Shown here in pieces: positions 1 through 64,000 of a stretch of DNA of 64,000 nt (position 1 is its first letter; every line of letters starts with the position of its first letter). The notes under the pieces were generated by a model. The model worked only from the letters and a program-made list of their open reading frames with translations, ran no database searches and was not told where the DNA came from. This stretch comes from Sporosarcina sp. Marseille-Q4063 (lineage in GTDB: Bacteria; Bacillota; Bacilli; Bacillales_A; Planococcaceae). The translations under genes were made by a program, and so were the position numbers. The DNA lies in the NCBI RefSeq assembly GCF_018309085.1, contig NZ_CP070502.1, forward strand, positions 930,001 to 994,000. Reading direction: 5' to 3'.

Positions 1-61
1 AATCTCTCAAACACTTGAGATGAAAAATCAATTCAAAAATTTAATGTTACCTAAAATAAAC

Positions 62-95
62 AAAGGGGTATTCTCAAATCGAGAATATCCCTTTT
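62..95 (-). terminator. Intrinsic terminator
   Basis: Inverted repeat GGTATTCTC / GAGAATATCC with a 5-base loop, flanked by A-rich and T-rich tracts, so it could work on either strand. It lies just downstream of the minus-strand small membrane gene and probably ends the metA transcript. Confidence 0.7.
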
Positions 96-100
96 CCAAT

Positions 101-289
101 TTAATCTTTATTTCTCTTTGTTTCTTCCCGGATATAAAGTAAAATCATTAGAGCCCCCGCAGCGTTCAATGTAATATTTATAGTGAAGAATATTGTCCAC
201 AATCCCGGAGATAACGTAAAAACTTTGGAGAATACATAGATAACCATCGCTAGAACAATTAGTATAAACCCAGTATTCCTCTTCTTCAT
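101..289 (-). CDS. Small two-TM membrane protein, function unknown
   Basis: A 62-aa protein with two hydrophobic segments (about residues 6-26 and 30-52) and a charged C-terminus ending in KRNKD. An AGGTG ribosome site lies about 8 bases before the ATG. It is 21 bases downstream of metA on the same strand and may be co-transcribed with it. I do not recognise the family. A second minus-strand frame overlaps the same bases (108-299) but has a poorer start. The hydrophobic pattern and the terminator just after the stop make this frame the better choice. Confidence 0.6.
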   Translation of the reverse strand: MKKRNTGFILIVLAMVIYVFSKVFTLSPGLWTIFFTINITLNAAGALMILLYIREETKRNKD

Positions 290-310
290 TGCAAATCACA
301 CCTCAATCTT

Positions 311-1219
311 TCATTTCCATTCAAAAGGTGTTTCTTGGTATACATAATAATTCAACCAATTCGAAAAGAGTAAATGTGTATGAGATCTCCATGTATTTAA
401 TGGTTTCTTTGTCGGATCATCATTCGGAAAGTAATTTTCCGGAACATTGATATCGATGCCTTTCGCTACATCTCTTTCATATTCTTCAGCAAGCGTACCC
501 GCATCGTATTCCAAATGTCCGGTTAGCATGATATGTTTATCATCATTTGACATGACAATAAATGCGCCCGCATCATCGGATTCAGCTAGCAATGTCAAAT
601 TCGGATTCTTTTTAATTTCTTCAGAAGAAACAGTCGTATAGCGTGAATGCGGTGCGTTAAATTCATCATTAAACCCTTGAACAAGTTTTACTGTGACATC
701 TGACAAACTATGATTGAACACGCCAGAACATTTTTCGGGCAACTCATATTTATCAATTCCATAATGGTGATAAAGCGCGGCCTGTGCCCCCCAACAAATA
801 TGTAAAACCGACGTCACATTGTCCTTCGACCAGTCCATTATCTTTGTTAATTCACTCCAATAATTAACATCCTCAAATTGTAAATGTTCAATCGGCGCAC
901 CCGTTATGATTAATCCATCAAATCGACGACCCTTTACATCTTCAAATGTTTCATAATAGTTATCTAGATGCGATTTGCTAATATTTTTCGAGTTGTGGGT
1001 TGCTGTATATAAAAACGTCACATTCACTTGAAGCGGCGTATTCCCCAACAAGCGCAACAATTGCAACTCCGTACGTTCTTTTTCAGGCATCAAATTCAAA
1101 ATCGCGATATTAAGCGGTCGAATATCTTGCATTTTCGCACGATCTTCATCCATGACAAATATCTTTTCTTCCTTTAATAACTGTCGTGCCGGCAATCCTT
1201 TAGGTATATTTATCGGCAA
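311..1219 (-). CDS. metA: Homoserine O-acetyltransferase MetA
   Basis: MetA/HTS family (302 aa, the usual length), which acylates homoserine at the start of methionine synthesis in the cytoplasm. Visible residues are the nucleophile Cys142 (LHICWGAQ), His235 and Glu237 (TGHLEYD). Residue 111 is Glu (GAPIEH). In this family Glu111 is associated with acetyl-CoA use and Gly111 with succinyl-CoA use, so acetyltransferase is the better name despite the common 'succinyltransferase' label. No S-box (SAM) riboswitch is recognisable upstream, so its control is unclear. Confidence 0.95.
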
Positions 1220-1350
1220 ATAAACTCTCCCCTTTTACCTTTTCATTATATGTATTTAGCATTTCTCAATAGTATACACTATTTTCGATTAATTCGAGTA
1301 AAGTGAAATTTTCCTTCTGATTTATTGTGAATTGACTTCGTTAATAATTT

Positions 1351-1465
1351 TGCTTGCAGTCAGAAGTGATTTGCTTGCACTCCGATGGGTTTTCCTTGCA
1401 CTCTTAAACGGTTTGTTTGCACTCATATGCCATTTGCTTGCACTCAAAAGATTTTGCTTGCAAGT
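1351..1465. repeat. 21-bp degenerate tandem repeat, about 6 units
   Basis: The core TGCTTGCACTC recurs at about 1351, 1372, 1393, 1414, 1435 and 1455, a period of 20-21 bases. The last ~8 bases of each unit vary. It lies in the gene-free stretch 1220-1709 upstream of metA. There is no ORF and no clear hairpin, and its function is unknown. The period matches two helical turns. Confidence 0.7.
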
Positions 1466-1552
1466 CGGGACCTTCTAACCATGAAAAAATGACTCGAAAG
1501 CAACTTAGCCGATAAGACAACACTTAATGACACCTTTTTTATAATGAAGTTA

Positions 1553-1613
1553 GTTGATTGGAGTGGAGGCGGTGATGCCCGCAGGAAAGCCTCCACCCGA
1601 AACGGAAATCAAC
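1553..1613. repeat. Short GTTGATT...AATCAAC palindromic interspersed repeat
   Basis: A 61-bp element with terminal inverted repeats GTTGATT / AATCAAC and the internal text GGAGTGGAGGC...GCCTCCACCC...ACGGAAATCAAC. It resembles a shortened form of an interspersed repeat common in Bacillaceae (GTTGATTGGAG...CGGAAATCAAC); that identification is from memory. It sits between metA and the ABC permease. Confidence 0.6.
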
Positions 1614-1709
1614 GCATCAATTAAAAAACGAGCACCTGAAAAACGAACAGTTCAAGTGTACTCGCTAAAGTTATAAATATTTTTCATCTTACTTCTAGAT
1701 TTCCAGTAT

Positions 1710-3314
1710 TCACCCTTCAATATCCCGTCTATAATACCCAACAAAACCAACCACTGCCGCTATAATCGCAATCACAACTAAAATCGATACTTTCATATAA
1801 TCCATGTCTTCAACAGGTATGTTCGGAACTTGGCCGAATGGCGATAGATTACCCAGCCACTCCGGAAACTGAAGCAACCCACCCAAATATACAACAACGA
1901 ATGAATAAATTAAATATATCCATGTCAAGCCAGTCAACTTTGGAGCTGCGCCTATCAACAACGCCGCCAGACCAATCATGATCCACATTGCCGGAAGATA
2001 AACAACCGCTGCACCATACAGCGTTCCAAACGCCAGACCTTCTTCCATCACGGCATTTCCCGCAGACCACAACCCAATTGCGGCTAGCGATATCATCACA
2101 AAACTTGTTGCAATCGAAAGGACATATGAACTCGCCATTAATCGCGTCCGAGAAACCGCGCGGCCTAGCAAATGTTCCGTTCGATTCTTTTTTTCTTCAC
2201 CGATAAGTTTATTCATTGCCATCAAAGCCGGAACAGTACTCAACATCGCCATAATGGACATTAACATCGTTATGAATTGATCGGTTAATGAAAATCCTTC
2301 GATAGGCGTTAGGAGCTCCGCCAACATCTCATTATCCGAGAAAAAGGTCTCTAGTTCGCCGAATACTGACCCGTAAGATGCACCAAGTATGAACATGCCG
2401 ATTCCCCAAGCGATTAAACTCGTGCGCTGTAGCCTAAACATGAGACCTAATGGGCTTTGCAAAAACACTGATGCATGTCTTCTACCAGGCTTTGCCGGTA
2501 AAAACCCTGACCCTAAATCTCGAATTGCATTTAAGCAGAATGCCAGAAGAATTAAAAGCAATGCTACACCTATCGTTAACGCGATTGGCCACCAATAATT
2601 ATTCACATAAACTTCTGAGCTTAACACCCAGCCTAACGGTGAAAACCAAGAAAGCGTCTCGTTTCCAACATCACCTACGGCACGGACAAGGTAAGAAACA
2701 CCCAGCACAGTAAAAGCAAATCCAATCGTACCGCGAACGTTTTCCGAAAGCTGTGCAAAAACAGCCGTAACCGCTGTAAAAAATATCCCAGTTGCCCCTA
2801 AAGCGGCTCCATATAATAACGAGCCTTCCAAATCCATGCTATCAATGCCCATCCAAAACAATCCGAATCCAATTAGGACAGCAAATAGGATGTTCACGCC
2901 GCTCACAACAGCAACGGTTGACGCTAAATTGGACAAACGTCCCGTCGGCAAAGAACGAATCATTTCAATCCGGCCAACCTCTTCATCCGCACGAGTATGG
3001 CGCGCAACCAATAATATACTCATAAGTCCAAAGGCAATCGCCGTAAAAAGCAGCATTTCATGAGCAAACATAGCCCCAATTGTATAGTTTTCAATTCCGT
3101 AAACTGGACCAACCATTGCTGTCATCGCCGGATTTAACATCGTATCAGCAATCGCTTGTCTTTCCTCTTCTGTTCCATACAATTCAACAAATGTCTGTGC
3201 AACTAAAAAAGTAAATACCACTAATCCAACTAACCAAACCGAAATACGCAAACGATCTCTTCGTAATATGAAGCGCGAAAGAATGCTAGTTTTCGTAAAT
3301 AGTTGATTTGCCAT
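1710..3314 (-). CDS. ABC-2 type exporter permease
   Basis: A 534-aa protein with about 12 hydrophobic segments in two similar halves, as in tetronasin/polyketide-type ABC-2 permeases. It probably forms the membrane channel for the ATPase encoded just upstream. The two reading frames share one base (TAATG), which suggests translational coupling. The operon order is TetR regulator, ATPase, permease, the usual layout for a drug or antimicrobial efflux system. The substrate cannot be read from the sequence. Confidence 0.85.
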   Translation of the reverse strand: MANQLFTKTSILSRFILRRDRLRISVWLVGLVVFTFLVAQTFVELYGTEEERQAIADTMLNPAMTAMVGPVYGIENYTIGAMFAHEMLLFTAIAFGLMSILLVARHTRADEEVGRIEMIRSLPTGRLSNLASTVAVVSGVNILFAVLIGFGLFWMGIDSMDLEGSLLYGAALGATGIFFTAVTAVFAQLSENVRGTIGFAFTVLGVSYLVRAVGDVGNETLSWFSPLGWVLSSEVYVNNYWWPIALTIGVALLLILLAFCLNAIRDLGSGFLPAKPGRRHASVFLQSPLGLMFRLQRTSLIAWGIGMFILGASYGSVFGELETFFSDNEMLAELLTPIEGFSLTDQFITMLMSIMAMLSTVPALMAMNKLIGEEKKNRTEHLLGRAVSRTRLMASSYVLSIATSFVMISLAAIGLWSAGNAVMEEGLAFGTLYGAAVVYLPAMWIMIGLAALLIGAAPKLTGLTWIYLIYSFVVVYLGGLLQFPEWLGNLSPFGQVPNIPVEDMDYMKVSILVVIAIIAAVVGFVGYYRRDIEG

Positions 3315-4219
3315 TAAACTGCACCTCCGACTCCTACCGAAACCCCTTCATAATGGCGCATAAATAAATCCTCCAATGTCGGCGGAGCACTTTCCAATCT
3401 AATAATCCCATATTGACTGACATACTTCATAACTTCGTCCAACGCTTCACTGTCAACATGGATGGAATACGATTGTCCATCTACTTCTATATCATGAACT
3501 CCTTTTACTTCGTGCAATGCAGTCATCGGCAATTTTGTTTCGACATGTAAATTAGTTCTTGTTAAGTGGCGCAACTCACTTAATGAGCCAGTTTCAATAA
3601 TTTTCCCCTCACGAATAATCGCGACTTTATCGCATAACTTTTCAACTTCAGAGAGAATATGACTAGAAAGCAACACGCTCTTCCCTGCATTTTTCGCTTC
3701 CAGTATACAATCTTGAAATATACGTTCCATTAATGGGTCAAGTCCTGAAGTCGGTTCATCTAGAATATATAAATCCGCATCCGACGATAAAGCCGCAATC
3801 AAAGCAACTTTTTGCCGATTTCCTTTTGAATACGTTCTGCATTTTTTCGTAGGATCCAAATCAAATCGTTTTATTAACTCTTCTCGTCTACTTTTATTAG
3901 TTGTACCACGCAACTTTATAAATAGATCAATAACTTCCCCGCCCGTCAGGTTCGGCCAAAGATTTACATCCCCAGGCACATAAGCAATTCGTTTATGAAT
4001 TTCAACCGCATCTGCCCACACATCTTTCCCGAAAATCTTTGCGCTACCTTCTGTCGCCTTTAAAATTCCCAACAAAACTCGAATCGTGGTTGACTTGCCT
4101 GCACCATTCGGACCTATGAAACCATAAATCTCCCCTTTTTCAACTTTTAGATTAACAGTATCCAAAGCAGTAAAACTTCCAAACTTCTTCGTCAAGTTGT
4201 TAATTTCTAAAATGGTCAT
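3314..4219 (-). CDS. ABC transporter ATP-binding protein
   Basis: A 301-aa nucleotide-binding subunit. Walker A is GPNGAGKS (about residues 38-45), the signature region is YSKGNRQK (a variant of LSGGQ seen in ABC-2 exporters), Walker B is LYILDEPTSGLDP and the switch His is in SSHIL. The C-terminal ~80 residues are the extra domain typical of drug-export ATPases. GGAGG lies before the ATG. It forms an operon with the permease (1-base overlap) and with the TetR gene 18 bases upstream. Confidence 0.9.
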   Translation of the reverse strand: MTILEINNLTKKFGSFTALDTVNLKVEKGEIYGFIGPNGAGKSTTIRVLLGILKATEGSAKIFGKDVWADAVEIHKRIAYVPGDVNLWPNLTGGEVIDLFIKLRGTTNKSRREELIKRFDLDPTKKCRTYSKGNRQKVALIAALSSDADLYILDEPTSGLDPLMERIFQDCILEAKNAGKSVLLSSHILSEVEKLCDKVAIIREGKIIETGSLSELRHLTRTNLHVETKLPMTALHEVKGVHDIEVDGQSYSIHVDSEALDEVMKYVSQYGIIRLESAPPTLEDLFMRHYEGVSVGVGGAV

Positions 4220-4237
4220 TTCTCGCCCTCCTGTTAT

Positions 4238-4861
4238 TTATTTATAAAAAGCGGTTTTCAATACATCCACGTATTCATAAAACTCTTCAAAATAAAATTC
4301 ATAATCAATGTCAGAAATCACTTGATCTTGTAAACGGGATTTCAGATTTTCTTCATACCCATGAAGTGACCACTGCACCAATTCAAACGCCTTTTTCGAA
4401 TCAACATCCTCCCTAAATAGTGAGAAATCTATATTTTCATAAAGCACGGAAGTCCATTTCTCTTGTATAGCTTGAAAACGTTTATTCAATCCGGATTCAA
4501 GTTGGTCTGGATTTTTCACAAAAAGCGTGGAAATGAAATTAATTGCTTCTGGGTACTTTACAAGAAACTCCCATTTAACTTTAGATATGATTTTCAGTCT
4601 TTCGAATATATCTGTATGGGAATAATCGACTCGTTCAAGATATTCTTCTTCCAATATATTGATGCAATAATCGACTAAATAGGCATACAGTTTTTTCTTG
4701 TTTGTAAAATAATAGAACAGCATCCCTTTCCCAATATCCGCATCTTTTACGATTTGATTGGTCGAAGCTTGTTCATACCCTTTGTCAGCAAACTCTTTAA
4801 GCGCTGCATTAAGAATGACTCTTTGCTTTTCAACATCTACATTTTCAAATTTCGTTGTCAC
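4238..4861 (-). CDS. TetR/AcrR family transcriptional regulator
   Basis: A 207-aa TetR-type regulator. The N-terminal helix-turn-helix (about residues 12-58) contains the typical ASTNQIVKDADIGKGMLFYYFTNK stretch in parts, and the remaining all-helical domain would bind the inducer. The GTG start is preceded by GGAGG at 7 bases. It is the first gene of the efflux operon. A long palindrome lies 28 bases upstream of the start, so it probably represses itself and the ABC genes until a substrate is bound. Confidence 0.9.
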   Translation of the reverse strand: MTTKFENVDVEKQRVILNAALKEFADKGYEQASTNQIVKDADIGKGMLFYYFTNKKKLYAYLVDYCINILEEEYLERVDYSHTDIFERLKIISKVKWEFLVKYPEAINFISTLFVKNPDQLESGLNKRFQAIQEKWTSVLYENIDFSLFREDVDSKKAFELVQWSLHGYEENLKSRLQDQVISDIDYEFYFEEFYEYVDVLKTAFYK

Positions 4862-4888
4862 ATTGATACCTCCGCCACAACTCTAATA

Positions 4889-4935
4889 GACCAAGTCGGT
4901 CGACTCCAGAATAACATGAGTCGACCGCCTTGGTC
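4889..4935. promoter_or_regulatory. TetR operator palindrome
   Basis: Arms GACCAAGTCGGTCGACTC and GAGTCGACCGCCTTGGTC are 18 bases each, differ at one pair and are separated by 11 bases. The palindrome lies directly upstream of the TetR gene. Its size and position suggest binding of one or two TetR dimers. Confidence 0.8.
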
Positions 4936-4960
4936 AATAATTATTTTGATAATTATGAAT

Positions 4961-5007
4961 AAAAAAAGAATGTCAGATCCACAAATATCATTTGTGACTG
5001 ACACTCT
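4961..5007 (-). terminator. Intrinsic terminator
   Basis: Imperfect long hairpin (AGTGTCAG...CTGACATT, with inner CACAAAT/ATTTGTG) followed on the minus strand by a run of T. It directly follows the stop of the coiled-coil gene at 5010. Confidence 0.75.
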
Positions 5008-5009
5008 TT

Positions 5010-5630
5010 TTAATCAACCTTTTTCTCGCTTCCTTTTAACTTGTACCGTAGCGGCGGCAATGCCGAACTCGAAACCAATTCGTGAATATAGGAAGATGTA
5101 GCATTGTATCCTTCTTCAATTTTATCGGCGAGGAAATGTGTGCGTTCATAGAGAATGGAACGGAAATTATCAACTTTCCTTATCAGTTTTTCCGTCAATG
5201 CTTCCTGATTTTCTAACCGGCTAATCACTTCTTCTTGAAAAATTTCCTGATTCGCAATTTGTTTGACCATATCCCGTTGCAATTCCATTTGTTGCTCCAT
5301 TTTAGTCGCTAATTCCGCATTCCGTTTGCTCTGCGTCTCCAATAATGACGTGACATCGTTTCCATGATCAATTTGCTCTATCTGTCTATCGGCTAATTCC
5401 TGAACATCATAACCAATTCGTTTCACCCTAGTGGCTTGTAATCGATTTTGTTTTTTTAATGACTTTTCCAATGACTGCAGTGAACTTTGTAATTCAGCAT
5501 TTGCCTGGTTTTGTTTTTCAATCAACTCAGACAAATAATCTTGTTTATAAACAGCCTGATTCGGTTCCGTGAGTTTAGTTTTGCTTTTAAAAATGGCTGG
5601 GTGCTTTTTATTATTTATAAATAACCCCAT
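5010..5630 (-). CDS. Coiled-coil protein of unknown function
   Basis: A 206-aa soluble protein, mostly helical and rich in Gln, Glu, Lys and Leu in heptad-like spacing from about residue 25 to 180. It has repeated LETQ/LENQ/LEKS segments, no signal peptide and no enzyme motif. GGAGG precedes the ATG. It has its own terminator and appears to be monocistronic. I do not recognise a named family. A scaffold or multimerising role is possible but is inference only. Confidence 0.7.
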   Translation of the reverse strand: MGLFINNKKHPAIFKSKTKLTEPNQAVYKQDYLSELIEKQNQANAELQSSLQSLEKSLKKQNRLQATRVKRIGYDVQELADRQIEQIDHGNDVTSLLETQSKRNAELATKMEQQMELQRDMVKQIANQEIFQEEVISRLENQEALTEKLIRKVDNFRSILYERTHFLADKIEEGYNATSSYIHELVSSSALPPLRYKLKGSEKKVD

Positions 5631-5771
5631 TACTCAAAACCTCCAATCGCGTATAGTCTTATCTTATGCACGTTCATGAAAAAAGGATAAACAATGCTCA
5701 GTGAGGAAACATTAACCATTGATTGATGAGCGTGAGTGATGTATACTAAGAAAACAAGCTGCATTGTTCGT

Positions 5772-5799
5772 ATGACAATTAAGTTTTAACCTTTATACT
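5772..5799 (+). promoter_or_regulatory. Sigma-A type promoter
   Basis: -35 ATGACA (5772-5777), 16-base spacer, -10 TATACT (5794-5799). The predicted start is near 5806. No coding frame begins for the next ~200 bases and an intrinsic terminator follows at 5957-5987. Confidence 0.65.
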
Positions 5800-5805
5800 G
5801 TAACA

Positions 5806-5988
5806 GGGAGTTTTACATCGAAATTGAAATGGCATGCCTCGTTCATCATTAATGAGGACAGACAGGAAAATTTCTGCGAACACCCACTTTTAGAAGTGGT
5901 GGTTTAAAACTTTCTATATAAATACGGCAGAGGCGGCTTACCTACATAAGTTACATTCAGTCAGTTTCCAGTGGAAGCTGACTTTTTT
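5806..5988 (+). ncRNA. Candidate structured non-coding RNA (~180 nt)
   Basis: Seen in the sequence: a strong promoter, no ORF, and an intrinsic terminator GTCAGTTTCC/GGAAGCTGAC plus T6 that ends before ypsA. In between are a CCTCGTT/AATGAGG hairpin (5837-5857), a CCCACTT/AAGTGG hairpin (5883-5899) and a possible closing pair TGTAAC/GTTACA (about 5800 with 5950). The size fits a 6S-like or other housekeeping RNA, but I could not match it to a family with confidence. It could also be a leader that attenuates ypsA. Confidence 0.5.
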
Positions 5989-6016
5989 ATTTTATCGGAT
6001 TGGAGTGGAAGCTACT

Positions 6017-6571
6017 TTGAAACGGTTAGTTGTCACAGGCTATAAACAACATGAACTCGGGATATTCGATGACAAGCATCCGGGGATTGATTACATAAAA
6101 AAAGCGATAAAGAGTCGATTTATTGATTTATTAGATGAAGGGTTGGAATGGGTGATTGTCAGTGGTCAACTCGGCGTCGAAGCTTGGGCGGTCGAAGTTG
6201 TGATTGAATTAAAAGAGCTATATCCAGAGTTGAAATATGCAGTCATTACGCCTTTTCTTGAACAAGAAAAGAACTGGAACGATACAAATAAAATGAAATA
6301 CAATGAAATCATCGCAAACGCGGATTACCACGTAAGTCTGACATCCACGCCTTATGAAGCGCCTTGGCAGTTTGTGGAGAAAAACAAGTTTTTCCTGCGA
6401 AATTCCGATGGCATGCTCATTCTATATGATTCAGAAAATGAAGGATCTCCGAAGTTTATCAAAGAAGCAGCGGATAAATTCGCGGAATCAGCCGACTACC
6501 AGTTACTCACGATTACACCGGACGACTTGAATGCGATTGCCGAAGAAGAACAGATGAAGAATTGGTATTGA
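6017..6571 (+). CDS. ypsA: YpsA family protein (DUF1273, SLOG superfamily)
   Basis: A member of the YpsA family, with the typical opening VVTGYK...ELGIF and the GLEWVIVSGQLGVEAWAVEV segment of the SLOG (Rossmann-like) fold. In B. subtilis the family is linked to cell division and may bind nucleotide-type ligands. I chose TTG at 6017 because GGAGTGG lies 8 bases upstream and the protein then starts just before the conserved TGYK, as in relatives. A GTG at 6005 would add four residues. It follows a candidate RNA gene and ends at its own terminator. Confidence 0.9.
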   Translation: MKRLVVTGYKQHELGIFDDKHPGIDYIKKAIKSRFIDLLDEGLEWVIVSGQLGVEAWAVEVVIELKELYPELKYAVITPFLEQEKNWNDTNKMKYNEIIANADYHVSLTSTPYEAPWQFVEKNKFFLRNSDGMLILYDSENEGSPKFIKEAADKFAESADYQLLTITPDDLNAIAEEEQMKNWY

Positions 6572-6576
6572 AGAAA

Positions 6577-6609
6577 CTGCTATCCAAAAATAATGGATAG
6601 CAGCTTTTT
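6577..6609 (+). terminator. Intrinsic terminator of ypsA
   Basis: CTGCTATCC / GGATAGCAG stem with a 9-base loop, followed by CTTTTT. Confidence 0.85.
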
Positions 6610-6669
6610 AAGTGTTTAGAAAACTATCAAACTTTTGACCGTGGATATCCTTTAACATAGAGATTTCAC

Positions 6670-6808
6670 ATCTAGCTCCAGGCGCCAGCCCCTCGGGTCA
6701 TAAGCAATCCAACAAGGAAGAATTGAAATGCATTCTTCTCGGGCAAGGACAGCCACGTCGTTGGATTGCTTATGCCTGTCGGGGCTAGACGGGCGCCTTG
6801 CGCTTTTG
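6670..6808. repeat. ~140-bp inverted-repeat interspersed element
   Basis: The left end (CTAGCTCCAGGCGCC...CATAAGCAATCCAAC) is matched in reverse by the right end (GTTGGATTGCTTATG...GGGGCTAG..GGCGCCTTG), giving a near-palindrome of ~45-bp arms around a ~50-bp centre. It strongly resembles a repeat scattered in many Bacillaceae genomes (from memory). It sits 3 bases from the katE stop codon and could form a terminator for katE. Confidence 0.75.
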
Positions 6809-6811
6809 TAC

Positions 6812-8866
6812 TTAATAAATATTACGTTTCCAAAAACGTTGTTTGGCAATCGCATTAATAAAATCTCTTTCAAAATCCGCATCATCCGAAGCAAAAACAA
6901 TTCCCGGTCCTTCTTTTGCATCTGAAACTTCAAAGAATTCATTCCCACTCGTCGCGATTCCAATAGGTTTATAATGTTTAAATGCTTCATTGATAAAGTA
7001 TTCAATATCGCTTTGAAACTTCGCCTCGTTTTCAGCCTTTCCACCGACAACGTAAAGCGCATCATATAATACCGGATCCGTCGTCAGGAATGTTTCGGTT
7101 ACATTGCCTTTTACATTGTCCTTACTTCGGACAACGCCTAACTTTTCGCCAATCAAATCGACATTCACGCCCGCGTTCAACAAAGCTGTAACTACTGTCT
7201 TAACTTCAACTGCATCAAAACCATTTCCTATTAGAACGCCGACTTTTAATGTATAAGGATAATATTTTGTGTTCGCTTGACTGAGTGCGGGTGATCTTGC
7301 ACTGACTTCGGACTGCCTTCCTTTTGGAAGATTCACGCCAACATTGTCTGCTATCGTCATGGCCAGTTCCTTATCGACATTAACGAACATATCGACAACT
7401 TGTTGTTTGACACTTTTACTTTTCACTTTCCCGACTTCAAAGATAAACGCATCTGTAATATGCTTTTTCTCTGGTGGCGTCATGCTGTTCCAAAACAATC
7501 TCGCTTGAGAAAAGTGATCCTTAAACGAATCGCTTCGTGCCTGAATAACTCTCCCTTCAACTTTCTCTTGGTAATGAACGAATCCGCCTTCTTCAGCAGT
7601 TGACGGTGAAGGCGTATTATTTGCGAGCGAATTTTTATGATACGCAACTTTCCCCACATTAATCGTCATTCGGTGATAGCCGTCGCGTTGATTATTATGG
7701 ACAGGTGAAACAGGACGGTTGATTGGGATTTCTGTAAAGTTCGGGCCGCCCAGACGAATCAGTTGAGTATCTATATAAGAAAATAATCTCCCTTGGAGAA
7801 GCGGGTCATTCGTAAAATCGATTCCAGGAACTAAATTTCCGGGATGAAAGGCAACTTGCTCTGTTTCCGCAAAAAAGTTATCTACGTTTTTATTTAATTG
7901 TAACTTTCCGATTATCTTCACCGGCACAATCTCTTCTGGCCAAATTTTCGTTGCGTCAAGAATATCGAAATCGAACATGAACTCATCGGATTCTTCAATG
8001 ATTTGCACACCTAGCTCGAACTCCGGGTAATTTCCATTTTCGATTGATTCCCATAAATCGACTCGGTGAAAGTCGGGGTTTTTGCCCGATATTTTCTGCG
8101 CTTCATCCCAAACCAACGAATGGATGCCCAAAATAGGTTTCCAGTGAAACTTCACGAAGTGCGCTATTCCTTCTTCATTGACGAAACGGAATGTATGGAC
8201 ACCAAAGCCTTCCATCATCCGAAAACTTCTTGGAATGGCTCGATCAGACATTAACCACATAATCATGGCGGCGGTTTCTTGGTTATTGGCAACGAAATCC
8301 CAAAAAGTATCATGAGCTGATGAAGCTTGCGGAATTTCATTATGAGGTTCAGGTTTTATTGCGTGGACCATGTCTGGAAATTTAATCGCATCTTGTATAA
8401 AAAATATCGGTATGTTATTTCCAACCAGATCATAAATCCCTTCTTTTGTATAAAACTTAGTGGCAAATCCGCGTACGTCTCTGACCGTATCCGCGGAGCC
8501 CCGACTGCCGACAACAGTTGAGAATCTCGTGAACGTAGGCGTTTTGGTTCCAGGCACTTGAAGAAACTTTGCTTTCGTATACTCTTTCATTGATTCATAC
8601 AGTTCGAACTCTCCGTGCGCCGCAAACCCTCTAGCATGGACAACCCTTTCTGGAATTCTCTCATGATCGAAGTGGGTCATCTTTTCGCGAAAATGAAAGT
8701 CTTCTATAAGTGTCGGACCTCGAACACCGGCCTTTAATGAGTTTTCATCTTCTGAAACTTTCAAACCCTGATTGGTTGTCATCGGTTTCCCTTTATCCAC
8801 GACTCGAAATTGGTCCAGTTGCCTGTCTTTGCTATTATCACTACCAGTTTGCTTGTGATCTGTCAC
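6812..8866 (-). CDS. katE: Large-subunit catalase KatE (HPII-like)
   Basis: Clade 2 monofunctional haem catalase that dismutates H2O2. The core has the distal His in [14 protein letters not shown], the catalytic Asn in the [14 protein letters not shown] region and the proximal Tyr in [14 protein letters not shown]. Residues beyond about 540 form the DJ-1/PfpI-like flavodoxin domain ([10 protein letters not shown]...) typical of large catalases. I chose GTG at 8866 because AAAGGGG lies 5 bases upstream and the length (684 aa) then matches B. subtilis KatE. An in-frame start at 8908 lacks a good ribosome site. In B. subtilis the gene is a general-stress gene; no clear sigma-B site was found here. 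Confidence 0.95.
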
Positions 8867-9151
8867 AAAATCCCCTTTCATCTGCACAATCTCTTCTACT
8901 ATATGCATACCTCTCAGGAACTTCTCATTACTGGCCTTTCAAACACAAACCAGTGTTTGATTTCAGTAGAAAGAAATTATTACAATTATTACATTTACTA
9001 GCGACAAACGGCTAAATGTATATATTCTATTAGCCATGGTTACTACTATTCGTAGAGAAATAACATCTCTCCATCGCCTAGAGGTGCTTTTGGGAAATGA
9101 AAATGTGCCTAATATGACACTATTTTTAAAACGAGGAGGAAGTTTATTATT

Positions 9152-10054
9152 ATGAAAAAATACATTATAGTGTTTGCGATTATTTCAACCTTGGCTATAA
9201 GCTTTGTCAGTGAACAAGTATCCGCACTGCCGCTGCCAATAGCTGAATTCGATTCTGAGTTGGTGTTTCAACCAGAGCCTGAGTCTTCAACTACCGTTTA
9301 TCAAGTGAAACCTGGAGATACCCTATGGGCGATAGCAAAGAAAAACGATGTGAGCGTGGAAGAATTAGTTTCATTGAATGAGTTAAATAGCAATCTCATC
9401 GTTCCAGATCAAGAGATAAAGATTAAGACGGAAGAAGTTAAGGTGAAAGAGTTTAAGTCGAAAGAGTTTAAGGCGAAAGAAGATGTCAAAAAGTATATTG
9501 TTAAAAAAGGCGATACACTCTCGAAGATTGCTAAAGATCATGATATTTCATTGAATGATTTAATTGTTTGGAATCAGATTAAGAGTTACTTAATCTATCC
9601 TAATGATCAATTAACAGTTAGCGGAGAGAAAAGTTCAATCACAGTGGCGAATATTGAATTGCATCCGACGAAGATTAAAACCCCGCCAGCACCGTCGACT
9701 GCAAATAAAGTGGCAAAAGCACCAGCACCGGCTGTTGCAAAAGCACCTTCGGCAAGTACAGGTGGGCAAGAGATGACAATGACAGCAACAGCCTATACCG
9801 CATATTGTGAAGGGTGCTCAGGCGTAACTTACACGGGAATCGATTTACGATCTAACCCGAATCAAAAAGTCATTGCGGTCGACCCGAATATTATTCCGCT
9901 CGGTTCACGCGTCTGGGTTGAAGGCTACGGCGAAGCCATTGCAGGCGATATCGGCGGCGCTATCAAAGGAAACATCATTGACGTATTTATACAGCACAAA
10001 GCAGATGCCCTAAACTGGGGACGTCGAACAGTTAAGATTAAAATTTTAGACTAA
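9152..10054 (+). CDS. Secreted LysM-3D domain cell-wall protein (YocH-like)
   Basis: A 300-aa exported protein. It has a signal peptide (residues 1-25, ending near VSA), two LysM peptidoglycan-binding motifs (about 50-92, YQVKPGDTLWAIAKKNDVSV; and about 112-156, YIVKKGDTLSKIAKDHDIS), a Lys/Ala/Pro-rich linker and a C-terminal 3D domain (about 205-300). The 3D domain carries the conserved Asp residues (VIAVDPNIIPLG, AGDIGG, IIDVF). This is the layout of YocH/Sps-type lytic transglycosylase-like wall enzymes. It has a GAGGAGG ribosome site and a strong terminator. Confidence 0.9.
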   Translation: MKKYIIVFAIISTLAISFVSEQVSALPLPIAEFDSELVFQPEPESSTTVYQVKPGDTLWAIAKKNDVSVEELVSLNELNSNLIVPDQEIKIKTEEVKVKEFKSKEFKAKEDVKKYIVKKGDTLSKIAKDHDISLNDLIVWNQIKSYLIYPNDQLTVSGEKSSITVANIELHPTKIKTPPAPSTANKVAKAPAPAVAKAPSASTGGQEMTMTATAYTAYCEGCSGVTYTGIDLRSNPNQKVIAVDPNIIPLGSRVWVEGYGEAIAGDIGGAIKGNIIDVFIQHKADALNWGRRTVKIKILD

Positions 10055-10060
10055 ACGACA

Positions 10061-10097
10061 AAAGCAACTATCTCCTTAATGGAGGTAGTTGCTTTTT
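10061..10097 (+). terminator. Intrinsic terminator
   Basis: Stem AAGCAACTATCTCC / GGAGGTAGTTGCTT with a 5-base loop, then T6. Downstream, at 10155-10200, short CGAGAGCAAAC motifs recur and are of unknown meaning. Confidence 0.9.
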
Positions 10098-10213
10098 TAT
10101 ATTGATTAAACAGTGTTTCATCGATCTGAGAACTAACTAACCTGTAACGAGTAAGACTACGAGAAAAACGAGAGCAAACTCGAACGATACGAGAGCAAAC
10201 CGCGACGCAACAC

Positions 10214-11884
10214 TCACGTCTCAATAATAATCGGCAAAATCATCGGCCGTCTCTTTGTACGGGCATATAAAAACGTGTCCACATCTTTTCTAATACTTTG
10301 TCTGATTATATTCTGGCGGTTTCCATTTGCATTTTCTAATGTCGCAACCGTTTTAATGACTAATTCATTTACTTCCTTCATCAGTTCTTCAGCGTCGCGG
10401 CTATAGACGAAACCACGAGAGATTGTATCTGGATCGGCAATGAGTTGGCCATCCGATTTATTTACTTTAACGACAATAATAAGCATTCCTTCTTCAGAAA
10501 GAAGTTTTCGATCGCGCAACACAATATTCCCAACATCCCCGATTCCCAGGCCATCGACGAATACATGCCCCGCTTGAATGCTTCGCGTTTGGCGAGCTGT
10601 TTTATCGGTAACGTCAACAACATCACCGTTATTGATCACGAATATATTCTCACCGTCTACACCAACGGCTTCTGCTAATCGTTTGTGATGGTGGAGCATT
10701 CTATGTTCCCCGTGAATCGGGATGAAATATTTAGGTTTCATTAACGTCAACATCAGTTGTAATTCTCCTTGACAAGCATGACCTGAAACGTGCATCCCTG
10801 TCGCGCTTCCGGAACCGTAAATCACATTTGCCCCTAGCAGATAGAGATTATCAATAACGCGTGATACACCTTTTTCATTTCCCGGAATTGGCGATGAAGC
10901 GAAAATAACTGTATCCTCAGGCAGCACTTCTACTTGACGAAAATTCGAACTTGATAGCCGCGACAAAGCCGCCATCGGTTCGCCTTGGCTTCCCGTGCAC
11001 AGAATGGCGACACGTTCGGGATCCATCCGGCTTATTTCATATTTTTCTATGAGCATGCCTTCAGGGATTGTTAAATAACCTAATTCCGAAGCAACCGACA
11101 CTACATTCACCATGCTTCGACCGAGCAGCGCAAGTTTACGGTTTGTTTTTATCGCCGCGTCGACGACTTGCTGGACCCGGTGCACATTCGATGCGAACGT
11201 CGAGATAAAAACTTTTCTGCGCGCTTTACGAAAAGCATCTTCAATATGATCGCCGATTAATCGTTCAGATGGATTAAAACCCGGTCGCTCGGCATTGGTG
11301 CTTTCAGATAATAGAAGTAGAACGCCTTTACTCCCGATTTCGGCCATTTTATGAATATCCGCATACTCATCATTTACAGGCGTTAAGTCAAACTTGAAAT
11401 CCCCCGTATGTACGACAGTCCCCTGCGGCGTTTGAAACACGACTCCAAGACAATCCGGAATACTATGGTTTGTTCGGAAAAATTCAACTTGCACCGTGCC
11501 AAAATCCAATTTTGAATCGCTATTTATCATTTGCAACTCAGTTTGCCGTAAAAGTCCATGTTCCTTTATTCTCAGTTCGATTAACCCTAACGTTAAACGG
11601 GATGCATAAATTGGCATATTGATTTGTTTTAATAAATACGGAATCCCGCCGATATGATCTTCATGGCCATGCGTGACAATCAAAGCCCGAATTTTATCCT
11701 GGTTTTCCTTCAAATACGAAATATCTTGGATAATCAAGTCGATTCCCATTAAAGTTTCGTCTGGAAACTTGGAGCCGCAGTCAATCACAATAATATCGTC
11801 TTCATATTGCAAAACATACATATTTTTCCCGATTTCATTAATGCCGCCTAAAGCGAAAATGGACATGGTGTTTTCAATTGTCAT
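10214..11884 (-). CDS. Ribonuclease J family protein
   Basis: Metallo-beta-lactamase/beta-CASP RNase (556 aa) with the Zn motif THGHEDH (about residue 73), the HTGDFKFD motif, CTGSQGEPMAALSR, and HVSGHA plus PIHGEHRM near the end of the core. The C-terminus YARTKRRPMILPIIIET is characteristic of RNase J. The complete HxHxDH motif suggests an active 5'-exo/endonuclease, unlike B. subtilis J2 (HGHDEN). It differs enough from J1 and J2 that it may be a third paralogue. ATG at 11884 follows GGGAGGA; an upstream in-frame GTG overlaps that site. Confidence 0.9.
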   Translation of the reverse strand: MTIENTMSIFALGGINEIGKNMYVLQYEDDIIVIDCGSKFPDETLMGIDLIIQDISYLKENQDKIRALIVTHGHEDHIGGIPYLLKQINMPIYASRLTLGLIELRIKEHGLLRQTELQMINSDSKLDFGTVQVEFFRTNHSIPDCLGVVFQTPQGTVVHTGDFKFDLTPVNDEYADIHKMAEIGSKGVLLLLSESTNAERPGFNPSERLIGDHIEDAFRKARRKVFISTFASNVHRVQQVVDAAIKTNRKLALLGRSMVNVVSVASELGYLTIPEGMLIEKYEISRMDPERVAILCTGSQGEPMAALSRLSSSNFRQVEVLPEDTVIFASSPIPGNEKGVSRVIDNLYLLGANVIYGSGSATGMHVSGHACQGELQLMLTLMKPKYFIPIHGEHRMLHHHKRLAEAVGVDGENIFVINNGDVVDVTDKTARQTRSIQAGHVFVDGLGIGDVGNIVLRDRKLLSEEGMLIIVVKVNKSDGQLIADPDTISRGFVYSRDAEELMKEVNELVIKTVATLENANGNRQNIIRQSIRKDVDTFLYARTKRRPMILPIIIET

Positions 11885-11962
11885 CAAGTAAAATCCTCCC
11901 ACTCTAAATGAATACTTAAAGTATGCCCATGAAGAATTTTATTATAATATTGTTATTGAATT

Positions 11963-11994
11963 AAAAAAAGCCTGCCAAACAATATGGCAAGCCT
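11963..11994 (-). terminator. Intrinsic terminator
   Basis: AGGCTTGCCA / TGGCAGGCT stem with a 7-base loop followed by T7 on the minus strand. It ends the alpha/beta hydrolase gene. Confidence 0.9.
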
Positions 11995-12006
11995 GATTTC
12001 TTACTA

Positions 12007-12897
12007 TTAAATTGTCACATAACGCCTGACTGGTTTTGGAACGGGTGCTTTCTTTTCTTCCAATTGCACTCTTCCATTAATGAAGTTTAAAGCTACCTGA
12101 TTGAACTCATCATGTTTTTCGATGTTGCAAACATGGCCACATTTTTCAATAACGTGCACAGTCGCGGCTGTGTCTTTTACAGTATCCTCTTTCACCGGAC
12201 CAATAAACATATAATCTTGGCTTCCCATAATATAAATCTTAGGAATCACATTCTTCTCAGTATCAACTAGCGGGTAAATTTCAGGTACTGTCGAAGCAAA
12301 CTTATACCAACGGATAAATTCCTTACGTCTAAGCTTTTTCGCTTCCTGAATAAATAGATTCCTCGAAAGTTTATGATGTTTTTTCGGCATAAGTATCCAT
12401 GCAAACAGTTTATAGAGCCACATATACGGGACTAATCCTTTAATCATATCGCCCGTTTTCAAAAGCATTTTCGCCATCTTCGTAAACCGGATAATCGCTC
12501 CGCCCAAAACCATGCTTTTTATCCGATGGGGCGCGTGAATATGCAAGCCATGTAAAACGACCGAACCCAAACTAATTCCTGCAAAATGGGCTTTTTCAAT
12601 CGATAAAAAATCCAAAACATTTACAACATCTTCAGCAATTCCCTCAGATGTATACTTAAGCAACTCAGGTTTATAATCAACCGAACCGCCATGACCTTTT
12701 AAATCAATGAACAGTAAATTAAATTCTTTTTTAAAATCCTTAACTTGTTTATACCAAATATTTGAATTGCCGCCGAGTCCGTGAAGAAATACGACCCACT
12801 CATGAGACGGGCTTAAAATATGAGTTTTATAATGTAGCAAATAAGCACTTCTCCGTTCCATAAATACGTTTGTAGTAATCTTCTTAGATGATGTCAT
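12007..12897 (-). CDS. Alpha/beta hydrolase
   Basis: A 296-aa alpha/beta-hydrolase fold protein. The oxyanion segment is HGLGGNSNIW, the nucleophile elbow is GISLGS (Ser about residue 110), and the acid/His pair is likely Asp in MGSQDYMF and His in CGHVCNIEKH. There is no signal peptide. Substrate unknown. The gene stands alone. No clear ribosome site precedes the ATG, so the start is less certain. Confidence 0.85.
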   Translation of the reverse strand: MTSSKKITTNVFMERRSAYLLHYKTHILSPSHEWVVFLHGLGGNSNIWYKQVKDFKKEFNLLFIDLKGHGGSVDYKPELLKYTSEGIAEDVVNVLDFLSIEKAHFAGISLGSVVLHGLHIHAPHRIKSMVLGGAIIRFTKMAKMLLKTGDMIKGLVPYMWLYKLFAWILMPKKHHKLSRNLFIQEAKKLRRKEFIRWYKFASTVPEIYPLVDTEKNVIPKIYIMGSQDYMFIGPVKEDTVKDTAATVHVIEKCGHVCNIEKHDEFNQVALNFINGRVQLEEKKAPVPKPVRRYVTI

Positions 12898-13063
12898 TTG
12901 AGAACGGGAATCTAGCTATCCGTTTGCCTATGAAAATCACTTATTCTCTAACAAACACATTAATTATTATTCATACAAAAACATTATAGCATGAACCGCA
13001 TTAAATTCCATACTAATAATGGTATACTATTAATAGTAATTTCATTTGAAAGTAGGGATTTTA

Positions 13064-13981
13064 TTGAAAAAAATCAAATTAGGAACGAGCGGGTTACATG
13101 TTTCTACTATTTCACTCGGCTGTATGCGCATGGGAAAACTAGCAAAGAATGAAGCTGCAAACGTGATACATAATGCATTAGATGTCGGCGTAGACTTCTT
13201 CGATCATGCTGATATTTATGCTGGTGGGGAATCGGAAGCGGTCTTTGCGGAGGCCATTGACATGAATTCGACAATTCGTGAAAAAATGTTCATTCAAACA
13301 AAGGCAGGTATCCGAAAAGGTTATTTCGATTTTTCCAAAGAACATATTTTGACGACTGTCGACGAAAGCCTAAAACGACTAAAAACCGATTATATCGACG
13401 TTTTTCTCCTTCACCGTCCAGATGCACTTGTCGAACCAGAAGAAGTAGCAGAGGCATTCTCGGAATTAGAGAAAAACGGAAAAGTTCGTCACTTTGGCGT
13501 AAGCAATCATAACCCGATGCAAATTGAACTGTTGAAAAAATATGTTGAACAGGATTTAATTGTTAACCAGCTACAATTTAGCATCATGCACACAAGCATG
13601 ATTGATGCTGGCATTCAAATGAATACAAGATTTGAAAACTCGGTGGATCGCGACGGTAGCATTCTAGATTATAGTCGTTTGAACGACATGACAATCCAAG
13701 CCTGGTCCCCTTTCCAACACGGTTTCTTCAAGGGAGTATTTATTGATAATGATCAATTCTCTGAACTGAATGCAAAACTCGGGGAAATTAGCGAGAAATA
13801 TGAAGTTACCAAATCAGCAATCGCCACTGCTTGGATCTTACGTCACCCGGCAATAATCCAACCAGTTGTCGGGACGATGAATTCTGAAAGGCTGAAGAGT
13901 ATCGCAAAAGCCGCTGACATCGTTTTAACGCGCGAGGAATGGTATGAAATTTACCTGGCCGCAGGTAATGAACTACCATAA
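13064..13981 (+). CDS. Aldo/keto reductase (YdhF-like)
   Basis: AKR-fold NADPH-dependent oxidoreductase (about 305 aa). Tetrad residues are visible as Asp and Tyr in FFDHADIYAGGES, Lys in FIQTKAGI and His in FLLHRPDA. The C-terminal WILRHPAIIQPVVGT and the overall pattern match the E. coli YdhF group. TTG at 13064 is preferred (AGTAGGG about 7 bases upstream, protein opening KKIKLGTSGL). An in-frame TTG at 13046 would add six residues. The substrate is probably a carbonyl compound but is not defined. Confidence 0.88.
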   Translation: MKKIKLGTSGLHVSTISLGCMRMGKLAKNEAANVIHNALDVGVDFFDHADIYAGGESEAVFAEAIDMNSTIREKMFIQTKAGIRKGYFDFSKEHILTTVDESLKRLKTDYIDVFLLHRPDALVEPEEVAEAFSELEKNGKVRHFGVSNHNPMQIELLKKYVEQDLIVNQLQFSIMHTSMIDAGIQMNTRFENSVDRDGSILDYSRLNDMTIQAWSPFQHGFFKGVFIDNDQFSELNAKLGEISEKYEVTKSAIATAWILRHPAIIQPVVGTMNSERLKSIAKAADIVLTREEWYEIYLAAGNELP

Positions 13982-13985
13982 ACAT

Positions 13986-14025
13986 AAAAGAACTCATCCA
14001 GATTCAATCTGGTTGAGTTCTTTTT
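13986..14025. terminator. Bidirectional terminator
   Basis: AAAGAACTCA-CCAGATT / AATCTGG-TGAGTTCTTT stem between two convergent genes, with A- and T-tracts on both sides. Confidence 0.9.
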
Positions 14026-14239
14026 AAAACTTATCAACTCGGTGGTATTCAGCGACTTGAGTCACTCGAACATCCTTCGTATTCAACTCATGGTAAATCC
14101 CTCGACTATCTGTGAATGAAATGTATTGATCACGCTCACTTTGAATGAGTTTTTCCGCTTTTTCTTGCGATTCCGTGTGGATAAACCTTCTTATGTAGTG
14201 CTCCTCATCAAAAAAGTAAGTGATTTTGAATTCCTTCAT
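14024..14239 (-). CDS. Small conserved-looking protein, unknown function
   Basis: A 71-aa soluble protein opening MKEFKITYFF, with mixed charge and no cysteine or membrane segment. I chose ATG at 14239 because GGGAG lies about 10 bases upstream; a longer frame to 14302 lacks a ribosome site. It is followed by a bidirectional terminator. No family is recognised. Confidence 0.65.
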   Translation of the reverse strand: MKEFKITYFFDEEHYIRRFIHTESQEKAEKLIQSERDQYISFTDSRGIYHELNTKDVRVTQVAEYHRVDKF

Positions 14240-14347
14240 TACATTCACGCTCCCTATTGTTACATGTAGTATAGCCTTCATTCCAACAAAAAACGCAAAC
14301 ATCCACCAACCAGTAAATCGGATCGGTGGATGTGTAAGCTACTTTTC

Positions 14348-16084
14348 TTACTTATCGTTCGGTTCGTCACTGCCCCGATAGCGTTTATAAGGCAATAGGT
14401 TCCAACTTCTATATTCAACATCTTCCTTACGAAGAACTTTTGGCATGTCGGCAAGAATCTTTTTCGCAACTTCGAGTTCGCGCTCTGCTTCTGCTTTGTC
14501 TTGATACATGAATTCATCAGAAGCAACTGCTGGCGCTTGCCCTATTTTTTCTTCCAAGTCTTGGATAACCATTTGTTGTTGAGACCGCAACGCAACCCGA
14601 GCATCTGCTACCCAGTCCGGCTGAAGATTCCGGTTTGTATCTCCCACACTACTATACTCTTCGAAAACTTCTCGGTAAATGCGTTCTGCATTGGAACGCA
14701 CGTCTAAATTCGCATCTTCTAAATCCAGATTCGTCAGTTCTTCTACAGTTAACGGCGTCGCACGCTTCCGCCCTCCAAGTCTCACTCTATCTAAATAGAA
14801 TGGGAACATGCTCTTAATCGTTTTTCCTACTGGCGCAATAGAAACCTCGTTTTCGTCAAGTCCCTTTGGCTGTACCCCTTGAATTGCGATACGTGCCGAT
14901 TCTGGACGCACAATTTCTTTCGGCGGCATGATTCCGTGACGAAGCATCTCGCGAATCCCCGTTCCTGAAATATTGATACGGTATTGTTCGTCATGCGGAC
15001 AAGACTGGCCCGTTGCCGGACTATCGCATCGCGTACAATAAAAAACTTCATGGAAAAGTCGAATATCGATGCCCAACTCCGCCGGATCAAATTGGTCGAA
15101 AATGCTATGACTCGCGTACTTATCATAATAATCGCCGATTCCCGCATGATCCCGCCCAATTAACGCATGCGTACAACCATAATTTTTCATGATCAATGCA
15201 TGTAAAACAGTTTCACGCGGACCTGCGAAAATATAAGTCACTCGAAGTGGTGCAAGAATCGAGCGTCCTTTTGGATAATACGTATCTAACACACTACGAT
15301 ACGACAACATCCGGAATTCGTGCCGCGTATATTCACGTTTCGCCATCTCAACCAATGGCTGCAATAATAAGCCATCGATTTCTTCAAGGGCATTTTTGTG
15401 GATATACTCGTGGCCTCTATGCAAAGGATTGGCGCCCGTAATAAAACCGGCAGTCGAACGGAATTTTTTCTCCTCGTAAAATTCATGCCAAGTATCTTTT
15501 GGTTCCAAACGAAGTTTTTCAAATGGTCCCCAGTCCACTCGACGTAATAATTTAATCGGCCCGCCTAATGCTGTATCGCCCATCCGTCTAAAAATCGAGT
15601 CAACCCCTGGATGATTTCGATCTGTCGTGCCGAATAGATGGGAAGCACGGTATTCTTTATCATAATCAAAAATATCTTCTATTGTTAGAATTGCAACTGG
15701 CTCATTGTTTTCATCAGAAAGCGCTACTTCATCTCCGATTGAAAGTGTCTTCACCACTTCTTTGTTTCGTTTGCCGATTGGGGCAAAACTTAAAGGCACG
15801 GGCCATACTAAACCATTCGACAAGCGACCTACAGTAAGAACAGATTTATAGTCCACTTCATTCATGAAACCTTCATTTGGTGATAACACGCCTGTCGCAA
15901 TCATTTCAAGCGTAATGACCGCTTCCAAGTCAACCATAATCGCAGGTAAACTTTTGGCGCGGACTACCGCCTCTTCAAGCTCGCTACCTGTTAGAACCCT
16001 ATCAATCAATTCCCCGCCATGCGGTTGCTGAGGATAGTCCGCAAACCTATTTTTTGTTGTCGTCGTTGTCATGTTTTCACTCAT
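14348..16084 (-). CDS. ATP-sulfurylase-like protein with C-terminal extension
   Basis: A 578-aa protein. Residues ~25-400 have the ATP-sulfurylase (Sat) architecture: an N-terminal PUA-like part, HRGH nucleotide motif (about 222-225), GRDHAG (310-315) and a Zn-type cluster CTRC...SCPH (Cys350, Cys353, Cys362, His364). The sulfate motif, normally QTRNPxH, reads TGANPLH, so the Gln and Arg that contact sulfate in Sat are absent. Residues ~400-578 are an extra domain with no Walker A, so it is not an APS kinase. There are no cysC, cysH or cysN neighbours. ATG at 16084 follows GGGGAGGA. It may still be a sulfurylase, or it may adenylylate another anion. Confidence 0.8.
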   Translation of the reverse strand: MSENMTTTTTKNRFADYPQQPHGGELIDRVLTGSELEEAVVRAKSLPAIMVDLEAVITLEMIATGVLSPNEGFMNEVDYKSVLTVGRLSNGLVWPVPLSFAPIGKRNKEVVKTLSIGDEVALSDENNEPVAILTIEDIFDYDKEYRASHLFGTTDRNHPGVDSIFRRMGDTALGGPIKLLRRVDWGPFEKLRLEPKDTWHEFYEEKKFRSTAGFITGANPLHRGHEYIHKNALEEIDGLLLQPLVEMAKREYTRHEFRMLSYRSVLDTYYPKGRSILAPLRVTYIFAGPRETVLHALIMKNYGCTHALIGRDHAGIGDYYDKYASHSIFDQFDPAELGIDIRLFHEVFYCTRCDSPATGQSCPHDEQYRINISGTGIREMLRHGIMPPKEIVRPESARIAIQGVQPKGLDENEVSIAPVGKTIKSMFPFYLDRVRLGGRKRATPLTVEELTNLDLEDANLDVRSNAERIYREVFEEYSSVGDTNRNLQPDWVADARVALRSQQQMVIQDLEEKIGQAPAVASDEFMYQDKAEAERELEVAKKILADMPKVLRKEDVEYRSWNLLPYKRYRGSDEPNDK

Positions 16085-16360
16085 TCTCCAAATTCCTCCC
16101 CATTCATATTGCCCCAAGTCTATAAATTATGACAAACGGCAATTTGTACTTTGCTTACCTAATTCTCTCTTCACATCGAACCTTGAAATTACCCCTTTAA
16201 TTAAGAAAACAATGTGTAGAAATTTATAAGCTTATTCTGAATCTTATCACATGTTTGCATATAGAAAAAGCGAAATCTTATATTAATTTTATTATTTGCT
16301 CAATTCTTGAGAATTTATGAGGAAAATCATTTTAAGGTTATGGAGAAGAAGGATTAATTG
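16085..16360. other. Intergenic stretch without gene
   Basis: About 275 bases upstream of the sulfurylase-like gene. AT-rich, with no ORF of use and no riboswitch that I recognise. It should hold the promoter of the minus-strand gene at 16084. Nothing else is supported. Confidence 0.5.
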
Positions 16361-16400
16361 AAAAAGCCCCCATACCTACAAAATTGTTGGAAGGGGCTCT
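16361..16400 (-). terminator. Intrinsic terminator
   Basis: GAGCCCC...GGGGGCT hairpin with a T-run on the minus strand, downstream of the LemA operon. Confidence 0.8.
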
Positions 16401-16419
16401 TGGTTCACCATTTATGATA

Positions 16420-17361
16420 TTATATTTTACTCCATATCCGTCGATTAAGCGTTAATTCATCGACAATCGAGAAATACTCCAAGAAGTCATCATAAATCTG
16501 TCTTAATCTTGCTTCGTCATCACTGTTATAAAGCTTGCCACTAAACTGATCTTTTTTCGTTTCTCTAAAGATGAACATTTTATTGTCCGTAAAGACAAAT
16601 TCTGCTTTCCCATTAACACGATCACTATATTTCTGAATCTTATTTACAAAGTTGGGTGAAAGAATATAGCGATCCTCTACGTCATCAGTAGTCATGACTA
16701 GAAATTCTTTATTGAAGTTATGATTAGTGAGTTCAATTTGAAAAGCACCAGCACTTTTCGCATACGGATGTGTGTTGTTCAAGAACTTTCTCCTGAAAAT
16801 AAACGTACTCCCTTCAAAAGCCTTGTTGAAATCAGCAATAAATACAACCCCTTTAAACACAGTTGAATCGGTATCTTCTGCTCTAGTCGCCGAAGCTGTT
16901 ACATAAATTTCTGAGAACCTAAAAGTGGTTAATCCCAATTGTCCTTCAATATAATCTTCACCATCAATCCGATGATTATCTCCAAAATAATTACTTTGAT
17001 ATATTTCACTTTTTTCGATATGCTCATTCGGACTATAAGTAGCTCGATAAGTAAATTCGCCGTCGTCTTCAGGCTTTTTATAACTTCGAAATAGTGCGTC
17101 GATTAGTTTTGAAATAAGTAAATCCGCATATAATTGTTTAAATTTATGATTCATATAACTAGAAATCCAACTTATTAGAATGAAAGACAAAGGAAGCGCT
17201 ATGATTAGTACATATTTGAAAAGGAAGTAAAAGGATATATAAACCATAACAAGAATTAAAATATATAGTATCTTTTTAAGTTTCATCTTTTTCCTATGTT
17301 GGTTAACCTCATAGAATGAGGGCTCCAAAATGGGTAATATGGATTCAAATGATGGAAACAT
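16420..17361 (-). CDS. DUF3137 membrane protein
   Basis: A 313-aa protein with two adjacent membrane segments (about residues 28-47 and 49-68) followed by a ~240-residue soluble domain of the DUF3137 type (galanin/GRSP-like name in databases). It directly follows lemA with no gap, the usual pairing for this family, so the two products probably act together at the membrane. The reaction is not known. Confidence 0.8.
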   Translation of the reverse strand: MFPSFESILPILEPSFYEVNQHRKKMKLKKILYILILVMVYISFYFLFKYVLIIALPLSFILISWISSYMNHKFKQLYADLLISKLIDALFRSYKKPEDDGEFTYRATYSPNEHIEKSEIYQSNYFGDNHRIDGEDYIEGQLGLTTFRFSEIYVTASATRAEDTDSTVFKGVVFIADFNKAFEGSTFIFRRKFLNNTHPYAKSAGAFQIELTNHNFNKEFLVMTTDDVEDRYILSPNFVNKIQKYSDRVNGKAEFVFTDNKMFIFRETKKDQFSGKLYNSDDEARLRQIYDDFLEYFSIVDELTLNRRIWSKI

Positions 17362-17949
17362 TTATACACCCCCTAACCTTTCTTTTAAATTGAAATCTAC
17401 TTTATTTTCCTCCGAAACTTCTAACATTTCCACTTCATGAAGTTTCATATAAGAACCAATCATGCGTGTCGGAAACTGTTTTAGCTTTGTGTTAAATTGG
17501 TAGACGTTCGCATTATAGGAACGTCGGCTAGCAGATAATTTTTCTTCCACATCGGTAATCGCGGCTGTTAAGCTACGATAGACTGTGTCCGCTTTCAATT
17601 CAGGGTAATTTTCCACTTGTAATTTCAGTTTACTTTCAAAACTTTCGATTTCGTTCGATGCTGCTAGTTTTTCATTCGCCGACATCTGGGTATAATTAGT
17701 ACGAATTTTCGCCAATTTCATTTGTGTTTCTTGTTCATAATCTGTGTAAGACACAACGGTATCCGCAAGTTTCGATAATTGATCAAAACGTTGCAATAAA
17801 TATGTTTCAATCGCACGATGCGCTTCTTCTATTCGGTTTCGCAATGAAATAAATGTGTTGTACTGTACGACCAAGTAAATCAAAATAATGGCCACTACAA
17901 AAAAAGATAAAACCAACATCAGCATAAATAAACCTAGAATTGTTTCCAA
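17362..17949 (-). CDS. lemA: LemA family protein
   Basis: A 195-aa LemA protein with one N-terminal membrane helix (about 3-25), followed by a helical domain with the family pattern YNTFISLRNRIEEAHRAIETYLLQRFDQL and ENYPELKAD, and a C-terminal VYQFNTKLKQFPTRM segment. TTG start with AAGGGGAG upstream. It is the first gene of a two-gene operon with the DUF3137 gene. Function unknown; the family is membrane-attached with the bulk outside. Confidence 0.9.
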   Translation of the reverse strand: METILGLFMLMLVLSFFVVAIILIYLVVQYNTFISLRNRIEEAHRAIETYLLQRFDQLSKLADTVVSYTDYEQETQMKLAKIRTNYTQMSANEKLAASNEIESFESKLKLQVENYPELKADTVYRSLTAAITDVEEKLSASRRSYNANVYQFNTKLKQFPTRMIGSYMKLHEVEMLEVSEENKVDFNLKERLGGV

Positions 17950-18026
17950 AACCTCTCCCCTTCACACTCCAATATATAATTCAAGTGTAACTCGCCAACG
18001 TTAAAACAAGGTTAAGATGGGAAAAC

Positions 18027-18067
18027 AAAAAAGTCTTCACTCTTTTAGTTGGAGTGAAGACTTTTTT
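18027..18067. terminator. Bidirectional terminator
   Basis: AAAAGTCTTCACTC / GAGTGAAGACTTTT stem with A- and T-tracts. It lies after the dioxygenase gene (minus strand). Confidence 0.9.
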
Positions 18068-18085
18068 GGATGCATGGTAAAAAAA

Positions 18086-19072
18086 TTATTTTTCATATTC
18101 TTTTTCAAAATCAATCGTGCTTCTTACTGTATCAATAGGTCTTACCAACTTCTCAATTTGCTCGCGTTTTGGCTCTAAAAATGGCGGTAGTGAGAGGATT
18201 TCACCAAGAGTTTCGTATGGCTCATCCCCCATAAAGCCTGGACCATCTGTTGCAAATTCAAATAAGATTTGCGGCGCAACACGCGCATAAAGCGATCCAA
18301 AAAAGAAACGATCCACAAAGCCTGATGTTTGGAATCCGAAACTTTCTAGTCTGTTTGTCCATTCATCTAGCACATCACGATCTTCTACACGGAATGCCGC
18401 ATGGTGAACAGTGCCGTAACCTTGGCGAGCGACTGGCAATACTGTATTATGTTCAACAATTACTTGTGCGCCATTTCCACCCTTACCGCCTTCGAATAAA
18501 TGATAAGAATCCTCTTGTGCGATTTCATTAAAGACCATCACTTTTTCCAACACTTCCTTGAAATAATCAAATTCAGCAATGCGGACAAAAATGGGTCCTA
18601 AACCGGTAATCGCAAACTCGAGTGGAATCGGGCCATCTTGCCACGGCGTTCCTGATTCGACACCTTCGTTAAACTCATCCGAAATCAGTTGATATTGTTG
18701 ATCATCAAAATCAACAAAGGATAATGTCTTTTTGCCAAATTGTTCAGTAATGCCTGTATGCTTCACTTCCAATCGATCAAAACGTTTCACCCAATAATCA
18801 AGCGCGACATTCGTCGGAACACGGAATGATGTTTTTGAAATTTCATTTGTTCCGTGTACGCCTTTGGGGATATTCGGGAAATCGAAGAACGTCATATCTG
18901 TACCCGCACTTCCTTTGTCGTCAGCAAAGAATAAGTGATAGGTTTGAATGTCATCTTGGTTGACAGTTTTTTTTACTAAACGCATCCCCAGTACATATGT
19001 GAAAAACTCATAGTTTTTTTCTGCGCTGCTTGTAATGGCAGTTACATGGTGAATTCCTTTTAAATGGTTCAT
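18086..19072 (-). CDS. Ring-cleaving dioxygenase of the VOC superfamily (MhqO/MhqA-like)
   Basis: A 328-aa vicinal-oxygen-chelate protein with two modules. The opening LKGIHHVTAI supplies the first metal His, HHAAFRVED (about 224) the second and a Glu in ILFEFATDGPGF the third. It resembles B. subtilis MhqO/MhqA/MhqE, which act in resistance to hydroquinones and catechols. A MhqR-like MarR gene lies 33 bases upstream on the same strand, supporting quinone-stress control. AGGAGG precedes the ATG. Confidence 0.88.
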   Translation of the reverse strand: MNHLKGIHHVTAITSSAEKNYEFFTYVLGMRLVKKTVNQDDIQTYHLFFADDKGSAGTDMTFFDFPNIPKGVHGTNEISKTSFRVPTNVALDYWVKRFDRLEVKHTGITEQFGKKTLSFVDFDDQQYQLISDEFNEGVESGTPWQDGPIPLEFAITGLGPIFVRIAEFDYFKEVLEKVMVFNEIAQEDSYHLFEGGKGGNGAQVIVEHNTVLPVARQGYGTVHHAAFRVEDRDVLDEWTNRLESFGFQTSGFVDRFFFGSLYARVAPQILFEFATDGPGFMGDEPYETLGEILSLPPFLEPKREQIEKLVRPIDTVRSTIDFEKEYEK

Positions 19073-19105
19073 TTTATTGTCCTCCTAATTTTTTCAGTAA
19101 TTAAG

Positions 19106-19540
19106 TTAAAGGCTTTTTGCTCTATGCCCAATCCTTTTTAACATTTCGATTGTCTCGTTAATTTCATCGGCCTCTAATTGATCAAAAACTTTTTCCATAA
19201 TGAGTTTATGCTCCGGAAATATTCGATTCATTAAATCCATACCGCTATCGGTTAGTGCTGCATAGGTTACGCGTCGATCCTTTGGACAGGCTTTACGAAT
19301 CACATAGTTCTTATTCACGAGCTTATCCACGACATAGGTGATACTGCCGCTTGTTAGAAGCACCTTTTTTCCAATCATTTGTGTCGGCTGATCACCTTTG
19401 TGATACAACAACTCTATAACAGAGAATTCTGTTGGGTTTAGTCCATAATTTGAAACATCTTTACGAATGACTTCTTGAATTGCTTGGGAGGTACGAAGTA
19501 TGACAGTAACAGCTTTTAATTCATCTGTGGCGATCTTCAT
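19106..19540 (-). CDS. MarR family regulator (MhqR-like)
   Basis: A 144-aa winged-helix MarR protein. The recognition region GKKVLLTSGSITYVVDKLVNK and the wing KACPKDRRVTYAALTDSG closely follow MhqR-type regulators. ATG at 19540 has TAGGAG 8 bases upstream; an in-frame GTG at 19549 overlaps that site. It is probably co-transcribed with the dioxygenase and represses it until quinone-type electrophiles are present. Confidence 0.88.
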   Translation of the reverse strand: MKIATDELKAVTVILRTSQAIQEVIRKDVSNYGLNPTEFSVIELLYHKGDQPTQMIGKKVLLTSGSITYVVDKLVNKNYVIRKACPKDRRVTYAALTDSGMDLMNRIFPEHKLIMEKVFDQLEADEINETIEMLKRIGHRAKSL

Positions 19541-19560
19541 TGTTTTCACTCCTAAACTAG

Positions 19561-19586
19561 TTTGAATTCAAGTATCTTTAATTCAA
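19561..19586. promoter_or_regulatory. Probable MarR operator
   Basis: Palindrome TTGAATTCAA (19562-19571) followed at about one helical turn by TTTAATTCAAG, directly upstream of the MarR gene. MhqR-type operators are AT-rich palindromes of this sort. Assignment is by position. Confidence 0.5.
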
Positions 19587-19649
19587 GGTAAATATAACAT
19601 GAAATGAATTACTTTGTCAATCGTCGTGTTTAGCACTCCCGAAACAATT

Positions 19650-19683
19650 AAAAAAAGAGACTTTAGCAAATGCCAAAATCTCT
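19650..19683 (-). terminator. Intrinsic terminator
   Basis: AGAGATTTTGGC / GCTAAAGTCTCT stem followed by T7 on the minus strand, just after the GyrI-like gene. Confidence 0.85.
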
Positions 19684-19706
19684 ACCTTTTATTTCGATTT
19701 TATCAA

Positions 19707-20120
19707 TCATTCAATCGGGAGCCAAACTTCGATAATCAGTTCGTTTTCGGGATGAGTGTATCGTTCAATGGCATAACCATCGCGCATACGGTAATTTATT
19801 AGCTCCAATAGTTTGTTAAATATTGTTGGAATTGCAGGGATTCCGCCTTCTACTGGGGCAACTATATATTTTCCAGCAGAAATGATTACCTCTTCTGTAC
19901 CAGTCAACTTTTCTGCGTGATGAGATTTTATTCCCGCGATATAGTGGATTATTCCCCCTTCCATGGATAAGCACACGCCGAATGATTCATCTGCGACAAT
20001 GCCCTTTTCTGCAATCTTTGAGTTCAAAAAATTCCATTTACCTGGAATTTTTTCGAGTGGTCCTTGTAGACCGTATCCTGTTACAGCAAATTCTTTTACC
20101 TCAATGATTCGAGTTTCCAT
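19707..20120 (-). CDS. GyrI-like small-molecule-binding domain protein
   Basis: A 137-aa stand-alone effector-binding domain (AraC_E_bind/GyrI-like fold), with no DNA-binding part. Typical features are the alternating strands, the ISAGKYIVAPVEGG segment and the C-terminal ENELIIEVWLPIE. TAGGAG precedes the ATG. Such proteins bind or hydrolyse amphipathic compounds, and some act as stand-alone sensors. It is monocistronic with its own terminator. Confidence 0.8.
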   Translation of the reverse strand: METRIIEVKEFAVTGYGLQGPLEKIPGKWNFLNSKIAEKGIVADESFGVCLSMEGGIIHYIAGIKSHHAEKLTGTEEVIISAGKYIVAPVEGGIPAIPTIFNKLLELINYRMRDGYAIERYTHPENELIIEVWLPIE

Positions 20121-20250
20121 AACAATCTTCTCCTACATAAATTTTGATGTATCAATGGTCTGAACGCTTAATTCCCGTCTTACTTTCATTTATAATAGCA
20201 TATTTTCAGACAATTTAGTTGGGAGGATATAAATTAAGAATAAAGATGCA

Positions 20251-20287
20251 AAGAAGTCCACCATAACAAAATTTTGGCGGACTTCAT
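20251..20287 (-). terminator. Intrinsic terminator
   Basis: GAAGTCCGCCA / TGGTGGACTTC stem followed by a short T-rich stretch. It ends the lipoprotein gene at 20339. Confidence 0.75.
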
Positions 20288-20338
20288 GATTTCTTGAATC
20301 TATATTAAACAAGCATAATAATTTCCAGCTTACTGTTA

Positions 20339-20923
20339 TCATTCCTCTAAAGCATCAGGATAAATAACACTGTCAAAAACTTCGCCAGTTGCATGATCTT
20401 TGTAATCGACTTCAACCTTTACCTTATTTGGCTCTGCACCATCAAATACTTGATAGTACATACCAGACATAGCCAAGCCCAATGCAGCAAAACCATCAAA
20501 ACTATTCTCAAAAGCTTCTTTATCGACTATGAGTGTAAATTTCGAAAACGATTTATTGTACTTTACATCTTGAATGGATTGAAAATCTTCATCGATTTTC
20601 AATTCATCAGCATAACTTATCAAATTGTCAGCCATATCAGCCATCATTTCTTTATGCTTCGACTTCGGCATCTTGTAAGTTAATGAGCCATCGCTGTTTT
20701 TTGTGACATCAGTTACCCCTTCATTTTTTGCGTTTTCAATTGCTTTATCAATATCCTCACCTTCAAAAAACGATGCAGGTAATGTGACTTCGACATTTAC
20801 AATTCCTTTATCGACCGCAACTTTTTCGCCAGACTCATCCTTCGAGTCTTTTTCACTATCCGACGAACAAGCAACTAAGAATACCAACATTAGCGCAGAT
20901 ACTAAAATACCAAACTTCTTCAT
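20339..20923 (-). CDS. Lipoprotein of unknown function
   Basis: A 194-aa lipoprotein with a signal peptide and lipobox LVAC (Cys about residue 19), an acidic Ser/Lys/Asp linker, then a ~150-residue soluble domain opening with IVNVEVTLPASFFEG. That opening occurs in a Firmicute lipoprotein family of unknown role. AGGAGG precedes the ATG. It lies 42 bases downstream of another lipoprotein gene on the same strand and may share its transcript. Confidence 0.8.
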   Translation of the reverse strand: MKKFGILVSALMLVFLVACSSDSEKDSKDESGEKVAVDKGIVNVEVTLPASFFEGEDIDKAIENAKNEGVTDVTKNSDGSLTYKMPKSKHKEMMADMADNLISYADELKIDEDFQSIQDVKYNKSFSKFTLIVDKEAFENSFDGFAALGLAMSGMYYQVFDGAEPNKVKVEVDYKDHATGEVFDSVIYPDALEE

Positions 20924-20965
20924 TAAAAAACCTCCTGAATTTTTGAATCATTCTTCCACATAATT

Positions 20966-21622
20966 TTATTTCACCAAGAAGAATACAGGCGACCCTTCAC
21001 TTGAATCGTACGAAACTTTGAAATCATCATCGATTTTAACCTGGTTATAAATATAGCCTTCACCTGTTCCGCCACTAAAAAGTTCCTTATCTAGTTCATT
21101 TGGTATCACAGCTGAATTTAATTCATACACTTCACCTTCATCTGAAACAAAATTGAAATTAAACGAGGAGAAAAATAAACTATCATCGTCCGTTTCTGAA
21201 TCCTTTAGGAACCCTTTAACTTTTACGAGCGCATATTCATAACCTTCTTCAGCTGACTCATTATATGGATTTTCTTTTTCAATAATGGACCAAGCATCGT
21301 CCCCACGGATAACTTCTAATAAAGTTAGTTCAAGTGATGAAGGATACGAATTAAAGCTGTCATCGTAAATATTTTCTTTTACAGTAATCGTATCTCCGAA
21401 TGGCAATGGATTTGACCGTGTACCAACGGATTTCACTTTTTCCTCTTCCTGTTCCGTTTCCTCGACACCATTTTCGTCTTCCCCTGCATCTTCTTCGCTT
21501 ACTGAATCTACACCCTTATCTGAAGCTGACGATACTTCGCGATTATTCTTTTCATCAATGTCGCCACACCCTCCCAACATCAATAAAGTTACAACACCTA
21601 AAATATACAAAATCTGTTTCAA
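20966..21622 (-). CDS. Lipoprotein, DUF4352-like
   Basis: A 218-aa lipoprotein with lipobox LGGC (Cys about residue 19), a long Glu/Asp/Ser-rich linker (to about 68), then a beta-rich domain starting SNPLPFGDTITV, a pattern seen in DUF4352/immunoprotective extracellular domains. TTG start with GGAGGGG at 7 bases. The ligand is unknown. Confidence 0.78.
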   Translation of the reverse strand: MKQILYILGVVTLLMLGGCGDIDEKNNREVSSASDKGVDSVSEEDAGEDENGVEETEQEEEKVKSVGTRSNPLPFGDTITVKENIYDDSFNSYPSSLELTLLEVIRGDDAWSIIEKENPYNESAEEGYEYALVKVKGFLKDSETDDDSLFFSSFNFNFVSDEGEVYELNSAVIPNELDKELFSGGTGEGYIYNQVKIDDDFKVSYDSSEGSPVFFLVK

Positions 21623-21788
21623 TTAAAACCCCTCCATAACTTTTCTTTATACCTTCTGCTTTATTGTAAACAAAGATTAAAAGAGACCTTCGTGTATATC
21701 CATAAAGGTCATCATTTATTTTTAATCCAGTCAATTATTTATCTCATGGTATACTAAAGTAAACATTCTGAAAGAGAGTTGATCAAGC

Positions 21789-22229
21789 ATGAATACACAA
21801 ATTACGACAAAAATGAAAATCTTAAAGCCGGCAAATGAAATATTCGAAGCGATTGTAGACCCTGAAAAAATGGCTAATTATTGGTTTTCATCGGGAACAG
21901 GAAGAGTAGAACAAGGAAAAACGATTACTTGGAGATATGATGAATACAATGCAGAAGGTATAATTTATGTATCAGAAGTCGTTGAAAATGAAAAAATCGT
22001 TTTCTCGTGGGGTGGAGAAGGTCAAGAAACCGTAGTAATAATTACTTTAGAAAAGTTGGATAAATCAACAACGATAATCAAGGTAATTGAATCTGGGTTA
22101 CAAGAAAATGACCCAGACATCGTAAACAAAATGCTTGGTCAAAAAGAAGGATGGGTTTACATGTTGACTTGTTTGAAGGGGTATTTGGAAAATGGCGTAA
22201 ACAATTTGAGGGCTTCGCTGGTTCATTAA
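21789..22229 (+). CDS. SRPBCC/AHSA1-domain protein
   Basis: A 146-aa START-like (SRPBCC) protein. The opening with PANEIFEAIVDPEKMANYWF and the later IVFSWGGEG and KEGWVYMLTCLKGYLE segments are typical of Aha1-domain (AHSA1) proteins, which form a hydrophobic ligand cavity. The ligand is unknown. AAGAGAG precedes the ATG, and a terminator follows directly. Confidence 0.85.
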   Translation: MNTQITTKMKILKPANEIFEAIVDPEKMANYWFSSGTGRVEQGKTITWRYDEYNAEGIIYVSEVVENEKIVFSWGGEGQETVVIITLEKLDKSTTIIKVIESGLQENDPDIVNKMLGQKEGWVYMLTCLKGYLENGVNNLRASLVH

Positions 22230-22240
22230 GCAATGAATAC

Positions 22241-22274
22241 AAAAAACACGTTTCAGACATTGAACGTGTTTTTT
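22241..22274 (+). terminator. Intrinsic terminator
   Basis: AAAACACGTT / AACGTGTTTT stem with A- and T-tracts. Confidence 0.85.
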
Positions 22275-22300
22275 AATGTCCTGATTCAGTTAATGGTCAT

Positions 22301-22621
22301 TTAACTACAACCGCAATGACCAAATGGGCCAATCGGAATCGCACATGAATTACATATTAACATTCTTTTCTTTTTCTTATCCGCCAGTCGCTGTTCATTT
22401 TCTTTCTTCTCTCGAAGATTTGCAGAAGCTATAAATCTGTCGGCTTTATCCTTAGTAAAGAAAAAACTTACACCGTAAATCACCCGTATTGGCTCTGCAT
22501 GATTATCCAACCTGATATTTAGCTGACTTTTACTTACATACTTAACTACGGTACCCATACGAACTTCTTTATTCTTCACTACAAATACCTGATCCCCAAT
22601 CCCAACGTCGTTTCCCCTCAT
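22301..22621 (-). CDS. Hypothetical protein with C-terminal cysteine cluster
   Basis: A 106-aa protein. Residues 1-45 look like a small beta-barrel (VGIGDQVFVVK...). A Lys/Glu-rich helix follows (about 62-86), and the last 19 residues contain CNSC...HCGC, a likely metal site. GGGGAGG precedes the ATG. No family is recognised. It may be co-transcribed with the two orphan genes upstream. Confidence 0.65.
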   Translation of the reverse strand: MRGNDVGIGDQVFVVKNKEVRMGTVVKYVSKSQLNIRLDNHAEPIRVIYGVSFFFTKDKADRFIASANLREKKENEQRLADKKKKRMLICNSCAIPIGPFGHCGCS

Positions 22622-22719
22622 ATACCTCCCCTTTCGAAAGCTTTTACTGTTATTTCCGTGTAAAGTAATTCTTCCATACTATGATTTGTATGAAATTAAA
22701 ATGCCACACACCTTTGAAT

Positions 22720-23217
22720 TCACCGCGTGTGATTTATCGCTTTGCAAATTTCTACAAGCTTATCAACGTCTTCTTTACTTCCTATTTTAACGTCGGGTGG
22801 CTCTTTATAATTTCCCGTCTCAAAACCTAATTTTTGAAGTTCCATCTTCGTTATTTTGTTGTTGAAAATGACAACATGTATATAGTCTTTATTTCTTCTG
22901 GGGGCTGCTGATAATAGTCGTTTTTTGGGTTTATTAGAATAATAGTAAATAAGTACACCATATCCTCTTTTCGGTGATGGAGCTTCGCCGATAAGTTCTG
23001 CTAGGTTGTTTTCCAATAATCTTCTCTCCAAATACGCCATTAGTATTTCAGAGTTTTTAGCCGCTTGGTAGATCTTTTTGGTTTCGGACGAATTCCAGGT
23101 CACATTGTATAATATAATTCTCACCTCCTCACTCCTGCGTACAACAGGTCGAAATTTTCTGGATATCCCTACATCTAGGATAGCTACTACACCCATAAAA
23201 GCTTCCGTACTTTCCAT
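22720..23217 (-). CDS. Hypothetical protein of an orphan gene pair
   Basis: A 165-aa soluble protein, basic in the middle (NKPKKRLLSAAPRRNKDYIHVV) with strand-rich predicted structure. No signal peptide or recognised motif. GGGG lies before the ATG. It starts 13 bases after the stop of the zinc-binding gene upstream, so the two form an operon. Not recognised. Confidence 0.6.
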   Translation of the reverse strand: MESTEAFMGVVAILDVGISRKFRPVVRRSEEVRIILYNVTWNSSETKKIYQAAKNSEILMAYLERRLLENNLAELIGEAPSPKRGYGVLIYYYSNKPKKRLLSAAPRRNKDYIHVVIFNNKITKMELQKLGFETGNYKEPPDVKIGSKEDVDKLVEICKAINHTR

Positions 23218-23230
23218 TTTTCACCCCATC

Positions 23231-24100
23231 TCAACCCAACCGATACTGATCCAATGCAATCTGTGCTGCTACAGCGGACATGTCCTTATTATTCACCTTG
23301 AAATCAGTCCCTGCATGAATTACTAGTTCTAATCTTTTGCTTCTGGTGCTTTTACGAATATCACCTATTCCAGTGAATTGAACTATATCTTGATCTAAAA
23401 CTTGATTAATAGCCCAAAATTTATTCAAGTAGCTACTATTAAACGGGTCTGCAGTAAAAGACTCTTCAAAGACGACTGTTATCACTTGGTCATTATTTTT
23501 CACTACAATCTCCGCAACATTTCCAGCTTCAATACTGGATGCTATATTCCCCATGACCAATCGAATTTGACCTATATCCGATTCAAATATTTCATCGACG
23601 TACCTTTTGGATAAGTTTCTTCTGCGAAAGATCAAATTATCCTCATAAAGCTTACTGTCGAATAAAACCAATTGTTCACCTTTTACTTGTTCTTTGCGCG
23701 TAGTGATAGACTGCGCCTTAGGCCTATGTCTATTTCTTGAAATTCGTATCGCTTCTCGTTCTTCTTCAGATAAATTCATTTGTGTATACGCATCATGTAA
23801 AGCTTTTTGGCGTCTGTTATAAGAGATTTCGGTACTTACTATGTCCGTGACATTTCTACCCAAATTAACAGGAATTCTATCAAAATGGTACGGACATTTT
23901 TTTGAGTGTTGATCATATTTCCATGTTCTGAAGTGTGGGTATCTCCCGCCACTAAAACTGACTCTTGCTGTACAATTTTCTGTCGGACAAAATAATTTCC
24001 GTTTTAACTTTTGTGTATAGACATGAGTTGTCATTTCACCAAGATGAATTTTCTTTTCATTACCATCGTTGTTCCTATAGAAAGCACTCATTATCCTCAT
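23231..24100 (-). CDS. Hypothetical protein with N-terminal CoiA-like zinc motif
   Basis: A 289-aa protein. Residues 37-73 contain CPTENC...HFRTW...HSKKCPYH, a Cys/His set like the zinc region at the start of CoiA-type competence/nuclease proteins (inferred from pattern). The rest (about 150-289) is a mixed alpha/beta domain without an obvious nuclease triad. GAAAGGGG precedes the ATG. It pairs with the next gene (13-base gap). It may belong to an accessory or defence-type module. Function unknown. Confidence 0.6.
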   Translation of the reverse strand: MRIMSAFYRNNDGNEKKIHLGEMTTHVYTQKLKRKLFCPTENCTARVSFSGGRYPHFRTWKYDQHSKKCPYHFDRIPVNLGRNVTDIVSTEISYNRRQKALHDAYTQMNLSEEEREAIRISRNRHRPKAQSITTRKEQVKGEQLVLFDSKLYEDNLIFRRRNLSKRYVDEIFESDIGQIRLVMGNIASSIEAGNVAEIVVKNNDQVITVVFEESFTADPFNSSYLNKFWAINQVLDQDIVQFTGIGDIRKSTRSKRLELVIHAGTDFKVNNKDMSAVAAQIALDQYRLG

Positions 24101-24288
24101 GGAACACTGCCCCTTTCTTCAATCAAAAATGTTGATAAGAAAGCCATATTGACCAGTTCACGGAATTGTCTTTATAATCTCATTTTACCACAACATGGAA
24201 GTACTTTGGTATATAATTGAGATGAAAACTTTATAGTAGTAGGCAGGTATCTCGGAAAGGATTGGAGATAGAAAGGGACGGAATTTGA

Positions 24289-24555
24289 ATGGTTGAAAAA
24301 ACACAAACCAATAGTAATTCTGTAATTTCAATAACTCTTGGTATCTTGTCTATTTTAATTCCAATGATTGGTATAATTCTGGGGGTTATCTGGTTTGTTT
24401 TTGCAAGAATAGCGTTAAAAGAGATTCGCAATACAAATGATAATGGCAGGGGATTAGCGACGGCGGGATTAATTTGCAGTGTGGTTGGCGTCGTTCCTCA
24501 ACTATTCCGGGTGTTAGGTTTTGCTTTATTTTTTTGTTTCATTTTGATTCTTTAA
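24289..24555 (+). CDS. DUF4190 membrane protein
   Basis: An 88-aa protein with two membrane segments (about 12-40 and 58-86) joined by the loop RIALKEIRNTNDNGRGLATAGLI in parts, which is the DUF4190 pattern. GAAAGGGACGG lies upstream of the ATG. Monocistronic, with a terminator shared by the convergent stress gene. No known function. Confidence 0.8.
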   Translation: MVEKTQTNSNSVISITLGILSILIPMIGIILGVIWFVFARIALKEIRNTNDNGRGLATAGLICSVVGVVPQLFRVLGFALFFCFILIL

Positions 24556-24560
24556 AATCA

Positions 24561-24594
24561 AAAAGGAACACCCGAAATTTCGGATGTTCCCTTT
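24561..24594. terminator. Bidirectional terminator
   Basis: AAAGGAACACCCGAAA / TTTCGGATGTTCCCTTT stem between convergent genes. Confidence 0.85.
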
Positions 24595-24604
24595 ATAATA
24601 CCTA

Positions 24605-25516
24605 TCAGAGTCGGTCACGGTCTGTCAGGGGGTCGTACTGCGTACGCTCCTTTTCCAATGTGTCTTCTACATCTCTATCTATTGGATTCACAAAATCTTC
24701 ATCGCTTCGATCAACATCCGCCTCTTCACGACGTACGGTTTCACTTACCATTTCAGTATCTTGAACCTCGCGTTTACTAACAACGATTTCCTCGTTCACT
24801 ACCGGGCGTTTTGTTACTTCCACTTGTTCTTCCATGACTGGAATGTGAATGTTTTCACCATCGTCGAAAACTTCGCCTGCAGCTGTCTCGTCGTACACCG
24901 CATTTCTTTCAATATCTACTTCCTCACGTGACACGGGCACTTCCACTGACTGCACTTCTTCGACGACATGTTTGCCGACATTCACCTCTCCCGTTTGCAC
25001 ACGTTCTTTATCTACATTCAATCTTTCTTCATGCAATCGAAGGCTTCCTTCGTGCTCGGCATCGATATTCGGGCTAGCATGATTTACAGATGCGGTTGCG
25101 CCTAAATCTTCTGTTGTCAGGTTCGATCCCAGATTCGGATCGGAATAGTTATTCATAAACTCCGATTGTCTATCGTAGGTCGTTCTGCCGTACTCATGGT
25201 CAACATACAACAGGATTCTTCCATTCTTCACCTCACCGTAATAACGGTCGGATTCTTCTTCCGTGAGTCCCATATCGTTGAATGCTGCCCTCACCGGTTC
25301 ATCGCCGCTAATGAAGGCTATAAATTTATCTAACCAATTACCGTCTGGTGACTCAAAGTCGACATCTGTTTGTCCGCGAACAATTGAAAGTGATTCTTCA
25401 TCATTTGTGACAACGTAAATATCTTCTTCTGAATAACCTTCAACTTTCAACTCATCAATTTTATTTAAAACCTCGTATTCTGTTTGGAATGTACCTACAA
25501 ATCTTTTATCTGCCAT
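24605..25516 (-). CDS. YflT/YsnF-type general stress protein (DUF2382)
   Basis: A 303-aa protein with two parts. The N-terminal ~100 residues form the general stress protein 17M/YflT-like domain (FVGTFQTEYEVLNKI...GYSEEDIYVV). The C-terminal region (about 150-280) is the YsnF/AvaK DUF2382 domain, with charged repeats such as RLHEERLNV and VSREEVDIERN. It is very acidic. ATG at 25516 follows AGGAGG. Relatives are sigma-B or stress genes in Bacillales. Biochemical role unknown. Confidence 0.88.
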   Translation of the reverse strand: MADKRFVGTFQTEYEVLNKIDELKVEGYSEEDIYVVTNDEESLSIVRGQTDVDFESPDGNWLDKFIAFISGDEPVRAAFNDMGLTEEESDRYYGEVKNGRILLYVDHEYGRTTYDRQSEFMNNYSDPNLGSNLTTEDLGATASVNHASPNIDAEHEGSLRLHEERLNVDKERVQTGEVNVGKHVVEEVQSVEVPVSREEVDIERNAVYDETAAGEVFDDGENIHIPVMEEQVEVTKRPVVNEEIVVSKREVQDTEMVSETVRREEADVDRSDEDFVNPIDRDVEDTLEKERTQYDPLTDRDRL

Positions 25517-25593
25517 GTTGATATTTCCTCCTAGAATTTTAGTAGTTTTGTTGCTTAGAAGTAAAATACCCGAGTTGCAAAAATCAAAACACA

Positions 25594-25623
25594 AAGGGAC
25601 CCCCAACAATTGGAAGGTCCCCT
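25594..25623 (-). terminator. Intrinsic terminator of selO
   Basis: GGGGACC-TTCC / GG-GGGTCCC stem followed by TTTG on the minus strand, 14 bases after the selO stop. Confidence 0.75.
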
Positions 25624-25636
25624 TCTATTACCGAAA

Positions 25637-27109
25637 TCACGTTCCACAAAAAGTTTGATATAGACCGGCTGATTCAGGTAGCGTTGTATATTTTTCTTGT
25701 TCAGAAGTATGCGCACAAGGTTTCGAAAGTACATTTAAAAGTTGTTGCATCACACTATAATCGCCTTGTTCAACCGCAGCTTCCAATGCTTCTTCGACCC
25801 GATGGTTTCTTGGAATGACTGCTGGATTGTTGTCCTTCATTAATTGATGAGAAGATTCTTTCGATTCCTGCTGCCTTTCTAATCTGGCCTGCCACAATCC
25901 ATGCCATTCAGTAAATTCCGGCGTGCCAAACATTTTATTTTCATTCAATTTATTAAAAGTTAATGCACGGAACGTATTGGTGTAATCCGATTGATGTTTT
26001 TTCATTAGCGTAAGCAAATCTGCAATCAGCGTTGCATCATCTTTCTCTTCATTAATTAAACCCAGTTTAGCCCTCATACCTGAAAGCCAATTCGACTGAT
26101 ATCGATCAGGAAATTCTGAAATTGCATCTTGCGCTAATTTGATAGCCTCAGACTCATCTTTATGTAAAAGCGGGATGAGCGTTTCAGCTAAACGGGCGAG
26201 ATTCCATCCGGCAATTGATGGTTGATTCCCAAAAGCGTAACGACCTTGAATGTCGATTGAACTGAAGACGGTCGCTGGGTCGTACGTGTCCATGAAAGCG
26301 CAAGGACCGTAATCGATTGTTTCTCCGCAAATGGTCATATTGTCAGTATTCATGACCCCGTGAATGAACCCAACCAGTTGCCACTTGGCGATTAACGCGG
26401 CCTGTCGAATAATTACCGCTTGAAGAAATGAAAGATAACGATTCTCGTCGGATTCAATTTCTGGGTAATGGCGCTTTATCGCATAGTCGGCCAATTGCTG
26501 GAGATCATCGAACGTCCCCCATTGTGCAGCGTACTGAAATGTACCAACACGCAAATGGCTCTTTGCAACGCGCGTCAATATAGCGCCGGCCAACATTGTT
26601 TCACGATATATGGTTTCACCGGTTGTAACTACGGCTAGACTGCGGGTCGTCGGAATACCAAGTGCATGCATGGCTTCACTGATAATATACTCACGTAGCA
26701 TCGGACCAATTCCCGCTCGTCCATCGCCTCCGCGGGAATACTGCGTTCGCCCAGATCCTTTAAGTTGAATATCAAATCGCTCGCCTGACGGAGTGATTTG
26801 TTCCCCAATAAGCATTGCGCGGCCGTCCCCCAACATCGTAAAATTTCCAAATTGATGTCCCGCGTATGCTTGTGCAAGCGGTGATGCACCTTCTGGGACA
26901 GTGTTACCGGCAAATATCGCAATTCCTTCTTCACTTTTTAACGCATTAGCACTTAATCCAAGCTTTGATGCCAAGGATTCATTGAAGATAATTAACTCCG
27001 GTGCCTCTACTGGATTTGGATCCATTTTAGTAAAAAAGATTTCAGGCAGATGGACATAACTGTTGTCTAAGTTCCATCCTGCTTCTTCTATTTCTATTTT
27101 ATTTGTCAT
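25637..27109 (-). CDS. selO: Protein adenylyltransferase SelO (YdiU/UPF0061)
   Basis: A pseudokinase-fold enzyme that transfers AMP to Ser/Thr/Tyr of target proteins in redox control. Length (490 aa) is normal for the bacterial family. Visible motifs are [37 protein letters not shown], the catalytic-loop HGVMNTDN and the metal DYGPCAFMD. Cys is third from the C-terminus (CGT), the position of selenocysteine in animal SelO. ATG at 27109 has AGGAG at 6 bases; another ATG at 27115 overlaps the ribosome site. Confidence 0.93.
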
Positions 27110-27260
27110 GTTCATCTCCTAGAATTATTTATTTTCAGCCTATAATAAGTCTCTACTTTTCAGAATTGATTATACGCACATCCCATTTCGATATCGAATC
27201 ATCTGCGTTTGGAGTAAATGAAACATTTCAGGAAATACTACGAAAAAAGGAGGAGAAAAA

Positions 27261-27533
27261 ATGGCGAAAAACAATAAAATATTAGTTCCCGAAGCGCGGA
27301 AAGCGTTGGATAAACTGAAAGCGGATGTCATGCGCCAACATGGATACAATGTAAATACGAACAATCCTGACGATGTGAAATTCGAAATTGCAGACGAACT
27401 TGGTATTCCTTTAACAAAAGGATACAACGGAAAGATTACCGCTGAAAATGCAGGTAAAATCGGAGGGCCTATCGGTGGAAATATGGTAAAAGAGATGGTT
27501 CGGATGGCGCAGGAACAAATGTTGAAGAAGTGA
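27261..27533 (+). CDS. Alpha/beta-type small acid-soluble spore protein
   Basis: A 90-aa DNA-binding spore protein that protects DNA in dormant spores. It carries the two family signatures: KFEIADELGI, containing the GPR protease cleavage region (FEIA), and the C-terminal GKITAENAGKIGGPIGGNMVK in parts. The extended N-terminus (about 20 residues) is longer than SspA/SspB. AAGGAGG lies before the ATG. Expression in the forespore (sigma-G) is expected from the family. This is direct evidence that the organism sporulates. Confidence 0.93.
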   Translation: MAKNNKILVPEARKALDKLKADVMRQHGYNVNTNNPDDVKFEIADELGIPLTKGYNGKITAENAGKIGGPIGGNMVKEMVRMAQEQMLKK

Positions 27534-27598
27534 ATGTCAGCGCGATGATGAAAGAGCTGCCAGGTTATTGCCCCCTGGCACTCCTTTGATAATTTTGG

Positions 27599-27850
27599 TC
27601 AGTCTTTTTTCAATTTTTCCGGGGAAAAGTCTTGGTGATCAAATTCTTCTGCCGCTTCCGCTAACCGCATTTGGACATCACGGTAATTTTCATTGCCATC
27701 TTTGTGATTTTGGGCTAAATTTTGTTCTGCAATTTGTTGCTGATTTAGCCGTGGATCCCGTCGTTGGATAAAACTATTCGAGTGTTCCTGCCGATTCACA
27801 TTTAACCGTACGCCCCTATCATGATGCGATTTATTATCTTTTTTCGCCAA
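27599..27850 (-). CDS. Small hydrophilic protein, unknown
   Basis: An 83-aa, highly charged and Gln/Asn-rich protein without hydrophobic core (Arg/His/Asp/Gln throughout), so probably unfolded or nucleic-acid associated. TTG start with AAAGGAG at 9 bases. Its position next to an SASP gene and its composition suggest a minor spore protein, which is inference only. Confidence 0.55.
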   Translation of the reverse strand: MAKKDNKSHHDRGVRLNVNRQEHSNSFIQRRDPRLNQQQIAEQNLAQNHKDGNENYRDVQMRLAEAAEEFDHQDFSPEKLKKD

Positions 27851-27929
27851 ATGAATTCACTCCTTTTGCTGTTATTATTTTTAGTATTCGCTTATATGAG
27901 GACAGTATACGCCACTTAAAGTTCAGGAT

Positions 27930-28694
27930 TTAAGAAGAGATTAGCTTTTCACCTGCGATTAAAAGAGACAACCACTTTGACACAAACTGATCGCCATTCC
28001 ATGTCATGAGGTTTTCTACATATCCCAATGTATCAACATTAACCGTCCCGATAATCCGCTGGAATGCAAGGACGTCATAATTGTAACTTTTATTATTTGT
28101 AATGATTGGATTTAAGGCGCTTATGGCCAAGGCCCCACCAATAACTGGTTCTTTCAATATACCTTCTTGATTGTAAAACTGTGATAAATAATCGGCTCCC
28201 TTGTTGCTAATGTCTATCGTGAATACTACATTAAGCTGCCGACTCTCAACGCGAACCTTATAGAAATCTTCATAATGTACTTCAAATAAATATGTTGCAT
28301 TGTATTGATCGACGTCTAACAGTTCTTGTAAAACATTATTTCTGAACGAATAGATATAAAAGATCCCGTTTCCGCCACTTCCACCCGTATCAGCGCTGAT
28401 CATAATATCGACTATATTATCTTGGTTGAAATCTCCAAGAAATAACCGCGCATTATAGCCTGCATTGTTTATTAGTGAAATTTCCGTTATTTTATTCGAC
28501 CGCCCATCCCGAATAACAAGTGTGATATTTTCGGCTAGGTTACCCAGTTGCTCATCGACATGCCCATATAAGTAGACATTATCTAAAATACCATCGCCAT
28601 TGACATCTGCTATTTTCCAGTCCAACAATGTACGATTGCCGTTCACATGACTCCCCCTGTCTATACAATCGTCTTTCATTATAATATATGCCAA
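27930..28694 (-). CDS. VCBS/FG-GAP-type repeat protein
   Basis: A 254-aa protein with calcium-loop motifs DVNGDGILD (about residue 30) and DFNQDNIVD (about 88), then SADTGGSGGNGIFYIYSF. This matches a Bacillus family of VCBS-repeat proteins of unknown function. No signal peptide is seen. The start is uncertain: TTG at 28694 or ATG at 28679, neither with a strong ribosome site. Confidence 0.75.
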   Translation of the reverse strand: MAYIIMKDDCIDRGSHVNGNRTLLDWKIADVNGDGILDNVYLYGHVDEQLGNLAENITLVIRDGRSNKITEISLINNAGYNARLFLGDFNQDNIVDIMISADTGGSGGNGIFYIYSFRNNVLQELLDVDQYNATYLFEVHYEDFYKVRVESRQLNVVFTIDISNKGADYLSQFYNQEGILKEPVIGGALAISALNPIITNNKSYNYDVLAFQRIIGTVNVDTLGYVENLMTWNGDQFVSKWLSLLIAGEKLISS

Positions 28695-28755
28695 TCAACT
28701 TTCATGTCTTCATCCTGTTATAATAGATAAAAAGCGATAAATGGGGTGCGGATAA

Positions 28756-29256
28756 TTGGGCAATGAAATCAGATGGATGCGGCTGAAGCATGGGCAGTGG
28801 GATTTTTATTTGGCAGCGATAGATCAGGGACTTTGCTATGTAGGAACGCAAAACGAAGACTTTGAAGATCTTGAGAAGTGGGCTAAAAAGCGATTACCCG
28901 GGTATGTTTTGATTGAAAAGGAAGATGTACTGAAATGCTATGCAAAGGAATTGATGGAGTTTTTGGACGGGCAGCGTAAAGAATTTACATCAGTGACCGC
29001 CTTGCACGGGACGCCATTTCAACAATCCGTTTGGCAAGCATTGCTAGAAATCCCCTTTGGAGAAACGGTAACGTATTCAACTATTGCGGAACGCATCGGA
29101 AATCCTAAGGCTGTACGCGCAGTTGGAACAGCAATTGGCGCTAATCCTATGCTGATCATTGTTCCGTGTCATCGGGTAATTGGAAAAAACGGCGCACTAA
29201 CCGGCTTTCGCGGCGGACTGGATATGAAAGCACAGTTGTTGGAGTTGGAGAGTTAA
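28756..29256 (+). CDS. ogt: Methylated-DNA-protein cysteine methyltransferase
   Basis: A suicide DNA-repair protein that moves methyl groups from O6-methylguanine to its own Cys. The active site PCHRVIGKNG is present (Cys about residue 138), with the helix-turn-helix segment GETVTYSTIAERIGNPKAVRAVG before it and the FRGGL segment after it. 166 aa, normal for Ogt. TTG start with GGGGTG upstream. Monocistronic, followed by a terminator. Confidence 0.95.
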   Translation: MGNEIRWMRLKHGQWDFYLAAIDQGLCYVGTQNEDFEDLEKWAKKRLPGYVLIEKEDVLKCYAKELMEFLDGQRKEFTSVTALHGTPFQQSVWQALLEIPFGETVTYSTIAERIGNPKAVRAVGTAIGANPMLIIVPCHRVIGKNGALTGFRGGLDMKAQLLELES

Positions 29257-29298
29257 TGTCTCACAGCAACTAGTTTGAATGAGATAAGTCAATAAAAT

Positions 29299-29341
29299 AC
29301 CAGGTTTTTACGCAATTTTATATCACGTAAAATCCTGGTTT
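29299..29341 (+). terminator. Intrinsic terminator
   Basis: ACCAGG-TTTTACG / CGTAAAA-CCTGGT stem followed by TTTG. It lies between convergent genes. Confidence 0.8.
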
Positions 29342-29353
29342 GAACTCTTTCGG

Positions 29354-29854
29354 TTACCTCTCCATCCAAAACCGTCTAATCACAGTTCCATCTTCCTCAA
29401 TAAAGCTTTTATCTTCAACGCCGCCGTTTTTCAAGATTGTTTTTGCAGATCCAATATTGTCAGCATTACAAGTTACTAGCACCCGCTGGATTCCCAATTC
29501 ATCACATTTTTTCAATGCCTTTGCAAGAATCAATGTCGCATATCCTTTTCTTCTTTCAACCGGTCTCACGCCATACCCAATATGTCCACCGATATTACGT
29601 AAATAGTCCGTCAATTCATGCCGAATGTCGACCATTGCAATTATGCGATCACTTTCATCGGCGAGGAAATAGTTCGTGCACGGCACCCATTTTCCATCAC
29701 CGCGTTCCCGATTTTTCAGCGCTTCTAAATAGGCTTCATAATTCTCGTAACCATTTAAATTAAAACTGCTTGGCGTCATTCGGGATTCATCCCATTCTTT
29801 CATGTAATCCTCATGCTCATTTTTCCATTCGATGGACGGTCTCACTAGTCGCAT
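29354..29854 (-). CDS. GNAT family N-acetyltransferase
   Basis: A 166-aa acetyltransferase. The acetyl-CoA site is in GYGVRPVERRKGYATLIL (motif A, R/Q-x-x-G-x-A type) and the later VLVTCNADNIGSAKTILKNGG is motif B. ATG at 29854 follows GGGGG; the longer frame up to 29923 has no ribosome site. The opening MRLVRPSIEWKNEHEDYMKEW resembles a common Bacillus GNAT group. Substrate unknown. Confidence 0.88.
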   Translation of the reverse strand: MRLVRPSIEWKNEHEDYMKEWDESRMTPSSFNLNGYENYEAYLEALKNRERGDGKWVPCTNYFLADESDRIIAMVDIRHELTDYLRNIGGHIGYGVRPVERRKGYATLILAKALKKCDELGIQRVLVTCNADNIGSAKTILKNGGVEDKSFIEEDGTVIRRFWMER

Positions 29855-29949
29855 ACTTATTCCCCCACTGCTTATGATGTATATGAAATCACAAAACACC
29901 AAAAGCTTTTTATTTAATCCCATTCAAGTTATAAAAATAAAAAGAAATA

Positions 29950-29985
29950 ACCACCCGCCGCTAACAACCACGTAAGCAGGGTGGT
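29950..29985 (-). terminator. Intrinsic terminator of yqhG
   Basis: ACCACCC...GGGTGGT hairpin followed by T-rich sequence on the minus strand. Confidence 0.65.
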
Positions 29986-30030
29986 ATTTCATTTAGACAC
30001 TCTTCTTATAAAGGTAACTGATTAGTCGCA

Positions 30031-30813
30031 TCATTTCAAATAAAATAATCCACCATTAATAATTTCAATTTTAATCCGCGCCTCGTATTGTTGATCCATT
30101 GCTTCTTTTTCGACTTCATAACTTTCCGGCCTGTCTTCTACGCCTTCATAGAAATACTCCAATACTTTTCGATCTTTTTGCCATCTTATTTTTGCCTGTT
30201 CCGCCCATGTGTGATCGTCTTGATGTATTTTATTTTCGATAACCGCATCCAAACGTTCAAGTGCGCGAGTGGGATTTATTATATATGGCAGGTTGAATGT
30301 ATTTTCCGGCATGTTTACATCAAATTCTACGTCATTGATCGAATCCTGAAACCCATCAATTAGATCGCCTGTCATTAAGTTAATCCCTAACGAATATAGA
30401 GTTTCTTTCGTTTGGTCGCTGTAATACGATATTTTATAATTAACGCCTAACCATGGCGTTAATATGGTTTGCGAATCAGTTTTACCGGATATCTTTTCAT
30501 ACATTAACACAAATGAACCTAGTTCTTTAATCGTTTGAAATAGCTGACTGAGCCGTGGAGAACCGAAATGCACAACTTCCCCTTTGACGTCTTCAACCAG
30601 CTTGTTTTTATCTGTAATTAATGTAATTTGCGCTGGGCACGGCACACCATTCGTGCTTTCCAAGTACTGCCAATAAAAAGGTCGATTCATAATTCTTTTA
30701 TCCATTTCAATCGTTAATTGAACGGTAAGGTAATGTTCATTATCAGTTATCACTTGGCAATCATTTTCCTTAAAAAGTTCTCTTAAATAACCATGAATTT
30801 GTTGCGGGTACAT
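30031..30813 (-). CDS. yqhG: YqhG family protein
   Basis: A 260-aa soluble protein of the Bacillus YqhG family (opening with ...IHGYLRELFKENDCQVI and MDKRIMNRPFYWQYLE). Function unknown. It follows yqhH on the same strand, as in B. subtilis, so the pair is conserved. GGAGGG lies before the ATG. The 147-base gap to yqhH contains two hairpins (near 30915 and 30950), so partial termination between the genes is possible. Confidence 0.85.
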   Translation of the reverse strand: MYPQQIHGYLRELFKENDCQVITDNEHYLTVQLTIEMDKRIMNRPFYWQYLESTNGVPCPAQITLITDKNKLVEDVKGEVVHFGSPRLSQLFQTIKELGSFVLMYEKISGKTDSQTILTPWLGVNYKISYYSDQTKETLYSLGINLMTGDLIDGFQDSINDVEFDVNMPENTFNLPYIINPTRALERLDAVIENKIHQDDHTWAEQAKIRWQKDRKVLEYFYEGVEDRPESYEVEKEAMDQQYEARIKIEIINGGLFYLK

Positions 30814-30960
30814 TTAGACCCTCCTTTACTAACCGTTAACATGAGTTAAAGTGAAACTTCAATAAACGGGATGCTCTTTCCCATTTATTGTTAGTTGAAC
30901 CAATCGGGTAGGGAGGAATGGCTTTTTATTCCTCCGCACCTACGTGCCGTTGATGGTTTT

Positions 30961-32493
30961 CTACGGCACGTTAACGCGGGACAGGATATCATCTAACTCG
31001 CCCACTACTTGTTCAAAAACTCCGATTTTAACATACAGCAAATCCAATATATGATCCTCAATCGTATTCTGAATGGCTAAATTGTAAATATGCACATCAT
31101 TTTCTTGACCTAGCCTGTGAACACGACCGATACGTTGCTCTAACTTCATTGGGTTCCAAGGTAAATCGTAATTTATGACGTGATGGCAAAACTGAAGGTT
31201 AATCCCTTCACTACCTGACTCCGTCGCGATTAATACTTGCGCTTTTTGTTCAAAAAGTTGTTTCATCCACTCACGTTTACTTTTGCTGAATTTACCATTA
31301 AATGTGACACTTGTAATTCCTTTAGATTGTAAATACCACTGCAAATAGGTTTGACTTCCTCGATATTCGGTAAAGATAATAACCTTATCGCCATTTACCC
31401 GAGAAATTATTTCATAAGCTTTTTTCGCTTTCGAATTAATTTCCAGACTCATCAACTTTCCAATTATCACTTCTATATAAGAGATGTCTTCCGGTTTCGT
31501 GCATTTGTCAAGCATATTCGTTAAAGTTAAAGCTGTTGCTTCCTTACTGCTGCACATTTCCCTTTGCAGCGTAATCAGCGAAAAGGCATCCGAAAATACG
31601 GTCGAAACATTTTTAAGGTCCGAAATCAAGTCATATACTTCTTTTTCTTCTTTCGTAAAATCAATAGGGATTATTTCTACATTCCGATTTGTCCATTCAA
31701 TTCCAGTATCTTCTCTTCGATTTCTGACCATAACTTGGTTAACCAGTTCTTTCAGATACTCGTCATGTTCCACGTTGTGTTTACTCGCAGAAAAAGCGGC
31801 TTGAAACGATTCGTAGTTCCCGAGGTGACCTGGTTTCAATAAGGATATGAGATAAAACAGCTCAAACACATTGTTTTGAATAGGTGTCGCCGTTAACAAT
31901 AAACAAAACTTTTTCTTTAAATTTTGAACGAACTCGTAACTTTGAGTTTTATGGTTCTTTAATTTATGTGCTTCATCAATGATAATTAAATCAAAGTCTT
32001 GTTCGTAAATTTTTTCTCTATGCGGACTTCTTTTTGCCGTATCCAAACTCATGACGACGACCGAACAATAATTCAAGTCGTAATTTTTCTTATACTGCAA
32101 AGCCGGAATGTGAAATTTTTGATTTAGTTCATCAAGCCATTGATTGACAAGAGAAGCAGGAACCAAAATTAGCGCTTTTTTCACGAGCCCTCGGATTAGA
32201 TATTCTTTCAAGATTAATCCGGCTTCAATGGTTTTACCTAGCCCCACTTCATCCGCAAGAATCGCTTTACCATTCATTCTTTCAATAACCGTTTCCGCCA
32301 CTTCCAACTGATGGGCAAGCGGCGTCAGATTAGGTAAATATCTTGGAGATTGAAGACCTTGGAAATCTGTAATCAAGTTCGTTTTTGCAATTTCATAACT
32401 CATGTTATATAACTTCCAGCTATCCCATGGCGCGCGATTCTCCAGCCGTTCCATAAAGCCATCTTTCCACTCAGACGATCTTTCAATAATCAA
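30961..32493 (-). CDS. yqhH: SNF2-family DEAD/DEAH helicase YqhH
   Basis: A 511-aa SWI2/SNF2 ATPase. Motif I is ADEVGLGKT (about residue 75), motif Ia LVPASLVNQW, motif II DEAH (IIDEAHKLKNHKT), motif III LLTATPIQNN, motif V TESGSEGINLQ and motif VI QRIGRVHRLGQ. All helicase motifs are intact. It probably acts on nucleoprotein complexes, similar to RapA-type remodelers. TTG at 32493 with GGGGTG 6 bases upstream is preferred to the TTG at 32511. Confidence 0.9.
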   Translation of the reverse strand: MIIERSSEWKDGFMERLENRAPWDSWKLYNMSYEIAKTNLITDFQGLQSPRYLPNLTPLAHQLEVAETVIERMNGKAILADEVGLGKTIEAGLILKEYLIRGLVKKALILVPASLVNQWLDELNQKFHIPALQYKKNYDLNYCSVVVMSLDTAKRSPHREKIYEQDFDLIIIDEAHKLKNHKTQSYEFVQNLKKKFCLLLTATPIQNNVFELFYLISLLKPGHLGNYESFQAAFSASKHNVEHDEYLKELVNQVMVRNRREDTGIEWTNRNVEIIPIDFTKEEKEVYDLISDLKNVSTVFSDAFSLITLQREMCSSKEATALTLTNMLDKCTKPEDISYIEVIIGKLMSLEINSKAKKAYEIISRVNGDKVIIFTEYRGSQTYLQWYLQSKGITSVTFNGKFSKSKREWMKQLFEQKAQVLIATESGSEGINLQFCHHVINYDLPWNPMKLEQRIGRVHRLGQENDVHIYNLAIQNTIEDHILDLLYVKIGVFEQVVGELDDILSRVNVP

Positions 32494-32585
32494 AAATATC
32501 ACCCCATTCAACGTTTAATTCCTTGTTAGATTGTCCAGAAATGAAATTCCTATGTTAAATTAATCAGATGTAAAATTTTAGGGAT

Positions 32586-32617
32586 AAAAAAAGCGACTAC
32601 ATAATTTGTAGTCGCTT
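32586..32617 (-). terminator. Intrinsic terminator
   Basis: AAGCGACTACA / TGTAGTCGCTT stem with a T-run on the minus strand, after the universal stress gene. Confidence 0.9.
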
Positions 32618-32624
32618 AGATTAA

Positions 32625-33038
32625 TTATTTAACAATCGTGACGGGACAGTTCGCATGCTTCATCACTTTATGGCTCACGCTGCCAAGAACCATTTCTTGA
32701 AAAGCATTTAAACCGCGGCTACCGATAACGAGTTGATCAATCGAATGTTCTTTCACGTACTTAATGATTTCGTGACTCGGATTTCCTTTTATTATCGTAA
32801 TTTTTATCGCGACACCGACTGATCGCGCAAGTTCTTGTACAGGATGTAATTTTTGTTCACGTTTTAATGTTAAGCTCTCTGGACTTTGCGCCAACAAACG
32901 TTCATCTTTCGCCTTGTTATGATCCGCTACATAAATAACTTCCAAATCCGTCTCAGGTAAATATTGAGCAAGCATCACCGCATGTTTGGCGGCTCGTAAC
33001 GCGTTGTCTGACCCATCAACTGCTACAGCAATTTTCAT
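32625..33038 (-). CDS. Universal stress protein (UspA family)
   Basis: A 137-aa ATP-binding Usp domain with the G-2x-G-9x-G-S motif visible as GSRGLNAFQEMVLGSVSHKVMKHA in parts, and an N-terminal IAVDGSDNALRAAKHA. It follows the SulP transporter gene by 12 bases in one operon, an arrangement common for SulP-Usp pairs and likely reflecting control of transport. AAAGGGGG precedes the ATG. Confidence 0.93.
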   Translation of the reverse strand: MKIAVAVDGSDNALRAAKHAVMLAQYLPETDLEVIYVADHNKAKDERLLAQSPESLTLKREQKLHPVQELARSVGVAIKITIIKGNPSHEIIKYVKEHSIDQLVIGSRGLNAFQEMVLGSVSHKVMKHANCPVTIVK

Positions 33039-33050
33039 TAAAAATCCCCC

Positions 33051-34460
33051 TTATGTAAATTGTCGGTACAATTGTTCACTTGAAGAATTTAATCCTTGAA
33101 TCTGTACAGTTACACCTTTTTGTTCGAGCTTCTGTTTCACTTTCATAATAGCAGCGACAGCAGACTCATCCCAAAGCTGACTATTTTCAAAATTAATGAC
33201 CACTTCACTATCCGTAACATTATCAAATGACTGAATAAATTTCGTCGTCGATGCAAAAAATAAAGGACCTTTTACTTTGTATTCTTCTTTATCATGCGTT
33301 ACGGTCACACGCGAAATTTTAGCAACAAAGAAAAGCGCGCTTAATATAACCCCAGCGACTACGCCGATTGCTAGATTATGCGTATATAAAATAATCACAA
33401 CAGTAAGGAGCATAACAAGCGACTCAGACCTTGGCGCTTGTTTCAAAAACTTAAACGAACCCCAATTAAAGGTTGTCGCACTTACCATAATCATGACACC
33501 GACAAGAACAGGCATCGGAATATCAGCGACAAGATCACCTAAAACGATGATTAAAAACATCAAAAATACACCAGAAGTTAATGTCGATAAACGCCCGCGT
33601 CCACCCGACTTAATATTGATCACCGATTGTCCGATCAACGCACAACCAGCCATACCGCCGAAAAAGCCATTGACAAAGTTGGCAATTCCCTGCCCGCGCG
33701 CTTCTGTATTTTTATTGCTCGGCGTATCTGTCATATCGTCCAACACTTGAGAAGTAAGAAGTGATTCCAATAACCCGACAACCGAAAGCGCTAATGCATA
33801 CGGCAAAATAATCTTTAACGTTTCAAAATTAAGCGGTATGTCTGGCAAGAAGAAAATCGGTAACGTATTCGGCATCGTACCGAGGTCGCCAATCGTCTGC
33901 AATTTCACGCCACTTATAAGCGCAATGCTCGTCATGACCACTATGGCAATCAACGGTGCAGGAATATACGTGAAAAATCTCGGAATCGCGTACACTAAAA
34001 TTAACGTAATGATTGCAAAAACATATGTCATGCTACCTGCCCCAAGTAAATACGGCATTTGAGTAATAAAAATCATAATTCCAAGTGCATTCACAAACCC
34101 CAACATGACGGAGTTTGGAATAAAGCGCATCAAATTCGCGACACCAAATAACCCCAGAATAAATTGAATAATTCCTGTCAAAATAGTTGCCGCAAGTACA
34201 TATTGAAGGCCATGATTCGCCATCAAGCTGACAAGCACCAACGCCATCGCACCTGTTGCTGCTGAAATTAGCCCGGGCCGTCCGCCAACAAATGAAATAA
34301 TCACCGCAATTGTAAATGAAGCATATAACGCGACACGTGGATCAACGCCCACAATGAACGCAAAAGCCAATGCTTCAGGAATGAGCGCAAGCCCGACAAC
34401 GATACCTGCTAAAATATCAGCGCGCACATTTCCAAACCATTGTTGTTTTAAAGTATGCAT
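33051..34460 (-). CDS. SulP family inorganic anion transporter
   Basis: A 469-aa membrane transporter with the SulP opening (DILAGIVVGLALIPEALAFAFI), about 11-12 membrane segments, the SGG stretch (INIKSGGRGRLSTL) and a short C-terminal STAS domain (about 395-469). Substrate may be sulfate or bicarbonate. Compact bacterial members like this are often bicarbonate or unassigned carriers. It forms an operon with a universal stress protein. GAAAGGGG lies before the ATG. Confidence 0.9.
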   Translation of the reverse strand: MHTLKQQWFGNVRADILAGIVVGLALIPEALAFAFIVGVDPRVALYASFTIAVIISFVGGRPGLISAATGAMALVLVSLMANHGLQYVLAATILTGIIQFILGLFGVANLMRFIPNSVMLGFVNALGIMIFITQMPYLLGAGSMTYVFAIITLILVYAIPRFFTYIPAPLIAIVVMTSIALISGVKLQTIGDLGTMPNTLPIFFLPDIPLNFETLKIILPYALALSVVGLLESLLTSQVLDDMTDTPSNKNTEARGQGIANFVNGFFGGMAGCALIGQSVINIKSGGRGRLSTLTSGVFLMFLIIVLGDLVADIPMPVLVGVMIMVSATTFNWGSFKFLKQAPRSESLVMLLTVVIILYTHNLAIGVVAGVILSALFFVAKISRVTVTHDKEEYKVKGPLFFASTTKFIQSFDNVTDSEVVINFENSQLWDESAVAAIMKVKQKLEQKGVTVQIQGLNSSSEQLYRQFT

Positions 34461-34577
34461 GATGTTCCCCTTTCATAATCACTAAGCTTCAATAAAGCTT
34501 GTACCAATGGTAGAATGTTTATAGCATATCATTTTTATTCCCAAAAGTTAATAGTTTTGGGAAGTTAGGAGTAAAAA

Positions 34578-35141
34578 ATGAAATACGGATACATCCGCCC
34601 AATTGTTAAGGATCAACAGTGCACTGATCAATTGAATAATATTTCCATCGAAAAATTATATAAAGAAACACATGGACTTGCGAAGAAAAGGAAAGAACTC
34701 GAAAACTTATTGATGATCTTACAAAAAGGAGACGATCTATTCGTCCAAAATATCGAAACCTTAGCCGATTCACTTCAACAGCTATTAGATATTTTACGAC
34801 TGGCAGAACGCGATCAGATAATTATACATTTCATCGATGAACAAATAACCAATCAGACGATTCATGAAGCTTCGCTACTTCAAGGAGCCAAATTCTTTGC
34901 GAGGTTGCAATCGACTTTCTTAAGCCATTCTTCAACATTTACTTTGCAAGTTGCCAAACAACAGGGCAAATCGATTGGCCGCCCGCGAAAGTCAGATGAA
35001 AATTTAGAGCGCGCCTTCGCCATGTATGAAAGTAAAAATTATACGCTATATGACATAAAAGAAGCTACTGGAATTAGTAAATCGACTTTATATCGTTATT
35101 TAGATAGTCGTTCCACGTTTATGTCGGATGAGGAAAATTAA
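34578..35141 (+). CDS. Serine-recombinase-like protein, probably catalytically dead
   Basis: A 187-aa protein with the resolvase/invertase outline: N-terminal KYGYIRP, a central GDDLFVQNIETLADSLQQLL segment, FARLQSTF, and a C-terminal GRPRKS plus helix-turn-helix YTLYDIKEATGISKSTLYRYL. The active-site Ser (normally YxRVS) is replaced by Ile/Pro and the usual DRLxR arginines are missing (ETLAD). It therefore probably works as a DNA-binding regulator. TAGGAG precedes the ATG. It is divergent from the SulP operon and might control it (inference). Confidence 0.75.
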   Translation: MKYGYIRPIVKDQQCTDQLNNISIEKLYKETHGLAKKRKELENLLMILQKGDDLFVQNIETLADSLQQLLDILRLAERDQIIIHFIDEQITNQTIHEASLLQGAKFFARLQSTFLSHSSTFTLQVAKQQGKSIGRPRKSDENLERAFAMYESKNYTLYDIKEATGISKSTLYRYLDSRSTFMSDEEN

Positions 35142-35205
35142 AAGAACGCCGAGTGGACGTTCATAGTTGAGTTTTACGTGAATTGAAAGTCAAATAATTG
35201 CAGTT

Positions 35206-35544
35206 TTAATTCAAAGGTCCATATATATCGATAATTTTTCCCGTATATGCATCTAGTACAAATGTTGGCGAAGTTCCATTATGTTCAAGTTGGACTTCCC
35301 ATTGCTGTTTATTTGTTAATTCGTTCCAAAAACCTTGTTTTTGATTGAGATTCACACTAATAATTTCAGGAGTGATTTCATTTAAATCACTAAAGGATAA
35401 TGACTTTTTCCATTCCACCGGAGGATTTTCAAAGTGTTTTTCTGCATTAATTACGGCTTCCTCAGTGCTAATAATAGGCGCTTGATATTGGAATAAAAAA
35501 GTCATTATCATTATTAAAGCCAAACCTACTAATACTCTATTCAA
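35206..35544 (-). CDS. PepSY-like secreted or membrane-anchored protein
   Basis: A 112-aa protein with an N-terminal hydrophobic segment (about 3-20) and a small domain containing STEEAVINAEKHF and the C-terminal QWEVQLEHNG...FVLDAYTGKIIDIYGP, the usual end of a PepSY domain. TTG start with GGGAGGA at 7 bases. Such domains may inhibit proteases or act as wall-side accessories. Function unknown. Confidence 0.75.
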   Translation of the reverse strand: MNRVLVGLALIMIMTFLFQYQAPIISTEEAVINAEKHFENPPVEWKKSLSFSDLNEITPEIISVNLNQKQGFWNELTNKQQWEVQLEHNGTSPTFVLDAYTGKIIDIYGPLN

Positions 35545-35583
35545 ATAATGTCCTCCCCGTCACGCGCAAATAACAAAAACTCC

Positions 35584-35998
35584 CTATTTGCCACAACATT
35601 TCTTGTGTTTCTTCCCGCTTCCACATGGACACGGTTCATTTCGACTAACCTTCCCGCCTTCAATCACCTGAAACGGAATAGTCGGCAATGGCTGCAAGTG
35701 AGGTCTTGCCAATTGTCCTAGTTCACTTGGCGTATGGCCTCTATTTTCCCAAATGCGTGTTGTGTTGGAAATCATTAATAATACTTGCACATACTCATTC
35801 ATTTGCTTCTCATCTTTGCACTCAATCATCGATTTCTACACTAAAGGAATGGTATGGCGATAGCTTACTTTGGAAATTTGTAACGGATTGAATTGTTTGG
35901 TGCAAACGGTGAAATGTCGCGTCTGCTGGTAAAATAACACGTCTCCAAATGGGCGGTGTAATGTCTTCAAATGATAGTTTAAGAATATATGCTTTCAT
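35584..35998 (-). pseudogene. Decayed pRiA4b ORF-3-like protein with SEC-C tail
   Basis: Two pieces in different frames on the minus strand. The first (35822-35998, 58 aa, ATG with GAGGG upstream) opens MKAYILKLSFEDITPPIWRR, the start of plasmid pRiA4b ORF-3/IS1096 TnpR-like proteins, and stops early. The second (35584-35829, 81 aa) ends with the SEC-C metal motif [16 protein letters not shown]. In intact relatives one protein carries both, with about 100 more residues between them. An internal deletion plus frame change is the simplest explanation. The SEC-C piece has its own ATG and might still be translated. Confidence 0.7.
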
Positions 35999-36076
35999 AG
36001 TTCACCCTCGCCTTTTCTTATTATCATACGCCATTTTTAAGATTTCTTATACCCTAACGCATAATCTCAAGCGTGA

Positions 36077-36110
36077 AAAGACCTTTCGTAAATTAAGCTT
36101 CGAAAGGTCT
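36077..36110. terminator. Bidirectional terminator
   Basis: AGACCTTTCG / CGAAAGGTCT stem. It ends the yrk-like operon on the minus strand, 6 bases after the yrkJ stop. Confidence 0.8.
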
Positions 36111-36115
36111 CTCAT

Positions 36116-36895
36116 CTACATTAAAATATCAAACCAAATTTTCACTGCCGTGGTTAAAATAAGCAAGGCTAAAAAGGCTTGAAGCACTTTTGTATTCACT
36201 CTTCTTCCAGTCTTCGCACCAAGTGGGGCCGCTAGTAAACTTGCAATTACCAGTATTAACGCAGGGTAGAAGTCAACTTGCCCCGTTGAAATTTTCCCTG
36301 CTGTAGCGCCAATTGATGAAATAAAAATAATGGCTAATGAAGAGGCAATCGTGACCCTTGTGGGGATTTTTAATACGACCAACATAATAGGTACGATTAA
36401 AAAGCCGCCGCCAGCACCGACAACTCCAGATCCTAAACCGACAATTAAAGCTAAAAACGCGGCAAGCCACTTATTGAACGTCACTTGATCCAAAGGGATA
36501 TCGTCTATTCCTTTCTTCGGAATAAACATCATGGCCGCGGCTATTAAAGCCAAAACTCCATAAACAATATTAATACCTTCTTCAGGTATAGAATGCGACC
36601 CAAAACTTCCAATTATACTCCCTATTAACACGCCTGATCCCATGTATATGATCAGCTTTTTATTCAAAAAACCGCCTTTACGATAAGCTAATACACCACT
36701 GATGGTTGCAAATAATACCTGAACTGCACTAATTCCGGAGACATCATGTGCACTGAATGCTGCCAAACCAAATAGCGGTGGTATAAATAAAAGCAACGGG
36801 TAATTAATAATCGCCCCGCCGATTCCGACCATTCCGGACATGAAGGATCCAATAAATCCAATTAAAAAGATGATGATAATAAAAGTGAAATCCAT
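36116..36895 (-). CDS. yrkJ: TauE/SafE (TSUP) family sulfite/sulfur exporter
   Basis: A 259-aa membrane protein with eight or so segments and the family motifs [23 protein letters not shown] and the repeat [17 protein letters not shown]. It is the last gene of the sulfane-sulfur operon and corresponds to B. subtilis yrkJ. The likely job is to export sulfite or thiosulfate made by the persulfide-oxidising enzyme upstream. AGGAGG precedes the ATG. Confidence 0.9.
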
Positions 36896-36953
36896 TTTTA
36901 AAACCTCCTAAAAAAAGAAGGGAACCCTATCCAAAAAGGTTCCCCAAGCTATA

Positions 36954-37181
36954 TTAGCCTTTCTTAATCCAAAATTTTAATACACCATTTTCCTCAGTAG
37001 TTTCCAATAACTCATGTCCACCGGATTTTGACCAAGCTGTTAAATCCGCTTTCGCGCCTTGATCTGTCGCGTGTACTTCTAATACTTCACCAGTTTCCAA
37101 GTTATCCATCGCTTTTTTTGTTCTAACTATCGGCATAGGACAAGCTAGTCCCTTTGCATCTAATAATTCATTTGCTTTCAT
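36954..37181 (-). CDS. yrkI: TusA family sulfur carrier
   Basis: A 75-aa TusA/SirA-like protein with the carrier Cys in LDAKGLACPMPIVRTKKAM (Cys14) and the fold end GGHELLETTEENGVLKFWIKK. It passes persulfide sulfur between partner proteins in the cytoplasm. It lies between the MBL-rhodanese gene (27 bases) and the exporter gene. B. subtilis counterpart yrkI. Confidence 0.93.
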   Translation of the reverse strand: MKANELLDAKGLACPMPIVRTKKAMDNLETGEVLEVHATDQGAKADLTAWSKSGGHELLETTEENGVLKFWIKKG

Positions 37182-37208
37182 ATTGCATCTCTCCTATTTT
37201 TGATCATT

Positions 37209-38339
37209 TTATCGAATCGCACAGCGGTTTGGCCCAATCTCCATCTCGCGTTGCTTATCATCATCCGGCTTGATTTTCCCCATATTCGTTTCACGAATCT
37301 CTTCATAGGCATTTGGTTGTGGCGGTAAGTTGCCCGTTACCAGCTCTCTAAACTCCGCTTCATCCGTTATGTTCAATCCGTGATTTTCTGCGTATAAATT
37401 TGCCAATGGCTTGGCTACACTGCCATCTTCATTTAACTCCTCTATAATCATAAAGTGAGCAGGTAGTACGATTAAATCATCTGATAGTTCACGGTAACGG
37501 TCATATAATGTTTCTCTTAAATCGCCTACCCAATCCTCAGCCATGCCTGCAAGGTCCGGTCTCCCGATGGAATCGATGAATAGAATATCTCCTGTTAGTA
37601 AATATTTTTCATCGATAACAAACGAAGTTGAACCAATCGTGTGTCCCGGCGAGTAAAGTGCATGAATGTTTAACGCCGTATTACCAATCGTTATCGTTTT
37701 ACCGCCCTCTAATGGCTGATAGTCAAATTGCACTTCAGTTGCATCTTTCGGAGGTAACCAATAAGTTGCATTGGTTTTTTCTGCGATTTCTCTACCTCCT
37801 GAAATATGGTCAGCGTGTAAATGTGTATCAAATACATGCGTGATTTTTGCCCCGATGCTTTTCGCATAATCGAGGTAAATGTCCGTCATACGTGCCGGAT
37901 CAATAATGGCTGCTTCGCCATTAGACACGACCATGTAGGACAAACATCCTTTCCCAAGGCGTACAAATTGGTGAATTTCTCCGCCATTCGGTAAATCCCC
38001 GACTTTTACGTGCTCTAAGTGTTCGCTCCATGCCTTCATGCCGCCTTTCAAATAATAAACGGAAAGCCTTGCATCGGACAACATCTCGGCAACCATAATA
38101 GACGAGCCTTCTTTGGCACATACTACTAATATCTCTTTATTTTTAGGGATTGCGTCCATGATTGCCCCGACACCATCAAGCAAATCAAAGTAAGGTGTAT
38201 TCAGGATTTCAATATTAGCCCCTTCTATTTTCCAATCATTAAAGGCACTTTCATTTCGAACATCCAAAATAAATAATTCTTCTTTATTGATTACTTTTTT
38301 AGCGACCTCTTTAGCGGTCATTGCTGTTACTGACATCAT
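37209..38339 (-). CDS. yrkH: Rhodanese-MBL fusion, persulfide dioxygenase-like
   Basis: A 376-aa fusion. An N-terminal rhodanese (1-110, active loop CAKEGSS, Cys about 74) is followed by a metallo-beta-lactamase of the ETHE1/persulfide dioxygenase type ([39 protein letters not shown]). It is predicted to oxidise glutathione- or low-molecular-weight persulfides to sulfite and move sulfur through the rhodanese. The domain order is the reverse of S. aureus CstB. B. subtilis YrkH has the same layout. AGGAGG precedes the ATG. Confidence 0.9.
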
Positions 38340-38373
38340 GCATACCTCCTATAATTTGTTCCGAGTTTTGATT

Positions 38374-38946
38374 TTAGTTTACTGTTTTATCTGTAGGGCC
38401 TTCCCACTCGCTCATACCCGGAATCACATTAAACACTTTTGTAAAACCTGCAACTGATAATTTTTGCGCTGCCAAATCACTTCGGTTGCCAGTGCGACAA
38501 ACAACGTAAATTTCAGTTTCCTTATTTAATTGATCGACGTAGCCACCCAATTCACCGAGGGGAACCGATTTGGCATTTGGAATATGGTTAAACGCATATT
38601 CAGCTGATTCACGCACATCCAAGATTACTGTGTTGTGGTTCGCCTCTAATTTTTGTTGCAGTTCTTCATTTCGAATGACATTTTGGTGTTTTCTCTCATC
38701 ATTTTCCTCTTCTTCGCTTGCTTTTCGAAGATAATGTTTTAACAAAGTACCTTCTTCTATTGTTCCGAGGTAGTGATGGCCCGTACCCTCCGCCCATGCT
38801 TTTAAATCAGCAGTTGATCCTTTATCCGTTGCTTGAACTTCCAATACTTCTCCGGATTCCAAATTTTTAATTGCCTTTTTGGTTTTAACGATCGGCATCG
38901 GACATGCCAATCCTTTTGCATCCATAATTGAGTTTGTTTGTATCAT
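38374..38946 (-). CDS. yrkF: TusA-rhodanese fusion protein
   Basis: A 190-aa fusion of an N-terminal TusA domain (LDAKGLACPMPIVKTKKAI, Cys about 15) and a C-terminal rhodanese (about 92-190, active loop CRTGNRS). It resembles B. subtilis YrkF and S. aureus CstA in combining a sulfur carrier with a sulfurtransferase. AAGGAGG lies before the ATG, and a CstR-type operator lies in the gap upstream (38968-38986), so it may also have its own promoter. Confidence 0.92.
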   Translation of the reverse strand: MIQTNSIMDAKGLACPMPIVKTKKAIKNLESGEVLEVQATDKGSTADLKAWAEGTGHHYLGTIEEGTLLKHYLRKASEEEENDERKHQNVIRNEELQQKLEANHNTVILDVRESAEYAFNHIPNAKSVPLGELGGYVDQLNKETEIYVVCRTGNRSDLAAQKLSVAGFTKVFNVIPGMSEWEGPTDKTVN

Positions 38947-38967
38947 CGTTTATTCCTCCTTACTGAT

Positions 38968-38986
38968 TTTACCCGCGGGGGTATAT
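38968..38986. promoter_or_regulatory. CstR/CsoR-type operator, internal to the operon
   Basis: TTTACCCGCGGGGGTATAT, between yrkF and the upstream rhodanese gene. It matches the ACCC-N3-GGGGTATA pattern of the two sites upstream of yrkE. Confidence 0.7.
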
Positions 38987-39001
38987 AAAAAGTTAAAAAT
39001 T

Positions 39002-39298
39002 TTATTCTACTGTTCCTTTCCATTCGAGCATGCCGCCAGTCATATTAATCACGTTAAATCCATAATCCTCGAGAAACTTTGCTGCTCTAGCACTTCTTCC
39101 TCCCGAACGACAAACCAGTATATATTCTTTTGATTTATCCAAGTCCTGCATTTTAAATTCTACTAAACCCAAAGGTATATGAAGCGCACCTGGTATTTTA
39201 CCCGCCTGGACTTCATCAACTTCACGCACGTCTATAAGATTTATCGGTGCTTTTTCATTCAATAAAACCTCTACCTCTTTTGTTGATATTTGTTTCAT
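39002..39298 (-). CDS. Single-domain rhodanese
   Basis: A 98-aa sulfurtransferase with DVREVDEVQAGKIPGALHIPLG and the active loop CRSGGRS (Cys about 66). Soluble. GGGAGG precedes the ATG, and the gene starts 16 bases after the TM-rhodanese gene. It is the third of four rhodanese domains in this operon. It probably transfers persulfide sulfur to TusA-like partners. Confidence 0.9.
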   Translation of the reverse strand: MKQISTKEVEVLLNEKAPINLIDVREVDEVQAGKIPGALHIPLGLVEFKMQDLDKSKEYILVCRSGGRSARAAKFLEDYGFNVINMTGGMLEWKGTVE

Positions 39299-39314
39299 AA
39301 TTAAATTTCCTCCC

Positions 39315-39683
39315 TTAGTGGCGCCAAGCGCTCATTCCGCCTTTTACATTGGTAATGTGTTTGAACCCCATCTTCTTCAATACCCTAGTTGCATTGACAC
39401 TTCTCATACCGCTTTGGCAGATTACAAACACTTCCTTATCTACAGATAAGTCATTTGCTTTTATTTGAAGATTAGCTAAAGGAATATTTTTAAACTCCTT
39501 AATGTGATTCGCTTTAAATTCATTGGGCGTGCGGACGTCTATAAATTGCTTATCTTTATTTTTTATTTCGGATTTTAATTCCGTCGTGCTTATATTTCGA
39601 ACCCCTTTAACCGGGGCTAATCGTTGATAGAAAAACCATATAACAACAACCAGTAATAGGATATTTACTAAAGTCCCCAACAT
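39315..39683 (-). CDS. Membrane-anchored rhodanese
   Basis: A 122-aa protein with one N-terminal membrane helix (about 3-20) and a rhodanese domain with DVRTPNEFKANHI and the active loop CQSGMRS (Cys about 92). The ribosome site is weaker (AAAGG about 12 bases from the ATG). It is likely membrane-tethered on the cytoplasmic side, next to DsrE and the soluble rhodanese. Confidence 0.88.
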   Translation of the reverse strand: MLGTLVNILLLVVVIWFFYQRLAPVKGVRNISTTELKSEIKNKDKQFIDVRTPNEFKANHIKEFKNIPLANLQIKANDLSVDKEVFVICQSGMRSVNATRVLKKMGFKHITNVKGGMSAWRH

Positions 39684-39726
39684 GTTAGATCAAAACCTTT
39701 CTGTTTGTAAAATCGTTTTTCTTTGA

Positions 39727-40206
39727 TTAAATAAATAAATTGACATGACCCTCTTGTGCGTCTGCCAGATAGGCAGCCACGCCAGCATATTCGATTCCGT
39801 CCAATAATTCTTCTTGTTGCAATCCTAGTAAATCCATTGTCATCGTACAAGCAATGAGTTTAACTTCTTGCTCCCCTGCCATCTCAATTAATTGAGGCAA
39901 CGTCATCGCATTATGTTTTTTCATGACATGCTTGATCATTTTAGGACCCATTCCAGCAAAATTCATTTTGGATAATCCCATTTTATCAGCACCTCTCGGC
40001 ATCATTTTGCCGAACATTCTCTCGAGAAAGCCCTTCTTTAATATCGATGGCTCATCTTTACGTAGTGCATTTAATCCCCAGAATGTATGGAATATAGTTA
40101 CTTCATGATCATAAGCCGCAGCACCATTCGCAATTATATAAGCAGCCATTGCTTTATCATAGTCACCACTAAACAATATAATTGTGGTCTTTTTCTTTTC
40201 AGTCAT
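39727..40206 (-). CDS. yrkE: DsrE/DsrF-like sulfur carrier (YrkE-like)
   Basis: A 159-aa DsrE/F/H-like protein. The Cys in LIACTMTMDLLGL (about residue 117) is the likely persulfide carrier. It opens with TTIILFSGDYDKAMAAYIIANGAA. It is the first gene of the sulfur operon downstream of the CstR gene, with two operators in its upstream region (40228-40282). AGGAGG lies before the ATG. Confidence 0.9.
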   Translation of the reverse strand: MTEKKKTTIILFSGDYDKAMAAYIIANGAAAYDHEVTIFHTFWGLNALRKDEPSILKKGFLERMFGKMMPRGADKMGLSKMNFAGMGPKMIKHVMKKHNAMTLPQLIEMAGEQEVKLIACTMTMDLLGLQQEELLDGIEYAGVAAYLADAQEGHVNLFI

Positions 40207-40227
40207 TTTTGTTGTCCTCCTTTATTA

Positions 40228-40246
40228 ATTACCCGTGGGGGTATAT
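40228..40246. promoter_or_regulatory. CstR/CsoR-type operator 1 upstream of yrkE
   Basis: ATTACCCGTGGGGGTATAT, a GC-core palindrome with AT arms. It lies 22 bases upstream of the yrkE start and is one of a tandem pair. Confidence 0.75.
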
Positions 40247-40264
40247 TTTAAAGTGAAATAATCC

Positions 40265-40282
40265 GTACCCGCAGGGGTATAC
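40265..40282. promoter_or_regulatory. CstR/CsoR-type operator 2 upstream of yrkE
   Basis: GTACCCGCAGGGGTATAC, a near-perfect palindrome, 37 bases from site 1 (start to start). Confidence 0.75.
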
Positions 40283-40342
40283 ACTATATTAAAAAGAAGC
40301 GTTCGTCAACCCCCGGCTTCCGAGTTTTGATGAACATTATCT

Positions 40343-40603
40343 TTATCTGCTTTTTGTAAGTAGTTCAACCGCTTCTTTGACAAGGTTATCGGTGTCTTCA
40401 CCTTTTTCAACACTTTCCCGAACGCATTGTTCAAGATTGGTACTTACAATAACCCCCATTGTCCGGTCAATTGCGGTACGCGCGGCTGATAATTGTGTGA
40501 CGACATCTCGACAGTCTTTTCCTTGTTCAATCATTCCAAGTACACCTTTAATCTGTCCTTCAATCCTTTTCAACCGATTGATAACATTTTTATCGTATTC
40601 CAT
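40343..40603 (-). CDS. cstR: CstR-type persulfide-sensing repressor (CsoR family)
   Basis: An 86-aa all-helical CsoR-family repressor. It keeps the two cysteines (KDCRDVV and NLEQCVRE), but the residue four before the second Cys is Asn, where the copper sensor CsoR has His. Loss of that His and the sulfur operon beside it point to a persulfide sensor (CstR), forming di- or trisulfide cross-links that release DNA. B. subtilis YrkD is the positional counterpart. GGAGG precedes the ATG. Confidence 0.9.
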   Translation of the reverse strand: MEYDKNVINRLKRIEGQIKGVLGMIEQGKDCRDVVTQLSAARTAIDRTMGVIVSTNLEQCVRESVEKGEDTDNLVKEAVELLTKSR

Positions 40604-40694
40604 CTTCTAACCTCCGTTCTCTTGATTCTTGTCCCAAATATGTTAATCCAAATGGGCAATGAACAATCGTGTTATTTAACTTTCTAAACCTATA

Positions 40695-40714
40695 ATATAC
40701 CCCTCTAGGTATAT
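40695..40714. promoter_or_regulatory. CstR operator upstream of cstR
   Basis: ATATACCCCTCTAGGTATAT, a variant of the operator pattern, about 90 bases before the cstR start. It suggests self-repression. Confidence 0.65.
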
Positions 40715-40826
40715 AGTCAAGTTGAAAGTTTGACTTCTGTCGATCTACCACAATTCCCTGTTTACCTTCCGCCCCTTGCGGCAATACTTTTGAAAGCACT
40801 GTCTTCTATAGTCGGAGGTAAGGAAT

Positions 40827-41333
40827 ATGAAGGTCATACAAATCAAGCAAGCAGATTCGACGAACAAAGTAAAGTTTGCACGCCGTAATCTTTGGTCTGG
40901 CATCTTATTCGGATTGGGTTTTGTCGCTTTTCTTGACGAAACGCTTTTCCACCAATTGCTCCATTGGCATAAGTTTTACGATAAATCGACTGTCGCGGTT
41001 GGGCTTGTTTCCGATGGGCTATTTCACGCATTTAGCTGGTTTGCGACCGTCGGCGGACTCTACCTAGTTGCCGATTTGCGCCGGCGCAATGCACTATGGC
41101 ATAAAATGTGGTGGGGAGGAAAATTGCTTGGCGGCGGGGTTTTCCAATTATATGATGGAACAATCCAGCACAAAGTCATGCAAATCCATCAAATCCGATA
41201 CAATGTGAATATTTTACCGTATGACTTAGTCTGGAATATTTCAGCAGCCATCATGATTTTGGCGGGCATCGGATTAATCATGAAAGCCAAACGCGATCAA
41301 CGTGAAGGAAAAGGAGCATTTTCCCATGCATGA
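40827..41333 (+). CDS. DUF2243 membrane protein
   Basis: A 168-aa protein with four membrane segments and the family pattern GFVAFLDETLFHQLLHWHKFYD (conserved His residues that could bind metal or haem). Cysteine-free. It overlaps the ctaG start by 8 bases, so the two are translationally coupled. This pairing and the membrane His residues suggest a role with cytochrome oxidase assembly, but this is inference. CGGAGG lies before the ATG. Confidence 0.88.
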   Translation: MKVIQIKQADSTNKVKFARRNLWSGILFGLGFVAFLDETLFHQLLHWHKFYDKSTVAVGLVSDGLFHAFSWFATVGGLYLVADLRRRNALWHKMWWGGKLLGGGVFQLYDGTIQHKVMQIHQIRYNVNILPYDLVWNISAAIMILAGIGLIMKAKRDQREGKGAFSHA

Positions 41334-42123
41334 TACTTTGGACAACCACTTTTTTTTTACCGATATATTTTTCGGCATTCCAGCACTTCTTGCGATTGGA
41401 CTTTATATCGGGGCTGTTTTGGTAACAAACCGACAAAAGCGTCTACGTAAATGGCCGTGGCTGCGCACGATTTTCTTTGTTGCAGGTGTATTGCTTGCAG
41501 CTTCCGCATTGGTTGGCGCACTCTCACGTCAATCCCATGCTGATTTTACAGCTCACATGGTAGGTCACTTACTTTTAGGCATGCTCGCCCCGCTTCTCAT
41601 TGCGCTTGCTGCCCCCATGACATTACTATTGCGAACACTTAATGTTAATTTTGCTAGAAAACTTAGCCGGCTATTGAAAAGCCACCCCATCCGTTTCTTT
41701 AGCCACCCAATCGTCGCTTCAATCTTGAACATTGGCGGGTTATGGCTTCTTTATACGACCGATTTATATTCAGTCATGCATACGAACCTATTGCTCCATA
41801 TCGTCGTGCACATTCATGTTTTCGCCGCCGGTTATTTATTCACAATCTCATTGCTTTATATAGATCCTGTTTTTCATCGTTTAAGTTATCAGTACAGAAC
41901 TATCGTCTTTATCCTAGCCCTTGCAGGTCATGGCATCCTGTCAAAATTCATCTATGCGTATCCACCGGAAGGCGTTCCGATAGAACAGGCAAGGATTGGC
42001 GCGATGCTGATGTATTATGGCGGCGATGCGGTTGATTTGTTGTTGATTTTCATCCTATTTAGGCACTGGTATCAATCTGTTCGCCCGAGCAGGGATATGG
42101 TTGTAAATATAGAAGGAATTTAA
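41326..42123 (+). CDS. ctaG: Cytochrome c oxidase assembly factor CtaG
   Basis: A 265-aa caa3-type CtaG with about seven membrane segments and His-rich stretches (HADFTAHMVGHLLLGMLAP, HIVVHIHVFAAGYLFTISL, HGILSKFIYA). The family supports copper insertion or assembly of caa3 oxidase. ATG at 41326 has AAGGAG about 9 bases upstream; an in-frame GTG at 41302 overlaps that site. Second gene of an operon with DUF2243. Terminator follows. Confidence 0.9.
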   Translation: MHDTLDNHFFFTDIFFGIPALLAIGLYIGAVLVTNRQKRLRKWPWLRTIFFVAGVLLAASALVGALSRQSHADFTAHMVGHLLLGMLAPLLIALAAPMTLLLRTLNVNFARKLSRLLKSHPIRFFSHPIVASILNIGGLWLLYTTDLYSVMHTNLLLHIVVHIHVFAAGYLFTISLLYIDPVFHRLSYQYRTIVFILALAGHGILSKFIYAYPPEGVPIEQARIGAMLMYYGGDAVDLLLIFILFRHWYQSVRPSRDMVVNIEGI

Positions 42124-42142
42124 CGATAACAACAATTCATAA

Positions 42143-42182
42143 AAAAACAATCAGCCATTCTCACATAAGGCTGATTGTTTTT
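42143..42182 (+). terminator. Intrinsic terminator
   Basis: AAACAATCAGCC / GGCTGATTGTTT stem with A- and T-tracts. Confidence 0.9.
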
Positions 42183-42221
42183 GATTCAAATGTCATTTGT
42201 TTTCTGAAGGATTTGCGCGAG

Positions 42222-42656
42222 TTAACTGGATTTCAGGTGCCGATTTTCATACAAGCAATCCAAGAGTTTCTGAACAGCAACTTCACCAGCGTGGATCCAT
42301 CTGTTTTTATCAATGATTTTCCCGTCGGTATCAAGCGGTTGTTGGAATTGACTAAACCCGGTTGCATCTAATAATGAACTATCATCACTATCCAGACCTA
42401 CATTTACAACATGCTTGATAACGAATGATGTGCCGAATTCAATTGAAGCGTCATATTCATCAAGTACCCCATCTGTTACGAAAAAAGGAATCCGGATATA
42501 AATTGTTTCTCCCCCTTCTCGGCATAAAATATGATCGAAAAATCCTTTATCATAATCCCAATTTCCGCCTACATGATAACCCAAATCTCGAATACAATCG
42601 CTGACAACTCCAAAAGTTGCCCTTTTCCCTTCAAGTTCTGTTTGCAATTTCAACAT
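42222..42656 (-). CDS. YugN-like family protein
   Basis: A 144-aa protein of the YugN family (GYHVGGNWDYDKGFFDHILC, YIRIPFFVTDGVLDEYDASIEFGTSFVIKH). Function unknown. ATG at 42656 has AAGGAG upstream; the first in-frame codon at 42686 does not. It is a single gene, separated from the next by a terminator. Confidence 0.85.
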   Translation of the reverse strand: MLKLQTELEGKRATFGVVSDCIRDLGYHVGGNWDYDKGFFDHILCREGGETIYIRIPFFVTDGVLDEYDASIEFGTSFVIKHVVNVGLDSDDSSLLDATGFSQFQQPLDTDGKIIDKNRWIHAGEVAVQKLLDCLYENRHLKSS

Positions 42657-42713
42657 ATTTTTCACTCCTTCCCTTGAAGCATTCACTAAAGAGCGGGAAG
42701 AAATACTATTAAA

Positions 42714-42750
42714 AAAGGAAAAGAAGTCGACTTATGTTGTCGACTTCTCT
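42714..42750 (-). terminator. Intrinsic terminator
   Basis: AGAAGTCGAC / GTCGACTTCT stem followed by T-rich sequence on the minus strand. Confidence 0.85.
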
Positions 42751-42772
42751 TCTATCCCTATTCATTGTTTCA

Positions 42773-43168
42773 TCATATTTGGACTTCTTTCAACCATTCC
42801 AGCATCCTGTTTTTTGCATAATCATTTTCAAATTCGTACCATTTATCTCCTATTCCCTGCTCACCTAATTTATCCTTAAATGAACGAAAGGGTTTTCTTC
42901 TATTCAATACGTCCATGAGTTGAACGGTTACAGTAGAATCTTGCATTTCAGCAAATTTGACCATTAAATCATAAGCTTCATCCGTTGTAATCTGTGGAAT
43001 CCTAACTAAAAACTGAACAGCTTCATCATCATCCCAATCGATTTCCGACATCCCGGTTTTCGACTCCGGAGCATCTAAACGAATTTCTTTTGTTTTCGTG
43101 TCTAGAACATAGGATAATTCATAATCAGACTCCAAAAAAACCACAACGAGTTCATCAATAAGTTCCAT
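42773..43168 (-). CDS. UPF0158 family protein
   Basis: About 131 aa. Acidic, alpha-helical UPF0158 pattern (VRIPQITTDEAYDLMVKFAE, FRSFKDKL, WYEFENDYAKNRMLEWL). Function unknown. The start is uncertain: ATG at 43168 gives the best spacing to AAGGTG; 43171 and 43186 are alternatives. Confidence 0.82.
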   Translation of the reverse strand: MELIDELVVVFLESDYELSYVLDTKTKEIRLDAPESKTGMSEIDWDDDEAVQFLVRIPQITTDEAYDLMVKFAEMQDSTVTVQLMDVLNRRKPFRSFKDKLGEQGIGDKWYEFENDYAKNRMLEWLKEVQI

Positions 43169-43310
43169 CATACTCACCTTCTTCATTTAATAGTATAGCC
43201 CTTAATCCGCAAAAACAATGTCATGTACATGCACTAATAATATTATTGTTTACACATTCTCATTAACGGAAATGATTCAACTATACCCATAATACAAAGG
43301 AGCCTAGACA

Positions 43311-43892
43311 ATGACAAATCAAAACCTGGAAATCATCTCTTTTTTTGAAAAATTGGATCGTGGCTTTTACATGGATACACACAAAGAATTCGCACACTTG
43401 GATGAAGCGATTCCAATCGGGCATGAACAAACCATTTCGCAACCTTCCCTCGTGCTCGAAATGACATTGGCACTTAATTTACAACCAGAATCAAAAGTGT
43501 TGGAGATTGGAACAGGTTCAGGCTTTCAAACCGTTCTGCTAGCCGCCTTTTCGAACTCCGTATATACAATTGAACGAATTGAGGCGTTGCACGAACGAGC
43601 TAAAGAAAGATTAAAAGATGCAGGTTTTGCGAATATCCACTTTAAGCTGGACGATGGCAGTACGGGTTGGGAAGAACATGCTCCTTATGACCGCATTATG
43701 GTGACAGCCGCCGCTGCCGAATTGCCACGCGAACTTGTGGAGCAACTAGCCATCGGCGGGAAAATGATAATCCCAGTTGGAACACCCTTTCTACAAGAAC
43801 TCCTGCTGATTGAAAAAGATGAAGACGGTAAGACTCAATCTGAAGTATTGAATGAAGTTAGGTTTGTTCCTTTGAAAGGCAAATATGAATAG
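43311..43892 (+). CDS. pcm: Protein-L-isoaspartate O-methyltransferase
   Basis: A 193-aa class I SAM methyltransferase. Features are IGHEQTISQPSLV, the SAM loop VLEIGTGSGFQT, the acidic YTIERIEALHERA and DDGSTGWEEHAPYDRIMVTAAA. It repairs isoaspartyl residues. AAAGGAG precedes the ATG. The TAG stop uses the first G of repeat copy 1, so this gene ends exactly at the start of a dispersed repeat. Confidence 0.92.
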   Translation: MTNQNLEIISFFEKLDRGFYMDTHKEFAHLDEAIPIGHEQTISQPSLVLEMTLALNLQPESKVLEIGTGSGFQTVLLAAFSNSVYTIERIEALHERAKERLKDAGFANIHFKLDDGSTGWEEHAPYDRIMVTAAAAELPRELVEQLAIGGKMIIPVGTPFLQELLLIEKDEDGKTQSEVLNEVRFVPLKGKYE

Positions 43893-44037
43893 GTACCTGT
43901 GCATGGTGCAATTATGACAATTCACGGGATTGGATAAACAATCATTTAGATATTCACAAAGCGCTATATAGTCGGTTCCTTGTTTTATTTTATGTAATTG
44001 TAGTGAATTAACTGAAAAGTGCCTTGCACAGGTACCT
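43892..44037 (+). repeat. Dispersed 147-bp element, copy 1 (hairpin decayed)
   Basis: Ends GGTACCTGTGC / GCACAGGTACC. It lies between pcm and abgT, both on the plus strand, and its right end is 19 bases from the abgT start. The central hairpin is degraded (TAGATATTCACA / GTCGGTTCCTTG), so the terminator function is probably lost. It is the only copy between two co-directional genes closely spaced in this way. Confidence 0.9.
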
Positions 44038-44056
44038 TTGCGGGAGGAGGGATATT

Positions 44057-45595
44057 GTGAACCGGTTGAAAAAAACTAAATCGATTCGATTGTTGAATTT
44101 TATTGAGGAAAAAGGTAATAAGTTGCCAGACCCGGTTACGATTTTCATCATTTTTACGTTGCTTGTTATTGGCATATCTCATGTGCTTTACATATTGGGG
44201 ATTGGTGTCAGCTTTGAGGGTGTGAACAATGAATCAGGGCAAATTGAGACACTGACTGTAAAGTCGGTTAGTTTGCTTGTTCCTGAGGGTATTGCTTATA
44301 TGTTTTCGAATGTTGTGAAAAACTTTACTTCCTTTGTGGCGCTAGGTCCGGTTCTTGTTGCGATGCTGGGAGTCGGTGTTGCTGAAAAAAGTGGCTATAT
44401 TAGTGCGTTAATGACGAATACTGTTACGAAGGCACCCAAGAAGTTCGTTACGCCTATTGTTGTTCTTATGGGGGTCTTGTCCAATGTCGCTGCTTCGGTT
44501 GGATATGTTGTGCTTGTTCCGCTTGGCGCTATCATCTTTTTGGGATTTAAGCGGCACCCGCTAGCTGGTTTGTCAGCTGCGTTTGCTGGTGTGGCGGGTG
44601 GATATTCCGCTAATCTATTCTTAGGGACGAATGATCCATTGTTAAGTGGGATTACGACAGAAGCCGCTCATATTTTAGATGCTGGATACATTGTGAATCC
44701 GACTGATAACTGGTTTTTCATGTTTGTTTCGACTTTCTTAATCGTCATTATCGGAACACTCGTAACGGACAAACTAATTGAACCGAAGTTGGGGAAATAT
44801 ATTCCCGATCAAGCGATTGAACATCAAAATGTAGTATCCAGTGTAGAGAAAAAAGGGCTCTTATGGGCAAATATTTCAATCCTCGTCACAATCATTGCGA
44901 TCGCTCTACTCGTTCTTCCTGAAAACGGCGTATTACGAGGTGAAGGTGGTAGCCTTATTCAATCGCCATTTATGAGCAGTATAATTTTCATGATGATGCT
45001 CATCTTTCTAATACCGGGTGTCGTGTATGGATTTGTTACGAAAACAATAAAGAACGATAAAGATATCGCACGTTTAATGGCATCTTCGTTGGAGACGATG
45101 TCCGGGTTCATTGTTTTAATTTTCTTTGCAGCACAGTTTGTAGCACTCTTTAATTACACAAATTTAGGCACAATTATTGCTGTCAAAGGCGCGGACTTTT
45201 TACAGTCGATTCATTTGGAAGGTGCCCCTTTACTCGTAGCATTGATTTTCATCACCACGATCATTAACTTATTCATCGCCGCGGATTCCGCAAAATGGGC
45301 GATTATGGCCCCCGTATTTGTTCCCATGTTCATGCAAATGGGGATCGCGCCAGAAGTTACACAGGTCGCTTACCGGGTTGGTGATTCTTCAACAAATATC
45401 ATTTCTCCTTTGATGCCGTTCTTTCCATTAGTTGTCGCTTTTGCACAGCGTTACGGGAAGGAGAACGGCGTAGGGACAGTCATATCGCTTATGCTGCCCT
45501 ATTCAATTATCATATTGATCAGCTGGACAATCTTTTTTGTTATATGGTATGTACTCGGGATTCCGGTTGGTCCGGGAACAAATTTGAACTACTAA
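44057..45595 (+). CDS. AbgT family transporter
   Basis: A 512-aa membrane protein with about 12 segments. AbgT/p-aminobenzoyl-glutamate transporter pattern: EEKGNKLPDPVTIFIIFTLLV, VSLLVPEGIAYM, GVLSNVAASVGYVVLVPLGA, NLFIAADSAKWAIMAPVFVPM and RVGDSSTNIISPLMPFFPLV. Family members move aminobenzoyl-glutamate or export sulfonamide-like compounds. GTG at 44057 follows GGGAGGAGGG; earlier in-frame codons lie in the repeat. Confidence 0.92.
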   Translation: MNRLKKTKSIRLLNFIEEKGNKLPDPVTIFIIFTLLVIGISHVLYILGIGVSFEGVNNESGQIETLTVKSVSLLVPEGIAYMFSNVVKNFTSFVALGPVLVAMLGVGVAEKSGYISALMTNTVTKAPKKFVTPIVVLMGVLSNVAASVGYVVLVPLGAIIFLGFKRHPLAGLSAAFAGVAGGYSANLFLGTNDPLLSGITTEAAHILDAGYIVNPTDNWFFMFVSTFLIVIIGTLVTDKLIEPKLGKYIPDQAIEHQNVVSSVEKKGLLWANISILVTIIAIALLVLPENGVLRGEGGSLIQSPFMSSIIFMMMLIFLIPGVVYGFVTKTIKNDKDIARLMASSLETMSGFIVLIFFAAQFVALFNYTNLGTIIAVKGADFLQSIHLEGAPLLVALIFITTIINLFIAADSAKWAIMAPVFVPMFMQMGIAPEVTQVAYRVGDSSTNIISPLMPFFPLVVAFAQRYGKENGVGTVISLMLPYSIIILISWTIFFVIWYVLGIPVGPGTNLNY

Positions 45596-45611
45596 GAAAG
45601 GGTTGATTGAC

Positions 45612-46037
45612 ATGAAAGTAATTACAACATGGACAGGCGGACGTGCTTTTACCGCTGTTGGAGATTCAGGTTATGATATTAATATGGATGCGACAGAAGC
45701 CTATGGCGGTTTAGGAAAAGGAGCAACCCCTACCGAAATGCTCCTCGGTGCCTTGGCGGGATGTATCGGGATTGATGTTACGATGATTTTGAGACCTCAC
45801 TTGGAAAAAATAACAAAAATCGAAATTATAACGGATGGAACTCGAAAAGAAGAACCGCCTAAAGGTTTTACAGCTATGGAAGTAACTTTTGTGATTGACG
45901 GAGACATCGACAATAAGAAAGTTTGGCGGGCGATTCGGTTAGGGAAAGATAAGTATTGTTCGGTATCGGATTCATTAAAGGCGGATGTTAGTTTTAATTT
46001 GATATTGAACGGGGAGGAATCTCCTGAGTTGGTTTAA
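45612..46037 (+). CDS. OsmC family peroxiredoxin-like protein
   Basis: A 141-aa OsmC/Ohr-fold protein with cysteines GALAGCIGIDVTM (about residue 50) and KDKYCSVSDSL (about 116), the pair typical for peroxide reduction. ATG at 45612 follows AAAGGG; a TTG at 45603 is also in frame. It lies 16 bases after abgT, so probably in one transcript. Role: reduction of organic peroxides. Confidence 0.88.
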   Translation: MKVITTWTGGRAFTAVGDSGYDINMDATEAYGGLGKGATPTEMLLGALAGCIGIDVTMILRPHLEKITKIEIITDGTRKEEPPKGFTAMEVTFVIDGDIDNKKVWRAIRLGKDKYCSVSDSLKADVSFNLILNGEESPELV

Positions 46038-46186
46038 GTAAACATCATTATCCTAACAAATAAGTATGCTACAAATACTTTCAAATGTGCGTTTCAAACA
46101 GAAGTTAATAAATCAACAAAAATATTTATCATCATTTCGGGAACACTATCTCCTGAAGCTTTTTAATAAAAGAGGAGGTAGGAAAA

Positions 46187-46381
46187 ATGGCTAGAAACAA
46201 CCCAAGACCAAATGACCCGGCCGATTATGAAGAAAGAGTGAGGAAGACTATAGGCAATATGGAAGCAGCCGAAGAGGCAATGAAGTTCGCTGAAGGAAAA
46301 GAACTTCAATCGATTAAGGAAAAAAACGCAAGACGTGAAGAAAGCATTACTGGCACGAACAATGAAATAAACAAATCATAA
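46187..46381 (+). CDS. tlp: Small acid-soluble spore protein Tlp
   Basis: A 64-aa, very hydrophilic protein with Tlp pattern (VRKTIGNMEAAEEAMKFAEGKELQSIKEKNARREESI in parts). AGGAGG lies before the ATG. Tlp is a minor spore protein made in the forespore (sigma-G). With the SASP and CdaS genes it supports sporulation. Followed by a strong terminator. Confidence 0.88.
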   Translation: MARNNPRPNDPADYEERVRKTIGNMEAAEEAMKFAEGKELQSIKEKNARREESITGTNNEINKS

Positions 46382-46393
46382 ATTAATTGACTG

Positions 46394-46437
46394 AAAAAAG
46401 CTTGCTACAGCTAATTCGCTGTGGCAAGCTTTTTTTC
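46394..46437 (+). terminator. Intrinsic terminator
   Basis: AAAAAAGCTTGC-ACAGC / GCTGT-GCAAGCTTTTTTT stem after tlp. Confidence 0.92.
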
Positions 46438-46496
46438 GTTCATTCATGATAAGAAGTATACAGTTAATCTATAGTAATGGAGGTTACTAATTAAAT

Positions 46497-47252
46497 TTAA
46501 ATTTTCAACTCAATTTTAGCATCTGCCTTTAATTCCTCAACATGTGCAGCAAGTTGTTTTTGTTGTTGTTCTTGTTCAATCATTTCTTTGATTTCATCGC
46601 TAACTTCTTCAAGCGGTGGAAGTTCTTGACCGCTATCCTTGCTTTGAGCTGCGGCTTGATCATAGTACTCTTTAATTTCTTTATCTGTCACTTTTTCCGC
46701 TGGAGCCACTTTATCTTGGTACTTTTCAAAAATTATAGATTCAGCAATTTGTTCTTTTATCGTTTTTACATCTACATTTTGACTTTTGAGTGCTTCTTTC
46801 ATTGTCTTCTCATCGCCAAATTGCTCAACAAATGCTGAATACTCTTCATCTATCTCAGATTCAGACGCATTAATTTTCGCTTCTTTTGCTTTTTGAAGGA
46901 TTAACGTCTGGTTCACAACCGTATCAAGTGCTTGCATTTTTACTTGTTTCGCCGATTCTTTACTTGATGGGTCTTGGCCCATTTGTTGCATTTGACCTTG
47001 AAGTGATCCCACTGCAGCATTATATTGCTCGCCTTTAAGTTCTTCATCATTTACAACTGCCACGACCTTGTCCTTCTCCACTTGCTGTTCGGCTAACTTC
47101 GCTTGCATTTCTTCTGCAGATTCCGTCTCTGCCTGGGCAGCTTCTTCAGGCTTTTCATTTTTCGCCGCTTTGTCATCATCACCGCAAGCAGCTAAACTTA
47201 ATGCAAGTGCACCCGTTATAAATGGAAGTAAAATTCTTCTTTTAAATTTCAT
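46497..47252 (-). CDS. SurA N-domain lipoprotein (foldase-like)
   Basis: A 251-aa lipoprotein. Signal peptide with lipobox LAAC (Cys about 23), an acidic linker, then a SurA_N-type helical domain (about 60-190) with VVNDEELKGEQYNAAV and LDTVVNQTLILQKAKEAKI. No parvulin PPIase domain is visible. It may act as an exported chaperone. ATG at 47252 follows GAAAGGGG. Confidence 0.85.
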   Translation of the reverse strand: MKFKRRILLPFITGALALSLAACGDDDKAAKNEKPEEAAQAETESAEEMQAKLAEQQVEKDKVVAVVNDEELKGEQYNAAVGSLQGQMQQMGQDPSSKESAKQVKMQALDTVVNQTLILQKAKEAKINASESEIDEEYSAFVEQFGDEKTMKEALKSQNVDVKTIKEQIAESIIFEKYQDKVAPAEKVTDKEIKEYYDQAAAQSKDSGQELPPLEEVSDEIKEMIEQEQQQKQLAAHVEELKADAKIELKI

Positions 47253-47447
47253 GTTGTAAACCCCTTTCAAATCTGGCGCTCTTTATTCCATGAGCGTAAA
47301 TTGCATCTTAACCGACATTCCCCGCGAATAAAACCCTAAACCCTCGAAGACATCATATTGTTATCTGTTTGTCATGTAACAACTTTTTCGTTTCCCATTT
47401 TAATGCGCTTCTAATGGAATATGGTAACAGAATGATGACAGAGATTG

Positions 47448-48464
47448 TCACGTTCTGTGATCTAATCTATCTGCTGTTCTTTCAAATACATTTTTTATTA
47501 TCGTAATCCTGCCCTCGATAAATGGTTGCCAAATACCTTGCACCGGTTTAGTCGATAACAGAAGAACAATTACCGCAGATAAAAGTGCGATCCCAAGTAA
47601 ATCGAAAAAAGTATTTACTTGAAAAACATCGCCCTTTCTGAAGAGTTGTATTAAAAATCCATGTAACAAATAGACATATAACGTCCTTGTCCCAAAGTGC
47701 GTTAACCTGTTATGCGCTTTTGGAATCCACGCCAGAATACTTATTGCCATGATTGCTGATGTGATGTAAACAAGTAAACGAGCAAGTCCGCCGAACGCTG
47801 GCATATCAAGTTCGCCATAAGATTTCGATGCCAATAACCATCCTGAATTAAAGTCAGGCGCAAAATAAATTGCCACTCCAACAACAGCTAACACTACTAA
47901 TGAAGCAATCTTTACACTTTTACGTTTCAGCCACATGACCTGGCCTTCCGTCACCCAATAACCAAGTAAGAAAAACGGAAAAAAGACGAACGTCCGCGAC
48001 AAACTAAATGCGTGACCGATTTCCCCAAAATAACCAACAATGATTCCTATTAAAACCGCAAGTGACACACTGAAAAATGCGGGTATTTTTTTAAATACAG
48101 ATAGCAAGATATGCCAACTAAATAAACTAAATAAAAACCAAAGCGACCACTGCGGGTAAAATACCCCGGCCTGCCAACCATTTTTTCCGATGTAGTAATA
48201 AAAAATCGTGTATAGAAGTTGGAAAATCAAGTATGGCACCAATAGTTTCTTAGCCAAATTTACGATGTACGACATGCTTCCCGAACCTTTTGCAAAAAAT
48301 CCTGCTAGAAAAATAAATGCCGGCATATGGAAAGTATAAATCCACATATATAATGTAGTGATTCCACTTGATCCGTCAATGAATGGTTGGATCATATGAC
48401 CGAATACGACTAAAAATATTAATACTAATTTTGCATTATCAAAAAATGCGTTCCTCTCCAACAT
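47448..48464 (-). CDS. Acyltransferase 3 family membrane protein
   Basis: A 338-aa polytopic protein with about ten membrane segments. Acyl_transf_3 features: FFDNAKLVLIFLVVFGHM (active-site His), TFHMPAFIFLAGFFAKG, PYLIFQLLYTI, YWVTEGQV. This group O-acylates extracellular sugars (fucose 4-O-acetylase/OatA-like). ATG at 48464 is preferred over 48470 because GAGG is 5 bases before it. Substrate unknown. Confidence 0.85.
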   Translation of the reverse strand: MLERNAFFDNAKLVLIFLVVFGHMIQPFIDGSSGITTLYMWIYTFHMPAFIFLAGFFAKGSGSMSYIVNLAKKLLVPYLIFQLLYTIFYYYIGKNGWQAGVFYPQWSLWFLFSLFSWHILLSVFKKIPAFFSVSLAVLIGIIVGYFGEIGHAFSLSRTFVFFPFFLLGYWVTEGQVMWLKRKSVKIASLVVLAVVGVAIYFAPDFNSGWLLASKSYGELDMPAFGGLARLLVYITSAIMAISILAWIPKAHNRLTHFGTRTLYVYLLHGFLIQLFRKGDVFQVNTFFDLLGIALLSAVIVLLLSTKPVQGIWQPFIEGRITIIKNVFERTADRLDHRT

Positions 48465-48723
48465 CCTCATCCTCTATCTATATACTGACATACATGCAAC
48501 TTACCCGTTTTCAAGCACCATGAAAACCATTTTCAGCCGATTTAATAGAGATGTAATGACTGTAAACTAATCGATAATTTGTAGTAAGTTTGTAACCTAA
48601 GGAATTTCGAAGTCAAAAAAAGATTAAAAAGAAAAAAAGAAAATCCCTTCACCACTAAACTTAACGTGTTTAATCATTCAATTCAGTAATCCGTAATACA
48701 CAGGTTTCGAGGTACCCTTTTGA

Positions 48724-48871
48724 GGTACCTGTGCAAGGTGCAATTATGACAATTCACGACTTTGGATAAATAATCATGGGGGGCATCGGCAACGTGTTAT
48801 ATAGCCGGTATCCCCATTTTGTTTTATGCAATTGTAGTGAATTTACTGAATAGTGTCTTGCACAGGTACCT
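48724..48871 (+). repeat. Dispersed 147-bp element, copy 2
   Basis: Full copy with GGTACCTGTGCAAGG left and CTTGCACAGGTACC right ends. The central hairpin GGGGGCATCGGC / GCCGGTATCCCC carries G-C where most copies have A-T (position 11). A separate GGTACCC fragment lies just upstream (48711). It is located in the divergent region between the acyltransferase gene and the phosphatase gene, 28 bases before the PhoP box. Confidence 0.92.
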
Positions 48872-48899
48872 AGGTGAGGGTTTCTCACACTTTCCAAAA

Positions 48900-48938
48900 T
48901 TTACAAAACCCATACACTATATTAATACTAGGTTAACA
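48900..48938 (+). promoter_or_regulatory. PhoP box: four hexamers at 11-bp spacing
   Basis: TTTACA (48900), CATACA (48911), TTAATA (48922), TTAACA (48933), each separated by exactly 5 bases, as in Bacillus PhoP-activated promoters (TT(A/C/T)ACA repeats). A -10-like TACGAT lies at 48961, about 22 bases after the last hexamer. Confidence 0.8.
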
Positions 48939-48986
48939 ATCACCAGATAGAATTGAATTGTACGATACTTTGAAGGAGGAATGGAA

Positions 48987-50291
48987 TTGAAAAAAACGTT
49001 GCAGAAAAAGAGTTTGATCTTTGCAATTGCTGGGAGTTTGATTGTAGGAAGTTTTGCGGGAAATGCGTCACTACAAACCGCTGGAGCAGAAAATCCTCAA
49101 TCAAATGAAAAAGTAGAAAATGTTATTTTTATGATTCCGGACGGATATTCAAGTGCATATGCGACAAATTATCGATTGTATAAAGGCGAAGAATCAATCA
49201 TGGATCCACATTTAGTTGGCATGCACAGGACGTATTCCGCAAATTCGGAAGTGACGGATTCTGCCGCGGCTGGAACAGCGATGGCTACCGGAACCAAAAC
49301 GAACAATGGTGTTATTAGCATGGATCCAGATGGCAATAAACTCGAAACGATTTTACAAACTGCTGAAAAAAGCGGGAAATCTTCAGGATTAGTTGCTACT
49401 TCAACGATTACTCATGCTACGCCTGCGGTTTTCGCTTCACATGTTGAATCTCGCGCAAATGAAGATGATATTGCACCTCAGCTCCTTCAAAATGATGTTG
49501 ACGTCATCCTGGGTGGCGGTAAAAAGTATTTTAGTGATGATTTATTAAATGAAGCAAAACAAGATGGTTATGAAATTGTGTCCGATGCACAATCGTTAAA
49601 CAATATAGACAAAACAAACAAATTGATTGGCCTTTTCGCTGAGGATAGTTTATCACCCGAATTGGATCGTGAGACGACCGATGAGCCAAGCTTAAAGGAA
49701 ATGACATCAGCTGCCATCGATGTTTTAAGTAACGATAAAGATGGATTCTTTTTAATGGTTGAAGGAAGTCAAATCGATTGGGCTGGACATGCAAATGATG
49801 CGGCATGGGTGATGAAAGACGCTGAAGCGTTTGAAGAAGCAGTTGAGGCCGCACTGGATTTTGCGAAGAAAGATAAGAAAACGTTAGTCGTCATCGCAGG
49901 TGATCATGACACCGGTGGAATGTCTGTCGGCGGTTACGATGGCTTTGGTGCCAATTTAGAAATCCTTAAATATGTAACAGCTACAGGTGATTTCATGGCA
50001 TCTCAAATAAATGAAGAACAAAGTAATATTCAAGAAGTCATATTCCACTACACGGGAATTTCATTAACAGAAGCTAAGATTAATCGAATCAAACAAGCAA
50101 ATGAGCCAGCATTCGAGATTAACTCAATCATCTCGGAGCAAGCACTTGTCGGTTGGACACATACAGGTCATACGGGCACAGACGTCCCTGTCTACGCTTA
50201 CGGTCCACAAGCTCATAAATTTGCGGGTCTTATCGAAAATACAGATTTCCCGCAATTGATGGCCGAAGCAATGAAAATACCATTTAAATAA
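48987..50291 (+). CDS. Alkaline phosphatase
   Basis: A 434-aa secreted phosphatase with a signal peptide (about 1-34). Metal site residues are in FMIPDGYSS and the nucleophile Ser in VTDSAAAGTAMATGTKT. Further metal ligands are in MVEGSQIDWAGHANDA, IAGDHDTGGM and HTGHTGTDVPVYAYG. Start: TTG at 48987 has AAGGAGG at 7 bases; an ATG at 48981 is too close to that site. The PhoP box suggests induction by phosphate starvation. Confidence 0.94.
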   Translation: MKKTLQKKSLIFAIAGSLIVGSFAGNASLQTAGAENPQSNEKVENVIFMIPDGYSSAYATNYRLYKGEESIMDPHLVGMHRTYSANSEVTDSAAAGTAMATGTKTNNGVISMDPDGNKLETILQTAEKSGKSSGLVATSTITHATPAVFASHVESRANEDDIAPQLLQNDVDVILGGGKKYFSDDLLNEAKQDGYEIVSDAQSLNNIDKTNKLIGLFAEDSLSPELDRETTDEPSLKEMTSAAIDVLSNDKDGFFLMVEGSQIDWAGHANDAAWVMKDAEAFEEAVEAALDFAKKDKKTLVVIAGDHDTGGMSVGGYDGFGANLEILKYVTATGDFMASQINEEQSNIQEVIFHYTGISLTEAKINRIKQANEPAFEINSIISEQALVGWTHTGHTGTDVPVYAYGPQAHKFAGLIENTDFPQLMAEAMKIPFK

Positions 50292-50308
50292 ACCTGTAGC
50301 ACATATTG

Positions 50309-50357
50309 AAAAAAAAGTAGTGCAATCCAAATACATTGGTCTGCACTACTTTTTTTG
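50309..50357 (+). terminator. Intrinsic terminator
   Basis: AAAGTAGTGCA / TGCACTACTTT stem with a ~15-base loop and T7. Confidence 0.85.
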
Positions 50358-50499
50358 TATGTTTACACAAAAACATACGTTCCCCCCCTTTTGCGGAATT
50401 GTTTATTTCTTAGATTTTTAGGTAATAACTTTAACAGTTTCATCATCAGCGAGGCGCGTCTTATTAGAGATTTTAATTCAAAATGAAAGGGTGAATAAT

Positions 50500-51204
50500 T
50501 TGCTTGGGAAACCGTGGATAGCGACACAAAAATGGCATCATATTTTATTTTTACACTGGCCTGTTCCTGCAAACATCCTACATAAGCATATACCTCCAGA
50601 ACTAGATTTAGATTTATTCGATGGGCATGCTTGGATCGGATTTGTCTTTTTTAAAGCAAAAGGAACGCGTCCCCGATTTATGGTACCAATACCAGGCCTC
50701 CATTCTTATCTAGAACTTAATGTCAGAACTTACGTAACCTTTAATGGTAAATCAGGTGTTTACTTTTTCAATTTGGATACAGACAGTAATTTGGCTGTAT
50801 ATCTCAACAAAATTAGTAAATTCCTTCCTTATCGCTGTGCGAGCATGTCATTTTCAAAATCTAGTGGAAAGTATATGCCAAAGAGTATTAAAAAACATAG
50901 GGGTAAACAGCCGGAAATACTTGATTTATCTTACAAGGTAGTTCAAGAATCAATTCCGCGAAACATGCTTGAATATTGGCTAACAGAACGCTATTGTTTG
51001 TGGACAAAACACAAAGAGAAGCTTATACGTGTGGATATCGAGCATTCATCTTGGAGGCTGCATACTGTACGGTGTGAAATTCGTCGTAACTCAATGGCGC
51101 ATTTTTTAAAAGGACACCTCCAACACACGGAACCACTCGCTCATTATTCCCCAATGAAAAAAGTTCGTTTCTTTCCTCCCATATCGGAATACATTTCCAG
51201 CTAA
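50500..51204 (+). CDS. DUF2071 family protein (YqjF-like)
   Basis: A 234-aa protein matching the YqjF/DUF2071 group (WHHILFLHWPVPANILHKHIPPELDLDLFDG, the VPIPGLHSYLELNVRTYV segment and the late LTERYCLWTK). Function unknown; the fold resembles acetoacetate decarboxylase-like barrels. TTG at 50500 with GAAAGGG upstream is preferred; GTG at 50491 is an alternative. Repeat copy 3 lies 39 bases after the stop. Confidence 0.85.
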   Translation: MLGKPWIATQKWHHILFLHWPVPANILHKHIPPELDLDLFDGHAWIGFVFFKAKGTRPRFMVPIPGLHSYLELNVRTYVTFNGKSGVYFFNLDTDSNLAVYLNKISKFLPYRCASMSFSKSSGKYMPKSIKKHRGKQPEILDLSYKVVQESIPRNMLEYWLTERYCLWTKHKEKLIRVDIEHSSWRLHTVRCEIRRNSMAHFLKGHLQHTEPLAHYSPMKKVRFFPPISEYISS

Positions 51205-51242
51205 GCGAATGAACCGAACCCGTTTTTAGGTACCCTTTTCGA

Positions 51243-51389
51243 GGTACCTGTGCGTGGTTGAATTATGACAATTCACAACCGTGGATAAATAATCAAGGGG
51301 ATATCGACAAAGTGTTATATAGTCGGTATCCCCTTTTTACTTTATGCAATTGTAGTGAATTAACTGAGTAGTGTCTTGCACAGGTACCT
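51243..51389 (+). repeat. Dispersed 147-bp element, copy 3
   Basis: Ends GGTACCTGTGC / GCACAGGTACC. Hairpin GGGGATATCGAC / GTCGGTATCCCC followed by T5. An extra GGTACCC fragment lies 14 bases upstream (51229). Located between the DUF2071 and MBL genes. Confidence 0.93.
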
Positions 51390-51504
51390 AAAAATTTGTT
51401 TCTATTTCTTAACCTAAACTTAACCTTCATCTCATACACTTGGTCATGTAATCGAATCACAACAAGTTTTGCCATGTAGGCTAATTTTAAGGAGGGTATT
51501 TATA

Positions 51505-52281
51505 TTGAAGATTTCACGTTTAGGCCACGCTATGTTTCTATTAGAAAGTAACGGTGGTAGCAGGTATCTGATTGACCCATTTTTCGACATGAACCCAGGA
51601 TTTCCAAAGTCATTAGACAACGATGAATTTTATAACTCGATTGATGCTGTTTTTCTTACACATGGACATTTTGACCATACAAGTGGTCTAGACAAATTAG
51701 TAGCAATCAACTCCAAGCTCCTCATTGTCGCGCAATATGAGCTGGCATTTATTTTAATGCAAAAAGGCATGGAAAATGTTTATCCGATCAATCTTGGGGG
51801 TTCCATTAATTTAGCCGATGTCAGCGCTACAATGGTGCCCGCGAAGCATAGTTCCTCTTATGGTGAAACGGAAGGACCTCCTATGTATGCCGGAGAAGCA
51901 GCGGGTTTTGTTTTTGACTTTCACAATTCCCTTACGTTATACCATTCCGGCGATACTGCTGTCACGTCTGATATTAAACTCATTCAAGAAATATATAATC
52001 CGACCGTCGCTATTTTGTCCTCATCTGGCCATTTCACAATGGGCCCAAAAGAGGCTGCCTACACCGTTAAAAATCTATTGGACGTGGAATATGTTATTCC
52101 AAGTCATACTTTTCCTACAAAGGAAACTGCCGCTTCCAAGGAAAACTATGATCTCCTACTAGCAGGGTTTCCTATCGTTGCTGAAATGATAGATAAAGAC
52201 CAAGAATTGGCTGAGCTACTAGAAGACTATGAAAAAACAGAAGTCATCGTTTTAGGTTTCGGAGAGGAACATGAATTTTGA
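51505..52281 (+). CDS. Metal-dependent hydrolase of the MBL fold (UPF0173-like)
   Basis: A 258-aa metallo-beta-lactamase-fold enzyme. Zn motif THGHFDHTSGL (about residue 52), HSGDTAVTSD and the late PSHTFPTK. It is close to the UPF0173 hydrolases (opening ISRLGHAMFLLES). Substrate unknown. TTG at 51505 with AAGGAGGG upstream is the supported start. Repeat copies 3 and 4 flank the gene. Confidence 0.88.
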   Translation: MKISRLGHAMFLLESNGGSRYLIDPFFDMNPGFPKSLDNDEFYNSIDAVFLTHGHFDHTSGLDKLVAINSKLLIVAQYELAFILMQKGMENVYPINLGGSINLADVSATMVPAKHSSSYGETEGPPMYAGEAAGFVFDFHNSLTLYHSGDTAVTSDIKLIQEIYNPTVAILSSSGHFTMGPKEAAYTVKNLLDVEYVIPSHTFPTKETAASKENYDLLLAGFPIVAEMIDKDQELAELLEDYEKTEVIVLGFGEEHEF

Positions 52282-52294
52282 GGTGCAATTTTGA

Positions 52295-52441
52295 GGTACC
52301 TGTGCGTGGTTGAATTATGACAATTCATCACTTTGAATAATTAGTCAAAGGGATATCGACAAAGCGTTAAATAGTCGGTATCCCTTTTTTACTTTATGCA
52401 ATTGTAGTGAATTTACTGAGTAGTGTCTTGCACAGGTACCT
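52295..52441 (+). repeat. Dispersed 147-bp element, copy 4
   Basis: Begins 13 bases after the MBL gene stop. Hairpin AGGGATATCGAC / GTCGGTATCCCT (A-T at position 1 where others have G-C) followed by T6. Confidence 0.93.
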
Positions 52442-52507
52442 AAATTATTCATTCCCATTTAGTCCAGTGTTGCATATACTAACTCTGTAATAAGAGGAGG
52501 TATAAAA

Positions 52508-53674
52508 TTGTATAGATATAACAGGCAACCACAAACGAATGTGCGCGGGCAGCCAGATGCACAGGTAATTATGCGGATACTTCGTACGCAGCACGACAAC
52601 TTATATTCGCAGTTAGAGCAAGCTGGAATGAACCGAAGCATAACTGATTATTTATTTTTACTCGTTGTCAATTATACACTCAACCAAGCAAACACAAATC
52701 AATCTGCAAATCAAATATACAATCAATTTCAAAGGCAAATCCCTTGGTTAAATCTATTCCTCAGACAATTGAACATCCCGAAAAATTTATTTGATCGAGT
52801 ATTAATCAGAGTCATTCAAATAACTTTGAATGAACTTGGTAATGGCGGTGGGCAACCCGGTCAAGGCTGGATAGGTTGGGAAGACTTGGGAGGGGTATTG
52901 ACATCCGCCCCGGCAGTAGCTTCTTGGCAACCAAATCGGCTCGATGTTTTTGTAAGGGGGACAGATCAAAGTCTTTACCATAAATGGTGGGATGGACGCA
53001 ATTGGAGCGATTGGGAAACACTTGGCGGTATATTAACCTCAGCCCCGGCGGCAGTTTCCTGGGGACCTAATCGGATTGATGTCTTTGGAAGAGGAACAGA
53101 CAATAGTTTGTACCATAAATGGTGGGATGGAAGTCGTTGGAGCGATTGGGAGAACCTTGGTGGCGTCCTAACTAGCGGCCCTGCTGTATCTTCACGTCGC
53201 CCGAATCAACTTGATGTATTCGTCAGGGGGACAAATCAAAGACTTTATAAAAAAACATGGAATGGCTCCAGCTGGGAGGATTGGGAAGACCTTGGCGGTT
53301 CACTAACCTCTGAACCAGCGGCTGTATCTTGGGGACCCAACCGAATTGATGTATTCGCCAGGGGACAAAACCAGGATCTGATTCATAAGTGGTGGGATGG
53401 ATCTGATTGGAGTAATTGGGAAAGTCTTGGGGGTGTATTGACAAGTGCTCCTGCTGTCTCCTCACGCCGTCCAAATCAACTCGACGTTTTTGTGAGAGGT
53501 ACAAATCAAGGGCTTTATCAAAGAACATGGAATGGTTCTCGTTGGGAAGATTGGGTAGCTATTGGCGGCACTTTAACATCAGCACCCGCAGCAGTGTCTT
53601 GGGGACCAAATCGAATTGATGTATTTGCTAGAGGGGAAAATCAAAACCTTATCCATTTATATCGCAATCGTTAA
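52508..53674 (+). CDS. PLL-type beta-propeller lectin-like protein
   Basis: A 388-aa protein. Residues 1-118 are a helical domain with no signal peptide. Residues ~119-388 are six tandem ~46-48-residue blades of type GGxLTSxPAxxSxxPNxxDVFxRG...LYHKWWDGxxWxDWExL. This is a PLL/fucose-binding-like propeller pattern. Blades alternate between two types (see findings). AGGAGG precedes the TTG start. A role in binding surface or environmental sugars is likely; the helical domain is not recognised. Confidence 0.85.
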   Translation: MYRYNRQPQTNVRGQPDAQVIMRILRTQHDNLYSQLEQAGMNRSITDYLFLLVVNYTLNQANTNQSANQIYNQFQRQIPWLNLFLRQLNIPKNLFDRVLIRVIQITLNELGNGGGQPGQGWIGWEDLGGVLTSAPAVASWQPNRLDVFVRGTDQSLYHKWWDGRNWSDWETLGGILTSAPAAVSWGPNRIDVFGRGTDNSLYHKWWDGSRWSDWENLGGVLTSGPAVSSRRPNQLDVFVRGTNQRLYKKTWNGSSWEDWEDLGGSLTSEPAAVSWGPNRIDVFARGQNQDLIHKWWDGSDWSNWESLGGVLTSAPAVSSRRPNQLDVFVRGTNQGLYQRTWNGSRWEDWVAIGGTLTSAPAAVSWGPNRIDVFARGENQNLIHLYRNR

Positions 53675-53704
53675 AGATAAATAGGATTGCTACCTTAAAA
53701 GACA

Positions 53705-53851
53705 GGTACCTGTGCATGGTTGAATTATGACAATTCAAGACTTTGGATAATTAATCAAGGGGTTATCGACAAAGTGTTATATAGTCGATATCCCCTTTTC
53801 ATTTTATGCAATTGTAGTGAATTTACTGAGTAGTGTCGTGCACAGGTACCT
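53705..53851 (+). repeat. Dispersed 147-bp element, copy 5
   Basis: Begins 30 bases after the lectin gene stop. Hairpin GGGGTTATCGAC / GTCGATATCCCC followed by T4. An extra AGGTACCTA fragment lies 20 bases downstream (53870). Confidence 0.93.
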
Positions 53852-53882
53852 AATTTTTCACCTTACAATTAGGTACCTATTT

Positions 53883-54254
53883 TTATCTGTGTTGATCCAC
53901 TAGAATCGGATTACCATCTGGATCTTCAATCGTAAAGCTTGCTGGTCCTTCACTTGATTCATCTGCTTCTGTTAGGAACTTAATCCCCTTTTCTTTAAGT
54001 TCTGCTTGAAGCTCTCGAATGTCCGCAAACGAGTCGAGATTTTGTGCATTTTGATCCCATCCTGGATTAAAGGTTAGCATGTTCTTTTCAAACATTCCTT
54101 GGAATAGCCCAATTACGGTGCTTTCATTTTTCAAAATCAGCCAACCTTGCGTAATGTCACCGCCCAAATCTTGAAACCCAAGATTTTCATAAAACTCCTT
54201 TGATTTTTGAATGTCTTTTACAGTTAAACTTATCGAAAATGCCCCTAGTTTCAT
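53883..54254 (-). CDS. VOC (glyoxalase-fold) family protein
   Basis: A 123-aa single-module VOC protein (AFSISLTVKDIQKSKEFYENLGF; C-terminal FTIEDPDGNPILVDQH with a metal-ligand-type position). Substrate unknown. It may confer resistance or handle a metabolite. AGGAGG precedes the ATG. It follows the S9 peptidase gene by 51 bases on the same strand. Confidence 0.88.
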   Translation of the reverse strand: MKLGAFSISLTVKDIQKSKEFYENLGFQDLGGDITQGWLILKNESTVIGLFQGMFEKNMLTFNPGWDQNAQNLDSFADIRELQAELKEKGIKFLTEADESSEGPASFTIEDPDGNPILVDQHR

Positions 54255-54305
54255 AATTATTCCTCCTATAAGTGTGATAGTTATACAGACTTTGCGACTT
54301 AAAAT

Positions 54306-56096
54306 CTATGCCTGATGCTTTTCTAAAAACGCTAGCATCATGCTATATACTTTAATTTCATTTTCTTTTTTCGAGAAGCCATGTCCTTCATCTTCCAAAA
54401 CAAGATACTCGACATCGCGACCCTTTTCTTTCAATTTGGCCACAATTTGATCGGACTCTTCTTTCACTACGCGTGGATCTTTTGCTCCTTGAATGACGAG
54501 CATTGGTTTCACCATACCATCTAAATACGTAACAGGTGAATCTTTGATAAAACGTTCTTTATCACGTTCCGGATCCCCAAGCCAGCGTTCCATGATTGGC
54601 TTCCAATGCTCGGGCACTGAATTGACAAATGTGAATAAATCGGACGGCCCGAAAATATCAACAACCGCTTTGAAATAGTCGGGATGTCTACCATGCAATA
54701 ATAAAGCCATATATCCGCCGTAGCTACCGCCGACAAGGAATAGCTTATTTTTATCGGTCACTTCATTGTCGAATAACCACTCAATTCCGGCTACACAATC
54801 GAGGCGCGGTCCCTCGCCCCAATCCTGCTCAACTAGCTTTGTGAAAGCCGAACCATAACCTGTACTTCCACGGAAGTTCGGTGCAAAAATCGTGTAGCCA
54901 CGGTTTAGAAAGCATTGGAACATCGAACGGAACATTTTCCGCTCAGCAGCTTGCGGTCCGCCATGTGGCCAAAAAATCGTATGACCATTATCGTTTTCCG
55001 GCTTTGCTTTGAATAATAAAGCTTCGATTTCCATGCCATCAAATGATGTATAAGAAACAATATCTGGTTCAACCATATCTTCCTGATTTAAGCCTAAGAC
55101 ACGGTTATTCGTTAATTGTTTCCATTCCATGCCGTTAGCTGAATGATAGATATTATGGGGTATTGTCGCACTTCTTCCCAAAATATATAGAGCTCCCGAT
55201 TCCGCCACGTCGATTTGTTCAATGATATCAACAGGTAACGCGCATTTTTCAATTTTATCGTTTCCAATTTCATATCGATATAAGACATCTGTCACACCTT
55301 TAATGGTGACTAAGTAAAACGCGTCATTTTCTTTATCCCATTTAAGAGATTGAATACTTTCACCATCAATGGCTAGTACTTTAGTAAACGCTTTCGATTT
55401 CAAATCGAACTTAGCCAAATACATATCGTCACTATCGTAATCCGTTACGAAATAAATCGTCTCATTATCCGTGAAGATGGGTTCAAATAACACATGAACT
55501 TGCTCTGAATCAGGTGTAAGGTTGAACTTTTCCTCTCCTACCTTTACAAAGCCGATGACATACGTATTTGCATGCATTTGTATATAGACAGACGCTTCTT
55601 CATTCTCGGATACTGCTGCTAGATAAGTAGTAGTTCCTTCACCACTATTTAGTAGCGTATCTGTTCCACTCTTCAAATTACGGACTCGCGTGTTCAAAAA
55701 GGATGGATTCTCTTCAGATGTCACATAGTACAAACGCTCTCCGTCTCCACTTAAATGACCAAAATAGTACTTTTCAGACGCCTGTCCCGTTATTAACGGC
55801 TCCGGTAATCCGCCTTCGCTCGGTATCCCATAGATTTGATAGTTCTCATCCCCGTCCTTATCAAATCCCGCTAGTACATACCTATTTTCTGGATCGAATT
55901 TGATAAAATTGCAAGATTCATCCCGATGTGCAAATAAATATGGATAGGTATCCGGTAAATCCATCGCCCATAAATTCATTTTGCCATTCAAATTGGCATT
56001 GAACACTAACCTTTTCTCATCTTTACTCACTGCGAAATTTGTAATGGTGTACGTTCGAAAAAACTGCTCAACTGTCGGTTTCGGAAAATTAATCAT
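54306..56096 (-). CDS. S9 family prolyl-oligopeptidase-like peptidase
   Basis: A 596-aa serine peptidase. N-terminal beta-propeller (about 25-340), C-terminal alpha/beta-hydrolase (about 350-596). Catalytic Ser in GGSYGGYM (about 456), Asp in GAKDPRV and His in DEGHGF. The family cleaves acyl-aminoacyl or prolyl peptides in the cytoplasm. ATG at 56096 follows TAGGGGG; an earlier start at 56132 lacks a ribosome site. Confidence 0.93.
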   Translation of the reverse strand: MINFPKPTVEQFFRTYTITNFAVSKDEKRLVFNANLNGKMNLWAMDLPDTYPYLFAHRDESCNFIKFDPENRYVLAGFDKDGDENYQIYGIPSEGGLPEPLITGQASEKYYFGHLSGDGERLYYVTSEENPSFLNTRVRNLKSGTDTLLNSGEGTTTYLAAVSENEEASVYIQMHANTYVIGFVKVGEEKFNLTPDSEQVHVLFEPIFTDNETIYFVTDYDSDDMYLAKFDLKSKAFTKVLAIDGESIQSLKWDKENDAFYLVTIKGVTDVLYRYEIGNDKIEKCALPVDIIEQIDVAESGALYILGRSATIPHNIYHSANGMEWKQLTNNRVLGLNQEDMVEPDIVSYTSFDGMEIEALLFKAKPENDNGHTIFWPHGGPQAAERKMFRSMFQCFLNRGYTIFAPNFRGSTGYGSAFTKLVEQDWGEGPRLDCVAGIEWLFDNEVTDKNKLFLVGGSYGGYMALLLHGRHPDYFKAVVDIFGPSDLFTFVNSVPEHWKPIMERWLGDPERDKERFIKDSPVTYLDGMVKPMLVIQGAKDPRVVKEESDQIVAKLKEKGRDVEYLVLEDEGHGFSKKENEIKVYSMMLAFLEKHQA

Positions 56097-56202
56097 TTTA
56101 AACCCCCTAGAATTATCATAAAACGCTTCCATTTCACTCTATTAGTATACCACTATCAGATAAAATAGAATATAACGACATCGGGTTTCGCAAGTAATAA
56201 AA

Positions 56203-56349
56203 GGTACCTGTGCATGGTTGAATTATGACAATTCACGACTTTGGATAAATAATCAAAATGATATCGACAAAGTGTTATATGGTCGGTATCCACTTTTTGT
56301 TTTATGCAATTGTAGCGAATTTACTGATTAGTGTCTTGCACAGGTACCT
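56203..56349 (+). repeat. Dispersed 147-bp element, copy 6 (hairpin weak)
   Basis: Lies between the divergent S9 peptidase and urea transporter genes, so it is not at a gene end. Hairpin TGATATCGAC / GTCGGTATCCAC has lost its outer base pairs. Ends intact. Confidence 0.9.
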
Positions 56350-56507
56350 AATAATTTTTCTTCTCAAAATGCTGAAAACTACAAATATAGCTGATCGGGT
56401 TATCGTAAAGTCTTTTTTGTGTTAACATACCTAAATACATCTTGGACAACTACTATTAAACAATTTATTATCTGGAATATGATAAATACGATAAGGGAGA
56501 TATCTAG

Positions 56508-57506
56508 ATGCCCCAAGCAGCACCAAACTTTTACTTTTTCAAAAAGTTCTATTTACTTATAGTCATTTCATTAAAAGGATTTTCACAGGTTTTATTAGTG
56601 GGAAATGCTTTTTCAGGACTTTTAATTCTTATCGGAATTACATTGCACTCCCCTGTTTTAGGTTTAATGGCATTTCTTAGTTCAATCGTGGGAACAATTA
56701 CAGGAAAATATCTTGGCGGAGATCGGGATTTAATTCGCAATGGGATTTATGGTTTTAATGCTATCCTCTGCGGTATATCCACAATTCTCTTTCTTCACGG
56801 GGACAAGCGCTGGTTTATCGCGTTATTTGCCGCTGCTCTTGCCGCATTATCCTTGAAAATGCTGACAAAAGTATTGGATAAGTGGAATATTCCTGTTTTG
56901 ACCATTCCATTCGTTTTCATCACATGGATTGGGCTTCTTATCGCTTACCGCGTCGATACACTTTATATGGATCCTGACTTTGTCATAAGTTCGCCCGCGA
57001 TGTGGAATTTGCCCGTTGAAGGGACGCCAACTTTATTAGTCGGAATGATTAAAGGAATTGGTGAAGTTTTCGTCATCGACTCACTTTGGACTGGATCGCT
57101 TATTCTGTTGGCATTGTTTTGGACAGGATGGCGATTTGGGCTGTATGCGATTATCGGAACTTTTGTATCGTGGTTAACCGCTTATTTTATCGGGGCTGAT
57201 ACGCATTCATTAAATTTAGGTTTGTATAACTATAATGCCGTTTTGACAATTATTGCTGTTAGTCTAGTCTTCAATAAAAACCTGAAAAAAACGCCGTATA
57301 TCGGCATTATCGCGGCAATGTTAACAGTTCCCGTAACCGCAGGATTGGAGTTGCTTCTCGACCCCCTTGGACTCCCTGCTTTAACATTCCCGTTTATAGT
57401 ATGTTCATGGCTATTTATCGCATTGGGGAAGGTTTTCCAGAGCTATAAATATAAACAAACAGTGCCTGTACAACGGTTACCATCAAGAAATAAGCAGCCG
57501 ATTTGA
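56508..57506 (+). CDS. Urea transporter (UT family)
   Basis: A 332-aa membrane protein with about ten segments in two related halves. UT signature parts: GIYGFNAILCGIS and GLYNYNAVLTIIAV, both with the paired Asn positions, and NIPVLTIPFVFITW / GLPALTFPFIVCSW. It imports urea passively. AAGGGAG precedes the ATG. No urease genes lie in the window. Urea use is a hallmark of Sporosarcina-like bacteria. Confidence 0.92.
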   Translation: MPQAAPNFYFFKKFYLLIVISLKGFSQVLLVGNAFSGLLILIGITLHSPVLGLMAFLSSIVGTITGKYLGGDRDLIRNGIYGFNAILCGISTILFLHGDKRWFIALFAAALAALSLKMLTKVLDKWNIPVLTIPFVFITWIGLLIAYRVDTLYMDPDFVISSPAMWNLPVEGTPTLLVGMIKGIGEVFVIDSLWTGSLILLALFWTGWRFGLYAIIGTFVSWLTAYFIGADTHSLNLGLYNYNAVLTIIAVSLVFNKNLKKTPYIGIIAAMLTVPVTAGLELLLDPLGLPALTFPFIVCSWLFIALGKVFQSYKYKQTVPVQRLPSRNKQPI

Positions 57507-57540
57507 AGGGGAACTCCCTTTCAAAAATGGCTGCTTATTT
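57492..57540. terminator. Intrinsic terminator between convergent genes
   Basis: AAGCAGCC...GGCTGCTT outer stem with inner GAAGGG/CCCTTTC. It overlaps the last codons of the urea transporter gene. Confidence 0.75.
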
Positions 57541-57542
57541 GT

Positions 57543-57875
57543 TTACATTAAAGGACCTTGATGGTTATTAGGATCTGATTTCTGTTCTTCAGCATTCTTT
57601 TCTTTGGTAAAGTCCGGCTCTTCTCCAAACTCGGTTTTTAAATTAGCGTTTGTAAATCTCGGACGATCGACCGCCGTTTCTTCGTCTGGTTTAAGTAAAA
57701 GACCTATACAAACAAGCCCACTAATTCCAACAAGAGCATAAATCAACCTAGATAGAGCTGCATCTTGCCCACCAAAAATTGCTGCAACTAAATCAAAATT
57801 GAAAAATCCTATCAAGCCCCAGTTAATTGCGCCAATGATAACTAATGCCAAAGCAATCCTTCGAATGATTCCCAT
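57543..57875 (-). CDS. DUF378 membrane protein
   Basis: A 110-aa protein with two membrane segments. DUF378 pattern INWGLIGFFNFDLVAAIFGG and YALVGISGLVCI. The ~40-residue polar tail is longer than in many relatives. ATG at 57875 has AAAGGAG at 8 bases; GTG at 57884 is an alternative. Function unknown. Confidence 0.85.
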   Translation of the reverse strand: MGIIRRIALALVIIGAINWGLIGFFNFDLVAAIFGGQDAALSRLIYALVGISGLVCIGLLLKPDEETAVDRPRFTNANLKTEFGEEPDFTKEKNAEEQKSDPNNHQGPLM

Positions 57876-57980
57876 ATAGTTCACTCCTTTGATTAGACAA
57901 TTGAATTGATGTTACAATTCGTCTTATCTTTTACCAAAAGAGTTATTTAATACATAGTGAGTGAAAGGTACCTAAAGAAA

Positions 57981-58127
57981 GGTACCTGTGCAAGGTTGAA
58001 TTATGACAATTCAAGGCATTGAATAAATAATCAAGAGGATGTCGACAAAGCATTATATAGTCGGCATCCCCTTTTCACTTTATGCAATTGTAGTGAATTT
58101 ACTGAATAGTGCCTTGCACAGGTACCT
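57981..58127 (+). repeat. Dispersed 147-bp element, copy 7
   Basis: Ends 6 bases before the (minus-strand) stop of the CBS pseudogene. Hairpin GAGGATGTCGAC / GTCGGCATCCCC carries G-C at position 7 where others have A-T. An extra AGGTACCTA fragment lies 6 bases upstream (57966). Ends GGTACCTGTGCAAGG / CCTTGCACAGGTACC are fully paired. Confidence 0.93.
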
Positions 58128-58133
58128 AAAATT

Positions 58134-58837
58134 TTAGTCGATTTTTAATAGATCAGCTGGTGTTACAATACCGAGAAGCTTTTCCGCACTGCTTCCAGTT
58201 TGTGTTATAAGAAGTGCTTCAATTCGCTTTCCTTGGCTCATAGCCTTTTTGAAATATTCCTCTGCTTCATAAACTGAAAGATCTTGACTGATAAAACGAT
58301 ACGTATTCTTCTTTTTTTCATGTTAATAGATGTCGATTAAGGTGGCATTTCCCCAGATATAACGCCTTCCGAATATTCATCAGCCAGCCAGTAGGTAATC
58401 CCGTTTGCCGTTACAAGCCCAATGAATTCGGAATTCCTATAGATTGGAATTTGATTGAATCGTTGTTTACGTATCAATTCTAGACCCGTTGAAAGTGAAT
58501 CCGTCGACTTTAAGGTATGAACTTTTCTTCGAAACATTTGGCCGACAGTAACCGGTTTCGCGAGTTCACGGTCGATATATTCAATCAGTTCCACAATGTC
58601 ATCGTGAGGTTCAGCAATCGCATAGTCAGCATCAGTCCGATTATGCACAATCGCATTCCGCAAATTCGCATAAACCCGTAAATCATCCTCAAATTTACGA
58701 ATAACCGCGTTATCCTTCTTGGTTTTATCGATTAATCGCGAAAAAGGCATATAACCGGATAAGCCGCTTATCTTTTCCATTGCTTTCTCAATTCGATTAT
58801 AAGCAAATATAAATCTGTCTGAATTCCGAACACTCAC
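58134..58837 (-). pseudogene. Frame-disrupted CBS-domain protein
   Basis: The intact part (58337-58837, 166 aa, GTG start with AGAAGG) has a ~90-residue helical N-domain and the first CBS motif (VGQMFRRKVHTLKSTDSLSTGL). It then stops. In another frame the remainder continues (LIDIY, stop, HEKKKNTYRFISQDLSVYEAEEYF ... LLGIVTPADLLKID) to a stop at 58134, restoring a second CBS half. A frameshift near 58345-58355 and a nonsense TAA shortly after break the gene. The break could be real decay or an assembly error. Confidence 0.75.
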
Positions 58838-58948
58838 GATACATACCTTCTTTCACCTTTTGCCATACTGTTTATTTCTTTAAATATACACCATTAATTA
58901 CGATAGAAGTAACAATAAAATCCTTCCCGTTGCAATTAAGTTTGTTCA

Positions 58949-58998
58949 CAAAAAAAGGCTACCCAGGAGTCATTTATTCAATGATTTCCCGAATAGCC
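58949..58998 (-). terminator. Intrinsic terminator for the 40-codon gene
   Basis: GGCTATTCGGGA / TCCTGGGTAGCC stem followed by T7 on the minus strand, directly after the small gene at 59008. Confidence 0.8.
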
Positions 58999-59007
58999 CC
59001 GAATGCA

Positions 59008-59130
59008 TTAATTTGTGTAAGATAATAAAGCGTTTTGATCGAAATGTTGAAGTGCTAGTAAAGCCTCGTCTTTATCCTGGTATTCAAAGATTCTAACATT
59101 CATTTTCTCGAAAACTGTAATTACCCACAT
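59008..59130 (-). CDS. 40-aa peptide, inverted copy A
   Basis: The sequence opens MWVITVFEKMNVRIFEY and ends HFDQNALLSYTN. Its twin on the opposite strand (61799-61921) differs at 3 residues. AAGGAG precedes the ATG, and a terminator follows. Upstream homology of ~100 bases is shared with the twin. Acidic/hydrophobic pattern (beta then helix), no known family. Too short for usual gene finding but supported by duplication and signals. Confidence 0.75.
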   Translation of the reverse strand: MWVITVFEKMNVRIFEYQDKDEALLALQHFDQNALLSYTN

Positions 59131-59261
59131 TTTGCATTCTCCTTTTCCTATTATATTTTATTAAATCTATTCGATAAGCCATTAATTCTAAAAGAATTGT
59201 TCGTCTAACTCAACTTTAATTCTACGCCTATTTTTAGCGAAGAGACCTATTTTTTGAAAGC

Positions 59262-59300
59262 GTCACAAAATATCCAATTTGTTTAGTCAAACTTGTGAAT
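59262..59300 (-). promoter_or_regulatory. Redox-operator-like site B
   Basis: GTCACAAAATATCCAATTTG...GTCAAACTTGTGAAT, a weaker version of the pattern seen at 59554-59606 and, reversed, at 61619-61681. It lies ~130 bases upstream of the 40-aa gene. Confidence 0.55.
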
Positions 59301-59306
59301 AGAGTA

Positions 59307-59435
59307 TCAATTTCTTTTCATTGCAAGCCTAACTGCTATATAAACGACGACCCCGTTAAGAAGTAATTCTATGGCCATGTACCCAAAAGACCATCCACCG
59401 CCCATCATTCCTTCGTAACCATGAAAATGATGCAT
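59307..59435 (-). CDS. His-rich 42-aa membrane peptide
   Basis: MHHFHGYEGMMGGGW is followed by a single membrane helix (YMAIELLLNGVVVYIAVRLAM) and KRN. The three His, Met and Tyr residues before the helix could bind metal. Ribosome site AAGGGGTG lies before the ATG. It is preceded by operator A and followed by operator B. It is too short for ordinary gene calling. No family is recognised. Confidence 0.65.
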   Translation of the reverse strand: MHHFHGYEGMMGGGWSFGYMAIELLLNGVVVYIAVRLAMKRN

Positions 59436-59553
59436 TATTCTTCACCCCTTGCCTACTTTATAAGTAACTCATATTAGATCTAATACAATTCCCGAATAGA
59501 CTTAATTGCTTTCCTTATTCTTATTCTACTTCTTTTTCACTGAATAAAACGCA

Positions 59554-59606
59554 CTTTGTGAAATCCTTCACAAATACTCCAAATTGTTTAGTCCATTTTG
59601 TGAATA
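59554..59606 (-). promoter_or_regulatory. Rex/FNR-type operator A
   Basis: TTGTGAA-ATCC-TTCACAA (59556-59573) fits the Rex consensus TTGTGAA-N4-TTCACAA and, at its core, the FNR pattern TGTGA-N6-TCACA. A half site TTTTGTGAATA follows at 59597. It precedes the His-rich peptide gene on the minus strand. Confidence 0.7.
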
Positions 59607-59644
59607 CATTCGATTATGGGTTTAGTAGTCAAAAATGTTTTAAA

Positions 59645-59790
59645 GGTACCTGTGCAAGGTTGAATTATGACAATTCACGACTATGAATAAATAATCAAAG
59701 GGATATCGACAAAGCTTTGTAAAGTCAGTATCCACTTTTTATTTTATGCAATTGTAGTGAATTTACTGAATAGTGCCTTGCACAGGTACC
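59645..59790 (+). repeat. Dispersed 147-bp element, copy 8
   Basis: Lies between operator A and yhfW-like gene (divergent region). Ends GGTACCTGTGCAAGG / CCTTGCACAGGTACC fully paired. Hairpin AGGGATATCGAC / GTCAGTATCCAC has lost three pairs. Confidence 0.92.
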
Positions 59791-59886
59791 AAAATTTTTA
59801 CCCCCTCATCATTTCAGCGTTTAGTTTTCTGAAAATAAAGGAAGAAAAAAGACTAGATGAGTATTTAAATAGGAGGAGAATTTAAA

Positions 59887-61401
59887 ATGGATAAATTACC
59901 AGGAAAAAATCAATCTTTCTGGAGTACTACAGCCCAGGCAATGAGTTATCCACAACTGGATGAAGACATTGAAATTGATACTGCGGTTATCGGCGGAGGT
60001 ATTTCGGGCATTTTAACCGCGTACTTTCTTGCGAAGGAAGGGCAATCCGTCGCATTGCTGGAGGCTCGTGAACTCGTTAGCGGAACAACCGGTGGAACGA
60101 CTGCAAAACTGTCATCGCAACATCAACTTATCTATGATGATTTATTGCAACAAGATGGTTTGGATGTCGCGAAACTTTATTACGAAGCGAATCAGGAAGG
60201 CCAGAAACTTATTAAGGCGATTATCGATGATCATGGGATTGATTGCGATTATAAAGTTGCTGACTCCTATGTCTTTTCGGAGAATATCGAAAATACTTCA
60301 AGCATTGAAAAAGAGGCAGAGGCATATGAAAAAATTGGCATTGAAGGCGGCATAGCGGACTCGATTCCCGTAGATCTAAAGGTGACTTCCGCGCTAGTTA
60401 TGAAAAAACAAGCGCAGTTCAATCCCGTCAAATTTCTGTATGCCGTCTTAAAAGAAGTCGATTCATTGGGCGGGCGTATTTACCAGCACACAAGGTATAT
60501 GGACTCAGAAAAAAATGGCGATCAACTGATTCTTTCCACGGACACTCCGTTTACCGTAACATGCAATCAAGTAGTGTTCGCCACGTTATTCCCGGCCGAG
60601 GATCCAGACTCGTTTTATTCGGATACATTGAAGCCCGTCGCTTCTCATTTAACAGCATTCGAAAGCCCGGAAGCGTTTGATAGTGGAATATATATTAGCG
60701 ACGACGATCCTATACGGACATTCAGAGGCGCGCTAAATGGAGACCAATGTGTGCTCATCATCGGAGGCGAGACCCATCCAAAAGGTGACGGCAAGTCGAC
60801 AATCGAACATTATGAAGCAATCCAACACTATGCCAAGGAGGAATTCCGGCTTACTGAATTTCTCGGATATTGGTCGGAACATGATCACACCACACCAGAT
60901 CGACGTCCTTTCATCGGAAAAATTCAAACAGACAATGACAAAATGTATGTAATGACCGGTTATGGAAAATGGGGTCTTGCCGCATCGGCAACAGGCGCAG
61001 GAATCATCAAGAGCCTGATTGTCGGTGAGGATAACCGATTTGAAAAACTATTTAGCCCTGAACGCCAATTGCCCGAAGATAAAGGTGATCGCAATGAAAG
61101 CAACGAAACTGATGAGAATCACGTTGTATCCCCCGGCAGCGAACAAATGGAACGACAACTCGCTAAAGGACAAGCACAATCAGTTGAGATAAACGGCAAG
61201 CCCGCGGGCATGTATAAAGACACCGATGGAAACATGCATTACCTCGACCTTTCATGTACCCACCTCGGTTGTGAAGTGAAATGGAATGACGGGGATCAAA
61301 CATGGGATTGCCCATGCCACGGTTCCACTTTCGATGGAACAGGTAAAGTATTGGCAGGACCCGCGAAAGAACCTTTGAGAACAATAGATTCCTTGCAATG
61401 A
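59887..61401 (+). CDS. yhfW: FAD-dependent oxidoreductase with C-terminal Rieske domain (YhfW-like)
   Basis: A 504-aa protein. N-terminal DAO-type FAD domain with GGGISG-type motif (TAVIGGGISGILTAYFLAKEG), mid-region ending GYGKWGLAASATGAGI, then a charged linker (about 395-430) and a C-terminal Rieske [2Fe-2S] domain with CTHLGCEVKW (Cys, His) and CPCHGSTFD (Cys, His). The electron path probably runs from FAD to the Rieske cluster. Substrate unknown. AGGAGG precedes the ATG. Matches B. subtilis YhfW in layout. Confidence 0.92.
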   Translation: MDKLPGKNQSFWSTTAQAMSYPQLDEDIEIDTAVIGGGISGILTAYFLAKEGQSVALLEARELVSGTTGGTTAKLSSQHQLIYDDLLQQDGLDVAKLYYEANQEGQKLIKAIIDDHGIDCDYKVADSYVFSENIENTSSIEKEAEAYEKIGIEGGIADSIPVDLKVTSALVMKKQAQFNPVKFLYAVLKEVDSLGGRIYQHTRYMDSEKNGDQLILSTDTPFTVTCNQVVFATLFPAEDPDSFYSDTLKPVASHLTAFESPEAFDSGIYISDDDPIRTFRGALNGDQCVLIIGGETHPKGDGKSTIEHYEAIQHYAKEEFRLTEFLGYWSEHDHTTPDRRPFIGKIQTDNDKMYVMTGYGKWGLAASATGAGIIKSLIVGEDNRFEKLFSPERQLPEDKGDRNESNETDENHVVSPGSEQMERQLAKGQAQSVEINGKPAGMYKDTDGNMHYLDLSCTHLGCEVKWNDGDQTWDCPCHGSTFDGTGKVLAGPAKEPLRTIDSLQ

Positions 61402-61404
61402 AAA

Positions 61405-61439
61405 ATGCCATACGGAAAATTACCCGTATGGCTGTTTTT
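61405..61439 (+). terminator. Intrinsic terminator
   Basis: GCCATACGG / CCGTATGGC stem followed by TGTTTTT, just after the oxidoreductase. Confidence 0.9.
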
Positions 61440-61469
61440 GTAAAGCATTTTTTGGGGGTACCTTTTGGG

Positions 61470-61616
61470 GGTACCTGTGCACGGTGCATTTATGACAATT
61501 CAAGACTTTGAATAAATAATCAAGGGGATACCGACAAAGCGTTACATAGTCGGTATCCCCTTTTTACTTTATGCAATTGTAGTGAATTTACTGAGTAGTG
61601 TCTTGCACAGGTACCT
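61470..61616 (+). repeat. Dispersed 147-bp element, copy 9
   Basis: Perfect hairpin GGGGATACCGAC / GTCGGTATCCCC with T5. An extra GGGTACC fragment lies 10 bases upstream (61456). Its right end is 3 bases from operator C. Confidence 0.93.
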
Positions 61617-61618
61617 AC

Positions 61619-61681
61619 TTTGTGAAATAATTCACAAATTGGACGAAACAACTTGAACACTTTGTGAATTACTTCACAAAG
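61619..61681 (+). promoter_or_regulatory. Two Rex/FNR-type operators (C)
   Basis: TTGTGAA-ATAA-TTCACAA (61620-61637) and TTGTGAA-TTAC-TTCACAA (61662-61679), both perfect palindromes. The block is the reverse complement of operator A in outline. It precedes the 40-aa gene copy B and doxX. Confidence 0.8.
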
Positions 61682-61798
61682 TACGCTCAGATACTAAAAA
61701 TGGTTGTATAATAAGAATTAAGTTAGACGAACAAATCTCTTAGAATCAATGTTTCATAGAATATAGCGACCAAATAAAAAAGAAAGGATGAATGCAAA

Positions 61799-61921
61799 AT
61801 GTGGGTAATTACAGTTTTTGAGAAAATGAATGTTAGGATCTTTGAATACAAGGATAAAGATGAGGCTTTACTAGCACTTCAACATTTCGGTCAAAATGCT
61901 TTATTATCTTTTACAAATTAA
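61799..61921 (+). CDS. 40-aa peptide, copy B
   Basis: Twin of the minus-strand gene at 59008-59130 (37 of 40 residues the same). AAAGGATG lies upstream of the ATG. It starts 118 bases after the second operator and ends 39 bases before doxX, so it probably leads a short redox-controlled transcript. No family recognised. Confidence 0.75.
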   Translation: MWVITVFEKMNVRIFEYKDKDEALLALQHFGQNALLSFTN

Positions 61922-61960
61922 CGCATTCAGCAATACAAAATATTATTATGAGGTGAGGAC

Positions 61961-62521
61961 ATGGTTGAATTAAAGAAATCCCAGTTTGGGAAACATGTGA
62001 TTATCGAGGAAAATCCGCTATCGAGATGGTTATTTTCTAACACGACATCCGCGTGGATATGGTTGATTTTAAGATTATACCTTGGTTATTCTTGGCTGAC
62101 GGCGGGCATTGGAAAAGTTACTTCTGACGCTTGGACAGGTGCCAATGCTGGTGTTGCAGTTGAAGGATTTATGGGTGGTGCCCTTGCTAAGGCAGAGGCC
62201 GGAGATGTCGCAGGTTGGTATGCTTGGTTTTTAGAGAGTGTCGTAATTCCAAACGCAGTCCCATTTTCTTATATGATCGCATGGGGTGAAGTGTTAGTCG
62301 GACTTGGCTTAATCGTTGGACTCTTAACAGGAATCGCAGCTTTCTTCGGTGCACTTATGAATATGTCTTTCTTATTAGCAGGTACTGTAAGTTCGAATCC
62401 CGTTATGTTTATGATTGCAATAGTCTTAATACTTGCCTGGAAAGTTGCCGGTTGGTATGGGTTAGATCGTTGGGTGTTACCTCGTTTAGGAACACCATGG
62501 TCAAGGAAACGAAATGAATAA
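61961..62521 (+). CDS. DoxX family membrane protein
   Basis: A 186-aa protein with four membrane segments. DoxX pattern: LILRLYLGYSWLTAGIGKV, PYSYMIAWGEVLVGLGLIVGLLT-like stretch and FFGALMNMSFLLAGTVSSNPVMF. Family members are linked to quinone-dependent oxidation (thiosulfate:quinone oxidoreductase small subunit) or redox homeostasis. TGAGGTGAGG lies before the ATG. It follows the 40-aa gene and two Rex/FNR sites. A terminator ends the transcript. Confidence 0.9.
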   Translation: MVELKKSQFGKHVIIEENPLSRWLFSNTTSAWIWLILRLYLGYSWLTAGIGKVTSDAWTGANAGVAVEGFMGGALAKAEAGDVAGWYAWFLESVVIPNAVPFSYMIAWGEVLVGLGLIVGLLTGIAAFFGALMNMSFLLAGTVSSNPVMFMIAIVLILAWKVAGWYGLDRWVLPRLGTPWSRKRNE

Positions 62522-62528
62522 ATCAAAT

Positions 62529-62562
62529 GATATCCCAAGTTCTTTTACTTGGGATATTTTTT
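62529..62562 (+). terminator. Intrinsic terminator
   Basis: ATATCCCAAGT / ACTTGGGATAT stem with T7 after doxX. Confidence 0.92.
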
Positions 62563-62583
62563 TATTCGACCTCAAGCCAAATT

Positions 62584-63204
62584 CTACGGATTGCCTTGCG
62601 TAGTTATCGGGTACATATTTCCCCCTTTAGCAAATGAAACCCTTCCCGTCTCTTCAGAAACTATGAGGACAAGGGCATCGCTTCGTTCACTTAACCCTAA
62701 TGCAGCCCGATGTCGTGTGCCCAGTTTTTTATCACCCATATATATATCAGATAGTGGAAGAACATTTGCTGCAGAAACAATCTTATTCAGTCTAACTAAT
62801 ACAGCGCCATCATGAAGTGGATTTCCGGGATAAAAAATCGATTCCAATAATGAATGCGTCAATTCAGCACCAATTGGAATCCCTGGTCTTATCAAAGTTT
62901 CGAGTGAATCTTCCCGTTCTATCACAATTAAACCACCATGTCTCATTCTCGCCATATTTTGCAGACTCATTGATAACTCCGGATACTTGTCCGTAAATGG
63001 AGCCAAATAACAATTCAAATAAAAAGTCGCGGCTTTAATTTCAATATCCAAAAACTCTTCTTTTATTTTTTCGAAGTTACAAAGAAGACAATTATTTTCA
63101 TCTTCTATTGCCTCCAAATTAATCTGTAATTCTGATATGACTTTATGAATATCCTCTTTTAATATTTGTGTCATCGTTGTAAAATCACAATCCACATTAT
63201 CCAC
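62584..63204 (-). CDS. cdaS: Sporulation-type diadenylate cyclase CdaS
   Basis: A 206-aa c-di-AMP synthase. Two N-terminal helices (about 10-60) typical of CdaS, then a DAC domain with DGA (LHDGAVLV, about 132-134) and RHR (GTRHRAALG, about 164-166). Both catalytic motifs are intact. GTG start with GGAGGTG upstream. In Bacillus CdaS is forespore-expressed and helps germination. With the SASP and Tlp genes it supports a sporulating host. Confidence 0.93.
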   Translation of the reverse strand: MDNVDCDFTTMTQILKEDIHKVISELQINLEAIEDENNCLLCNFEKIKEEFLDIEIKAATFYLNCYLAPFTDKYPELSMSLQNMARMRHGGLIVIEREDSLETLIRPGIPIGAELTHSLLESIFYPGNPLHDGAVLVRLNKIVSAANVLPLSDIYMGDKKLGTRHRAALGLSERSDALVLIVSEETGRVSFAKGGNMYPITTQGNP

Positions 63205-63363
63205 GGTGTCGCACCTCCACCCTATTAATTCCCTGATCTGATTTTTTATATAAATGTACTTAAAGTTTACCCACGTTCGAACTATTTAACCCCTTCATGA
63301 CTGAAGGATGCCAAGCAAGCACATAACTATAGGTAAGTCTGCTAGCCAAAGGTGGTGACATCA

Positions 63364-63498
63364 ATGTCCAAAAAAAATAATCATAACAAAGGTAAAAAAG
63401 CGAATAGTGTAACGCCGCAAGGTATTGCAGATACTGAATTCACCGCAGAGCCGAAAACCAAACTTGAAGAAGCCGCTAAGAAGAAAAATACAAAATAG
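63364..63498 (+). CDS. Small Lys-rich protein, 44 aa
   Basis: A hydrophilic protein, opening MSKKNNHNKGKKANSVTPQG and ending AAKKKNTK. AAAGGTGG precedes the ATG. It resembles minor small acid-soluble spore proteins in composition only; family not recognised. The stop TAG shares its final G with the start of repeat copy 10. Confidence 0.6.
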   Translation: MSKKNNHNKGKKANSVTPQGIADTEFTAEPKTKLEEAAKKKNTK

Positions 63499-63643
63499 GT
63501 ACCTGTGCAAGGTGCAATTATGACAATTCACGGTTTTGGATAAATTATCAAGGGGATATCGACAAAGTGTTATATGTCGGTATCCCCTTTTAGTTTTATA
63601 CAATTGTAGTGAATTAACTGAATGGTGTCTTGCACAGGTACCT
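63498..63643 (+). repeat. Dispersed 147-bp element, copy 10
   Basis: Left end starts on the last base of a stop codon. Extended flanks AAAATA / TATTTT continue the inverted repeat. Hairpin GGGGATATCGAC / GTCGGTATCCCC followed by T4. Confidence 0.93.
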
Positions 63644-63665
63644 ATTTTACAGATGTTGTTCTGTA

Positions 63666-63740
63666 TTAATCGCTTGGCCTAGATCCAGACAAGATCAGTG
63701 CAGATAACGCAGTAATTGTAATAACATGTTTGATTTTCAT
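63666..63740 (-). CDS. 24-aa signal-peptide-like fragment
   Basis: GGAAGGGGAG lies before ATG at 63740. The peptide MKIKHVITITALSALILSGS looks like a lipoprotein leader with Ser in place of the lipobox Cys, and ends after RPSD. It is probably the stump of a larger exported protein, or a real short peptide. Repeat copy 10 begins 23 bases after its stop. Confidence 0.4.
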   Translation of the reverse strand: MKIKHVITITALSALILSGSRPSD

Positions 63741-63898
63741 AAAACTCCCCTTCCTACTTACATCGTTATCCATATTACATCCATTTGCAACATTATTAAG
63801 GAATGAATAAATCTTCGACCGTTCACTTCCGGTGAAACTTTTTATCGGTTTCAATCGTATGACTATGTAGCAATTAATTTGAAATGGGGAGGAATACG

Positions 63899-64000
63899 AT
63901 GAACAATCACGAAATCGATTATAAAATTTACGGAGATGACATGCAGTTTGTTGAAGTGGAGCTTGATCCGCAGGAAACGGTTGTAGCAGAGGCCGGCGCC
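63899..64000 (+). CDS. AIM24/TIGR00266 family protein (partial, window end)
   Basis: 34 codons are visible before the window ends. The opening [22 protein letters not shown], then [12 protein letters not shown], matches the start of TIGR00266/AIM24-like beta-sandwich proteins. GGGGAGG precedes the ATG at 63899. Function unknown in bacteria. Confidence 0.75.

What the first reader, a model, noticed from the sequence alone, without database searches (positions are those of the whole stretch)
43892..63643. Ten-copy, same-strand family of ~147-bp palindromic elements confined to 43.9-63.6 kb
Copies start at 43892, 48724, 51243, 52295, 53705, 56203, 57981, 59645, 61470 and 63498, each 146-148 bp. 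They share GGTACCTGTGC/GCACAGGTACC ends, inner AATTCAC/GTGAATT arms and a central hairpin. All are in the same orientation whatever the neighbouring gene strand, and none was noticed in the first 43.8 kb. No transposase is in the window. Size and layout recall bcr1-type mobile repeats of the B. cereus group, but the sequence was not matched to any named family. The one-strand bias, about one per 2 kb, is unusual for a MITE and suggests local spreading or selection tied to replication or transcription direction.
Basis: seen in the sequence. Interest (0 to 1): 0.9.

Follow-up and report, generated by a model that had tools for sequence, protein, structure and literature searches.

The report
One-way hairpin arrays with a transposase
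A Sporosarcina chromosome carries at least 92 copies of a 146-bp palindromic DNA element predicted to fold into a hairpin, 84 of them packed into two zones and facing one way in each, and a transposase gene sitting among them is the likely machine that spreads them, which would make these repeats a one-way, unusually long cousin of the small REP elements known mainly from other bacteria.

Summary
In detail: ten 145-147 bp copies, all on +, none found in the first 43.8 kb. Genome-wide there are at least 92, 84 of them in two arrays: 0.97-1.08 Mb (all +) and 3.08-3.43 Mb (all -). Both arrays face against the replication fork (88 of 92 overall), but the 8 copies outside split 4:4. The bcr1/MITE analogy is not supported: there is no abutting target duplication. 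Instead a Y1/HUH transposase gene of the REP-associated type (RAYT, TnpAREP) lies inside the second array, between two elements on its own strand. Among 68 genomes of the genus, all 12 with an intact RAYT of this clade have 33 or more element matches; 3 of the other 56 do. The RAYT is under purifying selection; a homologue's modelled fold best matches TnpAREP bound to a REP hairpin (4ER8). Element ends often carry tandem footprints of 13-14 bp period, and gene blocks flanked by elements differ or are displaced between two species. Best reading: a long REPIN-like element mobilised by its cognate RAYT, probably on the lagging-strand template. Transposition, strand and any gene-cassette role are untested. 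New variant of a known kind.

The parts
43892..44036 (+). element copy 1 (first copy of array I)
48724..48870 (+). element copy 2
51243..51388 (+). element copy 3 (within the query of the genome search)
52295..52440 (+). element copy 4
53705..53850 (+). element copy 5
56203..56348 (+). element copy 6
57981..58126 (+). element copy 7
59645..59790 (+). element copy 8
61470..61615 (+). element copy 9
63498..63642 (+). element copy 10
61457..61469 (+). left-side footprint: extra GGTACC plus 7 nt, a tandem copy of the element end and its adjoining flank
57967..57980 (+). left-side footprint: extra GGTACC plus 8 nt (2 mismatches)
48711..48723 (+). left-side footprint: extra GGTACC plus 7 nt (2 mismatches)
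52282..52294 (+). left-side footprint, degenerate (GGTGCA plus 7 nt; 1 mismatch)
51229..51242 (+). extra GGTACC 8 nt left of copy 3 (same spacing; did not pass the tandem test)
48981..51204 (+). gene block between copies 2 and 3 (alkaline phosphatase, DUF2071); the phosphatase part lies elsewhere in the same array in relative G012
59887..61401 (+). FAD/Rieske oxidoreductase gene between copies 8 and 9; no counterpart in the matching gap of G012, which has an element there

Best explanation
These repeats are long REPIN-like palindromic elements that are likely copied and moved by a cognate REP-associated tyrosine transposase (RAYT, predicted to be a Y1/HUH enzyme) encoded among them, which would act on the folded single strand exposed on the lagging-strand template. 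Shown: the copies and two arrays, the one orientation per array, the covarying hairpin, the RAYT gene inside array II between two elements on its own strand, the genus-wide co-occurrence of this RAYT clade with high copy number, purifying selection on the RAYT, no abutting target-site duplication, and end footprints of 13-14 bp. Inferred: the RAYT binds the element hairpin, cuts 7-8 nt outside its foot, and the 3' end left by the cut is re-copied, which would leave tandem [element end + 7-8 nt] footprints; insertion into one template strand only would fix orientation relative to the fork; local reinsertion would build arrays. Also inferred: elements in one orientation then act as junctions at which gene blocks are lost, gained or moved, by homologous recombination or by the RAYT itself.
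For: RAYT gene at genome 3,284,011-3,284,598 (-), between elements 3,283,844 and 3,284,887, both -. NCBIfam REP_Tyr_transpos E 2.9e-18, though 66 bits is under its cut-off of 80; Pfam Y1_Tnp E 5.8e-16. HUH (H60, H62) and Y119 with N123-P124 invariant in 12 of 12 RAYTs aligned. The single sequence finds no PDB entry; a profile of the 12 finds one, 4ER8 TnpArep, E 1.6e-4; a model of homologue P0001 (87% identical, pLDDT 90) has 4ER8 as best Foldseek hit, E 1.9e-6. dN/dS 0.039 between G000 and G012. 12 of 12 genomes with an intact RAYT of at least 63% identity have 33-46 element matches (46 is the scoring cap); 3 of the other 56 reach 30 (p 6e-11; not corrected for kinship). In 6 of 6 cognate-clade loci examined, elements lie within 3 kb, every match over 20 bits scoring better on the RAYT's strand. 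88 of 92 copies against the fork in G000, 24 of 25 listed in G022. Footprints on 73 of 266 element sides, 0.4 expected with shuffled flanks; period 13 or 14 in 41 of 47 strict cases (periods 11-16 tried). PMC8266576 (passages): TnpAREP cuts 5' or 3' of REPs and the 3'-OH may prime replication. PMC5371812 (passages): IS200/IS605 orientation follows replication.
Against: No transposition was observed. Outside the arrays the 8 copies split 4 against and 4 with the fork (the looser pattern adds one more with-fork copy at 1,674,885). G035 has 9 of 38 listed copies on its dnaA-dif replichore with the fork, 7 of them in one block at 1.04-1.08 Mb. So the fork rule rests on few independent arrays. G069, G022 and G003 have many copies but no intact cognate RAYT found. 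The element lacks the canonical REP layout: about 146 bp, not 20-40, and no GT[AG]G at the hairpin foot; an invariant GTAG is internal. No fixed dinucleotide at the footprint boundary, whereas studied TnpAREP cut at C|T. Both strands fold about equally well, so the active strand cannot be read from stability. Three copies are flanked by 59-84 bp direct repeats a few bases out, which the model does not explain.
Confidence: 0.7

Rival explanations
1. RAYT-related, but the single orientation does not come from strand-specific insertion: one old array grew by duplication and by recombination between direct repeats, and a chromosome inversion across origin or terminus put part of it, flipped, on the other arm.
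For: Arrays of G000 and G012 are syntenic; of 50 conserved adjacent gene pairs 8 have an element in both genomes, 2 in G000 only; copies outside arrays have no bias (4:4); an inversion across origin or terminus keeps orientation relative to the fork by itself; G035 has a block facing the other way.
Against: The two clean G000-only insertions between conserved neighbours (3,217,262 and 3,237,551) have the array orientation, though two are too few; identity falls with distance only weakly (array I Mantel p 0.049, array II p 0.37, 71 copies), which growth by local duplication would not predict.
Confidence: 0.3
2. MITE of a DDE transposase (bcr1-like).
For: Terminal inverted repeats, size, intergenic position (3 of 72 full array copies overlap a retained ORF by more than 40 bp).
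Against: No abutting target duplication; one orientation per array; the genus-wide partner found is a Y1 enzyme. DDE families were not searched.
Confidence: 0.06
3. Integron-like cassette array whose hairpins are attC-type sites of a tyrosine recombinase.
For: Same-orientation hairpins between mostly metabolic genes; 10 of 43 listed gene-indel rows have an element at both ends in one genome and one in the other (rows partly nested or reciprocal).
Against: Only four PF00589 proteins over the cut-off in G000, none in the arrays; genes on both strands; synteny breaks at elements are enriched (44 of 54 vs 56 of 96, p 0.004) but this fades as spacer length is matched (p 0.011, 0.09, 0.54 at net 30, 80, 150 bp); the chimera test at junctions was inconclusive.
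Confidence: 0.05
4. A host-serving DNA or RNA motif (chromosome organisation, termination, regulation) kept by selection in one orientation.
For: Strong conservation of ends and covarying hairpin; one orientation per array.
Against: Patchy across the genus and tracking the RAYT clade; mostly in two zones; orientation indifferent to gene strand; no Rfam family reached in window 43,000-64,000.
Confidence: 0.07

Closest known systems
REP/REPIN elements with their RAYT (TnpAREP), e.g. E. coli REP/BIME and P. fluorescens SBW25 REPINs
   Same: Intergenic multi-copy hairpins, conserved ends with variable middle, a class-2 Y1 transposase gene beside its own elements, RAYT clade and element going together, tandem copies with flanks. 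SBW25 REP tandem arrays lie forward on one side of the genome and reverse on the other (PMC3116915, section 12 read; passages).
   Different: About 146 bp and asymmetric, GGTACC/GGTGCC foot, no GT[AG]G at the foot, array copies in one orientation instead of inverted doublets, 13-14 bp end footprints; in Sporosarcina.
IS200/IS605 family (IS608, ISDra2)
   Same: Y1/HUH fold (Foldseek hits 2-18), hairpin substrate, no abutting target duplication, orientation that follows replication (PMC5371812 passages).
   Different: The element carries no gene, and its transposase is RAYT-like (196 aa, Y---NP), not the IS200 type.
bcr1 and other MITEs
   Same: Size range and terminal inverted repeats (PMC3733652 passage).
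   Different: No abutting target duplication, Y1 partner, one orientation per array.
Integron cassette arrays (attC sites)
   Same: Same-orientation imperfect hairpins between exchangeable genes (recalled).
   Different: No PF00589 integrase in the arrays; genes on both strands.

Membership tests
Canonical REP | 20-40 bp palindrome | tested here: not met
   145-147 bp in the window
Canonical REP | GT[AG]G tetranucleotide at the 5' foot of the hairpin | tested here: not met
   Foot is GGTACC; GTAG invariant in 73 of 73 aligned copies but internal
Canonical REP | high-copy and intergenic | tested here: met
   at least 92 copies; 3 of 72 full array copies overlap a retained ORF
REPIN/REPtron | two inverted REPs around a variable middle, forming one hairpin | tested here: inconclusive
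   conserved ends and variable middle are there, but the ends are inverted only over the outer 12-14 bp and are not canonical REPs
REPIN/REPtron | cognate RAYT gene with the element beside it | tested here: met
   elements within 3 kb of the RAYT in 6 of 6 cognate-clade loci, none in 7 of 7 other-clade loci; the related 69-bp repeat of L150 matches the model weakly
TnpAREP (class 2 Y1) | HUH motif and Y---NP motif | tested here: met
   class definition from PMC6006769 passages
TnpAREP (class 2 Y1) | score over NCBIfam NF047646 cut-off | tested here: not met
   66.1 bits, cut-off 80
TnpAREP (class 2 Y1) | cleaves single-stranded element | not testable with these tools
   needs biochemistry
DDE MITE (bcr1-like) | fixed target-site duplication | tested here: not met
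   0 of 133 exact at 7-12 bp, 0 of 133 with one mismatch at 7 bp
DDE MITE (bcr1-like) | a DDE element with the same ends in the genome | not tested
   no DDE family was searched
Integron attC array | integrase of the tyrosine family with the array | tested here: not met

The most novel reading that the evidence does not exclude
The RAYT does not only copy the hairpin: by cutting at two same-facing elements on one exposed strand it lifts out and reinserts the gene block between them, so that Sporosarcina runs two chromosomal gene-cassette arrays on single-strand, replication-polarised transposition instead of an integrase.
Probability: 0.12. Interest if true: 0.88.

Novelty: new variant of a known kind. 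Interest (0 to 1): 0.6.

Why it matters
How REP-type repeats spread is still open: the enzyme cuts them in vitro (PMC8266576), but movement is hard to see. Here is a RAYT with a large, asymmetric element whose orientation can be read, so strand use relative to the fork becomes countable from genomes alone; the 13-14 bp end footprints may mark each reaction; and 12 intact-RAYT genomes beside RAYT-less relatives (one RAYT with an in-frame stop) form a natural gain/loss series. It also brings a RAYT-repeat system, described largely from gammaproteobacteria, into a cultured genus of Bacillota (that Sporosarcina is such a genus is recalled). If elements move genes, a domesticated transposase would be shaping gene order.

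Tried and rejected
Rfam scan of window 43,000-64,000: one sub-threshold microRNA-family hit (E 0.059, far under its gathering score), set aside. Element against plasmid and phage records: no match at E 1e-5. Genome-contig scan with an exact end pattern: none; many relatives have GGTGCC/GGCACC ends, so the pattern was too strict. Integron idea: pursued through synteny, then no integrase in the arrays. DDE idea: TSD test negative. Long direct repeats across the element: 16 of 133 copies exceed the 95% level of mismatched-pair controls, three of them clearly. Chimera test for crossovers inside elements: 8 events, one (1021-1023 kb) looks like a left/right switch, the rest undecided. Strand choice by folding energy: no clear difference (top strand more stable in 43 of 73). 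RNAalifold on the plain alignment found only the ends and two small hairpins, with no covariation; the structure was taken from the fold of one copy, so cells-paired figures lean towards it. Pattern of a known dif site: 4 of 41 genomes matched, of the replichore-tested ones only G035. PMC3971601 is not held.
Full report
What is there. The window is 930,001-994,000 (+) of a 3,978,257-bp single-contig genome. The ten copies are real, 145-147 bp, all on +. HMM search (model from the ten copies, E<=1e-3) of 464 kb fetched from this genome gives 85 non-overlapping hits: 28 + and 0 - in block 930,001-1,114,000; 54 - and 0 + in 3,140,001-3,380,000; 1 - near 3.434 Mb; 1 + and 1 - near 2.22 Mb. A covariance model built from 73 of 76 full or near-full copies (one left out because a stretch boundary cut it, two because their ends are altered) gave 146 genome matches, which I reduced by hand to 92 places by keeping the better strand; 84 lie in the two arrays. 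That search scored 150 of 2,980 candidates, so 92 is a lower bound; the looser pattern shows one more, at 1,674,885 (-).

Organism. As these are of the window's genus, the host is a Sporosarcina.

Anatomy. Both ends are GGTACCTGTGCA.../...TGCACAGGTACC with a 12-14 bp terminal stem. GGTGCAATTATGAC[AT]ATTC (consensus) follows on the left; TTATGCAATTGTAGTG precedes the right end, and its GTAG is invariant in 73 of 73. The middle is a hairpin whose sequence varies while pairing is largely kept: 13 of its 14 pairs show changes on both sides; over all 43 pairs 68 cells changed on both sides against 31 in shuffles, 0 of 500 shuffles as high. Weaker controls in the same call: the number of pairs with such changes (14) is reached by 17 of 500 shuffles, and partners slid by one column give 55 cells, though only 35% of cells then pair against 87%. 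The structure came from one copy's fold. Single-stranded DNA folding is far stronger than in shuffles for 5 of 5 strands tried (z -4.7 to -6.3). Relatives have the same plan: GGTGCC ends in the G031, G035 and G036 copies I saw, mostly GGTACC in G028, with different hairpin sequences (output cut in the middle). No match was found in 24 genomes of the class outside the genus.

Orientation and replication. dnaA lies at 2.373 Mb and GC skew changes sign between 2.30 and 2.40 Mb and between 0.30 and 0.40 Mb. So both arrays face against the fork: 88 of 92 copies overall. G022: 24 of 25 listed copies, with the terminus assumed antipodal; G035, between dnaA and a dif-like site: 29 of 38 listed, with 7 of the 9 exceptions in one block at 1.04-1.08 Mb; its other contig has 34 - and 4 +, direction of the fork unknown (rows beyond the listing limit not seen). 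Against a simple fork rule: outside the arrays G000 has 4 against and 4 with. G028 has a contig stretch with 4 - then 4 + copies. Orientation is indifferent to neighbouring genes. Copies thus come in one-way arrays whose direction in G000 and G022 opposes the fork; the number of independent arrays is small, and p-values that count copies overstate the case.

Partner enzyme. A Y1_Tnp search of 16 chosen genomes found in G000 one full gene (196 aa from its first start) inside array II and Y1 fragments near 2.028 Mb. Around cognate-clade RAYTs (64-94% identity to G000's) in G012, G028, G031, G035, G036 and around G000's own, elements lie within 3 kb and score better on the RAYT's strand; around 7 other-clade RAYTs (46-56%) none was found. 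Named loci agree: the S. quadrami, ACRSL and two S. luteola RAYTs have element matches on their strand, the others of the 17 that I scanned have none, except L150 (S. sp. NCCP-2716), whose 69-bp repeats match the model weakly. Genus-wide, 68 genomes: 12 with an intact RAYT of at least 63% identity have 33, 41, 43, 45 and eight times 46 matches (46 = scoring cap); G020, whose RAYT has an in-frame stop, has 13; of the remaining 55, G069 (430 contigs), G022 and G003 have 46, 39 and 33, the rest 21 or fewer. Several of the 8 G003 copies I read look decayed (altered or missing ends). Catalytic residues are invariant, dN/dS is 0.039, the PDB profile hit is 4ER8 only, and the best structural match of a model of homologue P0001 is 4ER8, TM 0.73 by target and 0.62 by query length. 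Other-clade RAYTs sit near their own GGTACC-ended palindromes, 69 bp in L150 and about 47 bp in L154 and L156, which fits the published rule that each RAYT has its own repeat family (PMC6006769, section 12 read).

Footprints. 73 of 266 element sides in G000 and G012 carry a tandem copy of the element's last bases plus 3-8 nt of flank (one nt), against 0.4 expected with shuffled flanks. Period is 13 in 27 and 14 in 14 of 47 strict cases. Seven cases repeat 21-40 nt of the element. No abutting target duplication of 7-12 bp exists in 133 copies. One clean G000 insertion (3,217,262) has an empty site in G012 without GGTACC; another (3,237,551) is flanked by an 84-bp direct repeat that is single in G012, and two more copies have 59-71 bp repeats. 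I read the 13-14 bp marks as products of cutting 7-8 nt outside the foot followed by re-copying or strand transfer; that step is inferred.

Gene blocks. Arrays of G000 and G012 are syntenic, with blocks between elements present in one only or displaced. Of 43 listed indel rows (27 + 16, some nested or reciprocal), 10 have an element at both ends in one genome and one in the other; 13 involve no element. Breaks are enriched at elements (44 of 54 vs 56 of 96, p 0.004; G012 33 of 41 vs 55 of 97, p 0.011) but the effect fades when spacer length is matched (G000 p 0.011, 0.09, 0.54 at net 30, 80, 150 bp; G012 0.11, 0.29, 0.31). Plain homologous recombination between direct repeats is enough to explain this.

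Known or new. Papers seen: PMC6006769 (abstract, section 12, passages), PMC8266576, PMC3733652, PMC5371812 and PMC4847372 (passages), PMC3116915 (passages and section 12); others in listings only. In the rows listed by searches (14 of 14; 3 of 3; 20 of 240; 15 of 2,683; 15 of 572; 10 of 10) of an open-licence library I saw no title or abstract start describing this element or a RAYT-repeat system in Sporosarcina or its family; I did not open the rest. One Geobacillus paper lists RayT counts. Subscription papers are not covered. It works like a REPIN-RAYT system; it is not a canonical REP, because length and foot motif were tested and not met.

Noticed in passing
window 52876-53634: The gene at 52508-53674 (DUF346 repeats) contains tandem repeats of 135 bp period (D2).
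   Followed up: no
L150 1587-8202 (S. sp. NCCP-2716); L154, L156: Other-clade RAYTs are surrounded by shorter GGTACC-ended palindromes (69 bp; about 47 bp GGTACCAGGTTCT..AGAACCTGGTACC), suggesting a genus-wide series of RAYT-repeat pairs.
   Followed up: partly
G028 contig C41, 41-77 kb: Element orientation switches from 4 minus to 4 plus copies near 49 kb; an inversion edge or a replication boundary.
   Followed up: no
G000:C1:3237551, 3208950, 3295046: Three copies are flanked by direct repeats of 59-84 bp; for 3237551 the repeated stretch is single in G012.
   Followed up: partly
G017 and G007: Several extra proteins with a partial Bac_DnaA domain (191-315 aa) per genome.
   Followed up: no
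P0013: A 94%-identical RAYT fragment is filed under Microvirga sp. 3-52 on a 476-bp contig; probably contamination.
   Followed up: no
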